Assembly: GCF_030269665.1 (NCBI RefSeq)
Contig: NZ_BSTS01000004.1
Span: 248,001 to 312,000 of the forward strand
DNA length: 64,000 nucleotides
DNA from: Actinomycetospora sp. NBRC 106375
GTDB taxonomy: Bacteria > Actinomycetota > Actinomycetes > Mycobacteriales > Pseudonocardiaceae
Direction of reading: 5' to 3'
Position numbers and translations under genes: made by a program
Shown here: positions 1 to 64,000 of the stretch, piece by piece
How the letters are laid out: each line of letters begins with the position of its first letter
Position numbering within the stretch: position 1 is the stretch's first letter
The notes under the pieces: generated by a model
Database searches by the model: none
Told to the model about the DNA's origin: nothing
The model's input: only the letters and a program-made list of their open reading frames with translations

Positions 1-882
1 GACGGGCATGTCCTCGGCGAACCCGTCGCCCAGCGCCTCGCGGCGCACCAGCAACGCCGCGCTGGGCACGTAGGCCACCCGAGACCGGGCGGTCACGGGT
101 GCCGGACGGGCACCGAGGTCCAGGCTCGACCGCCGCTCCTCGTAGCGGGCCACGGCGTGTCGCGCGAGCGAGGATGTGGCGATCCTGGCGTCAGACGCCA
201 GCAAAGCCGCATCGCTCGAACACCCGGGTGCACGCCACGCCACGATGCGGGGGGCGGCGAGGGCGACGGCGGGGTCGGCGAGGTGCCCGAGCAGCGGCGC
301 GAGCCAGCCGGGTTCCGGGACGACGTCGGAGTCGAGGAACGCGACGAGCGCGCCGGACGCCGCGGCGGCGCCGGTGTTGCGGGCGGCGGCGGGGCCGCGG
401 GACGTCGCGTGGCGCACGACGCGCGCGCCGAACGCCGCCCGCTCCGTCGCCGCGGGGTCGGCGGAGCCGTCGTCGACGACGACCACCTCGCCGAGCCCCG
501 GGGCCGTGGCGCGCAGCGCGTCGAGCAGGCGGGCGAGCTCGGCGGGGCGGTCACGCACCGGGACGACCACCGAGACGTCGGCCGGCGACGGCGCGTCGGG
601 ATGGGTCGGCTCGGGGTGCGCGACGCCCGCGTCGGTGAGCAGACGCGCGAGGGCCGCGGAGGTGGCGTCGGTGACGACGAGCCGGGCGTCGGGCGCGATC
701 CCGGCGGGTCCGGCGAGACGCCCGTACGCCGCCGGCGACAGGTGCAGCACGCGCGGCGGCGAGCCCCCGACGAGCGTGCGCCCGCCGTCGACGCGCAGGA
801 CCCGGCGGTCGAGGACGACGGTCCAGCCGTGCGGCGGTCGGGTGGGCCGCGCGGACGCCCGGGCGGCGGTCGAGGTGGCGAT
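1..882 (-). CDS. mftF: Mycofactocin glycosyltransferase MftF-like, 3' end cut by window edge
   Basis: Family 2 glycosyltransferase. MftF-type enzymes add the oligoglucose chain to premycofactocin. After an N-terminal region (about residues 1-95) that resembles the MftF lead domain, the GT-A fold begins with VSVVVPVRDRPAEL and continues through VVVDDGSADP and the metal/sugar site AFLDSDVVPEPGW. The conserved ARYEERRSSLDLG and RVAYVPSAALLVRREALG stretches follow, and the C-terminal part lies outside the window. A palindromic repeat at 157-223 is read in frame just before ARYEERRSS and adds about 22 residues. No ATG, GTG or TTG occurs in this frame between the upstream gene and the first conserved block. 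The given start is an ATC at 882 and is provisional; a GTG at 750 would remove conserved sequence. The neighbours MftE and two FadH/OYE flavoproteins support the assignment. GT2 identity is firm; the MftF name rests on motifs and context. Confidence 0.8.
   Translation of the reverse strand, partial: MATSTAARASARPTRPPHGWTVVLDRRVLRVDGGRTLVGGSPPRVLHLSPAAYGRLAGPAGIAPDARLVVTDATSAALARLLTDAGVAHPEPTHPDAPSPADVSVVVPVRDRPAELARLLDALRATAPGLGEVVVVDDGSADPAATERAAFGARVVRHATSRGPAAARNTGAAAASGALVAFLDSDVVPEPGWLAPLLGHLADPAVALAAPRIVAWRAPGCSSDAALLASDARIATSSLARHAVARYEERRSSLDLGARPAPVTARSRVAYVPSAALLVRREALGDGFAEDMPV
157..223. repeat. Palindromic repeat family A, copy 1 (inside mftF-like CDS)
   Basis: A 67-bp sequence starting GTGTCGCGCGAGCGAGGATG. 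Its centre holds the inverted repeat TGGCGTC..GACGCCA, and outer arms (TGTGGCGATCC against GCAAAGCCGCA; CGAGCGA against TCGCTCG) extend the imperfect hairpin. A second copy lies at 39327-39393 between genes. This copy sits within a coding region and keeps the frame open on the minus strand. Confidence 0.85.
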
Positions 883-937
883 GGCGGGCGAGTCTAGGTA
901 TCCCGACGCCGCCGGGCAGCGACCGAGGACACGCTCC

Positions 938-1369
938 TCAGGCCGCGACCACCGACTTCGTGACCTGGCTCAGCGCGACCGGGCGCTCCGGCGAGCCCTC
1001 GAGACTCGCCGTCACCGTCACGAAGGCGAGCTCGCGGGCCCGCTTGGCGAGCCTGCCGACCACGCGCACACGCCGGCCCGCGGGCGCCGGGCGGAGGTAC
1101 TGGGTCGAGATCTGGTGGGTCACGGCGTGCTGGGCGGGCGTGAGCGTCGGGAGCACGGCCAGGTAGCCCGCGAGCTCGATCGCGGCGCCGAGCGCGGCCG
1201 CGTGCAGGGTCGCCGCGGGCGTGACGGCGATCCCGGAGACGGGCAGGGCGACACCGTCCAGAGGCGCGTGGGGATCGACGAACTCGACGCCCAGCGCGTC
1301 GGGCAGCGCGACCGCGAGGGCGGCCTCCGCGCGGGCCAGCAGATCGTCGCCGGTGAGCAGTCCGGTCAT
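938..1369 (-). CDS. PaaI/YiiD-like hotdog-fold thioesterase domain protein
   Basis: A 143-residue protein that looks like a single hotdog fold of the PaaI/DUF4442 type. It has a helix around AAALGAAIELAGYLAV, then strands VTHQISTQYLRPAPAG, RRVRVVGRLAKRARELAFV and ASLEGSPERPVALSQVTKSV. Members hydrolyse acyl-CoA thioesters or bind CoA-like ligands; the substrate cannot be told from the sequence. The ATG at 1369 is chosen because the fold starts soon after it. The gene lies head to head with an ATP-grasp gene (start 1446), so the 76 bp between them should hold two promoters. Its link to the surrounding mycofactocin genes is positional only. Confidence 0.7.
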   Translation of the reverse strand: MTGLLTGDDLLARAEAALAVALPDALGVEFVDPHAPLDGVALPVSGIAVTPAATLHAAALGAAIELAGYLAVLPTLTPAQHAVTHQISTQYLRPAPAGRRVRVVGRLAKRARELAFVTVTASLEGSPERPVALSQVTKSVVAA

Positions 1370-1445
1370 GTCACCCGAAGGTCCTCCCCGTCCCCGGCCG
1401 GCCGGTGAACGTGGCGAGGACGCCCGCCGACGGGACCATGAGGGA

Positions 1446-2321
1446 ATGCCGCGCGTCGCCCTGGCCACCAGCCGTGAGGTCCCCGGTCTCCTCGACGACG
1501 AGGGCCTCCTGCTCCGCGACCGCCTGCGCGCGCGGGGTCTCGACGCCGGGCCCGCGGTCTGGGACGACCCGGAGGTCGCCTGGGACGCCGTCGACCTCGT
1601 CCTCGTCCGCTCGACCTGGGACTACGCGCTGCGCCGGACCGCGTTCCTCGCGTGGGCCGACGAGGTCGCGGGCCGGACCCGGCTGTACAACCCGCCGGCC
1701 GTGCTCGCCTGGACCACCGACAAGCACTACCTCCTCGAGCTGGCTGACGCGGGGCTGCCGGTGGTGCCGTCGGCGATCGTGGAGCCGGGGGGCGACCCCG
1801 ACGGCCACCCGTTCCGCGCCGTCGAGCACGTCGTGAAGCCGTGCGTGTCGGCCGGTTCGAAGGACACCCTGCGCTGCGGCGCGGACGAGACGGCGCGCTC
1901 GGCCGGGCACGTCCGCAGGCTGCTGGACGCCGGGCGTCCCGTGCTCGTGCAGCCCTACCTGCCCGCCGTGGACGAGGTGGGCGAGACGGCGGTCGTCGCG
2001 TTCGACGGCGTCGCGTCCCACGCCGTGCGCAAGGGCGCGCTGCTGACGCGCGGCGCCGGTCTCGTCGACGGGCTCTTCGCCGCGGAGGACATCACCGCGC
2101 GGGACCCGTCGCCCGCCGAGACGGACGTGGCGGCCCGCGTCCTCGACCACGTGACCGCGCACCTGGGCGCGGCGCCGCTCTACGCCCGCGTCGACCTGCT
2201 GCCCGGCGCCGACGGCCCGCTGGTGCTCGAGGTCGAGCTGGCCGAGCCGTCGCTGTTCCTCGGGCACGCGGAGGGCGCCGCGGACCGGCTGGCGGCGGCG
2301 GTGGCGCAGCGGCTCAGGTGA
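1446..2321 (+). CDS. ATP-grasp domain protein (RimK/glutathione synthetase-like)
   Basis: A 291-residue ATP-grasp ligase candidate. The N-terminal third contains DLVLVRSTWDYALRR, typical of a stand-alone actinobacterial ATP-grasp family. The ATP-binding part has HVVKPCVSAGSKDT, PVLVQPYLPAVDEVGE, and the metal-binding end LYARVDLLPGADGP followed by VLEVELAEPSLFLGHA. Such enzymes couple a carboxylate to an amine or thiol through an acyl phosphate; the substrate is unknown. The ATG at 1446 follows GACCATGAGGGA. The 3' end overlaps the convergent creatininase-family gene by 8 bp. Confidence 0.75.
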   Translation: MPRVALATSREVPGLLDDEGLLLRDRLRARGLDAGPAVWDDPEVAWDAVDLVLVRSTWDYALRRTAFLAWADEVAGRTRLYNPPAVLAWTTDKHYLLELADAGLPVVPSAIVEPGGDPDGHPFRAVEHVVKPCVSAGSKDTLRCGADETARSAGHVRRLLDAGRPVLVQPYLPAVDEVGETAVVAFDGVASHAVRKGALLTRGAGLVDGLFAAEDITARDPSPAETDVAARVLDHVTAHLGAAPLYARVDLLPGADGPLVLEVELAEPSLFLGHAEGAADRLAAAVAQRLR

Positions 2322-2991
2322 GCCGGCCGGTCGCCTCGTCCACCGTCCAGTCGGCGACGGCGCCGGCGAGCGCGGCGACCATCACCGCCACGGACTCGGC
2401 GCCCTCGCCGTCCGTGGCCCCCGTCGGGTCGCCGAGCACGCCCGACGGGCTCACGTCGCGCACCGACCCGGCCGTGATCGCCGGCATCAGCTCGCGCAGC
2501 GGCGCCGTGTTGCCGGGCGCGGCGAGGTCCTCGCGGACGTCGCCGGGCGCGAGCGAGAGCATCACCGCGGTCTCGTGGCGCCCCGCGTGCGCGTCGGCGC
2601 CCGGCACGCCGCAGGCGAACCAGGCGACGTCGCGGCCCTCCGCGCGCAGCATCGGCACGGCGACCCGCAGCGCGCCGACGTTGCCGCCGTGCCCGTTGAC
2701 CAGCACCAGGCGGCGCGCGAAACGGCACGCGGAGCGGCCGAGCTCGACGATCACCGCGGCGAGTGTCTCGGTGCCGATCGACACGGTGCCGGGGAAGCCC
2801 TCGTGCTCCCCGGAGGCGCCGTAGGGCAGCGCCGGGGCGGTCGGGAAGCCGCTGCGGGCCGCGACGGTGGCGGCGACCGTCGTGTCGGTGCCGAGCGGGA
2901 GGTGCGGTCCGTGCTGCTCGGTGGCCCCGACCGGCACCACCAGCACCGCCAGGTCCTCGCACTCCGCCCACCGCGCCCCCGCGATCTCCAC
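2314..2991 (-). CDS. mftE: Creatininase-family peptidase, mycofactocin MftE
   Basis: A 225-residue creatinine amidohydrolase-fold metalloprotein. MftE cleaves the C-terminal Val-Tyr part of MftA after MftC has modified it, giving the AHDP intermediate. Family signatures are VVPVGATEQHGPHLPLGTDT, LPYGASGEHEGFPGTVSIG, VLVNGHGGNVGALR and AHAGRHETAVMLSL; their E, H and D residues ligate the divalent metals. The GTG at 2991 is preferred; an earlier in-frame GTG at 3045 would put a perfect palindrome (3001-3050) inside the N-terminus. The gene lies downstream of two FadH/OYE genes on the same strand. The mftABC core is about 17 kb away, so the pathway is split across the window. Confidence 0.82.
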   Translation of the reverse strand: MEIAGARWAECEDLAVLVVPVGATEQHGPHLPLGTDTTVAATVAARSGFPTAPALPYGASGEHEGFPGTVSIGTETLAAVIVELGRSACRFARRLVLVNGHGGNVGALRVAVPMLRAEGRDVAWFACGVPGADAHAGRHETAVMLSLAPGDVREDLAAPGNTAPLRELMPAITAGSVRDVSPSGVLGDPTGATDGEGAESVAVMVAALAGAVADWTVDEATGRLT

Positions 2992-3000
2992 GCCGCCGAG

Positions 3001-3050
3001 GGTATGTGAGCGAACTTCGGTGCTATAGCACCGAAGTTCGCTCACGTACC
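3001..3050. repeat. Palindrome family C, copy 1 (near-perfect, loop-free)
   Basis: A 50-bp palindrome with 25-bp arms meeting at a CTATAG centre. The inner 20 bp of each arm (GTGAGCGAACTTCGGTGCTA) are perfectly complementary, and there is one T/G mismatch further out. It overlaps the end of the upstream flavoprotein gene and lies just before the mftE start. It shares GTGAGC...GCTCAC ends and a TA centre with 15121-15164. Confidence 0.9.
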
Positions 3051-4975
3051 GAGGCGCCCGCCGCCGAGCCCTCGCGGACGGCGGCGTCGATGTCGCGGGG
3101 GGCGACGCAGTCGCCGACGCGGACGACGGGGACGTCCGTGTCCAGCGACGGCACCACCGGCGACGGCGGGCCGGCGTGGACGACCCAGTCGGTCTCGACC
3201 GGCATCACCTCGCCCGTGAGGTGGTGCAGCACGTCCAGGACCAGCCCCTCCCGCGCGGCGAGCACCACCCGGTCGGTGAGCTCCGCGATCCCGAGATCGA
3301 ACGCCCGTCGGCGCCAGCGCTCGCGGTCCAGGGTCGGGGCGAGGTCGCCGGCGGCGACGAGCGCCGAGGTCACCGTCGTCACCGCCGCGCCCCGGCGGGC
3401 GAGGAGCTCCGCGGTCGAGGTCGCCGCGTGCCCCCGCCCCGCATCCACGACGAGCACCCGCCCGGACGGTGCCACGCGGCCGGCGAGGACGTCGGTGACG
3501 TCGACGACGCGCGCGAGCCCCGCGGCCCAGCCGGGCAGGGCCGGGCGAGCGCCGGTCGCCAGCACCACCGCGTCGACACCGGCGACCTCGGTGACCTCGT
3601 GGCGCAGCCGCACCGTGACGCCCGCCGCGCGCGCCTCGTACGCCAGGTCGGCGACGACGTTCGCCAGCTCCCGGCGTTCCGGCGCCCGCGCGGCGAGGGC
3701 CAGTTGCCCGCCGAGCACGTCGGAGCGTTCGGCGAGCGTCACCGTGTGCCCGTCCCGCGCCGCGGCGACCGCCGCCGCGAGACCCGCCGGACCCCCGCCG
3801 ACGACGAGGACGCGCGCCGCGAACGGGGACTTCGTGCGCCGAGAAGCAGCGAGATACCCGTTCGCTGCGACCCCCTCGCGCCCCGCCGCCGGGTTCACCG
3901 CGCACCCCAGACGCTGGTTCACGCCGACGCGCGCGATGCACTCCTGGTTGCACCCGAGGCACCGGCGCACACGCTCGCCCCGCAGGGCCTTGCCCGCGAA
4001 CTCCGGGTCCGCGATCTGCCCGCGCACGACGCCGACGAGGTCGCACGACCCCGAGCGCACCGCGTCGAGCGCCTGCTCCGGCGTCGTGAAGCGCCCGACA
4101 CCGATCACGGGCACCGACACTGCCGCCCGCACCGCCGACGGCACGTGTGACGCGTACCCCGCGGGCACGCCCATCGGGGGCTCGATCAGCGGCAGGGTGC
4201 GGGTGGCGACGCCGACGGCGGTGTTGACGTAGTCGACGAGCGGCTCGACCTCCCGGGCCACCGCGGCGGCGTCGGACGCCGAGAGCCCGCCGGGGAAGCC
4301 CTCGTCCCCCTGCAGGCGCACGCCCACCACCCGGTCGGGCCCGACCGCCGCGCGCACCGCCGACAGCACCGCGCGCAGGAACGGCAGCGCCTCCGGCGGG
4401 GCGGCACGCAGCGCAGCGGAGCTGCCGCGCGGAACGCGGGCTTCGGCCGAGAACACCTGGCGGATCAGCGAGGCCTGCGAGCACTGCACCTCGACGCCGT
4501 CGAGGCCCCCGGCCGCCACGTGCGCCGCGACCAGGCCGAACCCGGCGACCAGGCGCTCCCGACCGGACGCCGACAGCGGCCGCGGCACCTCCCGGAACAT
4601 CGGGTCCGGCTCGTCGTCGACGCCGTCGATCGGCGCGCGCGAGTAGAGCGACGACGACTGCCCGCCGTTGTGCCCGAGCTGCGCGAGCACCAGCGCGCCG
4701 TGCGCGTGCACGGCGTCCGCGATCGCCCGGTAGCCGGGCACGACGGCGGGGTCGGTGCCGTCGACGAGCTTCTCGTAGGGCCGGTCGGCGGGGTCGACCG
4801 ACTGCTCCTCGGTGATCACCAGGCCCGCCCCGCCCGCCGCGCGGGCCCCGTAGTACGCGGCGTGCTGGGGGGTGGGCCGGCGGGCCACCGCCGCGTTGGT
4901 GAGGTGGGCGGGGAAGACGAGCCGGTTCCGCGCCGCGAGCGGCCCGAGCCGGACCGGGTCCCCGAGACCGGTCAC
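3023..4975 (-). CDS. Mycofactocin-associated FadH/OYE family flavoprotein (4Fe-4S, FMN, FAD)
   Basis: A 650-residue protein of the 2,4-dienoyl-CoA reductase/NADH:flavin oxidoreductase type. An OYE-like TIM barrel (about 1-330; FPAHLTNAAV, VLAQLGHNGGQSSS, DGVEVQCSQASLI, GVRLQGDEGFPGG) is followed by the four-Cys cluster RCLGCNQECIARVGVNQRLGC. A two-dinucleotide-fold region comes next (RVLVVGGGPAGLAAAVAA). Between cluster and FAD domain (residues about 369-386) it carries an in-frame palindromic repeat encoding ANGYLAASRRTKSPFA. The GTG start at 4975 overlaps the stop of the upstream paralogue (GTGA), so the two are translationally coupled. Two such flavoproteins are a known accessory of mycofactocin loci; their electron acceptor is unproven. 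The last residues run into palindrome 3001-3050. Confidence 0.85.
   Translation of the reverse strand: MTGLGDPVRLGPLAARNRLVFPAHLTNAAVARRPTPQHAAYYGARAAGGAGLVITEEQSVDPADRPYEKLVDGTDPAVVPGYRAIADAVHAHGALVLAQLGHNGGQSSSLYSRAPIDGVDDEPDPMFREVPRPLSASGRERLVAGFGLVAAHVAAGGLDGVEVQCSQASLIRQVFSAEARVPRGSSAALRAAPPEALPFLRAVLSAVRAAVGPDRVVGVRLQGDEGFPGGLSASDAAAVAREVEPLVDYVNTAVGVATRTLPLIEPPMGVPAGYASHVPSAVRAAVSVPVIGVGRFTTPEQALDAVRSGSCDLVGVVRGQIADPEFAGKALRGERVRRCLGCNQECIARVGVNQRLGCAVNPAAGREGVAANGYLAASRRTKSPFAARVLVVGGGPAGLAAAVAAARDGHTVTLAERSDVLGGQLALAARAPERRELANVVADLAYEARAAGVTVRLRHEVTEVAGVDAVVLATGARPALPGWAAGLARVVDVTDVLAGRVAPSGRVLVVDAGRGHAATSTAELLARRGAAVTTVTSALVAAGDLAPTLDRERWRRRAFDLGIAELTDRVVLAAREGLVLDVLHHLTGEVMPVETDWVVHAGPPSPVVPSLDTDVPVVRVGDCVAPRDIDAAVREGSAAGASVRERTSVL
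3819..3872. repeat. Palindromic repeat family B, copy 1 (inside flavoprotein CDS)
   Basis: A 54-bp sequence reading, on the minus strand, GCAGCGAACGGGTATCTCGC then TGCTTCT.. and ..CCCCGTTCGC. It closely matches 60492-60541 and 35223-35270, which lie between genes. It contains the short inverted repeat GCAGCGA..TCGCTGC. Here it is translated in frame within the linker between two domains. Confidence 0.88.
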
Positions 4976-6825
4976 GACAGCAGCTCCCGCGCCGCCGCCC
5001 GGCCCTCGCGCACCGCCTCCGCGACGGTCCGCGGGGCGACGGCGTCGCCGACGACGTGCAGGTCGGGGCGTTCCGGCGGGTCCGCCAGGGCACGCCGCGG
5101 CCCGGCGTCGACGAGCACCGCGGCGGGCAGGGTCGTCGTCGCGCCGGTGACGACGTCGGCGACCGTGACCGACGACCCCGACCACGCCGACACCCGCGCC
5201 TCCGTCACCCGCCGCACCTCGGCCCGGGCCAGGCGGGCCTGGGCCTCGACGAGGTCGCCGGTGCGCGCGAGGCCGGGACCGACGAGCACGCCGGGCGCCA
5301 CGATCGCGACCTCCCGCCCCTCGGCCGCCAGCCGCTCCGCCAGGGCGACCGCGGCGCCGTCGCCGAGCGGGTCGTCGACGACCACGGCGCCGGGCGGGAG
5401 CCCGTCGCGCAGGGCCGCGGCGATCGGCGTGCCGCGCCCCGGGCGGTCGACGCCGCCGGTCGCGAGCAGGACCCGCCCGTCGGCGGGCACGTCGGCGACC
5501 GTCCCCAGCGCGACCGTCACCCCCAGCGCCGCGAGCTCTCCGGAGTACCAGGCGACCAGGTCGGCCAAGCGCTCGCGCCCCGGCAGACCCGCCACGAGCC
5601 GCAGCAGGCCCCCGACGGCGTCGTCGCGCTCCACCAGCCGCACGGCGCACCCGCCGCGCGCGAGCGTCCGGGCGCCCTCGAGACCGGCCGGCCCCGCCCC
5701 GACGACGAGCACCGGGTCCACCCGCCGGGGCACGACCCGCTCGGGGACCTCGGGCGCGGCGACCGTGCAGGAGATGCGCGGGTTGCGGACGTCGCGCACG
5801 CGGCACTGCTGGTTGGTCAGCACGCACGGGCGCACGGGCGAGCCCGCGCGGACCAGGGCGACGAGGTCGGCGTCGGCGAGCTGGGCGCGGGTCATCTCGA
5901 CGAGGTCGGCGTCGCCGGACTCCAGGACGTCCAGCGCGAACACCGGGTCGACGACGCTGCCCGCGAGCACCGTCGCCACCCCGTCCGTGCGCAGGGAACG
6001 GCAGGTCGGCCGCAGGAAGCCCGGGGCGGTGTGGGCGTCGGGCCGGGTCGCGCCGACCGAGAGCGCCGAGCCGCGCACGGGGACGACGAGATCGACGAGC
6101 CCGCCCACCCGCGCCAGCACGGACGACGCGTCCGCCGGCGTGATCCCCGCCCACGGCGCCAGCTCGTCGACCCCGAGGCGCAGCCCGACGACCGCGTCGG
6201 GGCCCGCCGCGGCCCGCACGGCGGTGAGCACCTCGACGAGCAGGCGCGCCCGGTCGGCGCCGTGGGCGTCGTCGCGGTGGTTGGTCAGCCCCGACAGGAA
6301 CTGCCGCAGCAGCGCGTGCTGCCCGGCCGCCACCTCGACGCCGTCGCAGCCGGCGGCCACCGCGGCGCCCGCGGCGGAGGCGAACCCGTCGACGACCGCC
6401 GCGATCCCGTCCGCCGAGAGCGCCGCCGGCACCTCCCCGCTCGCCGGGTCGGGCACCGGGGAGGGCGCGTGCAGCGGCCCGCGCGTGTACGCCGACGAGC
6501 CCTGGCCGCCCGCGTGCCCGAGGCCCGCGAGCACGAGGGTGCCGTACGGCCGGCAGGCGTCGGCGACGTCGCGCCACCCGTCGGCGCAGGCCGCGGCCAG
6601 CGGCGCGTCCTCGTAGGGGTGGTCGTCGGCGACGACGGACGCGACCTCGGTGACGACGACGCCGGCGCCGCCGGCCGCGCGCGCCCGGTAGTGCGCGACG
6701 TGGTCCCGGGACAGCGCGCGGGGACGAGCGGGGTCGGCCAGGTGCGTGACGTGCGGGCCGAACAGCACACGGCTGGGCGCGGTGCGCCCGCCGAGCACGA
6801 CGGGGTCGCCCAGCACGCCGCGCAC
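4972..6825 (-). CDS. Second mycofactocin-associated FadH/OYE family flavoprotein
   Basis: A 617-residue paralogue of the next gene downstream. The TIM barrel includes VLFGPHVTHLADP, VLAGLGHAGGQGSSAYTRG, DGVEVAAGQHALLRQFLSG and VVGLRLGVDELAP. The cluster region reads RPCVLTNQQC...ISC, and the FAD domain starts PVLVVGAGPAGLEGAR. The second of the four usual Fe-S cysteines is Thr here (CVLTNQQC, compared with CLGCNQEC in the paralogue), so the cluster may be altered or lost. The GTG at 6825 is chosen because VRGVLGDPVVLGG starts the barrel; another GTG lies at 6816. Upstream is a divergent Hsp70-like gene. It is coupled to the downstream gene by a GTGA overlap. Confidence 0.82.
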   Translation of the reverse strand: MRGVLGDPVVLGGRTAPSRVLFGPHVTHLADPARPRALSRDHVAHYRARAAGGAGVVVTEVASVVADDHPYEDAPLAAACADGWRDVADACRPYGTLVLAGLGHAGGQGSSAYTRGPLHAPSPVPDPASGEVPAALSADGIAAVVDGFASAAGAAVAAGCDGVEVAAGQHALLRQFLSGLTNHRDDAHGADRARLLVEVLTAVRAAAGPDAVVGLRLGVDELAPWAGITPADASSVLARVGGLVDLVVPVRGSALSVGATRPDAHTAPGFLRPTCRSLRTDGVATVLAGSVVDPVFALDVLESGDADLVEMTRAQLADADLVALVRAGSPVRPCVLTNQQCRVRDVRNPRISCTVAAPEVPERVVPRRVDPVLVVGAGPAGLEGARTLARGGCAVRLVERDDAVGGLLRLVAGLPGRERLADLVAWYSGELAALGVTVALGTVADVPADGRVLLATGGVDRPGRGTPIAAALRDGLPPGAVVVDDPLGDGAAVALAERLAAEGREVAIVAPGVLVGPGLARTGDLVEAQARLARAEVRRVTEARVSAWSGSSVTVADVVTGATTTLPAAVLVDAGPRRALADPPERPDLHVVGDAVAPRTVAEAVREGRAAARELLS

Positions 6826-6970
6826 GGTAGTCGTCCGGCGCGGGACGGTCGGGACGACCACAGATCGGGGGCGCGCACCCACCCGGGGTGGGGTCTGCCC
6901 CACTCCCGGCGCGACCGCGGCGCACGAGGCTTCTGGACACCCCGCCCGACCAGCGTCCACGGAGCCCGCG

Positions 6971-8524
6971 ATGACCTACCACCTCGGTGTCGACCTCGGC
7001 ACCAGCAGCACGACCGCTGCCGTCCACCGGGCCGGTCGTGTCGGTGTCGTCGGTCTCGGCGAGCACAGCGCCGCCATGCCGTCGGTCCTGGTCTGGAGAC
7101 CGGAGGGCCCACCGCTCGTCGGTGACGCGGCGGTGCGCCACGCCGCGGCCGGCGGGGCCGGCGCCGCCAGCGGGATGCGGGCGCGCCTGACCGACCCGAT
7201 GCCGATGACGGTCGACGGCGCGCCGATGGCCGCGAGCGCGCTGCTCGGCGTGCTGCTGCGCCGCGTGGTGGACCGCGTCGCCGAGCGCGAGGGCGGCGCG
7301 CCGGCGGGCATCGTCCTGACGCACCCGGCGACCTGGGGCGCCCCGGAGCGCGACGCCTTCGCGGTCGTCGCCGACACCCTCGGCCTCGGCAAGGTCGCGC
7401 TGGTCAGCGAGCCGGAGGCCGTCGCCCGTCAGTACGCGGCGCAGGACGGCCTGCGCGACGGGGCGGTGCTCGCCGTGGTCGGCGTCGGCGGCGACAGCCT
7501 CGACGTCACGGTCCTCGTGCACCGCGAGGGCGGGTTCACGATCCTCGGGCGCCCGGAGTCGCGCCCGCACCCCGTCGGCGCGCAGCCGGGCGACGACATC
7601 GTCGTCGCCGGGCTCACGCGCAGCCTCGCGAGCGCGGGGCTCACGGCGGCCGACCTCGACACCGTCATCCTCGCCGGGTGGTCGACGCGGATGGGCACGG
7701 CCGCGGCCGCGCTCGCCGATGCGGTGGGCCGCCCGGTCGCCGTCGACCCCGAGCCCGAGCACGCCGTCGCCCTCGGTGCGGCCCGCCTGGCCGCCCGCTT
7801 CCGGGAGGACGGCGCGACCCGGATGGTCAGCCTGTCGTCGAGCACGCCGGCCCGGGTGCCCGCCCGCCCGTCCGCCTCCACCGCCGACCGCGTCCCGAGC
7901 GGCCCGATCACCGCGCCCCCGCGCCCCGTCACGAACCCCACCCCCGTCTCCGGCCCGATCTCCCGCCCGGGCTCCGGCCCGATCTCCGCCCCCACCCCGA
8001 CCCGGGTCGCGGCGCCGGTCGCGCTCGGCACGGACGCCGGGCACGCCCGCGGCGCGCGGCCCGGCCGTCGCGGGCTGGCGACGGGTCTGGCCGCCGCGGT
8101 GCTGGCCCTCGGCGCCCTCGGCGGCGGGGCGATCGCCCTGGCGAGTGCCGCGGCCCCGGCCGTGGCCGCACCGGGTCCCGTCATCACCGTCCCGCCGCCA
8201 CCGCCGGCGAGCGAGACCCCGACCACCACGACGACCACCCACACGCCCACCGTCTACGTCGCCGAGACCGCGCCGACCACGACGACCACCACCACCACGC
8301 GACGCACGACGACCTCCACGTCCACGCCGCGCCTCGACCCGCCGCGCACCCGCGACACCAGCAGCTCTGCCGGCGACCACGGCACCACCGACGGCCACGG
8401 CACGGGCACCGACGGCACGAGCACGGGCACCAGCACCGGCACGAGCACGGGGACCAGCACCGGCACGACCGACGGCGGCACCGGGTCGAGCACCGGCACC
8501 TCGACGGGCACGTCGGGGTGGTGA
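6971..8524 (+). CDS. Membrane-anchored Hsp70/actin-like ATPase-domain protein with Thr-rich tail
   Basis: A 517-residue protein. The N-terminal ~285 residues follow the Hsp70 actin-like ATPase: phosphate-1 loop GVDLGTSSTTAAVHRAG, ILTHPATWGAPERDAF, VALVSEPEAVARQYAAQ, phosphate-2-like VVGVGGDSLDVTVLV, and an adenosine-type LAGWSTRMG. The barrel is shorter than in DnaK and there is no substrate-binding domain. A Pro/Ser-rich linker leads to one membrane helix (about 365-395, TGLAAAVLALGALGGGAIAL). The outer tail is Thr-rich (TTTTTTT) and ends in tandem GTST repeats. Proteins of this design are common in Pseudonocardiaceae, but their role is unknown; sensing or wall-linked signalling is only a guess. 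The ATG at 6971 begins the ATPase fold. Confidence 0.75.
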   Translation: MTYHLGVDLGTSSTTAAVHRAGRVGVVGLGEHSAAMPSVLVWRPEGPPLVGDAAVRHAAAGGAGAASGMRARLTDPMPMTVDGAPMAASALLGVLLRRVVDRVAEREGGAPAGIVLTHPATWGAPERDAFAVVADTLGLGKVALVSEPEAVARQYAAQDGLRDGAVLAVVGVGGDSLDVTVLVHREGGFTILGRPESRPHPVGAQPGDDIVVAGLTRSLASAGLTAADLDTVILAGWSTRMGTAAAALADAVGRPVAVDPEPEHAVALGAARLAARFREDGATRMVSLSSSTPARVPARPSASTADRVPSGPITAPPRPVTNPTPVSGPISRPGSGPISAPTPTRVAAPVALGTDAGHARGARPGRRGLATGLAAAVLALGALGGGAIALASAAAPAVAAPGPVITVPPPPPASETPTTTTTTHTPTVYVAETAPTTTTTTTTRRTTTSTSTPRLDPPRTRDTSSSAGDHGTTDGHGTGTDGTSTGTSTGTSTGTSTGTTDGGTGSSTGTSTGTSGW

Positions 8525-8552
8525 GTGCCGCTCCGACGCCGGCGGGCGCCCG

Positions 8553-9242
8553 CTACGCGCGGGCGCCCGTCAGCGCGTCGGCGAGATCGGCGGCGGTGAG
8601 CGGCGCGGGCCGGTCGAAGGCCTCCCGTACGAGGGCCGCGCCGCGGACGTCGTGGTGGACCGTGTCGTCGTTGGTGACGACGACGGTCGCGAGGCCGGCG
8701 GCGCGGGCGGCCGCGAGCCCGGGCCCGGAGTCCTCGACGGCGACCACCCGCGCGGCGTCGAGACCGAGCCGCGACAGCGCCAGGAGGTAGGTCTCGGGGT
8801 CGGGCTTGAGGGCGGCGACGTCGTCGCCGCACACGGTCACCTCGACGTCCCCGACGAGGTGGCGCACGAGCGGCTCCACCCACGCCCGCCGGCCCGTCGT
8901 CGCGATCGCGATCCGCACGCCGTGGGCGCGCAGGTCGTCGACGAGCTCCGGGACGCCGGGCCGGGGGGCGATCACGCCGCGGCGGACGACGTCGACGAAG
9001 AGCTCGGTCTTGGTGCGGTGCACCCGCGCGGCGACCTCGTCGGCGTCGTCGACCCCGTGCCGTCGCAGGTCGGCGGCCAGGCGCGGGCGGCCGCCGGTGA
9101 TCGTGAGCAGCTCGCGGTAGCGCGCGACGTCCCAGTGCAGGTCGACGCCGTGCGCGGCAAGGGCCTCGTTGAACGCGACCCGGTGCCCGTCGCGCTCGGT
9201 CTCGGCGAGGGTGCCGTCGACGTCGAAGACGACAGCCTTCAC
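8553..9242 (-). CDS. cbbY: HAD-superfamily phosphatase, CbbY-like
   Basis: A 229-residue HAD hydrolase. Motif I is FDVDGTLAETERDGH, motif II is IAIATTGRRAW, the motif III lysine is in ALKPDPETY, and motif IV is VVAVEDSGPGLAAA. CbbY enzymes dephosphorylate xylulose 1,5-bisphosphate, an inhibitor that RuBisCO makes by misfire. The gene overlaps the stop of the phosphoribulokinase gene (GTGA, start 9242), which supports this specific role over other HAD functions. The assignment rests on motif content plus operon position. Confidence 0.82.
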   Translation of the reverse strand: MKAVVFDVDGTLAETERDGHRVAFNEALAAHGVDLHWDVARYRELLTITGGRPRLAADLRRHGVDDADEVAARVHRTKTELFVDVVRRGVIAPRPGVPELVDDLRAHGVRIAIATTGRRAWVEPLVRHLVGDVEVTVCGDDVAALKPDPETYLLALSRLGLDAARVVAVEDSGPGLAAARAAGLATVVVTNDDTVHHDVRGAALVREAFDRPAPLTAADLADALTGARA

Positions 9243-10180
9243 CGGGCAGCGTCCGTCAGGTGGTAGAGCAGCAGCAGCTGCGCGATGGCCAGCGGTTCGC
9301 TGCGCCCGTCGCCGAGCCGTCCGAGGCACTCCGGGGTCTCGGTGTCGGGCGTGCCGAGCGAGGTCCAGATCGCCTTCTCCACCGCGAGGCTCTCCTCCCG
9401 TGGGACGTACCCGTGCACGTGCAGCGACTCGACCGGCCGACCGTCCGGGTCGCGCTCGAGCTTGAGGTGCATGGCGCGGGAGAGCCCGGGCTGGAGGGCC
9501 TCGGTGAGGTCGGGGTGGTCGATGGTCGGGCGCATCATCATCGTCGCCGACAGCGGGGTGTCCTCGGGGTCGTCGCGGCTCTCGATCGGGGCGAAGCGCA
9601 CGACGAGGTCGGCGGACGCGCGCTGCGGGCGGATGAAGGCCTCGGACTCGGGCTCGCGACGTTCGAGCTCGGCGAGCACCTTCTCCTCGGAGTAGCCGCG
9701 CTTGCTCGTGTCCCGGGCGACCTTCCAGCCGCGACGGATCTCCTCGGGCGGGTCGAGGAAGACGGTGACGTCGAAGCAGGCCCGCGAGAGCTTGCTCCAC
9801 AGCGGGAAGAGCCCCTCGACGATGACGAACTCCGCGGGCTCGACCAGCTCGGGGCGCACGAGCTCGCCCGTCGTGTGGTCGTACACCGGCTTGAGCACGG
9901 GCGCGCCCGTCGCCAGCAGCTGGAGGTGCTGCTCCATGATCTCGAGGTGGTTGCAGTCGGGGTGGAGCGCGGTGAACGGCAGGTCCTTGCGCTCCTCCCG
10001 GTCGTAGCGGTGGTAGTCGTCGGTGCACAACGACACGCACCGCTCGGGACCGAGCGCCTCGACGAGTCCGCGGGTCATCGTCGTCTTGCCGGCGGCGCTG
10101 TCCCCGGCGATCGCGAGCATCACCGGGCGGCGCGCCGGTGCGGAACCCGCACGGCGCATGCGCAGGGACTTGTCGGGCAC
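9239..10180 (-). CDS. prk: Phosphoribulokinase
   Basis: A 313-residue kinase that phosphorylates ribulose 5-phosphate to ribulose 1,5-bisphosphate, the RuBisCO substrate. The P-loop is IAGDSAAGKTTMTR (about residues 24-37), then SLCTDDYHRYDREERK, a substrate loop in LHPDCNHLEIM and PVYDHTTGE, and the Walker B-like FVIVEGLFPLW. It groups with bacterial Prk in length and motifs. The GTG start at 10180 is preceded by AGGAGGCCTC, an excellent ribosome-binding site. It is the first gene of a prk-cbbY unit and diverges from a response regulator gene. Confidence 0.92.
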   Translation of the reverse strand: MPDKSLRMRRAGSAPARRPVMLAIAGDSAAGKTTMTRGLVEALGPERCVSLCTDDYHRYDREERKDLPFTALHPDCNHLEIMEQHLQLLATGAPVLKPVYDHTTGELVRPELVEPAEFVIVEGLFPLWSKLSRACFDVTVFLDPPEEIRRGWKVARDTSKRGYSEEKVLAELERREPESEAFIRPQRASADLVVRFAPIESRDDPEDTPLSATMMMRPTIDHPDLTEALQPGLSRAMHLKLERDPDGRPVESLHVHGYVPREESLAVEKAIWTSLGTPDTETPECLGRLGDGRSEPLAIAQLLLLYHLTDAAR

Positions 10181-10203
10181 GAGGCCTCCTCTCGACCCGG
10201 GCG

Positions 10204-10209
10204 ACGCTA
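10204..10209 (-). promoter_or_regulatory. Candidate -10 box (TAGCGT) for prk
   Basis: TAGCGT read on the minus strand, 24 bp upstream of the prk start, fits the actinobacterial TANNNT -10 pattern. The same TAGCGT, often as CTAGCGTCG or CTTAGCGT, precedes the aldolase, mftA and methanol dehydrogenase genes. No clear -35 box is seen. Confidence 0.4.
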
Positions 10210-10229
10210 GGGAGCCGTCGCGTCCCCCT

Positions 10230-10262
10230 TCTCCCCCGTGACGGGGGGTTGTTCGGGGGAGA
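10230..10262. promoter_or_regulatory. Inverted repeat in the prk/response-regulator divergent promoter
   Basis: Perfect 9-bp arms TCTCCCCCG (10230-10238) and CGGGGGAGA (10254-10262) flank 15 bp, with a smaller CCCCCGTGACGGGGG palindrome sharing the left arm. It lies between the divergent starts 10180 and 10283. It is a plausible binding site for the adjacent response regulator or the LysR protein; this is inference. Confidence 0.4.
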
Positions 10263-10282
10263 GCCGACCTAGGGTGAGCCGT

Positions 10283-10945
10283 ATGAGCCCCGCCGCACCG
10301 CTGCGCGTGGTGCTCGTCGACGACCACGAGATGGTGGTGGCCGGGCTCAAGGCGATGCTCGCACCGTTCGCCGGGCGGGTCCGCGTCGTCGGGACGGCGA
10401 ACGACGCCGCGACGGCCCTCGACGTCGCCCTGTCCCTCGCCCCGGACATCGTGCTGTGCGACGTGCGCCTGCGCGGCGACAGCGGGCTCGACCTGTGCCG
10501 CAGCCTCGGCGAGCGCGCACCCGGGCAGAAGATCGTGCTGCTCTCGGTCTACGACGACGAGCAGTACCTCTACCAGGCGCTGCGGGCGGGGGCGTCGGGC
10601 TACCTGCTCAAGCACATCGGCGGCGAGGAGCTGGTGCGCCACCTCGAGCTCGCCGCCGCGGGCACGACGGTGGTCGACGCGACGATGGCGGGGCGCGCGG
10701 CGGCGTCGGCGGCGCGGCTGGAGCGCGACGAGTTCTGGCCGGGCGCGCACCTGGGTCTCACGCAGCGCGAGAGCGAGGTGCTCGCGCTGCTCGTCGCGGG
10801 CCACAGCAACCGCGCGATCGCCGCCGAGCTGGTGATCGGCGACGAGACCGTGAAGAGCCACGTGCGCTCGCTGCTGCGCAAGCTGCAGGTCGCCGACCGC
10901 ACCGCGGCGGTGGCGGCGGCGCTGCGGGAAGGGGTGTTCCGGTGA
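10283..10945 (+). CDS. NarL/LuxR-family response regulator
   Basis: A 220-residue regulator. The receiver domain (about 1-125) has the acidic pair VLVDDHEMV, the phosphoacceptor Asp in DIVLCDVRLRGDSG, and the conserved Lys in YLLKHIGG. The C-terminal LuxR HTH reads LTQRESEVLALLVAGHSNRAIAAEL, then DETVKSHVRSLLRKL. It is followed 37 bp later by a histidine kinase gene, its likely partner. The placement between prk-cbbY and cbbLSX suggests control of CO2 fixation genes; no direct evidence is visible beyond position. Confidence 0.85.
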   Translation: MSPAAPLRVVLVDDHEMVVAGLKAMLAPFAGRVRVVGTANDAATALDVALSLAPDIVLCDVRLRGDSGLDLCRSLGERAPGQKIVLLSVYDDEQYLYQALRAGASGYLLKHIGGEELVRHLELAAAGTTVVDATMAGRAAASAARLERDEFWPGAHLGLTQRESEVLALLVAGHSNRAIAAELVIGDETVKSHVRSLLRKLQVADRTAAVAAALREGVFR

Positions 10946-13654
<2,709 letters not shown>

Positions 13655-13664
13655 GGAGCTTCCC

Positions 13665-14135
13665 GTGCGCATCACCCAGGGGACGTTCTCGTTCCTGCCC
13701 GACCTGACCGACGACGAGATCACCGCGCAGATCGCCTACGCGCTCGAGCACGGCTGGCCCTGCTCGGTGGAGTACACCGACGACCCGCACCCCCGGAACA
13801 CCTACTGGGAGATGTGGGGGCTGCCGCTGTTCGACCTGCAGGACCCCGCGGCCGTGCTGGACGAGGTGCGCGCCTGCCGCGAGGAGCACCCGGAGCACTA
13901 CGTGCGGGTCAACGCCTACGACGCCTCGCTGGGACGGCAGACCGTCGCGCTGTCGTTCCTGGTCAACCGGCCGAGCGAGGAGCCCGGCTTCCGCGTCGAC
14001 CGCCAGGAGGGCGCGGACCGGCAGGTCCACTACTCGATCCACCCCTACGCCACCGAGCGACCGGCGGGGTCGCGCTACGCCCCGTCGGTCCCCGCGGCCC
14101 GCAACGGGAACGGGAACGGACATGGCCGGGGCTGA
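13665..14135 (+). CDS. cbbS: RuBisCO small subunit, red-type
   Basis: A 156-residue small subunit. It opens [19 protein letters not shown], which is typical of red-type subunits, and includes [19 protein letters not shown] and the long C-terminal beta-hairpin extension ([20 protein letters not shown]) that replaces the betaA-betaB loop of green-type enzymes. A Gly/Asn-rich tail ([10 protein letters not shown]) ends it. The GTG at 13665 follows GAGGAGCTTCCC. Its 3' end overlaps the cbbX start by 14 bp, so the three cbb genes form one unit. Confidence 0.93.
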
Positions 14136-15114
14136 CGGCACGCGGGTGTCGTTCGCGACGGGCGGGCGGTCCTCCCGTCCGGCCGTCGCGGACCCGGAAC
14201 CCTCCGAGCCCGCCGATCCCGGGACGCTGGGGCCCGACGACACCGTCGACCTCGACGCGATCCGCCGCGACGCCGGGGTCGACGACGTCCTCGACGCCCT
14301 CGACGGCGAGCTGATCGGGCTCGCGCCGGTGAAGGAGCGGCTGCGCGAGCTCGCGGCGCTGCTGGTCGTCGACCGCGTGCGCGAGCGCTTCGGGGTCACG
14401 ACCGATCGCCCAACCCTGCACATGTGCTTCACGGGCAACCCGGGCACCGGCAAGACCACGGTCGCCCAGCGGCTCGGCGGCCTCCTGCACGGCCTGGGCT
14501 ACCTGCGCCGCGGGCACCTCGTCACCGCGACCCGCGACGACCTCGTCGGCCAGTACGTCGGGCACACCGCGCCGAAGACCAAGGAGATCGTCGGCAAGGC
14601 CCGCGGCGGCGTGCTGTTCGTCGACGAGGCCTACTACCTGCACCGGCCGGGCAACGAGCGCGACTACGGCGGCGAGGCCATCGAGATCCTGCTGCAGGCG
14701 ATGGAGGAGCACCGCGACGACCTCGTCGTCGTCCTCGCCGGCTACAGCGACCGGATGGCGACGTTCTTCGAGGCCAACCCGGGGATGCAGAGCCGGATCG
14801 CCCACCACGTCGACTTCCCCGACTTCTCGACCGACGAGCTGGTGACGATCGCCGAGGGGATGGCGTCGGAGCAGGGGCTGGGGTTCTCGCCGGACGCCGC
14901 CGTCGCGTTGAAGGAGTACCTGGCGCTGCGCCGCGAGCAGGAGTGGTTCGCGGGCGCGCGCAGCGTCCGCAACGCCCTCGACCGCGCGCGGATGCGCCAG
15001 GCCCGCCGGCTCGGGGAGGGCGCGTCCCGGTCGGTGGGCCTCGCCGACCTCACCACCCTCACCGACGCCGACCTCCGCGCCTCCCGCGTCTTCGCCGGCG
15101 GCCACCGCTCGTGA
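14122..15114 (+). CDS. cbbX: CbbX, red-type RuBisCO activase (AAA+)
   Basis: A 330-residue AAA+ ATPase that removes inhibitory sugar phosphates by tugging on the large-subunit C-terminus. Walker A is [17 protein letters not shown]. The pore-loop region is [14 protein letters not shown]. Walker B is [11 protein letters not shown], and the sensor/arginine part runs through [18 protein letters not shown], followed by the C-terminal helical domain. About 60 Asp/Pro-rich residues precede the AAA core, longer than in proteobacterial CbbX. Position after cbbLS makes the assignment firm. Confidence 0.93.
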
Positions 15115-15120
15115 GCCGCG

Positions 15121-15164
15121 ATGTGAGCAGTTGGCGCCCCTATAGGGGCGCCAACTGCTCACAT
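15121..15164. repeat. Palindrome family C, copy 2 (perfect, no loop)
   Basis: A perfect 44-bp palindrome: 22-bp arms beginning ATGTGAGCAGTTGGCG meet with zero spacer at CCTATAGG. It lies between cbbX and the LysR gene, which run in the same direction; the LysR start is 11 bp after it. It may act as a terminator or a protein site; the family recurs at 3001, 28420 and 37877. Confidence 0.92.
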
Positions 15165-15175
15165 AGGTTCGGGGG

Positions 15176-16051
15176 GTGACCACCACCGCGCGGCTCCGGG
15201 CGTTCGTCGCGCTCGCCGACCGGGGGTCGGTGCGCGGGGCGGCGGCGGCGCTGGTGGTCACCGAGTCCACGGTCTCCGCGGCCGTGCGCGCGCTCGGCGA
15301 GGAGGTCGGCGTCGCGCTGCTCGAGAAGGAGGGGCGCGGGGTGCGCCTGACCCCCGCCGGCGCGCGGTACGCGGGCTACGCCCGGCGCATCCTCGGCCTG
15401 CTCGACGAGGCCACGGCCGCCGCTCGCGGCGAGGCGGATCCCGAGCACGGGCACGTGCGGGTCGGCGCGGTCACCACGGCCGGCGAGCACCTCCTGCCCG
15501 CCCTGCTCGCGTCGTTCCGCGCCCGCCACCCCGACGTCACCCTCGGTGTCGACGTCGCCCCGAGCGCCACGGTGTGGCCGATGCTGCGCCACCACGAGGT
15601 CGACGTCGTCGTCGCCGGGAGCCCGCCGAGCGACCTCGACGCGCGCGTGCGGGCCCGGCGCGCCAACACCCTCACCGTCGTCGGCGCACCCTCGGCGGCC
15701 ACCGCGTTCGATCCCGCGACGGCGACGTGGCTGCTGCGCGAGGCGGGCTCGGGCATCCGCGCCACGCTCACCGCCCTGCTCGAGGACCTGCCGGGCGACC
15801 CGCCGCAGCTGGTCCTCGGCTCTCACGGGGCGACCATCGCCGCGGCGCGCTCCGGACTCGGGGTGACGCTCGTGGCGCGCGAGGGGGTCGGGCGCCTGCT
15901 CACCGACGGCGCGCTGGTCGAGCTGCCGGTGCCCGGGGTGCCGCTCTCCCGGCCCTGGCACGTCGTGACCCACCCCGACGCCACCGCCAGCACCGAGCTC
16001 CTCGTCCGCCACCTGCTGGAGGACGAGGAGCTCGGGTGGCGGGGGGTCTAG
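15176..16051 (+). CDS. cbbR: LysR-family regulator, CbbR-like
   Basis: A 291-residue LysR protein. The winged HTH is at the N-terminus (RLRAFVALADRGSVRGAAAAL, then TESTVSAAVRALGEEVG), followed by a periplasmic-binding-like effector domain (HVRVGAVTTAGEHLLPALL, then VVGAPSAATAF). Transcription of cbb operons is usually controlled by a LysR regulator (CbbR) sensing metabolites such as RuBP or NADPH. This gene sits directly after cbbX and is convergent with the aldolase gene (4-bp overlap). It is downstream rather than divergent from cbbL, which is less usual. The name is by context. Confidence 0.8.
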   Translation: MTTTARLRAFVALADRGSVRGAAAALVVTESTVSAAVRALGEEVGVALLEKEGRGVRLTPAGARYAGYARRILGLLDEATAAARGEADPEHGHVRVGAVTTAGEHLLPALLASFRARHPDVTLGVDVAPSATVWPMLRHHEVDVVVAGSPPSDLDARVRARRANTLTVVGAPSAATAFDPATATWLLREAGSGIRATLTALLEDLPGDPPQLVLGSHGATIAAARSGLGVTLVAREGVGRLLTDGALVELPVPGVPLSRPWHVVTHPDATASTELLVRHLLEDEELGWRGV

Positions 16052-17061
16052 GACGTCACCCGCTCGATCTCCCGGAGCAGGGCCGCTCGGCCGTCCCCGA
16101 CCCGCGTGGGGTCACCGCGCCAGGCGTGCAGGGCGGGTGAGACGAGCGCGCGGCCGAAGGAGAACGTGAGGGGCCACGGGCCGCCGCGACGACGGATCGC
16201 CGCGAGGTTCGCCGCTGCGGTCTCCGACGACTGGCCGCCGGAGAGGAACGCGACGCCCGCGAGGTCGGTCGGCATCGTCGCGCGCAGCACGTCGACGGTC
16301 GCGCGGGCGACCTCGCCCGGCCCCGCGGGCGCCCGCGAGCCCTCCCCCGCCGTGACCATGTTCGGCTTGAGCACCATCGCGGCGGGGTCGACGCCGTGGG
16401 CCTCGAGTGCGCGGGCCAGGGTCGCGAGGGTGCGGGCGGTCGCCGCGGCGCAGACCTCGAGGCGGTGCCCGCCCGCCGCGAGCAGCTCGGGCTCGACGAT
16501 CGGCACGAGCCCGCCGTCCTGGCAGGTGCGCGCGTAGCGGGCGAGCGCCTCGGCGTTCGCCTCGAGCGCCCGGCTCGACGGCCGGCCCGCGCCGAGGTGC
16601 AGCACGGCGCGCCACTTCGCGAACCGCGCACCCAGCACGGCGTACTCCGCGACGCGCTCCGCCAGCCCGTCGAGACCCCGGGTGATCGTCTCGCCGTCGT
16701 CGGCGCCGTCCAACGGCTCCGTGCCGGTGTCGACCTTGATCCCGGTGGCCAGGCCCGCCTCGGCGATCGCGACGGGAAACGCCCGCCCGTCGGCGAGGCG
16801 CTGGCGCACCGTCTCGTCGCAGAGGATAACGCCGCTCACGTCGGTCGCCAGCGCCTCGGCGGTGACGAGCAGCTCGCGGTAGGCGCGTCGGTGCTCCTCG
16901 GTCGGCGGGACGCCGACGGCCTTCAGCCGCTGCGACATCGTCGACGGGCTCTCGTCGGCGGCGAGGACGCCCCGCCCGTCCGCGACCAGCGCCGCGGTGG
17001 CGGCGCGCAGCCCGTCGGTGGCGGTCGTCGGCACGGTGGTCGGCGTGGCTGTCGTCGTCAC
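16048..17061 (-). CDS. fba: Class I fructose-bisphosphate aldolase
   Basis: A 337-residue Schiff-base aldolase of the animal/plant-like class I family. Visible blocks are GRGVLAADESPSTMSQRL near the N-terminus, VILCDETVRQ, FAKWRAVLHLG, and VPIVEPELLAAGGH. The catalytic lysine is in AMVLKPNMVTAG, and LSGGQSSETAAANL follows. It condenses triose phosphates to fructose or sedoheptulose bisphosphate, a Calvin cycle regeneration step. The gene is convergent with the LysR gene. Its upstream region shares CTAGCGTCG with the prk promoter. Confidence 0.9.
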   Translation of the reverse strand: MTTTATPTTVPTTATDGLRAATAALVADGRGVLAADESPSTMSQRLKAVGVPPTEEHRRAYRELLVTAEALATDVSGVILCDETVRQRLADGRAFPVAIAEAGLATGIKVDTGTEPLDGADDGETITRGLDGLAERVAEYAVLGARFAKWRAVLHLGAGRPSSRALEANAEALARYARTCQDGGLVPIVEPELLAAGGHRLEVCAAATARTLATLARALEAHGVDPAAMVLKPNMVTAGEGSRAPAGPGEVARATVDVLRATMPTDLAGVAFLSGGQSSETAAANLAAIRRRGGPWPLTFSFGRALVSPALHAWRGDPTRVGDGRAALLREIERVTS

Positions 17062-17089
17062 GGGGTCTCCTCGGCGTCGGCTCCTCCCG

Positions 17090-17095
17090 ACGCTA
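17090..17095 (-). promoter_or_regulatory. Candidate -10 box (TAGCGT) for the aldolase gene
   Basis: TAGCGT on the minus strand within TTCCTAGCGTCG, 29 bp upstream of the aldolase start. It is nearly the same as the CTAGCGTCG upstream of prk. No -35 match is evident. Confidence 0.35.
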
Positions 17096-17145
17096 GGAAC
17101 CCGGCCGCGCCGCGACCTCCCCTGCGCGGTGGAGCGGGCGGGGGA

Positions 17146-17204
17146 TGTGTCAACAAAGTGCCGTCACGGACGCTGAGTGTCCGCGACGGCACGTCGCTGA
17201 CACA
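17146..17204. repeat. Interrupted palindrome F in a divergent intergenic region
   Basis: Nested arms TGTGTCA/TGACACA, GTGCCGTC/GACGGCAC and GGAC/GTCC are arranged symmetrically around CGCTGAG. It lies between the divergent aldolase and small membrane-protein genes. It is therefore not a simple terminator; it could be an operator or a mobile palindromic element. Confidence 0.75.
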
Positions 17205-17265
17205 CCGAGAGTCGGCTACAGCGTGTCTTGTCCAGATGCGCCGAACAGGGCAATACTCCCCCATC

Positions 17266-17853
17266 ATGAGCTCCCCGTTCGACGCTGCGTCACCGCCGGG
17301 ACGTGTGCGGCTCCTGCTCGGTGTGGCGGTGGCCGTCGAGGTGGTCGCGGTCCTGGCGTTCGTGACGGCGGTGATCACGGTGACGTCGATCCCGACCGGC
17401 TGGTTCCTCGCCGCCGTCCTGGCGTTCGTCCTGAGCACGATGCTCACCGTGCTCGCCGTGATCACCTACGCGCGCTCGCGGTTCCGTGTCGCGATGGCCG
17501 GTGTCGCCCGGAGCGTCGTGTCGGGCGCCGGACCGGGCGGGTTCCGGGTCGCCGGCGGCGGTCGCGGTCCCGCGGGAGGGTTCGGCGGCGTACGTGGCGG
17601 TGCCGGCCCCTGGCCCGACCCGACGTGGGAGTACTGGCCGGGCCACCACCAGCACCATCACCCGGCGTTCGACCCAGGTCCGTTCGACCACGGGCACCAC
17701 GGACATCACCACGGGCACCACGACCACGGCGGCTGGTCGGACTCCGGCTCGTGGAGCGACTCCGGCTCCGCGGGCAGCGACTCGTGGTCGTCGAGCGACT
17801 CCGGTTCCTCGAGCAGCGACTCCGGATCGTCGTCGGGCAGCTCCTCGGACTGA
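17266..17853 (+). CDS. Small two-helix membrane protein with His-rich and Ser/Asp-rich tail
   Basis: A 195-residue protein with no recognised family. Two membrane helices (about 15-38 and 44-66; LLLGVAVAVEVVAVLAFVTA and FLAAVLAFVLSTMLTVLAVI) follow a short N-terminus. Then come a Gly/Arg-rich segment, a dense His segment (HHQHHHPAF..HGHHGHHHGHHDHGG, about 145-173) and a Ser/Asp/Gly tail. The His cluster could bind Zn, Ni or Cu. The ATG at 17266 is used because the helices follow directly. The next gene is convergent, 10 bp away. Function unknown. Confidence 0.65.
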   Translation: MSSPFDAASPPGRVRLLLGVAVAVEVVAVLAFVTAVITVTSIPTGWFLAAVLAFVLSTMLTVLAVITYARSRFRVAMAGVARSVVSGAGPGGFRVAGGGRGPAGGFGGVRGGAGPWPDPTWEYWPGHHQHHHPAFDPGPFDHGHHGHHHGHHDHGGWSDSGSWSDSGSAGSDSWSSSDSGSSSSDSGSSSGSSSD

Positions 17854-17863
17854 CCCGGCGCGC

Positions 17864-18190
17864 TCAGCCCTCGCGGAGCAGCCGCAACGACGGCGCGGGC
17901 ACCGAGGCGTCCTCGACGGGCTCGCCGTCGTGGACCAGGCGCAGCCCCGGCCCGCCGGGCTCCGACGGCGCGACACCCTGGTCGATCACCGTCAGGGCCT
18001 CGACGAGGCAGTGCAGCAGCCCCTCGCGCGGGACGGTGCGGGAGATCCACACCTGCCGGGTGTCCGCGTCGGCCACCCAGGCCGTCCGCCCGTCGAGCGG
18101 GACCCAGTAGACGCTGACACCGGCCTCCGCGAGCAGCGGCAGGGCGGCGAGGGGTTCGGGCTCGGGTGCGGACGGTGATGACCCGGTCAT
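17864..18190 (-). CDS. Hypothetical protein, 108 residues
   Basis: No confident family. The middle reads VSVYWVPLDGRTAWVADADTRQVWISR, then REGLLHCLVEALTVI. This recalls small actinobacterial proteins in which a helix with HELVH follows such strands, but the metal-binding HExxH is not present. No signal peptide or membrane helix is seen. The reading frame fits the convergent spacing to the upstream membrane protein gene (10 bp) and has plausible codon use. Confidence 0.5.
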   Translation of the reverse strand: MTGSSPSAPEPEPLAALPLLAEAGVSVYWVPLDGRTAWVADADTRQVWISRTVPREGLLHCLVEALTVIDQGVAPSEPGGPGLRLVHDGEPVEDASVPAPSLRLLREG

Positions 18191-18288
18191 GCAGGGTCAA
18201 ACGAGTTGATCACGAAACCGGATCGGAAGTGGGTACAGACGGCCCGCTCTGTCTCAGCAGCTGACGGAAAGGGCTCGGCGGATCGGAG

Positions 18289-19125
18289 TCATGCCGTGAC
18301 CGGAGAGGACGCGGCGAGGCGGGCGAGGACCGGGCGCAGGAGCGCGGCGAGCTCCTGGGGGTGGGTGGACTGGGGGACGTGCGCGCCGGGCGCCTCGGTG
18401 AGGGGCACGCCGAGACCGTCGGCCGCCCACTGCGACGCCTCCCAGAACCAGTGGCGGGGCGACGCAGGGTCGCGGTTCTCGGCGCCGGAGGCCACGACGC
18501 ACGGGATCCGGACGCCGGCGAGCTGGTCACGGGTGGGCACGTAGCTCATGATCGGCTCCAGCTCGATCCCGAACAGGACCTCGCCGTTACCGAGCATCCG
18601 GTCGCGCAGCGCGGGCTCGAAGGACTCGTAGACCTCGTCCCCGCACACCCATCGCAGGAACAGTTCCGTCGCCCGCGCCGGCCCACCCTGGGCCATCCCG
18701 TCGGCGATCAGCTGCTGGAGGCCGGCGACGACCTCGTCCCCGTGCGACGTCATCCCGGCGAAGGGAGGCTCGTGGAGCACGGCACCGCGCAGCAGGTCGG
18801 GGCGCCGGACGACGAGATCGGTGAGGATCATCGCGCCGGCGCTGTTGCCGTACGCGACGGCGGGCGTGAGCTCGAGCCCTTCGAGCAGCGCGGCGGCGTC
18901 GTCGGCCTGCTCGGTGATCGATGCCCTCGCGTAGTTCTCGGGCCGCGGGCTGCGCGAGTTCGCGCGACGGTCGTAGCTGATGACGGTGTACTCGCCGGCC
19001 AGGGCGTCGGCGACGTCGGTCCAGTGACCGGCGTCCCCCGTAGCCCCCGAGATGAACAGCAGCGGCGGTCCGTCACCCCGCCGCTCGTAGTAGAGCGTGG
19101 TCCCGTTGACGTCGATGGTCGCCAT
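18289..19125 (-). CDS. Alpha/beta hydrolase
   Basis: A 278-residue alpha/beta-hydrolase. The oxyanion region is PPLLFISGATGDAGHW, then VISYDRRANSRSPRP. The nucleophile elbow is AYGNSAGAMILTDL (Ser about residue 95), the cap region follows, and the catalytic His is in EAPGAHVPQSTHP. The sequence resembles small esterase/peroxidase-like hydrolases; the substrate is unknown. The 188 bp upstream to the mftC stop hold no gene. It probably forms its own transcription unit. Confidence 0.8.
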   Translation of the reverse strand: MATIDVNGTTLYYERRGDGPPLLFISGATGDAGHWTDVADALAGEYTVISYDRRANSRSPRPENYARASITEQADDAAALLEGLELTPAVAYGNSAGAMILTDLVVRRPDLLRGAVLHEPPFAGMTSHGDEVVAGLQQLIADGMAQGGPARATELFLRWVCGDEVYESFEPALRDRMLGNGEVLFGIELEPIMSYVPTRDQLAGVRIPCVVASGAENRDPASPRHWFWEASQWAADGLGVPLTEAPGAHVPQSTHPQELAALLRPVLARLAASSPVTA

Positions 19126-19313
19126 GCCGCGAGGCTGACGGCCCCCCGGACGCCGAGGAACCGCCGTGCGGGAACTGCGTACGTCCCCCGTGGGGACTCA
19201 CCCCGGTGCCGCGAGAATCGCCCGCGGCACCGAGGGAGAATCAGCCGGCCCACCTCCGGCGAGGGTGCACGGCCGCGACGGAGGAGCGGTCCGTGTGCCC
19301 TCGCTCCGGAGGT

Positions 19314-20528
19314 TCAGCCCACTCGGATGCCGGCGGGCAGGCGCGTGCCCTCGCCGGCCAAGGGGTCGGAGTCGCAGGCCCGGTCGGGCCGCCGCACCGA
19401 GAGCGTCAGCGGCACCGGTTCGCCGCGGTCACGAGGCTTCGTCCTGTGCGAGTGGTCCAGCGACGGCTTGGGGACGACGGTGTCCATCTCCAGCTTGGCC
19501 AGCTCGCGCTCGCCGTTGCCGAGCACGCACTCCGGGTCGGGCCCGTCGAGCGGCAGGCCGGTGAAGAACTTCGCCGCCATGCAGCCGCCCTGGCAGGCGT
19601 CGTAGTGCGAGCACTTGGTGCACGCCCCGCCGGACTGCGGCCCGCGCAGCTCTGCGAAGAGCGCCGAGTCCTGCCACACCGTCTCGAACCCGCCCTCGGA
19701 CCGGACGTTGCCGGCGAGGAACTGCTCGTGGATCGCGAACGGGCAGGCGTAGACGTCCCCGACCGGGTCGATCAGGCACACCACGCGGCCCGCGCCGCAG
19801 AGGTTGAGGCCCGGCAGCTCCTGGCCGAACGCGGACAGGTGGAAGAACGAGTCGCCGGTGAGGACGTCCTCGCCGCGGGCGACCAGCCAGTCGTAGAGCT
19901 GGCGCTGCTGCTCGCGGGTCGGGTGCAGCTCGTCCCACGAGTCGGCGCCGCGGCCTGACGGGCGGAAGCGCGTGATCCGCAGCTGCGCGCCGTACTTGTC
20001 CGCGATCGCCTTGAACTCGTCGAGCTGGTCGACGTTGTGGCGCGTCACGACCACGCTGATCTTGAACTGGCCGAAGCCCGCCTCGTGCAGGTTCTCCATC
20101 GCGCGGATCGCGGTGTCGTACGACCCGGGGCCGCGGACGTGGTCGTTGACCTCGGCCGTCGCGCCGTCGAGGGAGATCTGGACGTCGACGTAGTCGGTCG
20201 CGGCCAGCTGCGCGGCCCGGGCCTTGTCGATCTTGACGCCGTTGGTCGAGAACTTGACCCCGACGTCGTGGGCGATCGCGTAGTCCAGCAGCTCCCAGAA
20301 GTCGCTGCGCACCGTCGGCTCGCCGCCGCCGATGTTGACGTAGAAGACCTGCATCCGCTGCAGCTCGTCGATGACGGCCTTGGCCTCGTCGGTCGAGAGC
20401 TCGTTCGGATCGCGGCGGCCGGAGCTGGACAGGCAGTGCACGCAGGAGAGGTTGCAGGCGTAGGTGAGCTCCCAGGTCAGGCAGATCGGGGAGTTCAGGC
20501 CTTCGACGAAGTGGTCGACGAGTTTCAT
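19314..20528 (-). CDS. mftC: Mycofactocin radical SAM maturase MftC
   Basis: A 404-residue radical SAM/SPASM enzyme that oxidatively decarboxylates the MftA C-terminal Tyr and forms the C-C crosslink to Val. The SAM cluster motif is TYACNLSCVHCLSS (CxxxCxxC). The domain continues with VNIGGGEPTVRSDFW and STNGVKIDKARAAQ. SPASM cysteines lie in NLCGAGRVVCLIDPVGDVYACPF and CTKCSHYDACQGGCMAAKF. The last ~50 residues form a Pro/Arg-rich tail. ATG at 20528 overlaps the mftB stop (ATGA). Order mftA-mftB-mftC is canonical; mftD does not follow downstream here. Confidence 0.95.
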   Translation of the reverse strand: MKLVDHFVEGLNSPICLTWELTYACNLSCVHCLSSSGRRDPNELSTDEAKAVIDELQRMQVFYVNIGGGEPTVRSDFWELLDYAIAHDVGVKFSTNGVKIDKARAAQLAATDYVDVQISLDGATAEVNDHVRGPGSYDTAIRAMENLHEAGFGQFKISVVVTRHNVDQLDEFKAIADKYGAQLRITRFRPSGRGADSWDELHPTREQQRQLYDWLVARGEDVLTGDSFFHLSAFGQELPGLNLCGAGRVVCLIDPVGDVYACPFAIHEQFLAGNVRSEGGFETVWQDSALFAELRGPQSGGACTKCSHYDACQGGCMAAKFFTGLPLDGPDPECVLGNGERELAKLEMDTVVPKPSLDHSHRTKPRDRGEPVPLTLSVRRPDRACDSDPLAGEGTRLPAGIRVG

Positions 20529-20851
20529 GCGGTGGTGTCCCGTCGTTGGATCGTGCCTGCCTGCGCGAGGCCGGCCAGGGCCTTGAGGTACTGCTCCCGC
20601 TGGTGTGCAGGAACCTCGGCGGCCTCGAGGGCGCCGTGGACGTCGGGGTGGTCGGCCAGCGACTCGACGGCCCGGACGAGCGGCCGGGTCTTGAGGAACG
20701 ACAGCCGCCGGGTGTGGAAGTCGTAGACGAGGGCGCCGAAGGACTCCGGGCGCACCGACACCGAACCGGAGATCCGGTACGGGAGGTCGGCGTCGAAGTC
20801 GTCGACGCCGGCGGGAGCCGTCGGTCCGGCCCCCGCCGCCGTCGTCGACAT
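20525..20851 (-). CDS. mftB: Mycofactocin precursor-binding chaperone MftB
   Basis: A 108-residue RiPP recognition element protein that binds the MftA leader and delivers it to MftC. The core YRISGSVSVRPESFGALVYD and RRLSFLKTRPLVRAVESLAD fits the PqqD-like winged-helix fold. It starts at an ATG sharing one base with the mftA stop and ends overlapping mftC, so all three genes are translationally coupled. Confidence 0.93.
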   Translation of the reverse strand: MSTTAAGAGPTAPAGVDDFDADLPYRISGSVSVRPESFGALVYDFHTRRLSFLKTRPLVRAVESLADHPDVHGALEAAEVPAHQREQYLKALAGLAQAGTIQRRDTTA

Positions 20852-20925
20852 CAGTAGACGCCGCACATGCCGTCGATCGAGACCTCTTCCACGAGGGTCT
20901 CCTCGACGAGCTCGTTCTCGTCCAT
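20851..20925 (-). CDS. mftA: Mycofactocin precursor peptide MftA
   Basis: A 24-residue precursor. It is Glu/Asp-rich in the leader part and ends with the diagnostic IDGMCGVY, whose last two residues (Val-Tyr) become the redox cofactor core. The leader VEETLVEEVSIDG is the expected MftB-binding segment. It is shorter than many MftA peptides (about 30 residues), but nothing essential is missing. It lies divergently from mftR across a 145-bp intergenic region. Confidence 0.95.
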   Translation of the reverse strand: MDENELVEETLVEEVSIDGMCGVY

Positions 20926-20963
20926 CCCGTCCTCCTCACCACCGGGTGCCTCGGGCGCTGGGA

Positions 20964-20969
20964 ACGCTA
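20964..20969 (-). promoter_or_regulatory. Candidate -10 box (TAGCGT) for mftABC
   Basis: TAGCGT on the minus strand within GCTTAGCGTT, 39 bp upstream of the mftA start. The same CTTAGCGT appears upstream of the methanol dehydrogenase gene. Confidence 0.4.
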
Positions 20970-20972
20970 AGC

Positions 20973-20985
20973 GGCACTCGGTGCC
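20973..20985. promoter_or_regulatory. Candidate MftR operator palindrome
   Basis: Perfect GGCAC-TCG-GTGCC palindrome directly upstream of the putative mftA -10 box, where a bound repressor would block RNA polymerase. A second small palindrome (GGGTG..CACCC, 21003-21017) lies closer to mftR. Both are in the mftA-mftR divergent region; the assignment to MftR is inference. Confidence 0.4.
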
Positions 20986-21070
20986 ACCACCAGACACGGA
21001 CCGGGTGGGAAACACCCCTCCGTTCAGCGGGGACGGCGGGCCCCTCCCCGTGGTAGAGGATGCTGAGGTG

Positions 21071-21658
21071 GTGACGACGAGAAGTGCGCGCCGGGTGCCC
21101 GTGGCCCAGCGCCTCGAGCACGTCGCCCTCGAGCTGTTCGCGGCCCAGGGCTTCGACGAGACCACGGTCGACGAGCTCGCCGTCGCGGGCGGCGTCGGGC
21201 GACGGACGTTCTTCCGGTACTTCCCGACCAAGCTCGACGTCGTGCTCGGCGAGCTGGACGAAGGGCTGGCCGGGCTCGTCGTCTCGCTGGCCGACCAGGA
21301 CGGCGACGACCCCGTGGCCGCGGCCCGCGCCGCCTTCCTCGCCGTGAACCGCTACGCCGACGCCGAGCTGCCCGCGCTGCGCCGGCGTCTCGGGCTGATC
21401 GAGGAGGTGCCCGAGCTCGCCGCGCGGGCGACGGTGCGCTACCGCGACTGGGAGAGTGCGGTCGCCGCGGACGCCGCGCGCCGCTGGGGGGACGATCCCG
21501 GGTCGCTGCGCGCGCAGGTCTTCGGCCGGGCCGTCGTGGCCTCGATGCGCGCGGTGTTCAGCGCGTGGCACGGGCGCGCGGACGCCGACGGCGCGGTGCT
21601 CGGTGTCCTCGTCGAGGAGGCGTTCGACCAGCTCGGGCGGGGGTTCGCGACCCGGTGA
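21071..21658 (+). CDS. mftR: TetR-family mycofactocin regulator MftR
   Basis: A 195-residue TetR regulator. The HTH reads QRLEHVALELFAAQGFDETTV and GGVGRRTFFRYFPTKLDVV, including the RTFFRYF form usual in MftR proteins. The C-terminal ligand domain has WESAVAADAARRWG. MftR represses mft genes and is released by acyl-CoA in mycobacteria. Two adjacent in-frame GTGs (21068, 21071) are possible starts. The stop overlaps the GntR gene start by GTGA. Confidence 0.88.
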   Translation: MTTRSARRVPVAQRLEHVALELFAAQGFDETTVDELAVAGGVGRRTFFRYFPTKLDVVLGELDEGLAGLVVSLADQDGDDPVAAARAAFLAVNRYADAELPALRRRLGLIEEVPELAARATVRYRDWESAVAADAARRWGDDPGSLRAQVFGRAVVASMRAVFSAWHGRADADGAVLGVLVEEAFDQLGRGFATR

Positions 21659-22026
21659 GCGCGCCCGAGGACCTCATCGACCTCGACCCAGACTCCCCCG
21701 ACCCGCCGTACGAGCAGCTCCGCGCCCGCGTCACCGAGCTCGCCCGCACCGGTGCCCTCGCCCCGCACACGCGCCTGCCCGCCGTGCGCCGGCTCGCGAC
21801 CGACCTGAACCTCGCCGCCGGCACCGTCGCCCGCGCCTACCGCGAGCTCGAGGCCGCGGGCGTCGTCGAGACCCGGGGGCGGCTGGGCACGTTCGTCGTC
21901 GGCGCCGAGACCGCGGCCGATCCGGCGCGCGAGCTCGCCGCGGAGTACGCGCGCCGCGTCACCGCGCTCGGCATCTCCCGGGAGCGCGCCCTCGACCTCG
22001 CCCGCGCCGCTCTCGCCGAGACGTAG
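21655..22026 (+). CDS. GntR-family regulator, YtrA-like short form
   Basis: A 123-residue regulator made of the GntR winged HTH (PPYEQLRARVTELARTGAL, RLPAVRRLATDLNLAAGTV, ARAYRELEAAGVVETRGRLG) plus a short helical C-terminus, as in the YtrA subfamily. It lacks an effector-binding domain. It is coupled to mftR by a 4-bp overlap, so the two regulators are made together. The targets are not visible. Confidence 0.85.
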   Translation: MSAPEDLIDLDPDSPDPPYEQLRARVTELARTGALAPHTRLPAVRRLATDLNLAAGTVARAYRELEAAGVVETRGRLGTFVVGAETAADPARELAAEYARRVTALGISRERALDLARAALAET

Positions 22027-22040
22027 CGCGCCAGCGCCCC

Positions 22041-22198
22041 GTGATCAGGAGCGCACCATCCACCTCGCGCGGCGGCCTGAGGTGCACAGGTTGCTCCTGA
22101 TCTCCGGGCGGGGCGGGCGACCCCGCGGCGTCCGGTGATCAGGAGCGCGTCACACACCTCTCTGGGCACGCGGGCGTGCACGACGTACTCCTGATCTC
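22041..22198. repeat. Palindromic family D, two tandem copies
   Basis: Two inverted repeats in a row. The first has GATCAGGAGC (22043-22052) and GCTCCTGATC (22093-22102). The second has GATCAGGAGC (22137-22146) and ACTCCTGATC (22187-22196). Both have about 40 bp between arms, and the interior shares CACCT..GTGCAC elements. They fill the gap between convergent GntR and SDR genes, where they may terminate transcription from both sides. Confidence 0.82.
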
Positions 22199-22223
22199 GG
22201 CAGGTGCCCTCCCGATCGGCGCC

Positions 22224-23027
22224 TCACCACGGCACCTCGGCACGGTCCTCCCACAGTCGCCCGGTGGGCACCGGGTCGGACGGGGTCGAGGCGCGCGTCG
22301 CGAGCCAGATCGCCGTGTCCGCGCCCTGGTCGACCGATCGGGGCGCGTCGGGCCCGCCCATGTCGGTGCGGCAGTGGCCGGGGCAGGTGGCGTCGACGAG
22401 GACGCCGCGACGGCCGAGGGCGAGCTCGTGGGCGAGGGTCCGGGTCAGCGCGTTGAGCCCGGCCTTCGCGACGCGGTACGGGGCGAGGCCGCCGGCCGTG
22501 CCCGGACCGGTCATGCGCCCCAGGCAGGCGGTCAGGTTGACCACGCGGCCCCACCGCCGCGCCGCCATCCCCGGCACGAGGGCGGAGACCAGCGCGAAGG
22601 GGGCGTCGAGGTCGACGGCGCGCACGTCGCGCCACTCCGCGAGGGTCGCGTCGAGGGTCTTCGACCGCCGCGAGCTCATCACCGCCGCGGCGTTGACCAG
22701 GATGTCGACCTCGAGGCCCTCCACCCGGGCGGCGATGCCGTCGACGTCGGCGAGGTCGTGCACGAGCGCCCTCCCACCGAACGACCCCACGGCCTCCTCC
22801 AACGCCGCGGCGTCCCGCGACATCCCGATCACCGACGCCCCGGCGCCGGCCAGGCCCGCGGCGATCGCGCGCCCGAGCCCCCGGCTCGCGCCGGTCACGA
22901 GGGCGGTGCGTCCGGCGAGGGCAGTGCGTCCAGCGAGGGCGGTGTCTGAAGGGAGATCCGTGCGTCCGGCGAGGTCGGCGGGGCCGTCGGTCACCCGCCC
23001 GTGGTTCCCGCCGATCGCCCCTTCCAT
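22224..23027 (-). CDS. Short-chain dehydrogenase/reductase with altered catalytic site
   Basis: A 267-residue SDR. The Rossmann motif is TALVTGASRGLGRAIA, followed by LVHDLADVDG, VDILVNAAAVM (NAAA replacing NNAG), and the active-site pair APYRVAKAGLNAL (YxxxK). The usual Ser-Ser before the active site is replaced: VVNLTACLGRM where relatives have NVSSGxG. The first ~40 residues contain degenerate AGRTAL repeats that come from an 18-bp tandem DNA repeat (22899-22980). AAGGGGCGG precedes the ATG at 23027. Upstream is the divergent methanol dehydrogenase gene. Mycofactocin-dependent SDRs exist, but this one lacks clear diagnostic insertions. Confidence 0.8.
   Translation of the reverse strand: MEGAIGGNHGRVTDGPADLAGRTDLPSDTALAGRTALAGRTALVTGASRGLGRAIAAGLAGAGASVIGMSRDAAALEEAVGSFGGRALVHDLADVDGIAARVEGLEVDILVNAAAVMSSRRSKTLDATLAEWRDVRAVDLDAPFALVSALVPGMAARRWGRVVNLTACLGRMTGPGTAGGLAPYRVAKAGLNALTRTLAHELALGRRGVLVDATCPGHCRTDMGGPDAPRSVDQGADTAIWLATRASTPSDPVPTGRLWEDRAEVPW
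22899..22980. repeat. Degenerate 18-bp tandem repeat in the SDR 5' region
   Basis: About four copies of a unit like GCGAGGGCGGTGCGTCCG, read on the minus strand as repeated AGRTAL residues before the nucleotide-binding motif. The repeat keeps the frame except for a diverged third unit. Confidence 0.7.
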
Positions 23028-23178
23028 CCGCCCCTTTTATCGCATATCAATGGCAACAACCCACCATGAGCAACGCGGCAGGATGGCCAGCAGGAAACCT
23101 GTCCGAAGGTCCAGGACGGGCACCGTCGCCGTGGTCGGGATCACCGCATGCCTCTGTTCCGGTGACCGGCGCCACGCT

Positions 23179-23184
23179 TAGCGT
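23179..23184 (+). promoter_or_regulatory. Candidate -10 box (TAGCGT) for methanol dehydrogenase
   Basis: TAGCGT within ACGCTTAGCGTCGCG, 67 bp upstream of the methanol dehydrogenase start, in a 224-bp divergent intergenic region. It matches the mftA promoter box CTTAGCGT. The AT-rich patch TTTTATCGCATATCAATGGC (23035-23054) may serve the SDR side. Confidence 0.4.
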
Positions 23185-23251
23185 CGCGCCGGATCCCGAG
23201 GGGACCGTCATGAGCGACGGTCCCTCGGTTGGACCCGACGAGAGGACAGCC

Positions 23252-24544
23252 ATGCAGGTTGACGAGCTGCTCAAGCCGTTCCCGATCAAGGAGTTCCACC
23301 CCTTCCCGCGGGCGCTCCTCGGGCCCGGCTCGCACGAGATGATCGGGCCGGAGGCGCTGAAGCTCGGCTTCAAGAAGACCCTGATCATGACGTCGGGCCT
23401 GCGCGGCACCGACATCGTGCACAAGATCAGCGAGTCCATGAAGTACCACGGGATCGACACCGTCATCTACGACAAGGTCGAGTCGAATCCCAAGGACTAC
23501 AACTCGATGGACGCCGTGAAGATGTACCAGGAGAACTCCTGTGACAGCTTCGTGTCCATCGGTGGCGGCTCCTCGCACGACGCCTGCAAGGGCGCCCGCG
23601 TCTCGGTGGCCCACGACGGCCGCAACGTCAACGAGTTCGAGGGCTTCAACAAGTCCGAGAACCCGAAGAACCCGCCGCACATCGCGGTGTCGACCACGGC
23701 CGGCACGGGCTCGGAGACGTCCTGGGCCTACGTCATCACCGACACCACGACGGACCCGAACAACCCGCACAAGTACGTCGCGTTCGACGACGCGTCGGTG
23801 ACCACGCTGGCCATCGACGACCCGGTGCTCTACTACGACTGCCCGATCGACTTCACCGCCCAGTGCGGCTTCGACGTCCTCGCGCACGCCTCCGAGCCCT
23901 ACGTCTCGCGCCTGAACTTCGAGCCGAGCCTCGGCAACGCGATCCGCGCCATCGAGCTCACCTCGCAGCACCTGCGCGAGGCCGTGTGGAACGGCCAGGA
24001 CCTGCCCGGCCGCGAGGGCATGATGTACGCGCAGTACATCGCCGCCCAGGCGTTCAACTCCGGTGGCCTCGGGATCATCCACTCGATCTCGCACGCGGTG
24101 TCGGCGTTCTACGACACCCACCACGGCCTGAACAACGCCGTCGCGCTCCCCCGCGTGTGGGCGTTCAACATGCCGGTCGCCTACAAGCGCTTCGCCCGGA
24201 TCGCCGAGGCCATGGGCGTGGACACCACGCACATGACCGACGTCCAGGCCGCCGAGGCCGCGCTCGCCGCGTCCATCCGTCTGCTGCGCGACGTGGGCAT
24301 CCCGGAGAAGTTCACCGACGTCACCCAGGACTCGTACTCGAAGAACCGTCTCGGTCAGGGCCCGACGAAGTTCTACGAGAACGAGAAGACCATCACGGGC
24401 AACGACGCCGACGTGGACCGCATCACCAACCACGTCCTCGGTGACGCCTGCACGCCGGGCAACCCCAAGGAGTGCACGTTCACGACCGTGCGCCCCGTCG
24501 TCGACCACTGCCTCAACGGCGACCTCGACGACCTGCTCAGCTGA
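23252..24544 (+). CDS. mno: NDMA-dependent methanol dehydrogenase (MNO/Mdo type)
   Basis: A 430-residue group III alcohol dehydrogenase. Its start region FPIKEFHPFPRALLGPGSHE matches the actinobacterial methanol:NDMA oxidoreductase family, decameric enzymes with tightly bound NADPH and Zn/Mg. Visible sites are SIGGGSSHDACKG (dinucleotide loop), STTAGTGSETS, and metal ligands in CGFDVLAHASEPYVS (Asp-x3-His), IIHSISHAV and THHGLNNAVALP. In mycobacteria and Amycolatopsis this enzyme needs mycofactocin to reoxidise its bound cofactor. The ATG at 23252 follows GAGAGGACAGCC. MoxR and VWA genes follow. It likely oxidises methanol and formaldehyde. Confidence 0.92.
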   Translation: MQVDELLKPFPIKEFHPFPRALLGPGSHEMIGPEALKLGFKKTLIMTSGLRGTDIVHKISESMKYHGIDTVIYDKVESNPKDYNSMDAVKMYQENSCDSFVSIGGGSSHDACKGARVSVAHDGRNVNEFEGFNKSENPKNPPHIAVSTTAGTGSETSWAYVITDTTTDPNNPHKYVAFDDASVTTLAIDDPVLYYDCPIDFTAQCGFDVLAHASEPYVSRLNFEPSLGNAIRAIELTSQHLREAVWNGQDLPGREGMMYAQYIAAQAFNSGGLGIIHSISHAVSAFYDTHHGLNNAVALPRVWAFNMPVAYKRFARIAEAMGVDTTHMTDVQAAEAALAASIRLLRDVGIPEKFTDVTQDSYSKNRLGQGPTKFYENEKTITGNDADVDRITNHVLGDACTPGNPKECTFTTVRPVVDHCLNGDLDDLLS

Positions 24545-24637
24545 TCGCCGCGCCGGTGCCCGGCGGGTCCGCCTCTGCGCTGGCCCGCCGGGCACCGGTG
24601 TGTTTCCCTCGATCTGCCACTCCAGGAAGGACCCCGC

Positions 24638-25879
24638 GTGACCAGCACGGACACCTCCGCCCCCTTCGGTTCGGTCGAGGAGGTCATCGATGCGCTCGCG
24701 AAGCAGGGGTACATCGCCGACCGGCGCCTGGCCACGACGGTGTTCCTCCTGACGCGCCTCGAGAAGCCGCTGCTGCTCGAGGGGCCCGCCGGCGTCGGCA
24801 AGACGGAACTGGCCAAGATGCTGGCCCTCGCCACGGGCCGGCGCTTCCTGCGGCTGCAGTGCTACGAGGGCCAGGACGAGACCAAGGCCCTCTACGAGTG
24901 GGACTACGGCAAGCAGCTGCTCTACACCCAGATGCTCCGCGAGAAGATCGCCGAGATCGTGCAGGACGCTCCCGACATCAAGACGTCGGTCGAGCGGATC
25001 GCCGCCCAGGACAGCGTCTTCTTCTCCGAGGAGTTCCTCGCCGAGCGGCCCCTGATGGAGGCCATCCGCTCCGACGAGCCCGTCGTGCTGCTGATCGACG
25101 AGGTCGACCGCGCCGACGAGGCCCTCGAGGCGGTGCTCCTGGAGACCCTCGGCGAGTACCAGATCTCCGTGCCCGAGGTCGGCACGTTCGCGGCGCGCAA
25201 CGCGCCCTACGTCATCCTGACCAGCAACAACACGCGTGACCTGGCTGCCGCCCTGAAGCGTCGCTGCCTGCACCTGTTCCTCGACTACCCGAGCGCGGAG
25301 CGCGAGCTGGAGATCGTCCGGTCGAAGGACACCGGTCTGCCCGAGGCCGCCGCCCGCGAGCTGGTCGAGGTGGTCCGCGGACTGCGCGAGCTCGAGCTGC
25401 GCAAGGCCCCGAGCATCTCCGAGACGATCGACTGGGCCCGCACGCTCGCCGTGCTGGGCGTCGACGAGCTCTCGAGCTCGATCCTCTCCGACACCGTCAG
25501 CGTCGTGGTCAAGTACGACAAGGACGTCACCAAGGCCCTCGGCGCGCTGCCGAAGCTGGTCGACCCCAACGCCGAGATCGACGACCACGGTCACGGCCAC
25601 GGCCACGGTCATGGGCACGGCCACGACGAGGGGCACTCCGGCGGACCGGCCCCGACCACGTCGCGCCGCGTGCCCGACGACGACGAGGAGGACGGCCCCG
25701 ACGGGCGCTCCGTGCGGGCCGCGAAGGACCAGGAGGGCCGCCACGTCGGGCACTACGCCGCGGGCGTCGAGCAGAAGGAGAAGGCCCGCAACGGCGAGCT
25801 GGAGCCGGCGAAGCCCCGCAACGTGAGCTCGAGCCAGGGCAGCCGGTCGTTCGGCCTGGGCAAGAAGCGCGCTCTCTAG
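24638..25879 (+). CDS. MoxR-family AAA+ ATPase with His-rich metal-binding segment
   Basis: A 413-residue MoxR ATPase. The AAA core (about 1-300) has Walker A LLEGPAGVGKTELAKM, LQCYEGQDETKALYEWDYGK, Walker B VVLLIDEVDRADE and VILTSNNTRDL with KRRCLHLFL. After the core comes an alternating His-Gly stretch (DDHGHGHGHGHGHGHDEGH, about 312-330), then an acidic and basic tail. MoxR proteins work with VWA partners as chaperones that insert metals or cofactors. Here the partner is the next gene and the probable client is the methanol dehydrogenase just upstream (93 bp). The GTG at 24638 is preceded by AGGAAGG. Confidence 0.88.
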   Translation: MTSTDTSAPFGSVEEVIDALAKQGYIADRRLATTVFLLTRLEKPLLLEGPAGVGKTELAKMLALATGRRFLRLQCYEGQDETKALYEWDYGKQLLYTQMLREKIAEIVQDAPDIKTSVERIAAQDSVFFSEEFLAERPLMEAIRSDEPVVLLIDEVDRADEALEAVLLETLGEYQISVPEVGTFAARNAPYVILTSNNTRDLAAALKRRCLHLFLDYPSAERELEIVRSKDTGLPEAAARELVEVVRGLRELELRKAPSISETIDWARTLAVLGVDELSSSILSDTVSVVVKYDKDVTKALGALPKLVDPNAEIDDHGHGHGHGHGHGHDEGHSGGPAPTTSRRVPDDDEEDGPDGRSVRAAKDQEGRHVGHYAAGVEQKEKARNGELEPAKPRNVSSSQGSRSFGLGKKRAL

Positions 25880-25911
25880 GGACCGGCGAGCACCGAGAGG
25901 AGGCCCCCGGC

Positions 25912-27456
25912 ATGGAGGCCAGCATCCACCGGTTCGTCCGCCTGTTGCGCATCCGGCAGGTCCGGGTCTCCACCTCGGAGGTCCTCGACGCGATGCGCTG
26001 CGCGCGGGAGCCGGGCGTCCTCGCCGATCGCGAGACGCTCCGGGCGGCGCTGCGGGTCGCCCTGGTCAAGGACATCCGCGACGAGGCGACCTTCGACGAG
26101 ATCTTCGATGCGTACTTCGCGCTGGTGAAGATCGGCGACGAGGACCGCGGGCACGGCCACGGGCACGGGCACGAGGACCTCTCCGACGGCGGCGCGCTCG
26201 AGGAGTTCACGCTGTCCGAGGAGCCCGGCGAGACCCCGCAGCAGGGCCACGACCACGGCAAGCCGGTGTCGATCAAGGACTTCTTCGACCCGGAGGACCT
26301 CGCCGAGCAGTACAACCTGCACCAGGAGGCCAACAAGATCGATCTCGCGTCGATGACCGACGAGATCGTCTTCTCGAAGGACGGCGCCACCGACCAGATC
26401 GGCGCCCAGGACAAGGTGCAGATCGAGACCGACAGCCTGCACGGCGCCGGGCTGCCCGGCGACATCGCGGAGCAGGCCGGCACCAAGGTCGACGCCGACC
26501 TCACCGTCGCCCAGCAGGAGGCGCTGCTGGGCTGGCTGCAGGGTGTCGAGGACGGCATCGACGACGAGGGCGACGAGTCCGACGCGATGGCCCTGCGCCG
26601 CCGGCTGGCCGGGATGCTCGAGAACCTCCCCGAGGCGATCAAGCGCCACCTCGAGAAGCTCATGGAGATCGAGCAGCGCATCGTCGAGGGCGGTGACGGC
26701 GACGAGGAGGCCCACAAGGCCGAGGTCGACCGGGCCGAGGAGCACGAGCGCCAGCAGCTCGAGGACTCGCTGCGGCGGCTGGCCAAGACGCTGCACGGCG
26801 CCCTGACCCACAAGCGGCGCGAGTCCCCGCGCGGGCGCATCGACCCGGGCCGCACGATGCGCCGCAACATGCGCTTCGACGGCGTCCCGTTCCGCCCGGT
26901 CACCGTCGCGCGCGCCGAGGACAAGCCGCGCCTGGTGATCCTCGCCGACGTCTCGCTGTCGGTGCGGGCGACCGCCCGGTTCACGCTGCACCTCGTGCAC
27001 GGCCTGCAGGACATGTTCGGCCAGGTGCGCTCGTTCGCGTTCGTCGCCGACCTCCTCGAGGTCACCGACCTGTTCTCCGACCACACCGTGGAGGACGCCC
27101 TCGGGCTGATCTTCGGCGGCGACATGATCGACGTCGACGCCAACTCCGACTACGGCACGGCGTTCGGCACGTTCCTCGAGGACCACGGGTCGGCGGTCAA
27201 CCGGCGCTCGACGGTGATCGTGCTCGGCGACGGCCGGGGCAACGGCAACGACGCCAACATGGAGGCGTTCGCCGAGATCACCCGGCGGGCGCGCGAGACC
27301 ATCTGGCTGACGCCCGAGCCCCGCTACTCGTGGGGCCTGGGCTCCTGCGACCTGCCGCAGTACGCCGAGTTCGTCGATCGCATCCGGGTCGTCCGCGACC
27401 TCACGGGTCTCTCGGAGGTCAGCCACGACATGGCGGCGGAGATGATCGGGCGATGA
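25912..27456 (+). CDS. VWA (CoxE-like) domain protein with His-rich segment
   Basis: A 514-residue partner of the MoxR ATPase. The N-terminal helical region contains a His-Gly patch (RGHGHGHGHED, about 79-89) and QQGHDHGK, followed by a long charged helical part. The C-terminal VWA domain has the MIDAS motif LADVSLSV (DxSxS), then NRRSTVIVLGDGRGNGND and the CoxE-like ending LPQYAEFVDRIRVVRDLTGL. Paired with MoxR, it probably escorts metal to, or remodels, the methanol dehydrogenase. It starts 33 bp after the moxR stop with GAGAGGAGG upstream, and is followed 20 bp later by the methyltransferase gene. Confidence 0.87.
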   Translation: MEASIHRFVRLLRIRQVRVSTSEVLDAMRCAREPGVLADRETLRAALRVALVKDIRDEATFDEIFDAYFALVKIGDEDRGHGHGHGHEDLSDGGALEEFTLSEEPGETPQQGHDHGKPVSIKDFFDPEDLAEQYNLHQEANKIDLASMTDEIVFSKDGATDQIGAQDKVQIETDSLHGAGLPGDIAEQAGTKVDADLTVAQQEALLGWLQGVEDGIDDEGDESDAMALRRRLAGMLENLPEAIKRHLEKLMEIEQRIVEGGDGDEEAHKAEVDRAEEHERQQLEDSLRRLAKTLHGALTHKRRESPRGRIDPGRTMRRNMRFDGVPFRPVTVARAEDKPRLVILADVSLSVRATARFTLHLVHGLQDMFGQVRSFAFVADLLEVTDLFSDHTVEDALGLIFGGDMIDVDANSDYGTAFGTFLEDHGSAVNRRSTVIVLGDGRGNGNDANMEAFAEITRRARETIWLTPEPRYSWGLGSCDLPQYAEFVDRIRVVRDLTGLSEVSHDMAAEMIGR

Positions 27457-27475
27457 GGGTGGGCCGGAGCCGACC

Positions 27476-28414
27476 GTGACCGGGCTGGCCGACACACCCG
27501 TGCCCGCCGGGGCCGTCCGGATCGACCCCCTGGCCCCGTCCCACCCCGGCCGGTGGGAGGACGACCACGTCGTCGTCTGCCACGTCGACCGCGCGCCGGT
27601 GCCGGTCCGGCTGGTCGCCGCCCGGCCGCCGGAGCGGGTCACCGACCACTTCGAGGTGCACCGGCCCGGCGAGCGCCTGCTCGTGCTGCACCGGCTGCGC
27701 CCCGACGAGCTCGACGACGACATCGCCGGGCTCATCGCCCGCGAGCTCACCGGTGTCGTGACCTCGGCCGGCGACTTCGAGCGGGTGTTCACCGGCGTCG
27801 TGCGCTCGACCGTCAGCGACCCGCTGACCGCGTGGTCGACGTTCTACGCCAACAGCCTCGCCGTGCTGCGCTCACCGCCGCACGACGTGGACCCGGACGT
27901 GGCTCCGGAGTCGTCGCTGGCCGCGTTCGCGCCGGTGCACGAGCGGGCGCTCGTCGAGATCCGCGGACGCACCGTGCTCGACGTCGGCTCGTGCTTCGGC
28001 TTCCTGCCGCTGCGGCTGGCGCAGGAGGGCTTCGACGTCGTCGCGACCGACCACACGCCCGGCACGATGGGCCTGCTCGGTGCCGTGGCCCGCCGGCGCG
28101 GGCAGGCGGTGCGCACCGTCGTCGCGGACGCCCGGACGCTGCCCGCCCGGACCGGCGCGGTCGACACGGTGACCGCCGTGCACCTCCTCGAGCACCTGCC
28201 CCCGGACGACACGGTCCGGGTGCTCGACGAGATGCTGCGCGTCGCCCGGCGCCGCGTCGTGGTCGCCGTGCCCTACGAGGACGTCCCGGAACCCGTGTAC
28301 GGGCACCTGAGGACCTTCGACCACGGCGTCCTGCACGCCCTCGGCGAGCGCACCGGCCACGCCTTCCGCGTCAGCGACGACCACGGGGGCTGGCTGGTGG
28401 TCGACGCGGCCTGA
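27476..28414 (+). CDS. mftM: Mycofactocin oligosaccharide methyltransferase MftM-like
   Basis: A 312-residue SAM-dependent methyltransferase. The N-terminal ~140 residues are family-specific (FERVFTGVVRSTVSDPLTAW). The class I fold then starts LVEIRGRTVLDVGSCFGFLPL, with VVATDHTPGTMG and AVHLLEHLPPDDTVRVLDEM. MftM methylates the second glucose of the mycofactocin glycan in Mycolicibacterium, where it lies near the methanol dehydrogenase locus, as here. The GTG at 27476 is 20 bp from the VWA gene, consistent with one mno-moxR-vwa-mftM operon. The name rests on context and overall architecture. Confidence 0.8.
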   Translation: MTGLADTPVPAGAVRIDPLAPSHPGRWEDDHVVVCHVDRAPVPVRLVAARPPERVTDHFEVHRPGERLLVLHRLRPDELDDDIAGLIARELTGVVTSAGDFERVFTGVVRSTVSDPLTAWSTFYANSLAVLRSPPHDVDPDVAPESSLAAFAPVHERALVEIRGRTVLDVGSCFGFLPLRLAQEGFDVVATDHTPGTMGLLGAVARRRGQAVRTVVADARTLPARTGAVDTVTAVHLLEHLPPDDTVRVLDEMLRVARRRVVVAVPYEDVPEPVYGHLRTFDHGVLHALGERTGHAFRVSDDHGGWLVVDAA

Positions 28415-28419
28415 CGGCG

Positions 28420-28464
28420 ATGTGAGCAGTAGGCCTCGCTATCGCCGTCCATACCGCTCACGTG
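28420..28464. repeat. Palindrome family C, copy 3 (degenerate)
   Basis: ATGTGAGCAGTA at the left and TACCGCTCACGTG at the right face each other across a partly paired centre containing CTAT. It carries the same GTGAGC/GCTCAC ends as the perfect copies. It lies between the convergent methyltransferase and acyl-CoA ligase genes. Confidence 0.65.
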
Positions 28465-28468
28465 CGCG

Positions 28469-29971
28469 TCAGCGCACCTCGTCCGGCGGCACGATCTCGC
28501 GACGGAGGATCTTGCCCGTCGGCCCCTTCGGCAGCTCGTCCAGCAGCCACACGTGGCGCGGGTACTTGTAGGCCGCGACGCGCTCCTTGGCGAACGCCCG
28601 GAGCTCCTCGACGTCGACCTCGGCGCCGGGCCGCAGGGCGACCGCCGCGCCGACCTCCTCGCCGAGGTCGCGGTTCTCGATGCCGACCACGGCCACCTCG
28701 GCGACCGCCGCGTGCTCGTAGAGCGCCTCCTCGATCTCGCGCGGGTAGACGTTGTAACCCCCGCGGATGATCATCTCCTTCTTGCGGTCGACGATGAAGT
28801 AGTAGCCGTCCTCGTCGCGGCGACCGACGTCGCCGGTGCGGAACCAGCCGTCCGGGACGGACTCGGCGGTCGCGTCGGGGCGACCCCAGTAGCCCTTCAT
28901 GAGGCCATCGCCGCGGATGGCGATCTCCCCGGCGTCGTCGCCGGTCACGTCGTTGCCCTCGTCGTCGACCAGGCGCAGCTCCATGCCCTCCACCGGGGTG
29001 CCGACCGAACCCGGCCTGCGCTCCGCGTGGGGGTGGTTGAACGAGGCCACGGGCGAGGTCTCGGAGAGGCCGTAGCCCTCGAGGACGACGCACCCGAACG
29101 TCTCCTCGAACTCGCGGAGCACCTCGACCGGCAGGGCCGAGCCCCCCGAGATGCAGCAGCGCAGGGACGACACGTCGTACTGCTCGCGGTCCTCGACGTG
29201 CAGCAGGCCCGAGTACATGGTGGGCACGCCCTCGAAGACGGTGACCCCGTCGCGCCCGATCATCGTCAGGGCCTTCGCCCCGTCGAAGCGCGGCAGGAGC
29301 GTCAGGCACGCCCCGGTCAGCACCGCGGAGTTGAGCCCGCACGTCAGGCCGAACACGTGGAACAGCGGCAGGCAGCCCATCACCACATCGTCGGTGCTGA
29401 TCTCGATCAGCGTCCGCGCCGAGACCCGGGCGTTCGTCGCCAGGTTCGCGTGGGTCAGCTCGGCGCCCTTGGGGGAGCCGGTGGTGCCGGAGGTGTAGAG
29501 GATGACGGCGGTGTCGTCGTCGCTGCGGTCGACGGGCCCGTCGAGCGGGGACGCCCCCTCGAGCACGCCGTCGTCGGGGCCCGCGGCGCCGACGGCGACC
29601 ACCTCGACGTCCCGGCCCTGCGCCGCCTCGCGCGACGCGTCCGCGGCGTCGTCCCAGGCGAACACCACGGAGATGCCCGCGTCGTCGAGGTAGTACTCGA
29701 TCTCCCGGCCCTTGAGCAGCGGGTTCATCGGGACGACCACGCACCCGGCCATCAGGGCGCCGTAGAAGACGACCGGGAACGCCGGGACGTTCGGGAAGAC
29801 CAGCCCCACGCGGGCACCGGGCTCCAGGCCGCGGGACCGCAGGAACCCCGCGGCCCGGCCCGCGGCGTCGAGGAAGTCGCGGTAGGTCACCGTTTGGTCG
29901 TCGAGGCGGAGGGCCGGCCGGTCACCGTGCTCCTCGGCGGTCTCGACCAGCGCTGTCGCCAGATTCGTCAT
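28469..29971 (-). CDS. Long-chain fatty acid--CoA ligase (AMP-binding)
   Basis: A 500-residue ANL-superfamily enzyme that adenylates a carboxylic acid and transfers it to CoA. The P-loop-like motif is [20 protein letters not shown]. It continues with [13 protein letters not shown], the A5 motif [16 protein letters not shown], the hinge [20 protein letters not shown] and the catalytic Lys near the end ([11 protein letters not shown]). The chain length is not predictable. It appears as a single gene; the NOS gene is upstream on the same strand across 135 bp that include a hairpin. Confidence 0.87.
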
Positions 29972-30061
29972 CGTCGACTCCCGGTGTCAGGGGGTGCGCT
30001 CGTCCATCCCGGCGCGTGGCCGGTCCGGTGCCCCGTTCGGCGCACCGTCAACCCCCGGTCA

Positions 30062-30084
30062 CCGTGTGGCATGCCGCCACACGG
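30062..30084 (-). terminator. Hairpin downstream of the NOS gene
   Basis: CCGTGTGGC-ATGCC-GCCACACGG: perfect 9-bp arms with a 5-nt loop, 22 bp after the NOS stop. There is no T-tract, as is common for actinobacterial terminators. Confidence 0.6.
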
Positions 30085-30106
30085 CCCGACGTGGCGCGCG
30101 GCCCGG

Positions 30107-31747
30107 TCAGACCGGGCAGCCGCGCCCCCGGGCCTTGGCGAGGTCGTCGAGCCGGAACATCGGCCCGGTGTCGGTGGGCTCGTCGTAGTAGCGGTGGAAC
30201 ACCGGGGTGAGGCCGCCGGAGATCGGCGGGACGATCCAGCTCCAGTCGACCGGGCACGTCCGCCCCGCCGCCTCCTCCTTCTCGACGAAGCGCAGGAAGC
30301 GCTGGGACTCGCCGTGGTGGTCGGCGAGCGAGACGCCGGCCTCGTCGAAGGAGTGCTGCACGGCCGCGGTGAGCTCGATCGCCGCGCGGTCGCGCCACAG
30401 GGTGCGGTCGCTCGACGTGTCGAGCCCCATGGCCTCGGCGACGTCGCCCAGCAGGTCGTAGCGGTCGGCGTCGGCGAGGTTGCGCGCGGCGATCTCGGTG
30501 GCCATGTACCAGCCGTTGAACGGCGCGGCCGGGTACGAGATGCCGCCGATGTCCAGGCGCATGTTGCTGATCACCGGCAGGGCGTGCCAGCGCAGGCCCA
30601 GGTCGGCGAACCAGGCGTGCTCGGGATGGGTCAGCTCCACCTCGAGCACCGCGTCGCGCGGCACCTCGAACACCTGCGGACCGTCCGCGGCGTGCTCGCC
30701 GCCGCCGCTGACGACCAGCGGCAGGACGTCGAACTGACCCATCGGGCTCGGCGGCATCCAACCCAGCGAGCGCGCCGTGTCGGTGAACCCGACGTAGCGC
30801 GGGTCGCCCAGCGCCCGGCCACCGGCGCGGTAGCCCGCGTAGCGCACCAGCTGCTCGTTCCAGACCCGCGGGCCCGGGCCGGACGGCCCGTCGGGGGCGA
30901 AGATCGTGATGGTCGAGCGGATGCGACCGCGGCGCGTGGCCTCCCGCAGGTGCCCGACGCACTCGGCGGCCACCTCGTCCGGTGTCGTGACGTGCCGCCG
31001 GTCGCGCAGGTGCAGGCTGCGCCAGTAGAGGCGCCCGATGCAGCGCGCCGAGCTGCGCCACGCCACCCGCGCCCCGAACGCGAGCTCGTCGGCGGTGTGG
31101 ACGTAGGTGCCGGTGCGGGCGATCTCGTCGAGCACCGCGGCGACGCGGGGCTCGACCGGGCCGGCCGCGGGGTTCTCGTCGTTAAAGAGCCGCAGGAACT
31201 CCTCGGCCTCCCGGAGGTCGACCGCCGCCACGGCGGCCGCCGTGGCGGGAGGGGCCGGCGGGGCGGCAGCGTCCGTCCCGTCCGGAGGGACCTCGACCGT
31301 CGTGTGGCCCTCAGGTCGCGCGAAGGGGCGGGTCTCCGAGCCCCACGTGCCGTGGGCGTCGGCCTCACCGGTGGACGGCGCGGGGATCGCGGGGTCGGCG
31401 GTCGTCGTGCCGGCAGCCGGCGTCGCGGACGTCGCCGGAGCCGACGCCGCCGGAGCCGACGCCGCGGACACTGCCGGAGCCGACGCGGGCATGGACACCG
31501 ACGCCGGCGCCGCCGACGCCGATACCGACGCGGCCGGGCCGTGCGCACCGCCGGGGCGCGAGATGCCGTGCGGCGGCGTCCCCGGGCCCGCGGGCGTCAC
31601 CTCGGAGGCCTCGCCGTCACCGGTCGGGTGGGGACGGGGTCGGCGGTCCCGGGGCTGCGGGGTCGGAACCGCGGATGCCGTCGGGCTCGCCGGGATCGCG
31701 GTGTCGTCCTCGGTGCCGACGACATCGAACGCCACGCCGCGCGTCAT
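30107..31747 (-). CDS. nos: Bacterial nitric oxide synthase oxygenase with long Ala/Pro-rich N-terminus
   Basis: A 546-residue NOS oxygenase-type protein (catalytic core from about residue 175). The haem thiolate Cys is in VAWRSSARCIGRLYWRSL. Further NOS blocks are IFAPDGPSGPGPRVWNEQL, RYVGFTDTARSLGWMPP, FNGWYMATEIAARNLAD and the substrate/pterin-side VDWSWIVPPISGGLTPVFHRYY. The enzyme would make NO from L-arginine using an external reductase. The first ~170 residues are low-complexity Ala/Ser/Pro and absent from Bacillus or Deinococcus NOS. The ATG at 31747 has GGAGGTGGC directly upstream; an earlier in-frame GTG (31852) is less likely. A flavohaemoglobin-like gene lies 2 kb away and could detoxify or meter NO. 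Confidence 0.9.
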   Translation of the reverse strand: MTRGVAFDVVGTEDDTAIPASPTASAVPTPQPRDRRPRPHPTGDGEASEVTPAGPGTPPHGISRPGGAHGPAASVSASAAPASVSMPASAPAVSAASAPAASAPATSATPAAGTTTADPAIPAPSTGEADAHGTWGSETRPFARPEGHTTVEVPPDGTDAAAPPAPPATAAAVAAVDLREAEEFLRLFNDENPAAGPVEPRVAAVLDEIARTGTYVHTADELAFGARVAWRSSARCIGRLYWRSLHLRDRRHVTTPDEVAAECVGHLREATRRGRIRSTITIFAPDGPSGPGPRVWNEQLVRYAGYRAGGRALGDPRYVGFTDTARSLGWMPPSPMGQFDVLPLVVSGGGEHAADGPQVFEVPRDAVLEVELTHPEHAWFADLGLRWHALPVISNMRLDIGGISYPAAPFNGWYMATEIAARNLADADRYDLLGDVAEAMGLDTSSDRTLWRDRAAIELTAAVQHSFDEAGVSLADHHGESQRFLRFVEKEEAAGRTCPVDWSWIVPPISGGLTPVFHRYYDEPTDTGPMFRLDDLAKARGRGCPV

Positions 31748-31832
31748 GCCACCTCCGTGTGTCGTGCCGTCCCCGCGCGGCCGCCGGTCCACTCTGCCGG
31801 TCCGGTATCCGGTCCGGATCTCGCCGATCGGA

Positions 31833-32057
31833 TCAATCCCCGGCGTGGTCATCCGAACCTTGATGGTCCGTTCGGTGCAGCCGCACCCGTCCGATCACGC
31901 GCTCGCGACCCCGTCTGCGCTGGTGAGCGGGGTGCGGGAAGGTCGACAACGAAGCGCCGAGCACGATGACCACGAACGAGTACGCGAGGAGGACGAGGGT
32001 CACGCGGTGTCGCGCTCCCGGCTCCGCACGCCCGTCGGCGCCTCGTGACGGCTCCAC
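31833..32057 (-). CDS. Possible small single-helix membrane protein
   Basis: A 74-residue reading frame upstream of NOS on the same strand. One hydrophobic helix (VTLVLLAYSFVVIVLGASL, about 19-37) is followed by a basic tail. It resembles the first helix of a transporter, but no further helices follow in any frame. It may be a leftover or a small membrane peptide. The predicted GTG start has no strong ribosome-binding site. Confidence 0.3.
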   Translation of the reverse strand: MEPSRGADGRAEPGARHRVTLVLLAYSFVVIVLGASLSTFPHPAHQRRRGRERVIGRVRLHRTDHQGSDDHAGD

Positions 32058-32252
32058 AGTGCGGCCACTCTAGAGGGTGGTCCGACCACCACCCGCACAC
32101 ACCGGGGCTTCCGGTGACCGCTCCCGGCACCGGGTCGTCCGCCGCCGGTCGACCAGGTCTGGCACGCTGTCCGATCAACAACGTGTGATGGCCTCGTACA
32201 CAGCGCGTCACGTCGTCGGGGACGGCGCGCCCGCGGGGCCGGGAGGTGCACC

Positions 32253-33260
32253 GTGACGCGAGCCCCGGGGCCCGCGGGCGACGAACCGGACGGCGCAGGG
32301 GCGGCGCACGCCACCCCGCCGCCGGGGAGCGCGTCCGCCGCCGGCCGCGGGACGAGCTGGTGGGACGCACCGACCACGGTCCTGCCCGCCGTCCCCGCGG
32401 CGCCACCGCCGATGTCCGGTTCGGCTGCCGCCGCGGCATTGGACGCGGCCGATGCTGCGGGCTCCCCGAGCGGCACCATCGGCGGGTCGACGGGCGCGGT
32501 GCCGGAGGTCCCGGCGATCGCCGACATCGCGGCGCCCGGCCGCCCGGGGGTCGACGCGGTCGTCGCGCCCGAGGAGCCGGCGTCCCGGCGCCGTCCGCGC
32601 CCGTCGCGCCACATGCGCGCCCGTGCGGACGAGATGGCCCACCTGCTCGCCCGGGCGGCACCCGGGGGGCGGGCCCGCCGCGGGGTGTCGTCGTCGCTGC
32701 CGGCCGCCGCCGCGGTCCTCGCCGCCGTCGCGGTCGGGGGCGTGGGCATCGCGATGGGACTCGACGCCCACCAGGCCGGTCAGCAGCTCGCGCTCCCCGG
32801 CGCGCCGAACGTGCCGGCCGAGCAGACGCCGGTCCCCGAGACGCCGGAGAGCACCGTGCCGACCGTCGACACCGGTGTCGTCGACGCCCTGCAGCCCGCG
32901 CAGCCCGCCCGGGCCGCGACCCGGGCGCCGGGCGCCGGGCCCTCGTCGGCCGCGGCCACCCGGGCGCCGTCCCCCGCGGGACCGCCGCGGGCGACCACCC
33001 CGACCTCCCGCCCGCGAGCGACGAGCACGCCGCGGCCGACGACGAGCAGGCCCCCGTCGTCGTCGCCCACCCCGCGCTCGACCGCCCCGCGCCCGACCCC
33101 GCGCGCGGACGACGACGGCACGACCACCGGTGCCAGCGGCCCGTCCGGGGCGGGGATCCCGGAGCGCGACGCCGCGGTCGCGAACCCCGGCGTCGACGGT
33201 CTCGGCGCCTCGTCGACGCCGTCGTCCCCGTCCGACGGCGGGGACATCACCGCGAACTGA
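32253..33260 (+). CDS. Pro/Ala-rich single-pass membrane protein, unknown
   Basis: A 335-residue low-complexity protein. The cytosolic part (1-140) is Ala/Pro-rich with a basic patch SRRRPRPSRHMRARADEM before one helix (about 148-170; LPAAAAVLAAVAVGGVGIAM). The extracytoplasmic part is Pro/Thr/Ser/Arg-rich (TSRPRATSTPRPTTSRPP). No catalytic domain is recognised. GTG at 32253 follows GGGAGGTGCACC. Upstream, 32058-32252 holds only the short palindrome GGTGGT-CCG-ACCACC (32076-32090). Position between NOS and the globin gene is the sole clue to function. Confidence 0.65.
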   Translation: MTRAPGPAGDEPDGAGAAHATPPPGSASAAGRGTSWWDAPTTVLPAVPAAPPPMSGSAAAAALDAADAAGSPSGTIGGSTGAVPEVPAIADIAAPGRPGVDAVVAPEEPASRRRPRPSRHMRARADEMAHLLARAAPGGRARRGVSSSLPAAAAVLAAVAVGGVGIAMGLDAHQAGQQLALPGAPNVPAEQTPVPETPESTVPTVDTGVVDALQPAQPARAATRAPGAGPSSAAATRAPSPAGPPRATTPTSRPRATSTPRPTTSRPPSSSPTPRSTAPRPTPRADDDGTTTGASGPSGAGIPERDAAVANPGVDGLGASSTPSSPSDGGDITAN

Positions 33261-33832
33261 CGGCCGCCCGGCGACGCTCGCCACCGCCGTCGCGCCCGCA
33301 GATACGGGGAACGGTCGCCGCGCGACGACGGATGACGACGCCGTTCGGCCGTGTCACCCGATCCGGGCGTGAGGAAGTCCCGCTCACCGGGCGTCGCCGT
33401 ACGCTGACCGCACGAACACACGACAGTGCGGCGCGAGGAACGACACGGAGTAGCGTTTCCCGAGCGGGGACAACCGCTAGGGTGGCGCGGCGCCGGGGAG
33501 CCCAGCCATCCGGGACGAGGAGTCGACCAGACGTGACCGCAGCGAGGGACGATCGATCCCTGGCCGGGGGACCGCTCGGCCGCGCCACCGGTGCGCATGA
33601 TCGTGAGTCCGAGGGCCGGACCGGCAGGCCGTGGTACGGCTCGCGCCGCGAGCCCGACGGCTACGAGACCTCGTCCGCTCCCGCAGGGGGCGGCCGTCCC
33701 GGCGGCCCCGGTGAGCACGACAGCTCGGTCTTCGACATCGCCGACGACCGTCGCGACGGACGACTCGACACCGCTGTGTCGTCCGTGCCCGGACCCGGCC
33801 TCCCGGGTTCCCACCGTTCCGAGGGGAGCTCG

Positions 33833-35206
33833 ATGACCTACCCGCCCGGGCCGCACGGTCCCCCCGCCGGCCTGCGCACCCCCTACCCCGGGTCCGCCCC
33901 CGCGGCCGCGCCGCCGCCGCCGTTCACCGGCCGGCACACGGGCCCGCCCTCCGGCCCGACGTCGGTCGGCCCGATCCCGACGGCGCCCCCGCCGCCGATG
34001 CCCTCGCCGCCGGCGACGCCGTCCGTGCCCTCGGCGCCCCCCGGGTCCGACGGCGTCGGCCTGCCCACGCCGCGCGAGGCCGCGTCGAACGACGTCAACG
34101 ACATGGTCTCGATCATCCGGTCGAGCTTCGACGCCGTCGCGCACCGGTCCGACGAGCTGACGCAGCTGTTCTACGGGCTGCTGTTCCGCATCGCGCCCGA
34201 GACCCGCGAGCTGTTCCCGGTCACCATGGAGCTGCAGCGCACCCGGCTGCTGCGGGCGCTCGTGCACGTCGTGCAGATGGTCGACCGCCCCGACGACCTC
34301 TCGGTCTTCCTGCGCCAGCTCGGGCGCGACCACCGCAAGTTCGGGGTCGTCGGCGAGCACTACGACAAGGTCGGCGAGGCGCTCCTCGGCGCGCTGCGCG
34401 AGACCGCCGGGCCGTTGTGGACGCGCGAGGTCGAGGACGCGTGGACCGGCGCCTACGGCATCGTCTCGCAGCTGATGCGCGAGGCCGCCGAGGCCGAACG
34501 CGGCCCCGCGGTGTGGATGGCCCGGGTCATGGAGCACCGCCGTGTCTCCCAGGACCTCGCGGTGGTCCGGGTCCAGACCAGCCAGCCGGTGCCCTACCTG
34601 GCCGGCCAGTACGTCAGCGTCGAGACCCCGCAGCGCCCGCGCATGTGGCGCTCGATGTCCCCGGCGAACGCCCCCGGGCCGGACTGCGTGCTCGAGTTCC
34701 ACGTCCGCACGGTGCCGGGCGGCTGGGTCAGCCGGGCGATCGTCTCCCACGCCCGCGTCGGCGACGTCTGGCGCATCGGCCCGCCCATGGGCCAGATGAC
34801 GCTCGACCCGCGCTCGCAGTCCGACCTGCTCATGGTCGCCGGCGGCACCGGCCTCGCGCCGGCCCGCGCGATCATCGAGCAGCTGGTCACCGAGGGCACC
34901 GACCGCAAGGTCGCCCTGTTCGTCGGCGGACGCAGCTGGGCCGACCTCTACGACATCGACGCCCTGCGCCGCTCCGCGCAGGAGAACCCGTGGCTCACGG
35001 TCGTGCCGGTGGTCGAGGACGACGGTCGCCAGTACGGGGCGGAGACCGGCACGCTCGGCGAGGTCGTGGCGCGCTACGGCGCGTGGGCCGACCGGGAGAT
35101 CACGGTCAGCGGCTCGCCGCCCATGGTGCGCGCGACCGTCGGCGCGCTCCTCGACGTCGGCACGCCGTTCCTCAACATCCACTACGACCCGTACCACACG
35201 GACTGA
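33833..35206 (+). CDS. Flavohaemoglobin-like globin-reductase with Pro-rich N-terminus
   Basis: A 457-residue protein. After a Pro-rich head (1-80), a globin domain (about 88-215; MVSIIRSSFDAVAHRSDEL, LLFRIAPETRELFPVTME) carries the proximal His in GRDHRKFGVVGEHY (about 167). A ferredoxin-reductase part follows: FAD region AGQYVSVETPQRPRMWRSMS and NAD region LLMVAGGTGLAPARAIIEQL, then VSGSPPMVRATVGALL. Such proteins act as NO dioxygenases, turning NO to nitrate. The ATG at 33833 follows GAGGGGAGCTCG; an in-frame GTG at 33533 would add 100 low-complexity residues. The nearby NOS gene supports an NO-linked role. FAD-site residues differ from the usual RxYS. Confidence 0.85.
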   Translation: MTYPPGPHGPPAGLRTPYPGSAPAAAPPPPFTGRHTGPPSGPTSVGPIPTAPPPPMPSPPATPSVPSAPPGSDGVGLPTPREAASNDVNDMVSIIRSSFDAVAHRSDELTQLFYGLLFRIAPETRELFPVTMELQRTRLLRALVHVVQMVDRPDDLSVFLRQLGRDHRKFGVVGEHYDKVGEALLGALRETAGPLWTREVEDAWTGAYGIVSQLMREAAEAERGPAVWMARVMEHRRVSQDLAVVRVQTSQPVPYLAGQYVSVETPQRPRMWRSMSPANAPGPDCVLEFHVRTVPGGWVSRAIVSHARVGDVWRIGPPMGQMTLDPRSQSDLLMVAGGTGLAPARAIIEQLVTEGTDRKVALFVGGRSWADLYDIDALRRSAQENPWLTVVPVVEDDGRQYGAETGTLGEVVARYGAWADREITVSGSPPMVRATVGALLDVGTPFLNIHYDPYHTD

Positions 35207-35219
35207 GCGAGGTCCCGGT

Positions 35220-35275
35220 GTTGCAGCGAACGCGCTGTTCGCTGCTTCTAGACGTCCGAACTCCCCGTTGATCAC
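35220..35275. repeat. Palindromic repeat family B, copy 2 (intergenic)
   Basis: Contains the perfect inverted repeat GCAGCGAAC-GCGCT-GTTCGCTGC (35223-35245), then TTCTAGACGTCCGAACTCCC and CGTTGATCAC. It matches 60492-60545 closely, and 3819-3872 in reverse. It lies between the convergent globin and OsmC genes. A GC-rich hairpin GGCGCCGCCCG..CGGGCGGCGCC (35283-35307) follows and looks like a terminator. Confidence 0.85.
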
Positions 35276-35282
35276 ACACGAA

Positions 35283-35307
35283 GGCGCCGCCCGCCGGGCG
35301 GCGCCTT
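35283..35307. terminator. Bidirectional hairpin between globin and OsmC genes
   Basis: Perfect arms AAGGCGCCGCCCG and CGGGCGGCGCCTT with almost no loop (CC), between two convergent stops, followed on the plus strand by CGTCGTG. A strong terminator-like stem for both strands. Confidence 0.7.
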
Positions 35308-35322
35308 CGTCGTGTCGGTGCC

Positions 35323-35847
35323 TCAGGCGCTCGCGGCCTGGCGCGGGGTCATCTCGACGGAGAGCTCCGGCGGCTTCGCGAGGGTCTGGAAGACGACGCA
35401 GTACCGCTCGGTGAGCTTGTGCAGCGTCGCGAGGGTGTCCGCGTCCGCGTCGGTGTCGATGTCGAAGCGCAGCCGCACCTCGCGGAACCCGACCGGCGCG
35501 TCCTTGGCGACACCGAGGGTGCCGCGGAAGTCGAGATCGCCCTCGGCGTGCACGTTCCCGCCACGGATCTCGACGCCCATCGACGTCGACACCGCCCGCA
35601 GGGTGACGCCGGCGCACGCGACCAGCGCCTCGAGCAGCATGTCGCCCGAGCAGAGCTGGGTGCCGTCGCCGCCGGTGGCGGGGTGCAGGCCGGCCTCGAC
35701 GAGGGCCTGGGACGTCTGCACGCGGCAGGCGATGCCCGAGCCGTCGACGTCGCCGTCGGCCTTGAGCGTGACGACCGCCGACTCGGGGTCCTCCTTGTAC
35801 TGCGACTTGAGCGGGCCCTGGGTCTCGGCGAGCTTCGTCTTGTCCAT
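35323..35847 (-). CDS. OsmC family protein
   Basis: A 174-residue OsmC/YhfA-like protein. The first Cys is in GTQLCSGDMLLEALVACAGVTLRAV (Cys pair CSGD...ACAG), which would form the peroxidatic/thiol site. The N-terminus KSQYKEDPESAVVTLKADG and the C-terminus LHKLTERYCVVFQTLAKPPE fit the OsmC subgroup that lacks clear peroxidase partners. It probably handles organic hydroperoxides or serves in thiol redox. The start ATG at 35847 is clear. It has its own promoter region and is convergent to the globin gene. Confidence 0.85.
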   Translation of the reverse strand: MDKTKLAETQGPLKSQYKEDPESAVVTLKADGDVDGSGIACRVQTSQALVEAGLHPATGGDGTQLCSGDMLLEALVACAGVTLRAVSTSMGVEIRGGNVHAEGDLDFRGTLGVAKDAPVGFREVRLRFDIDTDADADTLATLHKLTERYCVVFQTLAKPPELSVEMTPRQAASA

Positions 35848-35879
35848 ACCCGTGATCCTCCCCCGGACGTGGCTCTGCG

Positions 35880-37262
35880 TCACCCGGTCGTCACGGGAGT
35901 CCGCACCCGCCGGGGTCGGCAGGCCGCCACGGCGACGGCACCGACCAGCGAGAACGCCACGGCGATCGGCACCGCGTCGTTCCAGCCGGCCACGAGGGCG
36001 GCCGGGCCGGTGCCCAGTGACGGGCGGGTCGCGACGACGGCGACGACCGTGACGCCGATCGCGGAGCCGACGTAGCGGGCGGTGTTGTTGGCCCCGCCGC
36101 CCATCGCGCCGCGTCCCGGCGGGACGCTCGCGACCGCCTCGCGTCCGAGGGCGGCGTTGACGACGCCGGTGGCCGCGCCCGCCAGGGCGAGACCCGGGGC
36201 GAGGGTCGCCGGGGAGTCGCCCGGCTCGAGACCCAGGAGCAGGAGCTGGCCGGCGGCGATGACGAGCAGGCCGCCGGCGAGCAGGAGGCGTCCCGACCAC
36301 GCCGCCGGGAGGCGGCGCGCCAGCAGGGCCGTGACGACACTGGTCCCCGACCACGCGAAGAGCAGGGTCGCGCCGACGAGCGCGGTGCTGCCCAGACCCC
36401 GTTCGACGACGGTCGAGAGGAACGACGAGGAGGCGATGATCCCGAGTCCGGTCGCGAGCGCGCCGACCGTCGCCGCGACGAACGCGGGCGTCGCGAAGAG
36501 CGCCATGTCGAGCATCGGGGCCGCGCGGCGCCGCTCGACGACGACGAAGACGACGAGCAGCACGACGCCGGCCGCGAGCAGGGCGAGCACCCCGGGCCGG
36601 CCGAACCCGGAGCGGCCCTCGGTCAGCCCGGCCAGGAGCGCCGCGAGCCCCGCCGCCAGGACGATCACGCCGGGCAGGTCGAGGGGACGCGGCTCCGCGG
36701 CCCGCGACTCCGCCACGAGCCGCTGGGTGGCGAGCGCGAGGACGACCGAGGCGACGGCGGCGACCCAGTAGGCGCCGGTCCACCCGACCACGCGGTCCAG
36801 GCCCGAGGCGAGGAACGGGCCGACCGCGATCCCCGCGGCGAGGCTCGCGCCCCAGATGCCGCTGGCCGTGCGCGCCTCGTGCGTGCCGGCCGGGAAGGCG
36901 TGGCCGAGCAGCCCCTGGCTGCAGGCGACCAGGGCCGCGGCGCCGATCCCCTGCAGGATGCGGGCCACGACGAGGACGAGCGCGTTCGACGCCAGCGCGC
37001 CGAGCACCGACGACGCCGCCAGCACGACGGCGCCGAGCACGAGGACCCGGCGCCGCCCGAGGTCGTCGCCCAGCGCGCCCACCGAGAGCAGCGCGACGCC
37101 GAGCCCGATGCTCATCGAGCTGAGGATCCAGGCCTGCGCCTCCGGACCCGCGCCGAGCGCGCCGGCGGTCGACGGCAGCGTCGCCAGCGGCGTGGTGAAG
37201 ACGACGAGCGCGAGGAACGTCGCGGCCGCGGCGACGGTGAGGGTGGCGCGGGGCGAGGTCAC
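35880..37262 (-). CDS. MFS drug exporter, DHA2-like (about 14 helices)
   Basis: A 460-residue transporter. Motif A-like GALGDDLGRRRVLVLGAVV and motif C-like SLAAGIAVGPFLASGL are present, with about 14 hydrophobic helices. Two starts are possible: ATG 37295, which falls inside the palindrome GGTTCGGTCATTGAACC, or GTG 37262, which lies just downstream of a TAGCGT box (minus strand of 37271-37276) and would be leaderless. The latter is preferred. It diverges from an HxlR regulator that presumably represses it in the absence of drug. Confidence 0.85.
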   Translation of the reverse strand: MTSPRATLTVAAAATFLALVVFTTPLATLPSTAGALGAGPEAQAWILSSMSIGLGVALLSVGALGDDLGRRRVLVLGAVVLAASSVLGALASNALVLVVARILQGIGAAALVACSQGLLGHAFPAGTHEARTASGIWGASLAAGIAVGPFLASGLDRVVGWTGAYWVAAVASVVLALATQRLVAESRAAEPRPLDLPGVIVLAAGLAALLAGLTEGRSGFGRPGVLALLAAGVVLLVVFVVVERRRAAPMLDMALFATPAFVAATVGALATGLGIIASSSFLSTVVERGLGSTALVGATLLFAWSGTSVVTALLARRLPAAWSGRLLLAGGLLVIAAGQLLLLGLEPGDSPATLAPGLALAGAATGVVNAALGREAVASVPPGRGAMGGGANNTARYVGSAIGVTVVAVVATRPSLGTGPAALVAGWNDAVPIAVAFSLVGAVAVAACRPRRVRTPVTTG

Positions 37263-37284
37263 GGGGAAGGACGCTAGCAGCCTC

Positions 37285-37301
37285 GGTTCGGTCATTGAAC
37301 C
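37285..37301. promoter_or_regulatory. Candidate HxlR operator
   Basis: GGTTC-GGTCATT-GAACC palindrome between the divergent exporter and HxlR genes, 23 bp from the exporter GTG start. HxlR proteins bind such short inverted repeats. Inference from position and symmetry. Confidence 0.45.
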
Positions 37302-37332
37302 TGATGCGGTGTGACGCGCTACCGTGGTCGGC

Positions 37333-37872
37333 GTGCCACTGGGCCGGGACTACGACCAGCAGGAGTGCGCCCTCGCGCGCGCCCTGGAGGTGGTGGGCGA
37401 GCGCTGGACGCTGCTCGTCCTGCGCGACTGCTTCTTCGGCGTGCGCCGCTTCGCCGACCTGCGCGCCCACCTCGACGTCCCCCGTGCCGTGCTCTCCGAC
37501 CGGCTGGCGACGCTCGTCGACGCCGGCATCCTCGAGCGGCGCCCGTACGCGCCGGGCCGCGAGGAGTACGTCCTCACCGACACCGGCCTCGACCTGTGGC
37601 CCGCCCTGTTCACGCTGGCGCGCTGGGGCGACCAGCACCGGGTGGGGCCGGCCCACGGGCGACGCCGGTTCCGCCACGCCGACTGCCCGGACGGCGGTGC
37701 CGACCTCGCGGCCGGCGCGGTGTGCCCCGCGTGCGGCGCCCTGCCGGGCCCGGCGTCCCTGGAGACCCGCCCGCTCGACCCGGACGACGGCGAGGGCGGG
37801 CGGCCGCCCCGCGAGGACGCCGTCAGCCGCGCCCTGCGCCGCCCCCACCGCCTCCTGACCCCGTTGCCCTGA
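37333..37872 (+). CDS. HxlR-family transcriptional regulator
   Basis: A 179-residue winged-HTH protein. The HxlR core reads CALARALEVVGERWTLLVLRD, FGVRRFADLRAHLDVPRAVL, SDRLATLVDAGILERRPY and EYVLTDTGLDLWPAL. A C-terminal segment with HADCPDGG..VCPACGALPG is a possible metal- or redox-sensing site. Two GTG starts (37324, 37333) are possible. It is divergent from the MFS exporter and shares its palindromic operator candidate. Confidence 0.85.
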   Translation: MPLGRDYDQQECALARALEVVGERWTLLVLRDCFFGVRRFADLRAHLDVPRAVLSDRLATLVDAGILERRPYAPGREEYVLTDTGLDLWPALFTLARWGDQHRVGPAHGRRRFRHADCPDGGADLAAGAVCPACGALPGPASLETRPLDPDDGEGGRPPREDAVSRALRRPHRLLTPLP

Positions 37873-37876
37873 TCCC

Positions 37877-37913
37877 TATGTGAGCGGAATTCCCGGCTAA
37901 TTCCGCTCACGTG
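37877..37913. repeat. Palindrome family C, copy 4
   Basis: GTGAGCGGAATT (37880-37891) and AATTCCGCTCAC (37899-37910) flank CCCGGCT, with TAT before and GTG after. It has the same ends as the other family C copies. It lies between convergent HxlR and carboxymuconolactone decarboxylase-like genes and overlaps the edge of neither. Confidence 0.82.
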
Positions 37914-38360
37914 TCACCAGGCGCCCACCGGCTGGCGGACGGCGACATTGATGCGGTTGAAGAAGGTCGTGAGGGCGATCTGGGTGACGATCGCGCCGAG
38001 GGCCGTCTCGTCGTACTCGTCGGCGGCGTCGTCCCACACGGCGTCCGGGACGCCACCGGGCGCGTTGAGCGTCGACGCCTCGGCCAGCGCGAGCGCCGCG
38101 CGCTCGGCGTCGGTGAAGCCGGGGGCCTCGCGCCAGACGGCGACCAGCGCGAGGCGCTCGTCGGTCTCGCCCGCCTTGCGCAGGGCCGTCGCGGCCATGT
38201 CGACGCAGAAGGCGCACCCGTTCATCTGGCTTACGCGCAGGTGCACGAGCTCGAGCGTCGTGTCGGGCACGCCACCGCCGTGCACGGCCTGGAGCAGGAG
38301 ACCCACGCCCTTGCCGAGGGTGGGGAACGTGCGGGCGGGGCTGGGCATGCGAGCGGTCAT
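37914..38360 (-). CDS. Carboxymuconolactone decarboxylase/AhpD-like protein (ECF41 partner)
   Basis: A 148-residue AhpD-like protein. The redox CxxC sits in SQMNGCAFCVDMAATALRKAG, followed by AVWREAPGFTDAERAALALAEA and IALTTFFNRINVA. This family is the standard neighbour and target of ECF41 sigma factors. It diverges from the sigma factor gene over 81 bp. Its upstream region holds a GGTCACA-N16-CGTC match to the ECF41 promoter. The chemistry is unclear; peroxidase-like thiol activity or decarboxylation are possible. Confidence 0.87.
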   Translation of the reverse strand: MTARMPSPARTFPTLGKGVGLLLQAVHGGGVPDTTLELVHLRVSQMNGCAFCVDMAATALRKAGETDERLALVAVWREAPGFTDAERAALALAEASTLNAPGGVPDAVWDDAADEYDETALGAIVTQIALTTFFNRINVAVRQPVGAW

Positions 38361-38378
38361 GACGTTCTCCTCGTGCGT

Positions 38379-38405
38379 GGTCACATCCGCCGGTCCGCGG
38401 CGGTC
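38379..38405 (+). promoter_or_regulatory. Weak ECF41-like promoter toward the sigma factor gene
   Basis: GGTCACA (38379-38385), 16 bp, GGTC (38402-38405). The -35 element is the same as in the divergent promoter but -10 differs (GGTC in place of CGTC). It may allow autoregulation. Confidence 0.3.
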
Positions 38406-38413
38406 TCCCTGGT

Positions 38414-38440
38414 GACGCCCCACGACGCGAGGATGTGACC
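38414..38440 (-). promoter_or_regulatory. ECF41-type promoter for the carboxymuconolactone decarboxylase-like gene
   Basis: On the minus strand GGTCACA is followed by exactly 16 bp and CGTC, against the published ECF41 pattern TGTCACA-N16-CGTC. It lies 54-80 bp upstream of the target start, in the divergent region with the sigma gene. Confidence 0.65.
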
Positions 38441-38441
38441 G

Positions 38442-39320
38442 ATGGACACCGGCGAGCTGGCCACCGCGTTCGAGACCCACCGACCGCACCTCCGTGCGGT
38501 GACCCTGCGGCTGCTGGGCAGCACGGCCGAGGCGGACGACGCGGTGCAGGAGACGTGGCTGCGCCTCGCGCGCACCGACGTCTCCGAGATCGAGAACCTC
38601 CGCGCCTGGCTGACCACCGTCGCCGGGCGCGTCGCCCTGTCGATGCTGCGGTCGCGCGGCACGCGGGCCGAGTCGCCGATCGACGACGCCCCGGACGCCA
38701 CCGACCCCGAGCCGAGCCCGGAGGCGCGGGCCGCCCAGGCCGACGCCCTGGGCGCCGCGCTCATCGTCGTCCTCGAACGCCTCGACCCCGCCGAGCGGCT
38801 CGCGTTCGTGCTGCACGACCTCTTCGCGGTCCCCTTCGCGGAGATCGCCACCGTCGTCGAGCGCAGTCCTGCCGCGGCGCGCCAGCTCGCCAGCCGGGCG
38901 CGGCGGCGGGTCCAGGGCGGGTCGGACACGGCCGAGGCCGACACGGCGCGGCGCCGCGAGGTCGTCGACGCCTTCCTCACCGCCGCGCGCGAGGGCGATT
39001 TCGCCGGCCTGCTCGCCGTCCTCGACCCCGATGTCGAGCTGCGCGCCGACCGCGTCGCCGTCGCCGCCGCGAAGGCGAACCCCGGCGCCCCCGACGTCGA
39101 CGAGACCCTCCACGGCGCCGACGCCGTCGCCCGCGTCTTCTGCGGCCGGGCCCGGGCGGCGCAGCCGGCGCTCGTCGACGGCCTGCTCGGCGCGGCGTTC
39201 GCCCCGGGCGGGAAGCTCTACTCGGCGTTCGACATCGTCGTCGTCGACGGGCGCATCGCGGCGATCGAGATGATGGCCGACCCGGAGATGCTCGCCGGCC
39301 TGGACGTCACGATGCTCTGA
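38442..39320 (+). CDS. ECF sigma factor, ECF41 family with C-terminal SnoaL-like domain
   Basis: A 292-residue sigma factor. Region 2 is LATAFETHRPHLRAVTLRLL, then EADDAVQETWLRLARTD. Region 4 is LDPAERLAFVLHDLFAVPFA, EIATVVERSPAAARQLASRA. A SnoaL-like domain of about 120 residues follows (RREVVDAFLTAAREGDFAGL, DVELRADRVAV) and ends IEMMADPEMLAGLDVTML. ECF41 factors have no anti-sigma; the fused domain controls activity. The divergent AhpD-like gene is its likely target. A family A repeat lies just after the stop. Confidence 0.9.
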   Translation: MDTGELATAFETHRPHLRAVTLRLLGSTAEADDAVQETWLRLARTDVSEIENLRAWLTTVAGRVALSMLRSRGTRAESPIDDAPDATDPEPSPEARAAQADALGAALIVVLERLDPAERLAFVLHDLFAVPFAEIATVVERSPAAARQLASRARRRVQGGSDTAEADTARRREVVDAFLTAAREGDFAGLLAVLDPDVELRADRVAVAAAKANPGAPDVDETLHGADAVARVFCGRARAAQPALVDGLLGAAFAPGGKLYSAFDIVVVDGRIAAIEMMADPEMLAGLDVTML

Positions 39321-39326
39321 CCCGGC

Positions 39327-39393
39327 GTGTCGCGCGAGCGAGCATGTGGCGATCCTGGCTTGTGACGCCAGGAAAGCCGCATTGCTCGCACCG
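39327..39393. repeat. Palindromic repeat family A, copy 2 (intergenic)
   Basis: Begins GTGTCGCGCGAGCGAGCATG and contains the inner inverted repeat CCTGGC...GCCAGG. Outer arms TGTGGCGAT/AAAGCCGCA and GCGAGCA/TGCTCGC complete the imperfect stem. About 85% like 157-223. It lies between the convergent sigma factor and response regulator genes. Confidence 0.85.
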
Positions 39394-39405
39394 GCAGGTG
39401 CGCGT

Positions 39406-40083
39406 CTAGATCAGGCCCATCTTCGAGGCGGCGTAGACGGCTTCGGCGCGGCGGGTGACGTCGAGCTTGCGCATGAGGTTGCCGACGTGGAACTTCACCG
39501 TCGTCTCGGAGATGAACAGCTCGCGTCCGATCGTCCGGTTCGACATGCCGCGGGCGAGCAGGCGCAGGACGTCGAGCTCGCGGCCGGTGAGCGGGTCGCC
39601 GTGGGGCTGCTGGCCGTTGAGCGAGCGCACGACGGCGGCCGCGGAGCGCGAGTCGAACGCCGACTCGCCGCGGGACACCGCGCGGATGGCGCTGGTGAGC
39701 TCGGTGGTGTCGACGTCCTTGACGACGTAGCCGCGGGCGCCGGCGTGGACGGCCTCCACGACGAGGCGGTCGTCGAGGAACGTCGTCAGCACCAGCACGC
39801 CGACGCCGGGGTGGGCCTGGGTGAGCTGGCGGCACAGCTGCAGGCCCTCCGAGTCGGAGCTCGTGGAGAGCTTGAGGTCGAGCAGGACGATCGTGGGGCG
39901 CTGGTGGGCGACCACGGCGAGGGCCTCGGCCGCGCTGGACGCCTCGCCGACGATCGCGAAGTGCGGCTCGCGCTCGAGCACCGAGCGCAGGCCCTGGCGG
40001 ACGATCGCATGGTCGTCGACGAGCACGATGCGGACCTCGCCGCGCTTCGCGGTGGTGCGGGCGGGCACTCGGATCTCGGTCAT
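39406..40083 (-). CDS. NarL/LuxR response regulator (possible MnoR-like)
   Basis: A 225-residue regulator. Receiver: IVLVDDHAIVRQGLR, phosphoacceptor Asp in TIVLLDLKLSTSSDSEG, and YVVKDVDTTEL. HTH: LTGRELDVLRLLARGMSNRTI, SETTVKFHVGNLMRKLDVTRR. It overlaps the kinase stop by ATGA. With the adjacent iron-type alcohol dehydrogenase, the pair resembles the MnoSR-type system that controls alcohol oxidation in mycobacteria; this is inferred from position only. Confidence 0.87.
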   Translation of the reverse strand: MTEIRVPARTTAKRGEVRIVLVDDHAIVRQGLRSVLEREPHFAIVGEASSAAEALAVVAHQRPTIVLLDLKLSTSSDSEGLQLCRQLTQAHPGVGVLVLTTFLDDRLVVEAVHAGARGYVVKDVDTTELTSAIRAVSRGESAFDSRSAAAVVRSLNGQQPHGDPLTGRELDVLRLLARGMSNRTIGRELFISETTVKFHVGNLMRKLDVTRRAEAVYAASKMGLI

Positions 40084-41486
40084 GACCGGCTCCTGGACTC
40101 CTCGGAGTTCTCGGTGGGACAGCCCGCGGCCGCCGTCGGCGAGGTGCCCAGGGGCACGCCGACCTCGACCCGGATCCCACCCTGGGGTGCGCGGCGGATG
40201 CGCAGGGTGCCGCCGATCTCGCGGGCGCGGTCGGCCATGTTGGCGAGGCCCCGGTGGGAGCCGTCGAGGTCGCCGGCCGCCGCGACGCGCAGCGAGCGGC
40301 GGACGTGCTCCGGGTCGCCGGTGCCGTCGTCGGACACCGAGAGCACGAGCCGGTCCTTGCGGTAGGCCAGGCGCACGACGGCGACGCTGGCCTCGGCGTG
40401 CACCGCGGCGTTGAAGAGCGCCTCGCCCGCGACCCGGAACAGCGAGCGCTCGGCGCCGGACGACAGCGCGACCGGGCGGCCCTCCATCCGCACCTCGACG
40501 CGCAGGTCCGAGGGCATGTGGACGGAGCCGAGCTCCTCGAGCATCGCGGGCAGGCTCTGCGGCCCTCGGTCGCCGGAGTGGTTCAGCGCGTAGATCGCCG
40601 AGCGCAGCTGCTCGACGGCGCGCCGGGTCAGCGCCTTCGCGGTCTCGAGGCGCTCGCGCTGGCGCTCGTCGCGGATCTCCGAGCGCACGACCTCGATCTG
40701 CATGCCGGCCGAGAGGGCGTACTGGGTCACCGAGTCGTGCAGCTCGCGGGCGATCCGGTGGCGCTCGGCGTCGAGCACCTCGCGCTGGCGGGCGACGGTG
40801 AGCGCGTCGCGGGTGCGCTGGAGCTGGTCGTTGCGGGCCGCGAGGTCCTCGGCGTGCCGGCTCGCCTCGCCGTAGAGCGTCATCGTGCGCTGGTGCAGCG
40901 CGGAGTTCTGCAGGGCGGCCGCCGTCTGGCCCGCGAGCACGCGCAGCACCGAGGCGTCGGTGGCGTCGATGGCCCGCTCGGCCCCGGTCCAGGCCACGAT
41001 CTCGCCGACGACGTCGCCGTCGAGGTGCACCGGGACGTGCAGGTGGTGCGGGTCGTGCGCGTGGTCGGAGTCGGCGCCGTTGCTGCGGCTGACGTCCCCG
41101 GTGGAGTCGTGGTGGGCGTGCCCCGCGCCGGACCGCACCGCCTCCAGGTGCGCGACGACCCACGGCGGCAGGTCGGGGTCGGCCGCGTCGACCTCCTCGC
41201 CGGCCGGGCCGAGCACGAGGTGGCGGGGGGCGGCCTCGGGCAGGGCGCCCTCCGCGAGCGCGAACACCACCCAGTGCGCGGTGAGGTGGTCGGCCGCCGC
41301 CTCGGCCACCGAGCGCACGAGCGTGCCCGGCCCCTCGGTGGTGCGCACCAGGGCGCGGGAGATCCGGTCCAGCGCGTGGATCACCCGGCGCAGCCGTTCG
41401 GCCGACGCCAGGTACTCGATGTAGAAGGACGGCTTGCCCGACCGGATGCCGGTGAGCTGGTCCAGATCGTGGTGGTCGACGGACAT
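40080..41486 (-). CDS. Sensor histidine kinase, GAF-containing (possible MnoS-like)
   Basis: A 468-residue soluble kinase. The N-terminus (YIEYLASAERLRRVIHALDR) leads to a GAF domain with His-rich insert (DSDHAHDPHHLHVPVHLDG, about 140-158). The phosphoacceptor helix is RHRIARELHDSVTQYALSAGM, followed by the ATPase domain FRVAGEALFNAAVHAEA and SHRGLANMADRAREIGGTL. The His cluster may bind a metal or redox cofactor. It is coupled to the response regulator by ATGA and starts 6 bp after the alcohol dehydrogenase stop, so all three form an operon. Confidence 0.88.
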   Translation of the reverse strand: MSVDHHDLDQLTGIRSGKPSFYIEYLASAERLRRVIHALDRISRALVRTTEGPGTLVRSVAEAAADHLTAHWVVFALAEGALPEAAPRHLVLGPAGEEVDAADPDLPPWVVAHLEAVRSGAGHAHHDSTGDVSRSNGADSDHAHDPHHLHVPVHLDGDVVGEIVAWTGAERAIDATDASVLRVLAGQTAAALQNSALHQRTMTLYGEASRHAEDLAARNDQLQRTRDALTVARQREVLDAERHRIARELHDSVTQYALSAGMQIEVVRSEIRDERQRERLETAKALTRRAVEQLRSAIYALNHSGDRGPQSLPAMLEELGSVHMPSDLRVEVRMEGRPVALSSGAERSLFRVAGEALFNAAVHAEASVAVVRLAYRKDRLVLSVSDDGTGDPEHVRRSLRVAAAGDLDGSHRGLANMADRAREIGGTLRIRRAPQGGIRVEVGVPLGTSPTAAAGCPTENSEESRSRS

Positions 41487-41491
41487 CGCGA

Positions 41492-42802
41492 CTACAGCGC
41501 CGCCCGGAACAACGTCTCGATGTCGGCCTGGTCGGCCTCGCGGGGATTGGTCGACAGACAGGCGTCCGCCAGCGTCATGGCCGAGAGCACCGAGACGTCG
41601 GACTCGGTCACCCCGATCTCGCCGAGCCCCTTGGGCACCCCGAGCTCGTCGGCGAGACGGCGCACCTCCACCGCGGCCCACTCGGCGGCCTCGGCGGCCC
41701 CCGCGTCGGAGTCCGGCGCGATGTCGCCGGCCAGGCCCAGGGCCTGGGCGATCGGCACGAACCGGTGCGGGTCGGGCTCGGCGTTGAACCGGATGACGTG
41801 CGGCAGCAGGACGCCGTTGATCACGCCGTGCGGCAGGTCGAGCAGACCGCCCACCTGGTGGCTCATGGCGTGCGCGGCCCCGAGGATCGCGTTGGTGAAG
41901 GCGAGCCCGGCCTCGAGCGCCGCCTGCGCCATGCAGGTGCGCGCGGCCTCCTCGGCGGGGTGGTCCATGGTGCGCTCGAGGTGCTCGCCGACCAGCGCGA
42001 TCGCCTGCAGGGCGTGGTGGTCGGTCAGCGGGTTGTGCGCGCGCGAGACGTAGGCCTCGATGCCGTGGGTGAGCGCGTCGAGGCCGGTGGCGGCGTTGAG
42101 CCAGTCCGGCATCGTCGTCAGCAGGTGCGGGTCGACGATCGACATGTCCGGGACCAGCGCGCGGCCGAGGATCGTGATCTTGGTGTTGCGCGCGGTGTCG
42201 GTGACGATGCAGAACTGCGAGACGTCCGCGCCGGTGCCCGACGTCGACGGCACCATCACCATCGGCGGGATCGGCAGCGCCATCCGGTCGACGCCCTCGT
42301 AGTCGGTGATGAGCCCGCCGTTGCCGGCGAGCAGCGCGATCCCCTTGGCCGCGTCGATCACCGAGCCGCCCCCGAGGGCGACGATGACGTCGCAGCCCTG
42401 CTCGCGGTAGACGACGTGGCCCGCGGCGATCTCGTGGTCCTTGGGGTTGGGCGTGACGCCCTCCCAGACCGTGGGGACGAGACCGGCCTCGGCGAGGTAC
42501 GCGCCCAGCTGCGTCGGCCAGCCGGCGGCACACAGCCCGGGGTCGGTGACGAGCAAGGGGCGGCGGGCGCCGAGCCGGACCGCGGCGTGCGCGGCCTCCG
42601 ACAGCGAGCCCGGGCCGAACAGGATCTCCGGGACGTGGAACTTCGCGAGCCGGGGCGGCGTGCCCGTCCGTGGACGCGTCGTCGCCCGGTCGGCCGGGCT
42701 CCGCGTCGGGGCGACGGTCGCACCGCCCACCGGCTGCTCTCCGGAGCGGCGGTGTGCGATGACCGAACCTCCCGCGCGGGTGACGCTGTCGACGAGGACC
42801 AC
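41492..42802 (-). CDS. Iron-type (group III) alcohol dehydrogenase
   Basis: A 436-residue group III dehydrogenase. Key blocks are FHVPEILFGPGSLSEAAHA, IVALGGGSVIDAAKG, VMVPSTSGTGADVSQF, the Asp/His metal site ATGLDALTHGIEAYVS, GAAHAMSHQVGGLLDLPHG and the C-terminal STNPREADQADIETLFRAAL. About 60 extra N-terminal residues precede the fold. The GTG at 42802 is preceded by GGGAGGGGGCAGC. It is probably NAD-linked or mycofactocin-linked with an alcohol or diol substrate. It is transcribed with the two-component genes behind it. Confidence 0.87.
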   Translation of the reverse strand: MVLVDSVTRAGGSVIAHRRSGEQPVGGATVAPTRSPADRATTRPRTGTPPRLAKFHVPEILFGPGSLSEAAHAAVRLGARRPLLVTDPGLCAAGWPTQLGAYLAEAGLVPTVWEGVTPNPKDHEIAAGHVVYREQGCDVIVALGGGSVIDAAKGIALLAGNGGLITDYEGVDRMALPIPPMVMVPSTSGTGADVSQFCIVTDTARNTKITILGRALVPDMSIVDPHLLTTMPDWLNAATGLDALTHGIEAYVSRAHNPLTDHHALQAIALVGEHLERTMDHPAEEAARTCMAQAALEAGLAFTNAILGAAHAMSHQVGGLLDLPHGVINGVLLPHVIRFNAEPDPHRFVPIAQALGLAGDIAPDSDAGAAEAAEWAAVEVRRLADELGVPKGLGEIGVTESDVSVLSAMTLADACLSTNPREADQADIETLFRAAL

Positions 42803-42939
42803 GCTGCCCCCTCCCTGCCGGTGCACGATGTAGGCCACGTTACAGAGGACCAGCGGGCGACGGCAGGGTGACGACGGGGTTCGGTCGCGTCCGATCGACG
42901 TCGGGTCGCGCACGGACGGCCACGGTGCGTCATTGCACG

Positions 42940-43647
42940 TCACGCCGCCATGGCGGTGACCGCGGGCGGGGTACGCAGGAAGGCCTCCTCCGCCCACCAG
43001 CGGCGGAACGCCGGAAACCCGACAGCGTCGACCAGACGGCGGGTCTGGCTGTCCTGGGCGAGCATCGCCGCCATCTTCCGGTCGAGCCGCTCCCCCTCCA
43101 GACGGGTGTGCACATCCGGCACGACCTCCGCGGCCGGCTCGTCCATGAAGATGCCGAGGGCGTCGTTGACGTCGGCGAACCGGCGGGTGAAGTCGGGGAC
43201 GAGGACGGCGCGCAGCAGCTCCGCCTCCGGCGCGACCGCGTCGCGGGCCCGGGTGGTCCAGCGGCCGACCGCGCGGTGGTCGTCGTGGCCGGTGACACCG
43301 TCGGGCCCGAAGGTCACGATCGTGTCCGGACGCACCTCCTCGATGATCGTCGCGACCGCTCGCGCGGCGAGTTTCTCGGTGGCGAGGGCGCACGCGCCGT
43401 CGCGGTGGGAGAGCCAGCGGTGCTCGTCGACGCCGAGGACGGCGAGGGCGTCGGCCAGCTCGCGCTCCCGCAGCCGGCCGAGCCGCTCGGGCGGCCAGGC
43501 CGCGGGGTCGTCGGTGCCCCGCTCACCGCGGGTGGCCGTGACGAGCACGACCCGGTCACCGCGCTCGCGGGCGGCCAGGACGAGCCCGGAGGACAGGAAG
43601 GTCTCGTCGTCGGGGTGGGCCCAGACGCCGAGCAGGGTGCGGGTCAC
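42940..43647 (-). CDS. PIG-L/MshB-family deacetylase
   Basis: A 235-residue zinc deacetylase. The metal motif is VWAHPDDETFLSSG (HPDDE) near the N-terminus, with the third ligand region in GPDGVTGHDDHRAVGRW. LTATRGERGTDDPAAW-type residues (VLVTATRGERGTDDPA) and RERELADALAVLGVD are typical of MshB/Mca-like proteins. It could act in mycothiol metabolism or on another N-acetyl sugar. It overlaps the azlD-like gene by GTGA, giving an odd azlC-azlD-deacetylase unit. Confidence 0.85.
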   Translation of the reverse strand: MTRTLLGVWAHPDDETFLSSGLVLAARERGDRVVLVTATRGERGTDDPAAWPPERLGRLRERELADALAVLGVDEHRWLSHRDGACALATEKLAARAVATIIEEVRPDTIVTFGPDGVTGHDDHRAVGRWTTRARDAVAPEAELLRAVLVPDFTRRFADVNDALGIFMDEPAAEVVPDVHTRLEGERLDRKMAAMLAQDSQTRRLVDAVGFPAFRRWWAEEAFLRTPPAVTAMAA

Positions 43648-43946
43648 GTCAGGACCTCCCAGGTGAGCACGACCGCGACGGCGGCCAGGACGGGCAGGGC
43701 GGGGTTGCGGAACCGCAGCGCGACGAGCGCGGCGGCGGCGAGCCCGACGTGGGCGGGGCTCAGGGTGACCAGGGCGCCCAGGCCGCGGTGGCCGACGAGG
43801 GCGGTCGCGACGAGCGCGGCGAGCGCGGCCGGGGCGAGGTGGCCCAGACCCCGGCGCAGGGCCGGCGGCAGGCGGCGGGCGGGGACGACGGTGATGAGCA
43901 GGACGCGCAGCGCGTAGGTCGCGGCGGCCGCACCGAGCATGATCAT
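43644..43946 (-). CDS. azlD: AzlD-family branched-chain amino acid export subunit
   Basis: A 100-residue protein with about four membrane helices (ATYALRVLLITVVPARRLPP, LGHLAPAALAALVATALVG, VGLAAAALVALRFRNPALPV). AzlD pairs with AzlC for branched-chain amino acid or azaleucine export. It overlaps azlC by 4 bp (ATGA) and the downstream deacetylase by 4 bp. Confidence 0.85.
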   Translation of the reverse strand: MIMLGAAAATYALRVLLITVVPARRLPPALRRGLGHLAPAALAALVATALVGHRGLGALVTLSPAHVGLAAAALVALRFRNPALPVLAAVAVVLTWEVLT

Positions 43947-44644
43947 GACGCACTCCGGTCGGACAGCGTGGCCGCGGCGACGCCGGCGGCGATGCCGCCC
44001 AGCAGGCCGAGGCCGTCGGGCAGGGGCGAGGCGGTCGCGGCGACGACGGCGGCCACCGCGGCGCCGGCCCGGGCGGGCCGGGCGCGCAGCTGCGGCACGA
44101 GCACCGCGAGGAACATGGCCGGGGCGGCGACGTCGAGCGCCGACGAGGCCGGCAGCACCGGGGCCAGCAGGGCGCCGGCGGCCGTGAGCGCGACCCACGT
44201 GACGGCGAGCCCGAGGCCCGCGGTCAGCCAGTAGCGACGGAACCGTGACGGGTCCTCGAGGAGATCGGGCCGGCGGGTGACCATCGCGTACGAGGGGTCG
44301 ACGACGAAGTGCGGCGCCAGCCACCGGAACCACGACGGCTGCCCGCGGAAGCCGGGCTCGAGCGCCGCGGCGTAGAGCAGGAAGCGCGCGTTGACGAGGG
44401 TGACCGCCGCGATAACGGCGAGGGGCGATGCACCGTCGGAGATCATCGCGAGTGCGGTGAGCTGGGCGCTCCCGCCGAAGACGGTGGCGGACGACAGCAC
44501 GCCCGCGCCGGCACCGGCGCCGGTGCGCACGGCTGTGACGCCGATCAGCACCGCGAACGGGGCGAGACCCACCGCGACCGAGGCGAGATCGCGCAGGGCG
44601 ACCCGGACCTCGACGGCAGGGGTGTGACGCAGGGTGATGTCCAT
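43943..44644 (-). CDS. azlC: AzlC-family branched-chain amino acid exporter
   Basis: A 233-residue membrane protein. Helices include LASVAVGLAPFAVLIGVTAV, STSATVFGGSAQLTALAMI-like (VLSSATVFGGSAQLTALAMI), and LAVIAAVTLVNARFLLYAAA, a family hallmark. It is expected to export branched-chain amino acids with AzlD. The ATG at 44644 is chosen; upstream in-frame codons are unlikely. The 95 bp to the regulator gene upstream hold nothing else. Confidence 0.87.
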   Translation of the reverse strand: MDITLRHTPAVEVRVALRDLASVAVGLAPFAVLIGVTAVRTGAGAGAGVLSSATVFGGSAQLTALAMISDGASPLAVIAAVTLVNARFLLYAAALEPGFRGQPSWFRWLAPHFVVDPSYAMVTRRPDLLEDPSRFRRYWLTAGLGLAVTWVALTAAGALLAPVLPASSALDVAAPAMFLAVLVPQLRARPARAGAAVAAVVAATASPLPDGLGLLGGIAAGVAAATLSDRSAS

Positions 44645-44739
44645 GCCGAGAACGATGCGGCCGGACGAGGTGTCACGGCATCGGCGACCGTTCCCTACAT
44701 TGCACTGCGTCACTCCCTACGTCGGGGTGCGCTCCGTCC

Positions 44740-47358
44740 TCACGTGCCGGTGGGCACCCGGCGGCGGTCGGGGGCGAGGCCGAGCGAGCGGGCCGCGGAC
44801 GCGGCCTCGCGCCGGGTGCCCACGTCGAGCTTGGCCAGGATCGCCGAGACGTGGTGGTCGGCGGTCTTCTCCGAGATGAACAGCCGCGAGGCGATGCCCG
44901 CGTTGGTCAGGCCCTCGGCGAGCAGGCGCAGCACGTCGACCTGCCGCGCGGTGAGCCCCGCCGGGTTGGCGCGGGTGGCCGCGCGCGGCCGGGAGGGCAC
45001 GCCGCTGACCCCGCGCCCGCGCAGGTCACGGCGCACCTTGGCCGCCACCGCCTCGGCGCCGAGCCGGTCGAGGATCTCCAGGCCCGCGAAGACGTCGCCC
45101 GGCTCGCCGGAGTCGACCAGCGCGAGGGCGCGGTCGTAGGGCGCGCCCAGCTCGGCCCAGCGCTCGGCCGCCGCGGCGTGGTCGCCGTCGAGCGAGAGGC
45201 GGAACGGGCAGTCGACCGGGAGCGCCGGCGCGTCGACGGCGTACCCGAGGCGGGTCAGCCACACCGCGAGCTCGCCCGCCGACCACTCCGCGCCCGGGCG
45301 GGCGCCCGCGTCGGCGAGGAGCTCGGGCGCGCGATCGAGGCGGAGGTCCGGCTCGCCGGTCACCCAGCTCCGCTCGGCCAGCGCCGACACCGCGGGCAGC
45401 AGGCGCAACGGCTCGGCGTAGCGGACGGCGAGGTCCCAGGCGCGCTCGAGGTCGGCGTCGGACCCGGGCTCGCCGCGGCGCAGCGCGACGACGCCCTGGA
45501 CCAGGCGCGGCCAGGTGTGCGTGAGCAGCGAGGCGCTCTCACCGAGCACCGCTCCCGCGTCGCGCACAGCCTCGTCCCAGGAGCCCCGCAGCATCCGCAG
45601 GCGGCCGCGCACCCCGCGCTGCCAGCCGTAGCAGAGCGGCACGTCCCACTGCACGGACAGCGGCAGCGCCCGGTCGAGGGCCTTCTCGGCCGCGTCGAGG
45701 CGCCGCTGCTCGACGTCGACGTTGACCATGTTGCTCCAGCCCGTGGAGTGCGACTCCGTGAAGCCGTCCCCGGCGGCGTCGAGGACGGCGAGCAGCCGGT
45801 CGCGCTCGGCGAGGTCGCCGGCCAGGACGGCGGCCACCGCGTCGACCACGGTGAGCTGGACGTCGAGGTCGCGGTGGACGACCCCCGCGGCCGCGGCGCG
45901 GGCCTCGTCGTGGAGGCGGCGCGCCGCGGCCAGGTCGCTGCCGTGCAGGGCGAGGAACCCCTGCACGGTGAGCGCGCTGCCGAGCAGGCCGGCCGCGCGA
46001 CTGCCGGAGGTGGCGCGCGGCCGGAGCACCGCGACCGCGGCCGCGGCGTTCTCCTCCGCGGCGCGGCGGTTGCCGCGGTACCACTCGAACACCGCCAGCG
46101 ACTGGCGCCCGGTGCCCACGCCGTCCGGGTCCTCGTCGGCCTCCCACCAGGAGATCGCGCGCTCGCAGGCCGCGACCGCCTCGTCGAGCCGATCGGTGAG
46201 GTAGAGCTCGTTGGCCAGCAGCTCGCACAGCCCCGCCCGGGCGCCGAGGGCGTCGCGCGGGGCGCGCTCCAGCGCCGTGGCGAAGAACCGCGCGGCCTCG
46301 GTGTGGGCTCCCGACCCGGCCGCCACCCGCCCGGCCCGCGAGGCGTACCGGAACGCGCGGCCGTCGTCGCCGGCGGCGAGCGCGTGGTGGGCGAGCACCG
46401 CGGGGTCGGCGTCGGGCAGCGTCTCGAGCGCCTCGACCATCCGCCGGTGCAGCGCGACCTCCCCGCCGGGCGGGATGGCGTCCGCGACGGCCAGCCGGCA
46501 GATGTCGTGGCGGTAGGTGATGCCGCGCCGGTCGCGGGCGAGCAGCCCGGCCGAGTCGAGGGTGCGCAGCGGGGCGATGCCGACCCCGAGGGCGGGCAGC
46601 AGCGTGTCGGGGACCGGGCCGGGTGCGCACGCGAGCAGGTCGGCGAGGTCGCGGGCCTCGGCGTCGAGGCCGGCGGTGCGCGCCAGGACGGCGTCGCGGA
46701 CCGAGAGCGGCAGGTCCCCGCCCTGGCTGACGACCTCGGTGACGAAGAAGGAGTTGCCGCGCGTGAGGTGGTGCAGGCGGGCGGGGTCGATGTCGCGCTC
46801 CCCCACGAGCGCGGTCACCGCGGCGACGGACAGCGGGCCGAGCTCACGGCGGGTGGCCGCGGGCGTGCGCGCGACGTCGCCGAGCAGCGCGCGCAGCTCG
46901 GGCTGCGGGTCGGGCTCGTCGGCGCGGTAGGTGGCCAGCACCAGCGAGCGGGTACCCGCGATGCGGCGCAGCAGGAAGCGCAGCAGGTCGATCGTCGCCT
47001 CGTCGGCCCACTGCAGGTCGTCCACGACGAGGACCCGCGGCCGGGCGGACAGCGCGTCGAGCAGCGCCCGGTGGATCTCGTGCGGCGGGGCGCCGGCGTG
47101 GAGCAGCGACGCGACGGGGTCGCCGAGGTCGGCCGCGACGTCGTGCAGGGGCCCGAGAGGACGGGGCACGCCCAGCGGGTCGCACACGCCCCAGAGGACG
47201 TCACCGTCGTCGACGCCGCCGGCGAACTGCCGCGCGAGCGAGGTCTTCCCGATCCCCGACTCGCCGGCGAGCAGCACGATCGATCCGGACCCCGCTCGCG
47301 CCTCCCGCCAGGCCCGGTCGAGGAGGCGCAGCTCGTCGTCACGCTCGAGCAGCTCCAT
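44740..47358 (-). CDS. LAL-type LuxR regulator with AAA ATPase domain
   Basis: An 872-residue STAND-type regulator. It opens LLERDDELRLLDRAWREA, then Walker A LLAGESGIGKTSLARQF, Walker B PRVLVVDDLQWADEATIDLL. A long TPR-like helical region follows, and the LuxR HTH is at the end (GLTARQVDVLRLLAEGLTNA, ISEKTADHHVSAILAKLDV). Such regulators act on ligand and ATP binding. It is divergent from the methyltransferase gene. Inverted repeats upstream of that gene and the next (47429, 48398) are likely binding sites. Confidence 0.9.
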   Translation of the reverse strand: MELLERDDELRLLDRAWREARAGSGSIVLLAGESGIGKTSLARQFAGGVDDGDVLWGVCDPLGVPRPLGPLHDVAADLGDPVASLLHAGAPPHEIHRALLDALSARPRVLVVDDLQWADEATIDLLRFLLRRIAGTRSLVLATYRADEPDPQPELRALLGDVARTPAATRRELGPLSVAAVTALVGERDIDPARLHHLTRGNSFFVTEVVSQGGDLPLSVRDAVLARTAGLDAEARDLADLLACAPGPVPDTLLPALGVGIAPLRTLDSAGLLARDRRGITYRHDICRLAVADAIPPGGEVALHRRMVEALETLPDADPAVLAHHALAAGDDGRAFRYASRAGRVAAGSGAHTEAARFFATALERAPRDALGARAGLCELLANELYLTDRLDEAVAACERAISWWEADEDPDGVGTGRQSLAVFEWYRGNRRAAEENAAAAVAVLRPRATSGSRAAGLLGSALTVQGFLALHGSDLAAARRLHDEARAAAAGVVHRDLDVQLTVVDAVAAVLAGDLAERDRLLAVLDAAGDGFTESHSTGWSNMVNVDVEQRRLDAAEKALDRALPLSVQWDVPLCYGWQRGVRGRLRMLRGSWDEAVRDAGAVLGESASLLTHTWPRLVQGVVALRRGEPGSDADLERAWDLAVRYAEPLRLLPAVSALAERSWVTGEPDLRLDRAPELLADAGARPGAEWSAGELAVWLTRLGYAVDAPALPVDCPFRLSLDGDHAAAAERWAELGAPYDRALALVDSGEPGDVFAGLEILDRLGAEAVAAKVRRDLRGRGVSGVPSRPRAATRANPAGLTARQVDVLRLLAEGLTNAGIASRLFISEKTADHHVSAILAKLDVGTRREAASAARSLGLAPDRRRVPTGT

Positions 47359-47428
47359 ACTGATCACGGTACGTGATCGAACTCACCCGGGGAATGTCCC
47401 GAACGGCCTAGTAACGGTCCGGAGAAAC

Positions 47429-47447
47429 ATGGGGAGCGCTTCCCCAT
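47429..47447. promoter_or_regulatory. Candidate LAL-regulator operator 1
   Basis: ATGGGGA-GCGCT-TCCCCAT: perfect 7-bp arms with a 5-bp spacer in the divergent region between the LAL gene and the methyltransferase gene. A close copy is at 48398-48416. Confidence 0.6.
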
Positions 47448-47536
47448 GACCGTTTCGTCACCCTCCGACACGCTCCTTGTGACGGGCCGCACAGAGCGTC
47501 GGCCCACCGTCCGGTCACCGGAACGAGGAGACGATC

Positions 47537-48379
47537 ATGAGCGAGACGACCACCGACACCACCACCGGCACCGCGGCCGATCAGGCCCTCAAGGCGCGCC
47601 ACCGCACGATGTGGGGCCTCGGCGACTACCCGGACGTCGCCGCCACCCTCATCGCCGAGCTGGGACCCCGCCTGGTCACCGCGACGGGGATCCGCCCCGG
47701 GGAGCGGGTGCTCGACATCGCGGCGGGCACCGGCAACGTCGCGATCCCGGCGGCGCGCGCCGGCGCCGACGTCGTGGCGTCGGACCTGACCCCCGAGCTG
47801 TTCACCGCCGGGCGGGCCGCCGCGGAGCGCGCAGGTGTGGCGATCGCGTGGGAGGAGGGCGACGCCGAGGCGCTGCCGTACGCCGACGACGCGTTCGACG
47901 TGGCCACGTCCTGCGTGGGCGTCATGTTCGCCCCCCACCACCAGCAGGCCGCCGACGAGCTCGTCCGCGTCGTGCGCCCCGGCGGGCGCATCGGGATCAT
48001 CAGCTGGACGCCCGAGGGCTTCGTCGGGGACCTGTTCACGACCATGAAGCCGTACGCGCCCCCGCCTCCGCCCGGCGCCCAGCCCCCGCCGCTGTGGGGC
48101 GACGAGGCCCACGTCCGCGCCCTGCTCGGCGAACGCGTCACCGACCTCGAGACCCGCCGGCAGACCGTGACCGTGTCCGCGTTCGCCACGCCCGACGCGT
48201 TCCGCGCCTATTGGAAGGAGACCTACGGGCCGACGATCGTCGCGTACCGCAACGTCGCCGACGACGCCGAGCGCACGGCCGCGCTCGAGGCCGACATCGC
48301 GGGCGTGGCGGCCCGCCACGACCGCGGCGGCGGGACGATGGACTGGGAGTACCTGCTGCTCACCGCCCGCGTCGCCTAG
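47537..48379 (+). CDS. Class I SAM-dependent methyltransferase
   Basis: A 280-residue UbiE/COQ5-like methyltransferase. The SAM site is PGERVLDIAAGTGNVAIPAA, then VVASDLTPELF, the acidic EEGDAEALPYADDAFDVAT and VRVVRPGGRIGIISWTPEGF. The C-terminal part has PDAFRAYWKETYGPT. The substrate is unknown. The promoter carries the 19-bp inverted repeat at 47429. It is probably controlled by the divergent LAL regulator together with the DUF4242 gene downstream. Confidence 0.85.
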   Translation: MSETTTDTTTGTAADQALKARHRTMWGLGDYPDVAATLIAELGPRLVTATGIRPGERVLDIAAGTGNVAIPAARAGADVVASDLTPELFTAGRAAAERAGVAIAWEEGDAEALPYADDAFDVATSCVGVMFAPHHQQAADELVRVVRPGGRIGIISWTPEGFVGDLFTTMKPYAPPPPPGAQPPPLWGDEAHVRALLGERVTDLETRRQTVTVSAFATPDAFRAYWKETYGPTIVAYRNVADDAERTAALEADIAGVAARHDRGGGTMDWEYLLLTARVA

Positions 48380-48397
48380 GGAGCGGGCGCGACGAAG

Positions 48398-48416
48398 ATG
48401 GGGAGCTCGTCCCGAC
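48398..48416. promoter_or_regulatory. Candidate LAL-regulator operator 2
   Basis: ATGGGGA-GCTCG-TCCCGAC: the same left arm and 5-bp spacing as 47429-47447, with an imperfect right arm. It lies 82-100 bp upstream of the DUF4242 gene. The following sequences GTGACSGGCCGC..GGTCCACC also resemble each other in both promoters. Confidence 0.5.
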
Positions 48417-48497
48417 GAGCGGGGACCCGCCGTCGGGCGACGCTTCTCCTCGTGACCGGCCGCCAGGGCCGGTCCACCGATCACGAGGAGAGCCGCC

Positions 48498-48773
48498 ATG
48501 CCGAAGTTCATCATCGAGCGCACCGTCCCCGGCGCGGGCGACCTGGGCCCGGAGCAGCTGCGGGAGATCGCCCGCACGTCGAACGCCGTCGTGGAGGGGC
48601 TGGACACCCCCTACACCTGGCACGAGAGCTTCGCGGCGGGCGACACGATCTACTGTGTCCACTCCGCGGTGTCGGCGGAGGTGGTGCGTGAGCACGCGCG
48701 CCGCGGCGGCTTCCCCGCGGACCGCGTCACCGAGGTCGGCGGCGAGTTCGGGCCGGCCACCGCCGACGGGTGA
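48498..48773 (+). CDS. DUF4242 (SCO4226-like) small protein
   Basis: A 91-residue ferredoxin-fold protein starting MPKFIIERTVPGAGDLGPEQ. Its middle DTPYTWHESFAAGDTIYCVH is typical of the DUF4242 family, whose Streptomyces member SCO4226 binds nickel. A His and Cys in these segments may bind metal. It has its own promoter with a LAL operator-like repeat. GAGGAGAGCCGCC precedes the ATG. Confidence 0.85.
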   Translation: MPKFIIERTVPGAGDLGPEQLREIARTSNAVVEGLDTPYTWHESFAAGDTIYCVHSAVSAEVVREHARRGGFPADRVTEVGGEFGPATADG

Positions 48774-48800
48774 CGTCCCCGCTCGCGGCGGGTGGGTCCG

Positions 48801-49973
48801 TCAGGATCCGCCCGCCGCGGTGAGCGACGCCGCCGAGACCGCGGGCTCCACGTTCGACTCGGTGTGGATGGGGCCCTGGCGGTCCGAGAGCGGCGTGCCG
48901 CGCCCGCCCCACTGCTGGGCGATCATCTCCGCCGCGATGGAGACCGCGGTCTCCTCGGGGGTGCGCGCGCCGAGGTCGAGCCCGATCGGGCTGGACATCC
49001 GGGCCAGCTCGGCCTCGGTGACGCCGGCGTCGAGCAGCCGCTGCTGCCGGTCGCCGTGCGTGCGCCGCGACCCCATCGCCCCGATGTAGCCGATCTCGGG
49101 CAGGCGCAGCGCCACCTCGAGCAGCGGCACGTCGAACTTGGGGTCGTGGGTGAGCACGGCGAGCGAGGTGCGGCCGTCGATGCGCCCGGCCTCCGCCTCC
49201 TTCGCCAGGTAGCGGTGCGGCCACTCCACGACGACCTCGTGGGCCTCGGGGAAGCGGCTCGACGTCGCGAACACCGGGCGTGCGTCGCACACCGTCACGC
49301 GCATGCCCAGGAAGGTGCCGATCCGGGCGACGGCGGCGGCGAAGTCGATGGCGCCGAAGACGATCAGCCGAGGCGGCGGTGCGAACGCCTCGACGAACAC
49401 CTGCAGGCCCTCGCCGCGGCGCTCCCCGTCGGTGCCGTAGGACACGAGCGCCGACCGGCCCGCGGCGAGCAGCCCGCGCACGTCGTCGCGCAGCGCGTCG
49501 TCGAGGCGCGCCGAACCCGTGCTGCCCTCGACCTCCTCGGGCCAGACCACCATGCGGCGTCCGACCCGCTCGGCCGGGCCCGAGACGACGGTGGCCACGG
49601 CGACCGACCGGTGCTCGCGCACGGCCTTCGCGATCTCGCCGAGCTGCGGGAACGACTCGCGGTCGACCTGCTCGACGTAGACGTCGAGGATGCCGCCGCA
49701 CGTCAGGCCGACGGCGAACGCGTCGTCGTCGGAGACGCCGTAGCGCTGCAGGGTCGCCTCGTCGGTGCCCTCGAGGATTCCCGAGCCCAGCTCGTAGACC
49801 GCGCCCTCGACGCACCCGCCGGACACGCTGCCGACGGCCTGCCCGTCGTTGCCGACCAGCATCGAGGCGCCGGGCTGGCGCGGGGCGGACCGGAAGGTCC
49901 CGACGACGGTGGCGAGGGCCGTGGGGCGACCCTCGGCCCACCACGACTCGAGCGTCGGCAGAACGTCACGCAT
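48801..49973 (-). CDS. XdhC/CoxI-family protein
   Basis: A 390-residue molybdenum-hydroxylase accessory protein. The XdhC N-terminal part has TALATVVGTFRSAPRQPGASM and GGCVEGAVYELG. The C-terminal Rossmann part has PPRLIVFGAIDFAAAVARIG and YIGAMGSRRTHGDRQQRL. XdhC proteins bind and sulfurate molybdenum cofactor before insertion into xanthine or CO dehydrogenases. The first-strand Gly motif is GAIDF rather than the usual GAGH, a local change. It overlaps the VWA gene by 8 bp. Confidence 0.87.
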   Translation of the reverse strand: MRDVLPTLESWWAEGRPTALATVVGTFRSAPRQPGASMLVGNDGQAVGSVSGGCVEGAVYELGSGILEGTDEATLQRYGVSDDDAFAVGLTCGGILDVYVEQVDRESFPQLGEIAKAVREHRSVAVATVVSGPAERVGRRMVVWPEEVEGSTGSARLDDALRDDVRGLLAAGRSALVSYGTDGERRGEGLQVFVEAFAPPPRLIVFGAIDFAAAVARIGTFLGMRVTVCDARPVFATSSRFPEAHEVVVEWPHRYLAKEAEAGRIDGRTSLAVLTHDPKFDVPLLEVALRLPEIGYIGAMGSRRTHGDRQQRLLDAGVTEAELARMSSPIGLDLGARTPEETAVSIAAEMIAQQWGGRGTPLSDRQGPIHTESNVEPAVSAASLTAAGGS

Positions 49974-51192
49974 CCCGCAGCACCTCCAGCAGCTCGGCCA
50001 GCGTGGCCAGGGAGTGCCCCGCCAGCAAACGGTCAACGTGCGGGAGGGCCGCGGCGATTCCCCCCTGCACCGGCGCGTATCCCTGCTTGCCGGCGTGGGG
50101 GTTGACCCAGACGACCCGGTGCGCGAGCCGGGCCAGCCGGGCGGACTGCTCGCCGAGCAGCTCCGCCCCGCCGCGCTCCCAGCCGTCGGAGAACACCACG
50201 ACGACCGCCCGCCGGGCCACGCCGCGCTGGCCCCAGCGGTCGAGGAACGCGCGCAGCACCTCGCCGAGCCGCGTGCCCCCCGACCAGTCCGGGATCGCCT
50301 TCCCCGCGTCGACCAGCGCGCGCTCCGGGTCGCGCTGGCGCAGCTCGCGGGTGACGCGCGTCAGCCGGGTGCCGAGCGTGAACGTCTCGACGGCCTGCGG
50401 CGTGCGCCGGGTGACGACGTGGGCGAAGCGCAGCAGCGTGTCCGCGTACGGGCTCATGGACCCCGACACGTCGATGAGCAGCACCACCCGCCGGGGGCGC
50501 TCGCGGCGGGCGCGGCGGCGCAGGTCACCGATCTCGCCGCCGTTGGCCAGCGCGGCCCGCAGCGTGCGCCGCGGGTCGGGCTCGCCGCGCCGGGCGGGCC
50601 GGCGGCGTCGGGCCCGGCGCCGCGGCGGAGCGGGGCGCAGGAGCGCGAGCAGCGCCTTGAGGTGCTCGCGTTCGCCGATGGAGAGCTCGGCGATGTCGCG
50701 GTCGCGCAGGACCTCCTCGCCGGAGGCGGCGACCCGCAGCTCCGGGGTCTCCTCGTCCTCGCCCTCCCCCGAGCCCGGCGGCGGGTCGGTGAGCGCGGCC
50801 ATCGTCGAGATGCGCGGCTGGGGCGGCCCCGGCCGGCCCATGCGCTGGTCGCGCGGGTCGGAGGAGAACCAGGCGAAGAACGCGTGGTCGTAGCGCACGA
50901 CGTCGTCGGGGTCGGCGCAGAGCGTCAGCCGCCCCGCCCAGTAGGTGGCGACCTGGCTCGTGAGGTCGGAGAGCCGCAGCGCCTGCAGGTAGGCCGCGAC
51001 ACGGTCGGTCGTCACGGGCACGCCGGCGTTGCGGACGAGGCGGGTGAACGCGACGAAGTCCTCGAGGACCGCCTCGTCGTCCGGCGGGGCTCCGCCGCCG
51101 AGCCTGTCCACGACGTCGGCGGCCAGCACGGCGCCCGCGTGCGGGCGGGGAGCCGGCACGTCGCTGCTCCCGCCCTGGTCGGCCGTGGTCAT
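49966..51192 (-). CDS. VWA protein, CoxE-like
   Basis: A 408-residue CoxE-type protein. The N-terminus FVAFTRLVRNAGVPVTTDRV and YDHAFFAWFSS fit CoxE. A basic linker ([17 protein letters not shown]) leads to the VWA domain: MIDAS DVSGSMSPYADTLLRFAH (DxSGS), VVVVFSDGWERGG and WVNPHAGKQGY. With MoxR upstream and XdhC downstream it matches the CoxD-CoxE-CoxI order used to mature CO dehydrogenase-type molybdenum enzymes. No such enzyme is encoded in the window. Confidence 0.88.
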   Translation of the reverse strand: MTTADQGGSSDVPAPRPHAGAVLAADVVDRLGGGAPPDDEAVLEDFVAFTRLVRNAGVPVTTDRVAAYLQALRLSDLTSQVATYWAGRLTLCADPDDVVRYDHAFFAWFSSDPRDQRMGRPGPPQPRISTMAALTDPPPGSGEGEDEETPELRVAASGEEVLRDRDIAELSIGEREHLKALLALLRPAPPRRRARRRRPARRGEPDPRRTLRAALANGGEIGDLRRRARRERPRRVVLLIDVSGSMSPYADTLLRFAHVVTRRTPQAVETFTLGTRLTRVTRELRQRDPERALVDAGKAIPDWSGGTRLGEVLRAFLDRWGQRGVARRAVVVVFSDGWERGGAELLGEQSARLARLAHRVVWVNPHAGKQGYAPVQGGIAAALPHVDRLLAGHSLATLAELLEVLRDA

Positions 51193-51220
51193 TCCCCGTC
51201 GCTCCGCTCGCCCCTGGTGC

Positions 51221-52117
51221 TCATGAGGCGAGCAGGGCGTCCAGCTTGTCGCGCGCCCGGTCGGCGTCCTCGCGGTACTTGAGCACCGCGCCGAGCGTCG
51301 CGGTGGCGGACGCCAGGTCGAGCCGGCGGGCGCCGACGAGCTGCAGGGCCTGCGCCCAGTCGATCGACTCGGCGACCCCGGGCGGCTTGAGCAGGTCGAG
51401 CCCGCGCAGCCCGTGGACCGCCTGGGCGACCTGCTCGGCCAGCTCCTCGGGCAGCCCGGGGAGGCGGCGGCGCAGGATCGCGGTCTCGCGCGCGAGGTCG
51501 GGGTGCTCGAGCCAGAGGTAGAGGCAGCGGCGCTTGAGGGCGTCGTGCACCTCGCGCGTGCGGTTGGACGTGAGCACCACCAGCGGCGGCGTCTCGGCCC
51601 GCACGACGCCGATCTCGGGGATCGTCACGGAGTTCTCGGCGAGCACCTCGAGCAGGAAGGCCTCGAACTCGTCGTCGGCACGGTCGACCTCGTCGACCAG
51701 CAGCACGCACGGCGCGTCCTGCAGCGCCTGCAGCACCGGGCGCGCGAGCAGGAACCGGCGGTCGTAGAGGGAGGACTCGACGGCGTCGACGTCCAGCTCG
51801 GAGCGCGAGGCGCTCGCCGACGCCTCGAGCGCGCGCAGGTGCAGCAGCTGGCGCGGGAAGTCCCAGTCGTAGAGGGCCTGCGAGGCGTCGATGCCCTCGT
51901 GGCACTGCAGCCGGACCAGCGGCAGCGCCAGCGCCTCGGACAGCGCCTGCGCGAGCGCCGTCTTGCCCGTGCCCGGCTCGCCCTCGCAGAACAGCGGGCG
52001 GCCCATGCGCAGCGCCAGGAACGCCGCGGAGGCCAGGCCGGCGTCGGCGAGGTAGCCGGTGCCGTCGAGGGCCTGCGCCAGGTCGTCCGGGCTGGTGGGT
52101 GCGGTGCTCGCTGTCAC
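51221..52117 (-). CDS. MoxR-family ATPase, CoxD-like
   Basis: A 298-residue MoxR AAA+ protein. Walker A is FCEGEPGTGKTALAQAL, followed by LQCHEGIDASQALYDWDF, Walker B CVLLVDEVDRADDEFEAFLL and VVLTSNRTREVHDALKRRC. It resembles CoxD, the chaperone assembling the [CuSMoO2] site. It is distinct from the His-rich MoxR at 24638. The GTG at 52117 is used; no strong upstream site is visible. It is followed by the VWA gene after 28 bp. Confidence 0.88.
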   Translation of the reverse strand: MTASTAPTSPDDLAQALDGTGYLADAGLASAAFLALRMGRPLFCEGEPGTGKTALAQALSEALALPLVRLQCHEGIDASQALYDWDFPRQLLHLRALEASASASRSELDVDAVESSLYDRRFLLARPVLQALQDAPCVLLVDEVDRADDEFEAFLLEVLAENSVTIPEIGVVRAETPPLVVLTSNRTREVHDALKRRCLYLWLEHPDLARETAILRRRLPGLPEELAEQVAQAVHGLRGLDLLKPPGVAESIDWAQALQLVGARRLDLASATATLGAVLKYREDADRARDKLDALLAS

Positions 52118-52339
52118 CCCACCAGCATCCCGCAGCGCTGATCGGGGAGCCACCCGTGGAGGCCCGGCGCTGCTCTGAACGGCGGTGTTCAGGCCGTGAG
52201 GCCGTGCACAGAACGGATCTGCGACAGGGCGTCACCTTCCCGGCACGCCGAGATCATCTTCGCCTCTGAGCTGCGCTTCTTCTCCCGACGGAGTCACGAA
52301 ACCGTGTCGTTCGGGTGACATCGCTCGCACGACCGCCGG

Positions 52340-52600
52340 GTTGAAACACGGTGTGTCCTCCGTACCGTTCGCGTCCGGCTCCCCGACGCGGCACCGGATC
52401 CGGTGCGGGGGAGACCGGACACCCCCGGGGTCGCCGCGCCGGCGCCCGTCCAGCGACCCGGGTGACTGCCCCGAGACGAAAGTGGCGGACCGGACGGGCG
52501 CGAGGACGTGAGACCCGGGTGCGCAGAGCACCGCGGGCGGTGAGGCCGCGTGGAACCGGCCGTCGACCCGACCGAGAGGTCCCTCCCGCGAGGCGCGGTA
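52340..52600 (+). promoter_or_regulatory. Possible structured leader (riboswitch-like) before rpf
   Basis: The 495 bp between the MoxR start and rpf carry no gene. Within them, hairpins GTCAC..GTGAC (52289-52318), GGATCCGGTGCGGGGGAGACCGG and CACCCCCGGGGTCG, then CGACCCGACCGAGAGGTCCC suggest a folded leader. Actinobacterial rpf genes are often under c-di-AMP (ydaO) riboswitches. The GGGGGA and CCCCGGGGT elements fit loosely, but the conserved GCTAACC end is missing. Confidence 0.3.
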
Positions 52601-52612
52601 CGGAGAGAGGTC

Positions 52613-53029
52613 ATGCTTCGCAACACCGATGAGTCGCTGGCGCGCGCCCTCGGACGCCGGGCGGCGCAGATCGCCCTGGTGGGCGCGGTCGCGGCCACCC
52701 CGATGGCCTTCACCACCGGGCTCGCGTCCGCCGACACGACCGACTGGGACCAGCTGGCCCAGTGCGAGAGCGGCGGCGACTGGGGCACCCAGACCGGCAA
52801 CGGCTTCGGCGGCGGTCTGCAGTTCACGGACTCCACCTGGCGTGCGTTCGGCGGCTCCGGCCAGCCCGAGGACGCCAGCCGCTCGGAGCAGATCCAGGTC
52901 GCCGAGCGCGTCAAGGCCGAGCAGGGCATGAACGCCTGGCCGACCTGCTCCAAGAAGACGGGGCAGAGCGACAGCTCCTCCTCGTCCTCGTCGTCCTCGT
53001 CGTCCTCGTCCTCCTCGGACGACGACTGA
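52613..53029 (+). CDS. rpf: Resuscitation-promoting factor-like transglycosylase, secreted
   Basis: A 138-residue secreted protein. A signal peptide (about 1-40; QIALVGAVAATPMAFTTGLA then SADTTDWD) precedes the Rpf fold: [20 protein letters not shown] (catalytic Glu in CESGG), [16 protein letters not shown], and [19 protein letters not shown]. Rpf cleaves peptidoglycan and wakes dormant cells. The C-terminus is a Ser run ending in DDD, encoded by TCC/TCG repeats. A close duplicate follows. The 5' leader is long and GC-rich. GGAGAGAGG sits before the ATG. Confidence 0.9.
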   Translation: MLRNTDESLARALGRRAAQIALVGAVAATPMAFTTGLASADTTDWDQLAQCESGGDWGTQTGNGFGGGLQFTDSTWRAFGGSGQPEDASRSEQIQVAERVKAEQGMNAWPTCSKKTGQSDSSSSSSSSSSSSSSSDDD

Positions 53030-53048
53030 GGTCCTTTCCCGGCGCGTC

Positions 53049-53079
53049 GACCCCGGCTCCCCTCGGCGGAGCCGGGGTC
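53049..53079 (+). terminator. Intrinsic-type hairpin after rpf
   Basis: Perfect 12-bp arms GACCCCGGCTCC and GGAGCCGGGGTC separated by CCTCGGC, 20 bp after the first rpf stop, followed by GTCGTGTGTT. Confidence 0.75.
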
Positions 53080-53428
53080 GTCGTGTGTTCGGAAGTGACT
53101 CGCATCACAACTCTCAGCGACGCTGCGTGTGAGAGGAGGAACCGTCGGTGACACCGAGTCCTCTGTGCTGCACGTTCGTCACCCGATCGTGACTCGAGCA
53201 CCGTCCTCACGAAACTGAGAGCCACGAGCCGTGACCTCAGCGTGGATCTACGGTCCTCGAGTCGGCCCGTGCAGCGGTGCCGACCGGAGCCCGAGCGCCG
53301 TCCTGTCCGGCGGGGTCCGCCCCGACGCAGCAGTGCCCGGACAGGACCCGACAGCCCCGGGACTCCCCCCGTCCGCTCCCCCTCGCGACGGCCCGGCGGA
53401 CGCGGCAGGCGCGGCCTCGTGGAGATTC

Positions 53429-54133
53429 GTGGAGATCCGTTCCGTGCTGCCCGCAGCGCGCTCCGGGCGCCACCGCGCCCCCCACCGCCCCGGTCGCCTC
53501 GGCCGGGCCACCCTGGCCGTCGTCGCGGCGGGCGCCCCCGTCGTGCCCGCGGCCCTGCTCGCCGCCCCGGCTGCCCACGCCGACACCGACTGGGACGCCC
53601 TCGCCCAGTGCGAGAGCGGCGGCGACTGGGGCATCAACACCGGCAACGGCTTCGGCGGCGGTCTGCAGTTCACCGACTCGACCTGGAACGCCTTCGGCGG
53701 CTCCGGTTCCCCGGAGGACGCCAGCCGCGAGGAGCAGATCCAGGTCGCCGAGCGCGTCAAGGCCGAGCAGGGCATGAACGCCTGGCCGACCTGCTCGCGC
53801 AAGACCGGCCAGACCGACGACTCGCCGAACAGCAGCGTGCCCTCGGCGGGCTCGTCGTCGTCCTCGTCCTCGTCGTCGTCCTCGTCCGATGACGACGAGG
53901 CGGACGACGATTCCGGGTCGTCGGACTCCGGGTCGGGCTCGAGCGCCGAGACCCGCGCGGTGCGCGACACGGCCCCCGCGTCCGGCGGCAGCTACACGGT
54001 GCGCGCGGGCGACACCCTCGGGTCGATCGCCTCCTCGCACGGGGCGTCCTGGCAGTCGATCGCCGAGGCGAACCGCGACGTCATCACCGACCCGAACATG
54101 ATCTTCCCGGGGCAGACCCTCGCGATGGGCTGA
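53429..54133 (+). CDS. Second Rpf-like protein with C-terminal LysM domain
   Basis: A 234-residue paralogue of the preceding gene. A signal region ([20 protein letters not shown], then AAHADTDWD) leads to the Rpf fold [20 protein letters not shown] through [14 protein letters not shown], nearly identical to its neighbour. A Ser/Asp linker and LysM domain ([20 protein letters not shown], ending [10 protein letters not shown]) follow, anchoring it to peptidoglycan. The GTG at 53429 with GGAGATTC upstream is a guess; other GTGs lie nearby. The 399 bp upstream hold the terminator at 53049 and no gene. Confidence 0.85.
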
Positions 54134-54161
54134 CCCCGGGCACGCGGCGCCCGTCGTCGGT

Positions 54162-54290
54162 GGAGCGAGGGCGTCCCTCGCTGCGTCCCACGCAGTCAGG
54201 GACGCCTTCGCTCCGTCGCTCGGCCGCCGCGCCGATGGCACGAAGGACGCCTTCGCTGCGTGCCACGCAGTCAGGGACGCCTTCGCTCCG
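54162..54290. repeat. Palindromic family E, two copies
   Basis: Copy 1 (54162-54214) is a near-perfect 53-bp palindrome running from GGAGCGAGGGCGTCCCT to AGGGACGCCTTCGCTCC. Copy 2 (54241-54289) repeats GCCACGCAGTCAGGGACGCC and TTCGCTCCG. Both lie between the convergent rpf and moaE genes, where they may end transcription of both. Confidence 0.85.
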
Positions 54291-54305
54291 GGACCGGGGA
54301 ACGGG

Positions 54306-54734
54306 TCAGGGGCAGTTGACCCATTCCTCGGTGCCGTCGGTGAACTCCTGGCGCTTCCACACCGGCAGCTCCCGCTTCACGGCGTCGACGAGCTCGCTGC
54401 AGGCGTCGAACGCCTCGCGGCGGTGCTCGGCGGCGACGGCGCAGGCCAGGGCGACGTCGCCGATCCCGAGCGCGCCCACGCGGTGGGTCACGGCGAGCGC
54501 CCGCACGCCGGGGAACCGCCCGGCGACCTCGGCCGCCACCTTCTCCACCACCGTCGCGGCGCTCGGGTGGCCCTCGTAGTCCAGCGCGGTCACCGAGCGG
54601 CCGTGGTCGTGGTCGCGGACGACGCCCGCGAACGTGACGACCGCGCCGGCCGCGGCGTCGTCGACCAGCGCGGCGTGCTCGGAGACGTCGAGCGGCTCCT
54701 CGGTGACGGTCGCGCGCAGCACGCGGGCGGTCAT
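54306..54734 (-). CDS. moaE: Molybdopterin synthase large subunit MoaE
   Basis: A 142-residue MoaE. Markers are [31 protein letters not shown], the substrate pocket [20 protein letters not shown] and the catalytic lysines in [18 protein letters not shown]. It converts precursor Z to molybdopterin together with MoaD, which is absent here. The ATG at 54734 overlaps the mog stop. The moaE-mog-moaC group fits with the XdhC/CoxD/CoxE-like set nearby. Confidence 0.92.
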
Positions 54735-55237
54735 GCGTGGTCCCCTCCCAGGATCTGGTCGACGGCGTGGGCCAGGATCGGCTCGAGCACGGCCAGGCCG
54801 TCGCGCACCCCGCCCGGGGAGCCGGGCAGGTTCACCACCAGGGTGCGCTTGGCGACGCCCGCCACGCCACGCGAGAGCACCGAGGTCGGGACCTTGTCCG
54901 CGCCGGCGCGGCGCACGGCGTCGGCGAGGCCCGGGATCTCGTAGTCGAGCACGGCGCGGGTCGCCTCGGGTGTCGCGTCGGTGGGCGAGATGCCGGTGCC
55001 GCCGGTGGTGACGACGACGTGCGCCGCGTCGGCGACGGCCTCGCGCAGCGCCGCGGCCACGGGCTCGCCGTCGGGCACGACCACCGGGTCGGGCGTCGTG
55101 AACCCCATCCCGCGCAGCCACTCGACGATGATCGGCCCGCCCCGGTCGGTGTAGACGCCCGAGGAGGCGCGGTTCGACGCCGTCACCACCCGCGCGCGGC
55201 GAGTCGGGTCACCGGCCGTCGGGTCGGGTCCAGACAC
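54731..55237 (-). CDS. mog: Molybdopterin adenylyltransferase MogA/MoaB-like
   Basis: A 168-residue MPT adenylyltransferase. Characteristic blocks are [54 protein letters not shown] and [19 protein letters not shown]. It activates molybdopterin before metal insertion. GTG at 55237 overlaps moaC by 29 bp. It is transcribed with moaC and moaE. Confidence 0.92.
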
Positions 55238-55703
55238 CGGAGCGGCCCCCTTCCTTGTGCTCGAGGCGCACCGCGTCGAGCGTCGCCGCCGGGTCCAGCG
55301 CCTTGATCATGTCGTGCAGCGTCAGCCCGGCGACGGCGACGGCGGTCAGCGCCTCCATCTCCACACCGGTGCGGTCGGCGCTGCGGGCGGTCGCGGTGAT
55401 GGCGACGTGGTCGTCGCCGACCTCGAGGTCGACCGTCACCCCGGCCAGCGGGATCGGGTGGCACAGCGGGACGAGGTCCGGGGTGCGCTTGGCGCCCATG
55501 ATGCCGGCGACCCGGGCTACCCCGAGCGCGTCGCCCTTGGGGACGGTGTCGTTCCGCAGGGCGGCGGTGACCTCGGGCGTCGTGCGCACCACGCCGGTCG
55601 CGGTCGCCGTGCGCCGCGTGACCTCCTTGTCGCCGACGTCGACCATGCGCGCGGCACCGGTCGCGTCGACGTGAGTGAGGCCGCCTGGCCCCGGCTCAGT
55701 CAT
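55209..55703 (-). CDS. moaC: Cyclic pyranopterin monophosphate synthase MoaC
   Basis: A 164-residue MoaC. Conserved parts are [53 protein letters not shown] (active His) and [20 protein letters not shown] (Lys and Asp). It forms precursor Z from the MoaA product; moaA is not in the window. The ATG at 55703 overlaps the malic enzyme stop by 8 bp. Confidence 0.92.
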
Positions 55704-57156
55704 CGGTGTCCTCCGCGGCGCGGGCCGTCTCCTCGCCGACGGCCAGCGCCTCGCCGACGGGGACGCCCTCGCCACCGCGGTCCTGCTCGGCGACCTTCCG
55801 GACGGCGGCGGCCACGGCCGTCGCCACCGTGCTGTCGAAGACGCTGGGCACGATGAACAGCGGGTTCGGCTCGCTCACGACGTCGGCGATCGCCGCCGCG
55901 GCCGCGAGCAGCATGACGTCCGAGATGCCGCGGGCGTGCGCGTCGAGCAGTCCCCGGAAGATGCCGGGGAAGGCGAGCACGTTGTTGATCTGGTTCGGGT
56001 AGTCCGAGCGGCCGGTGGCGACGACGGACGCGTGCTGCTGGGCGATCGACGGGTCGATCTCCGGATCCGGGTTCGCGAGCGCGAACACGACGGCGTCCTC
56101 CGCCATGCCGGCGACGTCGTCCTCGGTGAGCAGATCCGGCGCGGAGACCCCGATGAAGACGTCGGCCCCGGGCATCGCGTCGGCCAGGGTGCCCGTGCGC
56201 CGGTCGCGGTTGGTCTGCTCGGCGACCCACGCGAGGCTGGGGTGCAGGCCGGGGCGGTCGGGGTGGATGACCCCCTCGACGTCGACAGCGATGAGGTCGG
56301 CCGGCGCCAGGGGCAGCAGCAGCCGGATGATCGCCGAGCCGGCGGCGCCGACGCCGCAGACGACGATCCGGCAGTCGTTCATCTCCTTGCCGACGACGCG
56401 CAGCGCGTTGCGCAGCGCGCCGAGCACGACCACCGCGGTGCCGTGCTGATCGTCGTGGAAGACGGGGATGTCGAGCTTCTCGCGCAGCCGCTCCTCGATC
56501 TCGAAGCAGCGCGGGGCGGCGATGTCCTCGAGGTTGATCCCGCCGTAGCCGGGCGCCAGCACCTCGACGGTGCGGATGATCTCCTCGGTGTCCTGGGTGT
56601 CGAGGCAGACCGGCCACGCGTCGACGCCCGCGAAGCGCTTGAACAGGGCCGCCTTGCCCTCCATCACCGGCATCGCCGCGGCGGCCCCGAGGTTGCCCAG
56701 CCCCAGCACGGCGGAGCCGTCCGTGACGACCGCGACGGTGTTCCGCTTGATCGTCAGGCTGCGGGCGTCGTCGGGACGGGCGGCGATCGCCTGGCACACG
56801 CGGGCGACCCCGGGCGTGTAGGCGCGCGAGAGGTCCTCGCGGGTCCGGAGCCCGACCTTCGGCGTGACCTCGATCTTGCCGCCCAGGTGGACGAGGAACG
56901 TGCGGTCGGAGACGTTGCGCACCCGCACGCCGTCGAGGGCGTCGAGCGCGTCGGTGATCTGGTGGGTGTGCTCCTCGGAGAGGGCGTTGCAGCTGATGTC
57001 GACGATGATCGAGTCGGTGCGCGACTCGACGACGTCGAACGCCGTCATGACACCGCCGACCCGCCCGACGGCGACGGCGAGGTCGCCCGCGGCGGTCGCG
57101 CTCGCGGGCGCCTCCACACGAGCCGTGATCGCGTAACCCGGACCGGGGACGGTCAC
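55696..57156 (-). CDS. NAD-dependent malic enzyme with N-terminal ACT domain
   Basis: A 486-residue malic enzyme that oxidatively decarboxylates malate to pyruvate and CO2. An ACT domain (about 1-85) with [17 protein letters not shown] precedes the catalytic part: [36 protein letters not shown], the catalytic Lys in [29 protein letters not shown] and [12 protein letters not shown] presence implies effector control. GTG at 57156 overlaps the nucleotidyltransferase stop. Confidence 0.9.
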
Positions 57157-57758
57157 CGTCCCGCCTCCTCTCGTCGGTTCCAGCGCTGCAGGTCGTCGGG
57201 GGTGTCGAGGTCGTCCTCGACCGCGACGTCGCCGATCTCCACGGCGACCACGTCGCCCCGGCCGCGCAGGAAGCCCCGCGCGCCCGCGTCGCCGGTGGCG
57301 GCCGCGCGCACAGCCTCCCAGTGGTCGCGACCGAGCAGCACGGGGTGGCCCGCGCGACCCCCGACCGCGCCGCGGGCGATCACGTCCGGTGCCGTGGCCC
57401 TAGCGGCCACCCGCGCGAGGGCCTCGGGGCCGATGCCGGGGGTGTCGACGAGGGCGACGAGCACCGCGAGGGCGTCCGAGCCGCTCAGCGCGTCGAGGCC
57501 GGCCCGGAGGGACGCCGCCTGGCCCTCGGTGTCCCAGCCGGGCGCGGGCACCCACGTGGTGCCCTCGTCGAGCAGGTCGGCCGTGCCGGGCAGCCCGGCC
57601 CCGAGCACGACGACGACCGGGTCGAGCCCCGCCGCCCCCAGTGCACGGGCCCCCCGGCGGACCAGCGGCTCGCCGTCGAGCTCGACGGCGGCCTTCGGCC
57701 GGCCCATCCGCCGGCCACCGCCGGCGGCGAGCAGGAGACCTGCGACCGTCTTCTCGAT
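57153..57758 (-). CDS. MobA/MocA-like nucleotidyltransferase
   Basis: About 201 residues with the MobA/MocA-type Rossmann signature [20 protein letters not shown], then [27 protein letters not shown] (catalytic Asp), [15 protein letters not shown] and [20 protein letters not shown]. These enzymes add GMP or CMP to molybdopterin; CTP is used for CO dehydrogenase-type enzymes. This fits with nearby mog-moaC-moaE. No ATG, GTG or TTG lies between the upstream gene's stop (57791) and the fold. The provisional start is an ATC at 57758, with GGAGCGGAGCGGAGC before it. A longer form overlapping the upstream gene is possible. Confidence 0.8.
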
Positions 57759-57790
57759 GGTCCAGCTCCGCTCCGCTCCGTGTCCCGGGC

Positions 57791-58003
57791 CTAGCGGTTG
57801 ATCTCGGTGACCGGGTGGACGTAGCCGAGCTGGTCGGCCGGGAGCGGGAACTCGGTGTCGCCGAAGGGCGACGGCGATCCCTGGGTCGGCGCCATGAGCT
57901 CGGTGACGGGGTGGTCGCCCTCGACCTCGGGCCACCAGGGTTCGCCGCCGCGCACGGGGCTCTCGTGCTCCGGCTGCTCTCCGGTCGCGTGGTGGTCGGC
58001 CAT
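57791..58003 (-). CDS. Small hypothetical protein, 70 residues
   Basis: Unrecognised protein that starts [17 protein letters not shown] and ends [19 protein letters not shown]. It is hydrophilic and mostly disordered in appearance. The start is supported by GGAGGAGCCGGAGAGAG upstream. It is presumably co-transcribed with the nucleotidyltransferase and the genes behind it. Confidence 0.6.
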
Positions 58004-58111
58004 CTCTCTCCGGCTCCTCCCGCCGTACGTGGGGCCCGCCCGGACGGCGGAGCCCCAGTCTGCCGCACCAGCGAGGTGTGCGCGCCGGAGCCCGACTACC
58101 GTGGAGAGACG

Positions 58112-60475
58112 ATGTCCGGCAAGTCCCTGCTCGACCACCTGCGCGCCCAGGACGACGACACCCTGGGCGCGCTGTTGCGTGCCCGCCCGGACCTCGCGCT
58201 GCCCGCGCCCGCCGACACCGGCGTCGTGGCCACCCGGGCGAGCGTGCGGATGTCGGTCGGCCGGGCCTGCGAGGACCTCGACGCCTTCACCCTGCAGGTG
58301 GTCGACGCGCTGCTCGTCGTGCGCGCCGACGAGGCCTCCGCCGCCGCGGGCGACGTCCTGGCCCTGCTCGGCGCCGACCGCGCCGACGCCGGGCGCGCCG
58401 CGCTCGCCGACCTCGAGCGCCGTGCCCTCGCGTGGCCCGACGGCTCCACCGTCCCGCCCGCGCTGCCGCACGCGGACCCCGCGGCGACCGCCGGGTGGCG
58501 GGCGGTCCCGGCCCTGCGCGACGTGTCGGTGCGCTACCCCGGCGGCCTCGGGCGGCCGGCCCCGGAGTTCTCCGAGATCGCGCTGACCGACGACCCCGCC
58601 GCGGTCGTCGCCGGCCTGTCCGCCGACGAGCGCTCGGTGGTGGACGCGCTGGCCGCCGACGGCCCGATCGGGCGCAGCCGCGCTGCAGGGCCCGGTTCAG
58701 GGGAGCACGCCGATAAGGGCCCGGTGGGGCGGCTGCTCGCGGCGGGCCTGCTGCACCGCGTCGACCACGAGACCGTCGAGCTCGCCCGCGAGGCCGCCCT
58801 CGGCGTCCGGGGCAATCGTCCGCTCGGCGACGTCCCCCTCGCCGACCCCATGCCGGCGCCGCGGCGCCAGGACCCCGCCGACGTCGACGCCACGGCCGCG
58901 GGCGAGATCCTCGAGCTGGTGCGGCACGCGGAGTCGGTGCTCACGGCGTGGTCCGACCGCCCGCCGTCCGTCCTGCGCTCGGGCGGGCTCGGGGTGCGGG
59001 ACCTGCGGCGGGTGGCCCGCGACGAGGGGCTCACCGAGCAGGACGCCGCGCTGCTGGTCGAGGTGCTCGCCGGTGCCGGGCTGGTCGCGGTGTCGGAGGG
59101 CGCGGACGCGGCGTGGACGCCGACCGTCACCGTCGACCGCTGGCTCGCCGCGGGCCCCGACGTGCGGTGGACGACGCTCGCCCGCGGCTGGCTCGACACC
59201 CCGCGCGCCCCGTCCCTGGTCGGCGCGCGCGACGTCGGCGACAAGCTGATCGGCCCGCTCTCCGACGAGGCGCGCCGGCCCTGGGCGCCCGCGCTGCGCC
59301 GCCGCGTGCTCGACCGGCTCGCCGAGTTCGACGACGGCGAGGGCCCGCCCACGGCTGACGACCTCGTCGCCTCCCTGGCCTGGCGCGCCCCGCGCAAAGG
59401 CGGGCGCCAGCGCGACGAGATGATCCGCACGGTGCTGCGCGAGGCCACCACGATCGGCTTCGTCGCCCACGACGCGCTCACCTCCGCCGCCCGGGAGCTG
59501 CTCACCGTGGCCCGCGGTCCCGGCGACGACCCCGACGGCGCCGCGGCGGCCGCCCTGCGCCGCTCGCTGCCCGACCCCGTCGACCACGTGCTCCTGCAGG
59601 CCGACCTCACCGCCATCGCCCCCGGGCGCCTCGAACCCGGGCTCGCGGCCGCGCTCGACCGCGTCGCCGACGTCGAGTCCGCGGGCAGCGCCACGGTCTA
59701 CCGGATCAGCGAGGCCACGGTGCGCCGCGCGCTCGACCTCGGGCAGACGGCCGCCGACCTGCACGAGCTGTTCTCGACGCGCTCGGCCACGCCGGTGCCC
59801 CAGGGGCTGACGTACCTCGTCGACGACGTCGCCCGCCGCCACGGGCGCCTGCGCGGCGGGGCGGCCGCGTCGTTCCTGCGCTCCGAGGACGAGGCCCTCG
59901 TCGCCGAGGTCCTCGCCCACCCCGAGGCCGAGCGCCTGGAGCTGCGTCGCATCGCGCCGACCGTGCTGGTCAGCCAGCAGCCGCTGGTCGACGTCCTCGA
60001 GGCCCTGCGCGCCGCCGGGCTCTCCCCCGTCGCCGAGGACGACGTCGGCGGTGTGCTCGACCTGCGGCCCCGGGGCCGGCGCACCGCCGCCCGCCGGCCG
60101 GAGCGCGCGGTGGGCACGACGCCGTCGCTGTCCTCCGACCAGGTCGTCGCCCTCGTCGCCCAGCTGCGCGCGGGCGACCGCGCCGCCACCGCCTCCCGCG
60201 GGCGCGCCACGGGCGCCGGCTCCGGCCGCACGGCCACGTCCGCGACGGTCGCGGTGCTCGCCGAGGCCGCCCGCACCGGCCGCAGCGTGTGGATCGGCTA
60301 CGTCGACGCCCACGGCACGGCGTCCCAGCGCGTCGTGCGCCCCCTGCGCGTCGGCGGCGGCGTGCTGGAAGGCGTGGAGGACGACGGCGACACGAACGGC
60401 GACGTCGTCGGCGGCGCCGCGATGTCCTTCGCGCTGCACCGGATCACCTCGGTCAGCGTCCTCGCCGACCGCTGA
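58112..60475 (+). CDS. Helicase-associated domain protein (XPB/Ssl2 N-terminal-like)
   Basis: A 787-residue actinobacterial protein of the helicase XPB/Ssl2 N-terminal (Helicase_C_3) family. The N-terminus [23 protein letters not shown] is typical. Tandem winged-helix-like regions fill the middle. [20 protein letters not shown] and the C-terminal WYL-like part [31 protein letters not shown] follow. No helicase motor motifs are present. The role is likely nucleic-acid-related and unknown. ATG at 58112. It is convergent with the conservon, with a double repeat between. Confidence 0.8.
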
Positions 60476-60488
60476 GGCTCGCCAGGTT

Positions 60489-60614
60489 CCTGCAGCGAAC
60501 GGGTATCTCGCTGCTTCTATGCGCGCGAAGTCCCCGTTGATCACTCGCTACGCCGGATGCGAACGGGGAGAACCAGCGCATAGAGGCAGCGAACAGCGCG
60601 TTCGCTGCAACAAC
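60489..60614. repeat. Palindromic repeat family B, two copies tail to tail
   Basis: Copy 60492-60545 reads GCAGCGAACGGGTATCTCGC..CCCCGTTGATCAC. A second copy (60561-60611) runs in the opposite direction and ends GCGCGTTCGCTGC. Together they form a large inverted repeat with about 15 bp between, located between the convergent helicase-domain and GTPase genes. Confidence 0.85.
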
Positions 60615-60618
60615 ACGC

Positions 60619-61221
60619 TCAGGCCCGGGCGCCGACCGCCCAGACCTGCATGGCGTGTTCCACGAGCGCGATGAGCGCCTGCTTCGTCGACTCCCGGTCG
60701 CGGGCGTCGACGGTGAGGATCGGCACCGCGGGGTCGATGGCGAGCGCCTCGCGGACGTCCTCGAGCTCGTGGCGCAGGACGCCGTCGAAGCAGTTCACGC
60801 CCAGCACGTAGGGCAGGCGGCGGTCCTCGAAGAAGTCGACCGCCGCGAAGCAGTCGGCGAGCCGGCGGGTGTCGGCGAGGACGACCGCACCGATCGCGCC
60901 GCGGACGAGGTCGTCCCACATGAACCAGAACCGGTCCTGTCCGGGGGTGCCGAACAGGTAGAGGATCAGGTCGGAGTCCAGCGACACGCGGCCGAAGTCC
61001 ATCGCCACCGTGGTGGTGCGCTTGTTGGGCACCGCCGAGAGGTCGTCGACACCGGAGCTGGCGTCGGTCATCACGGCCTCGGTGGTCAGCGGGTCGATCT
61101 CCGAGACCGAACCGACGAACGTCGTCTTGCCGACACCGAACCCACCGGCCACGACGATCTTGGCTGAGGTGGTGGTCGGGGCGGGCTCGGCCACGGCCGC
61201 GTCAGAGCCGTCGAAGTCCAC
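60619..61221 (-). CDS. cvnD: Conservon GTPase CvnD
   Basis: A 200-residue small Ras/MglA-like GTPase. P-loop AKIVVAGGFGVGKTTFVGS, switch region TVAMDFGRVSLDSDLILYLF, G3 GTPGQDRFWFMWDDL (DxxG replaced by TPGQ, as in this family), and NCFDG near the NKxD position. It is the last gene of a CvnA-B-C-D conservon, which links a sensor kinase-like protein to a GTPase. GTG at 61221 overlaps DUF742 by 20 bp. Confidence 0.9.
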   Translation of the reverse strand: MDFDGSDAAVAEPAPTTTSAKIVVAGGFGVGKTTFVGSVSEIDPLTTEAVMTDASSGVDDLSAVPNKRTTTVAMDFGRVSLDSDLILYLFGTPGQDRFWFMWDDLVRGAIGAVVLADTRRLADCFAAVDFFEDRRLPYVLGVNCFDGVLRHELEDVREALAIDPAVPILTVDARDRESTKQALIALVEHAMQVWAVGARA

Positions 61222-61882
61222 TCAACACCCTTTCCATCAACGCCATGTCCGGGACGTCGCCCGAGGTCGAGGCGGTCTGGTGCACCACGACGGTGCCCTG
61301 CGAGGCCATGTCGCCGATCAGCACCCGGGCGACGCCGAGCGGCAGCGTCAGCAACGCCGCCACCTCCGCGACCGACCGGGGCTCGCGACACAGCTCCGCC
61401 ACGGCGCGGTGCTCGTACTGGGGGATCCGCGACGGGTCGCGGCCCGCGGTGCCGACCGAGACGAGGGTCTCGATGGCGAGGTCGTAGACCGGGCGGGTGC
61501 GCCCGCCGGTCCAGGCGTAGGGGCGCACGATCGCGACGTCCTCGGCGCGCTCGGCCGGCGGTTCGGGCTCGGGCAGCTCGTGCCGCGGCGGCCCCACCTG
61601 GGGCGTGCCGTACGGCGCCGTCTGCGGCTCGCCCCCGGACCAGGAGTGGGCGCCGTCGGGCGCCCCGTCGCCGTAGAGGTAGCCGTCGGGGGCGACGGTG
61701 CCGCCGCTGTCCGGGCCGGTCGCCGGCTCGTCGCTCGGCGCCGCGGCGTCGGGACCGTCGGACGGCGCGTCGGTCCGACGACGGCGGAAGAGCCCGCGCC
61801 GCTCGCCGCGCGGCCCTCTCGGCGCCGGCCCGTTGATCCCGTTGAGGATGTCGGCGAAGGACTCGCCGGGGTCATCGCTCAC
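61202..61882 (-). CDS. cvnC: Conservon DUF742 protein CvnC
   Basis: A 226-residue protein. The first ~110 residues are Pro/Gly/Arg-rich, longer than usual for CvnC. The conserved DUF742 part follows: IVRPYAWTGGRTRPVYDLAIE, AVAELCREPRSVAEVAALL, LPLGVARVLIGDMASQG and the ending LMERVLSGLRRL. It is thought to bridge the roadblock protein and the GTPase. It lies 22 bp after the roadblock gene. Confidence 0.9.
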   Translation of the reverse strand: MSDDPGESFADILNGINGPAPRGPRGERRGLFRRRRTDAPSDGPDAAAPSDEPATGPDSGGTVAPDGYLYGDGAPDGAHSWSGGEPQTAPYGTPQVGPPRHELPEPEPPAERAEDVAIVRPYAWTGGRTRPVYDLAIETLVSVGTAGRDPSRIPQYEHRAVAELCREPRSVAEVAALLTLPLGVARVLIGDMASQGTVVVHQTASTSGDVPDMALMERVLSGLRRL

Positions 61883-61904
61883 CGGTCGTCACCCCCTCGC
61901 GCGG

Positions 61905-62327
61905 TCATCGCACCGCCGACCCCTGGAGCTCGGCGCGGAGCTCGGGGGTCAGGAGCTGGCCCACCCGGTCGACCAGCAGGGTCATCTCGTAGCCGACCAG
62001 CCCGATGTCGCAGTTCGGCGCGGCGAGCGTCGCCAGGCACGACCCGTCGCTGATGGACATCAGCAGGACGATGCCCCGCTCCATCTCGACGACGGTCTGC
62101 ACGACGTCGCCCGCCTCGAAGCACCGCGCCGCGCCCTGCGTGAGGCTGACCAGCCCGGACGCCACCGCCGCCAGCTGGTCGGCGCGGTCGCGCGGCAGCC
62201 GGTTCGACGCGGTGAGCAGCAGGCCGTCGGCCGACACGACCACGGCGTGGGCGACACCGGGCACGCGCTCGGCGAAATTCGAGACCAACCAGCCGAACCG
62301 GCTCGGCTGCGACTGGGTTTCGGTCAC
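61905..62327 (-). CDS. cvnB: Conservon roadblock/LC7 protein CvnB
   Basis: A 140-residue roadblock-fold protein: [60 protein letters not shown] and [19 protein letters not shown]. In conservons it probably binds and regulates the GTPase. The GTG at 62327 overlaps the upstream kinase stop by GTGA. Confidence 0.92.
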
Positions 62328-64000
62328 TGCTCCTCCTCGTCCCCGGGACGCTCGCCGCGCGCCGGCTCGTCCGCGGTGTCGGCCGGTCGGCCCCGGCGGG
62401 TGGTGCGCCCGTCGGCGACACCCTGCTGATAACTGGCGAGACGTCCGCGGATCGCGTCGGCACTGCGTCGCGGGCCGCCCGCACCCTCGCCGGGACCCGC
62501 AGCCGCCGTGCGGGCGGCGCCCGGCACGAGCTGGGCCCGGGGACGGCGCCGGGGCAGACCCGACTCCGTCGTGCCACCGGCGCTGGTGCCGGCGTCGAGC
62601 GCGTCCGCGGTCGCCGCGGCCGCGCGCCAGCCCTCGTCGCCGGACGTCGACGCCCACTCGGCGTCGTCCGGTCCGGCCGAGGGTGGTGCCTCGCGGAACC
62701 ACGCGGACGCGACCTCGTCGTAGATCGGCGTCCGCTCCCGCCGCGGCGTGCCCGCCCGGCCGGGGAGACGCTCGGGGACCGCGCGCCCGGGTCCGTTGGC
62801 ACCGTTGGCACCGTTGGCACCGTTGGCACCGTTGGCACCGTTGGCACCGTTGGCACCGTTGGCACCGTTGGCACCGTTGGCACCGTTGGCACCGTTGGCA
62901 CCGTTGGCACCGTTGGCGCCGCCGCCGGTGCGGGCGTGCCCGTTCCCGGTGTCGGGGCTCGCCGGCGGGGCGTCGAAGAGACGCCCGCCGTCGCCGGCCT
63001 CCGTGCCGAACGCGGCCGGGGGCGCCGACCGCGCACCCGATCGGCGCGGCAGCCCCGCCGGCGGCTGGAGACCCTCCTCCGGACCCTCCGGGGCGGCCGG
63101 GGCCTGCGCGTCGCCGGCGGGCGGCGGGGGCGTCGGCTCGGCCGACCGCCGCGGCAGGGGCGACCCCGGCGGCGGCCGGAAGCCCTGCGGGGCGGGCTCC
63201 CCCGGTGCCGACGGACCCGTCGCCTCGGCCGGCGCCGCCGGCTCGGACAGAGCGGCGGGCGCCTCGGGTGACCCGGGCGACGCGGGTGCTTCCGGCCGGG
63301 CCGGCGCGGACCACGCCGCCGGCGCTCCCGGCCCGGCGGTCTCCGTGTCCCCGGGGTCCCCCGGGGACATCGGGGACACGGGCTCCTCGGCGGAGCCGGG
63401 GGACCGACGGGGCCGCAGTCGCGGCGCCATGCCCGGCGACAACGCCGGGCCGCCCGGGGACAGGCGCCGACCCGTGGGCCGCAGCCCGCGACCCTCGCCC
63501 GGCGTCTCCGCGGCGTCCGGGATCTCCGGGGTCTCCTCGGCGACCGGCGCGGGGGTCTCGTCCGCCGGCGCACCGGTGACCGGAGCCCCGGCACTCGCGG
63601 CGGCCTGCTCCTCGTCCGTGGCGTCCGTGGCGTCCGTGGCGTCCGGTGCGTCCGTGGCGTCCGGCACACCGGGAGCCTCACCGCCGACCTCGGGGGAGGT
63701 GTCCCCCTCCGCGGCGGCCGGTGCCGTGCGGGGCTGCGGGCGCAGGACGCGCGGGCGCAGCGGGAGCGTGCCGCGCCGCGTGGGCGCGGGCGCCGCGTCC
63801 TCGTCCGACGGCTCCGCGTCCGCCGCGGCGGACGGCGCGGCGGCCTCCGCCGCGTCGACGCTCGCCTCGGCGGCCTCCGGCGGCGGACCGACCCGGTTCT
63901 CGACCGGATCGTCGACCCGGCCCTCGGTGCCCCCGACGTCCTCGCGGACCTGGCCGGCCTCCTCGGGATCCGCGTCGGACGGACCGGGCGGCGGCACGAC
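62324..64000 (-). CDS. cvnA: Conservon sensor kinase CvnA, C-terminal tail only
   Basis: Only about 558 C-terminal residues of a much longer protein are inside the window. They are Pro/Ala/Glu-rich linker without a kinase fold. They contain a perfect (GAN)14-type run from a 9-bp DNA repeat, PTPPPPAG-type segments, and the conserved ending [22 protein letters not shown] that is typical for CvnA kinases. The kinase part would lie beyond position 64000. It overlaps the roadblock gene by 4 bp. Confidence 0.82.
62793..62918. repeat. 9-bp tandem repeat, 14 units, in cvnA
   Basis: Units of CCGTTGGCA repeat 14 times without interruption (the last ends CCGTTGGCG), encoding Gly-Ala-Asn on the minus strand. 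Because 9 bp keeps frame, copy number can change without breaking the gene. Confidence 0.95.

Follow-up and report, generated by a model that had tools for sequence, protein, structure and literature searches.

A Calvin-cycle cassette nested in the mycofactocin/methanol dehydrogenase locus of Actinomycetospora

The window, the whole stretch of 64,000 nucleotides that was analysed, comes from Actinomycetospora sp. NBRC 106375 (genome G000, contig C4) and carries a Calvin-cycle cassette between mftC and OYE1 of a mycofactocin/methanol dehydrogenase locus (Table 1). In the cassette cbbY-prk is divergent from RR-HK-cbbL-cbbS-cbbX-cbbR (RR, response regulator; HK, sensor histidine kinase), with fba in addition, and the block separates mftABC from OYE1-OYE2-mftE-mftF. 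Profile scans of the window proteins confirmed the mft genes, the OYE pair, the methanol dehydrogenase with its partners and the prk-cbb genes listed in an earlier sequence-only reading. That reading had called the block a complete CO2-fixation island, an overstatement: prk, cbbL, cbbS, cbbX, cbbY, cbbR and fba are present, but none of the other Calvin-cycle enzymes is part of it. It had also placed the methanol module within 1..28414, where the mdo part does lie, but the module probably extends to the MadR, MadS and ErcA-like alcohol dehydrogenase genes at 39406-42838, since we infer that MadRS, at 39-41 kb, belongs to it. The mftA-mftF set is divided in the genome, with A, B, C, E and F at the locus and mftD on a different contig (C7; 672.8/470.85); mftF falls below its cut-off with the 249 aa inside the window and reaches 496 aa once the left flank is added. 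A tRNA-Asp called by ARAGORN at 14115-14189 was not backed by Rfam, which gave 0 matches in the window.

Table 1. Features of the window, with family calls from profile scans (figures are bits / curated cut-off)
Feature	Position	Strand	Support
mftF, mycofactocin glycosyltransferase, 5' part; gene runs on left of the window	1..750	-	TIGR03965 226.8/280, best match, below cut-off
mftE	2314..2991	-	TIGR03964 292/172
OYE2, mycofactocin-system FadH/OYE oxidoreductase 2	3023..4975	-	TIGR03997 700.4/793.2, best match, below cut-off
OYE1, mycofactocin-system FadH/OYE oxidoreductase 1; borders block on the left	4972..6861	-	TIGR03996 604.9/627.9, best match, below cut-off
Hsp70-like protein, variable passenger of block	6971..8524	+	PF00012 64 bits
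cbbY-like HAD phosphatase	8553..9242	-	phmmer to solved CbbY 4uar/4uas, 159 bits
prk, phosphoribulokinase	9239..10180	-	NF005655 376.5/236; P-loop present
Dyad CCCCCGTGACGGGGG, divergent prk/RR promoter region	10233..10247	.	exact match
NarL-type response regulator of CBB cassette	10283..10945	+	NarL model 146.8/250; MadR 142/300
GAF-domain sensor histidine kinase of CBB cassette	10983..12194	+	PF13185, PF07730, PF02518; MadS 71/500
cbbL, RuBisCO large subunit	12230..13654	+	NF003252 757.8/438; catalytic motifs present
cbbS, RuBisCO small subunit	13665..14135	+	PF00101 131.9/27
cbbX, red-type RuBisCO activase	14122..15114	+	TIGR02880 448.9/459.3, best match, below cut-off; solved CbbX 398 bits
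cbbR-like LysR regulator	15176..16051	+	NF045990 CbbR 118.9/450; second-best LysR model
fba, class I fructose-bisphosphate aldolase	16048..17061	-	NF033379 400/250
Small variable genes beside right border of inserted block	17305-19125		
mftC, radical SAM maturase; borders inserted block on the right	19314..20528	-	TIGR03962 651.7/265
mftB	20525..20851	-	TIGR03967 104.6/33
mftA precursor, C-terminus IDGMCGVY	20851..20925	-	TIGR03969 52.9/25
mftR-like TetR regulator	21095..21658	+	TIGR03968 165.1/224.9, best match, below cut-off
mdo, NDMA (mycofactocin)-dependent methanol dehydrogenase	23252..24544	+	TIGR04266 675/625
MadB-type AAA (MoxR) ATPase	24638..25879	+	NF047784 385.6/475, best match, below cut-off
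MadC-type VWA protein	25912..27456	+	NF047783 267.3/600, best match, below cut-off; PF05762
mftM, mycofactocin methyltransferase	27476..28414	+	NF041255 329.1/200
MadR response regulator	39406..40083	-	NF047785 359.1/300
MadS sensor kinase	40080..41486	-	NF047786 563.4/500
ErcA-like iron alcohol dehydrogenase	41492..42838	-	NF041833 458.6/550, below cut-off

The cassette holds a red-type RuBisCO set, cbbL and cbbS together with the CbbX activase. Among the best solved relatives of CbbL are 5nv3 and 1bwv, which we take to be red-type enzymes, and the motifs presumed to be catalytic are present in the G000 sequence. CbbX is 10 bits short of the NCBIfam cut-off, yet matches solved CbbX well. The cassette genes are under purifying selection, eight of them giving NG86 dN/dS values of 0.10-0.48, for which dS may be saturated.

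The cassette also brings its own regulators. RR and HK accompany prk and cbbL in the family genome G277 and in further actinomycetes, and therefore belong to the cassette; RR was found at no less than 55% identity (>=55%) in 25 of 80 cbbL loci, two of those 25 being from Actinomycetospora. The pair is not MadRS, since it scores 142/300 and 71/500 with the MadR and MadS models, as against 359/300 and 563/500 for the genes at 39-41 kb. Allowing up to 2 mismatches, the dyad matches the window nowhere else, against 2.3 matches expected by chance, and a dyad of the CCCCCGTGACGGGGG form lies upstream of RR in 21/44 stretches. Regulators and dyad alike are common to Pseudonocardia-like cassettes in which mdo is distant or on a different contig. 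No operator common to the cbb and mdo promoters was found in a comparison limited to a single pattern and an alignment of two upstream regions. For the alignment, starts were inferred by tblastn and not mapped as promoters, and 130 bp 5' of RR were taken, so that the dyad was cut off in G007.

Within the genus the nested position recurs. All 18 Actinomycetospora genomes have mdo and 12 have cbbL; mdo and its operon are also found in cbb-negative species. In each of the nine genomes with OYE1, cbbL, mftC and mdo on one contig the cassette, which usually includes fba, lies between OYE1 and mftC, and the arrangement in G001 and G012 agrees with this site as far as their contigs extend; G014 (cbb-positive) and G011 (cbb-negative) were not assessable. 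Where the cassette is absent, the OYE1-mftC gap can be as short as 93 bp (G005), 92 bp (G002) or 61 bp (G013), and is longer in G017 (1283 bp) and G009 (4193 bp). A serine-rich small gene in the G017 gap resembles g17 by eye, but without a blastp match at 1e-3 it was rejected as the footprint of a lost cassette. The Hsp70-like gene was matched at its site in G000, G001, G003, G004, G007, G008 and G012 and is present by gene call in G015, while no match was found at that site in G006 or G010. In flanking-gene trees the five cbb-negative genomes form one clade within the genus, and left-arm and right-arm trees conflict on the sister group of that clade. The simplest history is one gain and one loss; alternatively, a gain may have been followed by transfer within the genus.

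Beyond the genus the two gene sets lie apart. Among 390 family genomes examined, 23 outside Actinomycetospora have both cbbL and mdo, on separate contigs in 15 and on the same contig in eight, always more than 370 kb apart. In G277 mftABC-OYE1-OYE2-mftE is unbroken and the same cbb cassette is found about 680 kb off. Form IE cassettes of Pseudonocardia, Mycobacterium, Actinomadura and others share prk, RR-HK, cbbL-cbbS-cbbX, cbbR and fba in varying order, but differ in their surroundings: 78/80 cbbL loci have no mft or mdo gene in their flanks (the full 10 kb on each side in 49/80), and the two that do are both from Actinomycetospora. PMC12999727 assigns most of the actinomycete RbcL in its list to form IE, with five Actinomycetospora counted.

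Each gene type is already known, and the novelty is one of placement. Actinomycetes that grow on methanol with the help of RuBisCO have been described before, PMC11303327 citing Park et al. (2003) for several mycobacteria and strain JC1. An NDMA-type methanol dehydrogenase and RuBisCO occur together in one actinomycete in the case of Mycobacterium sp. JC1 and further mycobacteria, which grow on methanol with RuBisCO activity (PMC11303327, citing Park et al. 2003, 2010), but JC1 also uses XuMP, and the part of that account consulted is silent on cbb genes within an mft/mdo locus. The mno region of M. smegmatis contains a response regulator (msmeg_6236), sensor kinase (6238), alcohol dehydrogenase (6239) and methanol dehydrogenase (6242; PMC11303327); the window likewise has MadR, MadS, an ErcA-like alcohol dehydrogenase and mdo, but with MadRS about 15 kb from mdo and the Calvin-cycle cassette on the other side of mdo. 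From this gene order MadRS may correspond to MnoSR. Among the titles and abstract openings listed from open-licence PMC, no report of cbb inside an mft locus was found, a weak negative.

The formaldehyde and formate oxidation genes that the sequence-only reading had not seen, and proposed to seek in the rest of the genome, are present there. They comprise S-(hydroxymethyl)mycothiol dehydrogenase (MscR, C4:158180; 641 bits, cut-off 512.9), an Fds-type, NAD-linked formate dehydrogenase (C41; alpha subunit at 888 bits against a cut-off of 666) and two formate dehydrogenase-like genes with in-frame UGA, on C23 (1473.7 bits after the UGA, cut-off 1400) and C10 (627 bits, under the 666 cut-off). The genome thus encodes a putative Mdo-MscR-formate dehydrogenase chain, the roles being those of the named families. 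Hexulose phosphate synthase (hps) of the RuMP pathway is far under its cut-off in G000 (27.5/200), which makes refixation of methanol carbon by RuBisCO via CO2 a plausible assimilation route. Ten of the 12 cbb-positive genomes have no hps over the cut-off; the other two, G001 and G003 (A. chibensis JCM 17987), do. A. lutea TBRC 2215 (G008) is among those with no such hps, though it has hydrogenase and form I CO dehydrogenase.

Genes for the use of two other electron donors, H2 and CO, were sought in the same genomes. G000 has a [NiFe] hydrogenase, its large subunit matching 5aa5, named HofG, at 1058 bits, on C1, a separate contig from cbb. Hydrogenase occurs in 9/12 cbb-positive and 1/6 cbb-negative genomes (Fisher p = 0.043, with no correction for kinship), and form I CO dehydrogenase (CODH) in 6/12 and 2/6 (p = 0.64), so that the latter does not track cbb; the cbb-negative G002 carries both. 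H2 is excluded as the general donor, since three cbb-positive genomes (G007, G015 and G016) lack a hydrogenase match, and in two of them (G007 and G016) form I CODH over the cut-off is missing as well. Two candidates were discarded. An extra stretch of about 8 kb that separates OYE1 from the Hsp70-like gene reads, in the two genomes whose genes were listed (G007 and G015), as an NRPS-like gene and three others, not a hydrogenase. A coxL-like gene lying 2-5 kb beyond the left end of the window carries AYRGAGR and scores 665/991 on TIGR02416, so that it is not form I.

We favour, with about as much confidence as doubt, a self-contained Calvin-cycle cassette in the mft/methanol locus, for which methanol is one possible feed and not a hard-wired one. 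Mdo would oxidise methanol to formaldehyde with electrons passing to mycofactocin, described as the electron acceptor (PMC9214030) and as reoxidised by MftG (PMC11778925); MscR would yield formate and NADH, and the formate dehydrogenases CO2. The cassette would be turned on by its own GAF sensor kinase and response regulator together with CbbR, and CO2 would be fixed with any reductant at hand, be it H2 via the HofG-like hydrogenase or methanol or formate via the C1 chain. It is unlikely that the locus is instead a dedicated island for autotrophic methylotrophy, retained at this site by joint use and co-induced, with methanol-derived CO2 refixed. The conserved site, the encoded oxidation chain, the rarity of hps and the mycobacterial RuBisCO activity on methanol (PMC11303327) fit such an island, as do G007 and G016, with cbb and neither hydrogenase nor form I CODH. 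However, cbb-negative species keep mdo and its operon, the cassette's regulators and dyad recur in cassettes distant from mdo, the dyad is found nowhere else in the window, MadRS sits on the methanol side, G001 and G003 also possess hps, and with the entire region syntenic the position may be inertia. The earlier proposal of methanol oxidation to CO2 and refixation is supported in part, by its genes, whereas a dedicated coupling is countered by the cassette's own regulators and dyad, the hydrogenase and mdo without cbbL. On such an island reading, tentative and rather improbable, methanol oxidised through the mycofactocin system and formate would be the main driver of RuBisCO in some species, above all G007 and G016, and cbb and mdo would be co-expressed.

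A positional accident is somewhat unlikely: the cassette would serve chemolithoautotrophy on H2, and in some species CO, methanol would supply energy only, and the neighbourhood would be metabolically meaningless. The skew of hydrogenase towards cbb-positive genomes, the HofG-like enzyme, form I CODH in half of those genomes and the H2 use proposed for Actinomycetospora (PMC12999727) point this way, but G007 and G016 have neither enzyme, form I CODH does not follow cbb, and the G000 hydrogenase and cbb lie on different contigs. Ralstonia eutropha is reported to recapture CO2 from sugar (PMC4486974), yet a cassette that serves redox balance or recaptures CO2 while the cells grow heterotrophically seems very unlikely here.

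The genus offers a natural comparison between species that share the methanol operon and differ in whether a CO2-fixation cassette occupies one defined site. Some of the cbb-positive species, moreover, lack both hydrogenase and form I CODH. The feeding of RuBisCO by methanol or formate is thus directly testable in these actinomycetes, as is any metabolic meaning of the nesting.

All gene types named in the sequence-only reading were recovered in the window by codon-usage gene calls and profile scans, several of them below curated cut-offs, and the CbbL is 93% identical to that of Actinomycetospora chibensis and 95% to that of A. lutea. The mycofactocin operon is split by a block of Calvin-cycle genes, the cassette, between mftC and the first of two FadH/OYE oxidoreductases (OYE1, OYE2). 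To call this CO2-fixation island complete, as had been done, exceeds the evidence: the block holds cbbY, prk, cbbL, cbbS, cbbX, cbbR and fba. RuBisCO motifs and the P-loops of prk and cbbX are present, and NG86 dN/dS for eight cassette genes is 0.10-0.48 against the congeners G003, G006 and G007. The in-frame palindromic element in mftF adds 20-25 residues, absent from G006 and from relatives lacking cbbL (cbb-), other relatives varying at that site; about 40 further genome copies, 80-97% identical, came from the 40 of 1747 first-look candidates scored and are a lower bound. By gene calls, the seven other copies inspected are intergenic or sit at the edge of a gene.

Layout and coordinates of features in and around the window (C, contigs; L, stretches of the same genome; window, C4:248001-312000; paired bit values, score/cut-off)
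Feature	Position	Strand	Remarks
Mycofactocin genes		-	order mftA-mftB-mftC, block (~12.5 kb), OYE1-OYE2-mftE, mftF
mftR, GntR regulator, then mdo-MadB-MadC-mftM		+	SDR gene (- strand) before mdo
Block			cbbY-prk and, on the opposite strand, RR-HK-cbbL-cbbS-cbbX-cbbR, followed by fba and small, variable genes
Dyad CCCCCGTGACGGGGG	window 10233-10247		divergent promoter region of cassette
tRNA-Asp call (ARAGORN)	window 14115-14189		spans cbbS/cbbX junction; without Rfam support; probably a false positive
Palindromic element, ~75 bp	window 153-225		in frame inside mftF
Palindromic element, second copy	C4:247602-247677		3' part of mftF
Nitric oxide synthase oxygenase domain protein	window 30107-31471		PF02898, 466 bits
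Flavohemoprotein-like reductase	window 33833-35206		126/432 bits; accompanies the preceding protein
Second MadB-type AAA ATPase	window 51221-52117		259.5/475 bits; distant from mdo
Four CODH-like genes	L197:13257-18088 (C4:241257-246088)		beside mftF, left of window; large subunit scanned, others by eye; AYRGAGR, a form II motif
Two formate dehydrogenase-like genes	L193:5489-8719; L187:6715-8688		in-frame UGA, probably selenocysteine
Uroporphyrinogen-decarboxylase-type methyltransferase-like genes	L186:9908-13000 (C41)		by eye; near Fds formate dehydrogenase operon; possible second C1 locus

Among the 18 Actinomycetospora genomes compared, cbbL is found in 12 (cbb+), and the NDMA-type methanol dehydrogenase gene mdo has matches in all, above the family cut-off in 16; it is split or cut short in G012 and G014. 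Wherever OYE1, cbbL, mftC and mdo share a contig (9/9 genomes), the cassette lies between OYE1 and mftC, which are then 8.3-24.0 kb apart, and fba is matched in eight of the ten cassettes reaching that far (none in G003 or G010). In the five cbb- genomes that form the comparison (G011, 59% complete, being left out), the same gap is 93 bp (G005), 92 bp (G002), 61 bp (G013), 1283 bp (G017, where a single small serine-rich gene fills it) and 4193 bp (G009, where it holds an 871-aa gene). The cassette genes of Actinomycetospora form one group (FastTree support 0.979) adjoining those of family genomes; in trees of flanking genes the cbb- genomes group as a single clade (support 1.0) nested in the genus, and the sister group of that clade differs between left-arm and right-arm trees. 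Two histories are consistent with the data: an early single gain with a clean single loss, or a gain with transfer inside the genus.

Within what was searched, linkage of cbb to mft or mdo is restricted to Actinomycetospora. In G277, from a family genus here labeled Pseudonocardia-like, OYE1-OYE2-mftE directly follow mftC and the same cassette lies ~680 kb away. Across 390 family genomes, searched at E <= 1e-150 for cbbL (60 genomes) and at E <= 1e-120 for mdo (109 genomes), both genes occur in 23 outside Actinomycetospora, on one contig in eight, always >370 kb apart, and on different contigs in 15. In the named collection, mft or mdo genes flank two of the best 80 cbbL loci from 588 stretches encoding a relative (49/80 with full 10 kb on both sides), both Actinomycetospora.

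The sequence-only reading linked methanol to CO2 fixation. The nesting in the mft/mdo locus is real and conserved within the genus, but "methanol-linked" goes beyond the evidence, because synteny conservation by itself can account for the nesting, the cassette has its own regulators (among them a NarL-type response regulator and GAF-domain histidine kinase, RR-HK), and the MadR response regulator and MadS kinase make up a pair of their own on the side of the methanol genes. The promoter dyad belongs to the cassette, since it also occurs in cassettes located away from mdo. Of 44 stretches, 21 have a dyad of this form in the sequence preceding RR, versus 1.4 expected from mononucleotide shuffles, a descriptive excess, the pattern having been picked after viewing the alignment: it occurs in 10/12 cbb+ Actinomycetospora (none in G010; the G007 stretch is too short), in 6/7 Pseudonocardia-like stretches and, among 25 named loci, in the same two Actinomycetospora again and 3 of the 23 others. 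For mycobacteria, methanol growth with RuBisCO activity is already in print (PMC11303327).

Enzymes for other possible electron donors are encoded in part of the genomes. [NiFe] hydrogenase exceeds the cut-off in 10/18 genomes (9/12 cbb+, 1/6 cbb-, a weak G011 fragment omitted), the large subunit of the window's genome scoring 1058 bits to 5aa5, named HofG. Form I CODH does so in 8/18 (6/12 cbb+, 2/6 cbb-), with no match over cut-off in the window's genome. Neither enzyme is over its cut-off in the cbb+ genomes G007 and G016; the cbb- genome G002 has both. Five Actinomycetospora are already listed as potential autotrophs, with H2 suggested, in PMC12999727. A CODH-family large subunit lies <=50 kb from mdo in 13/18 genomes.

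The search for formaldehyde and formate oxidation genes elsewhere in the genome, proposed by the earlier reading, succeeded. S-(hydroxymethyl)mycothiol dehydrogenase (MscR) is encoded on C4, ~89 kb left of the window, and exceeds the cut-off in 15/18 genomes (not G009, G011 or G012). An Fds-type formate dehydrogenase on C41 is the only TIGR01591 match above cut-off among the 18; both kinds of UGA-containing formate dehydrogenase-like gene (here on C10 and C23) occur in all, the C10 type at 584-633 bits, below the 666-bit cut-off throughout. The gene hps exceeds its cut-off in five genomes (G001 and G003, cbb+; G005, G009 and G013, cbb-), with no such match in that of the window. Judged from this distribution of oxidation steps, methanol could in principle be fully oxidized to CO2 in these organisms, with the cassette present or absent.
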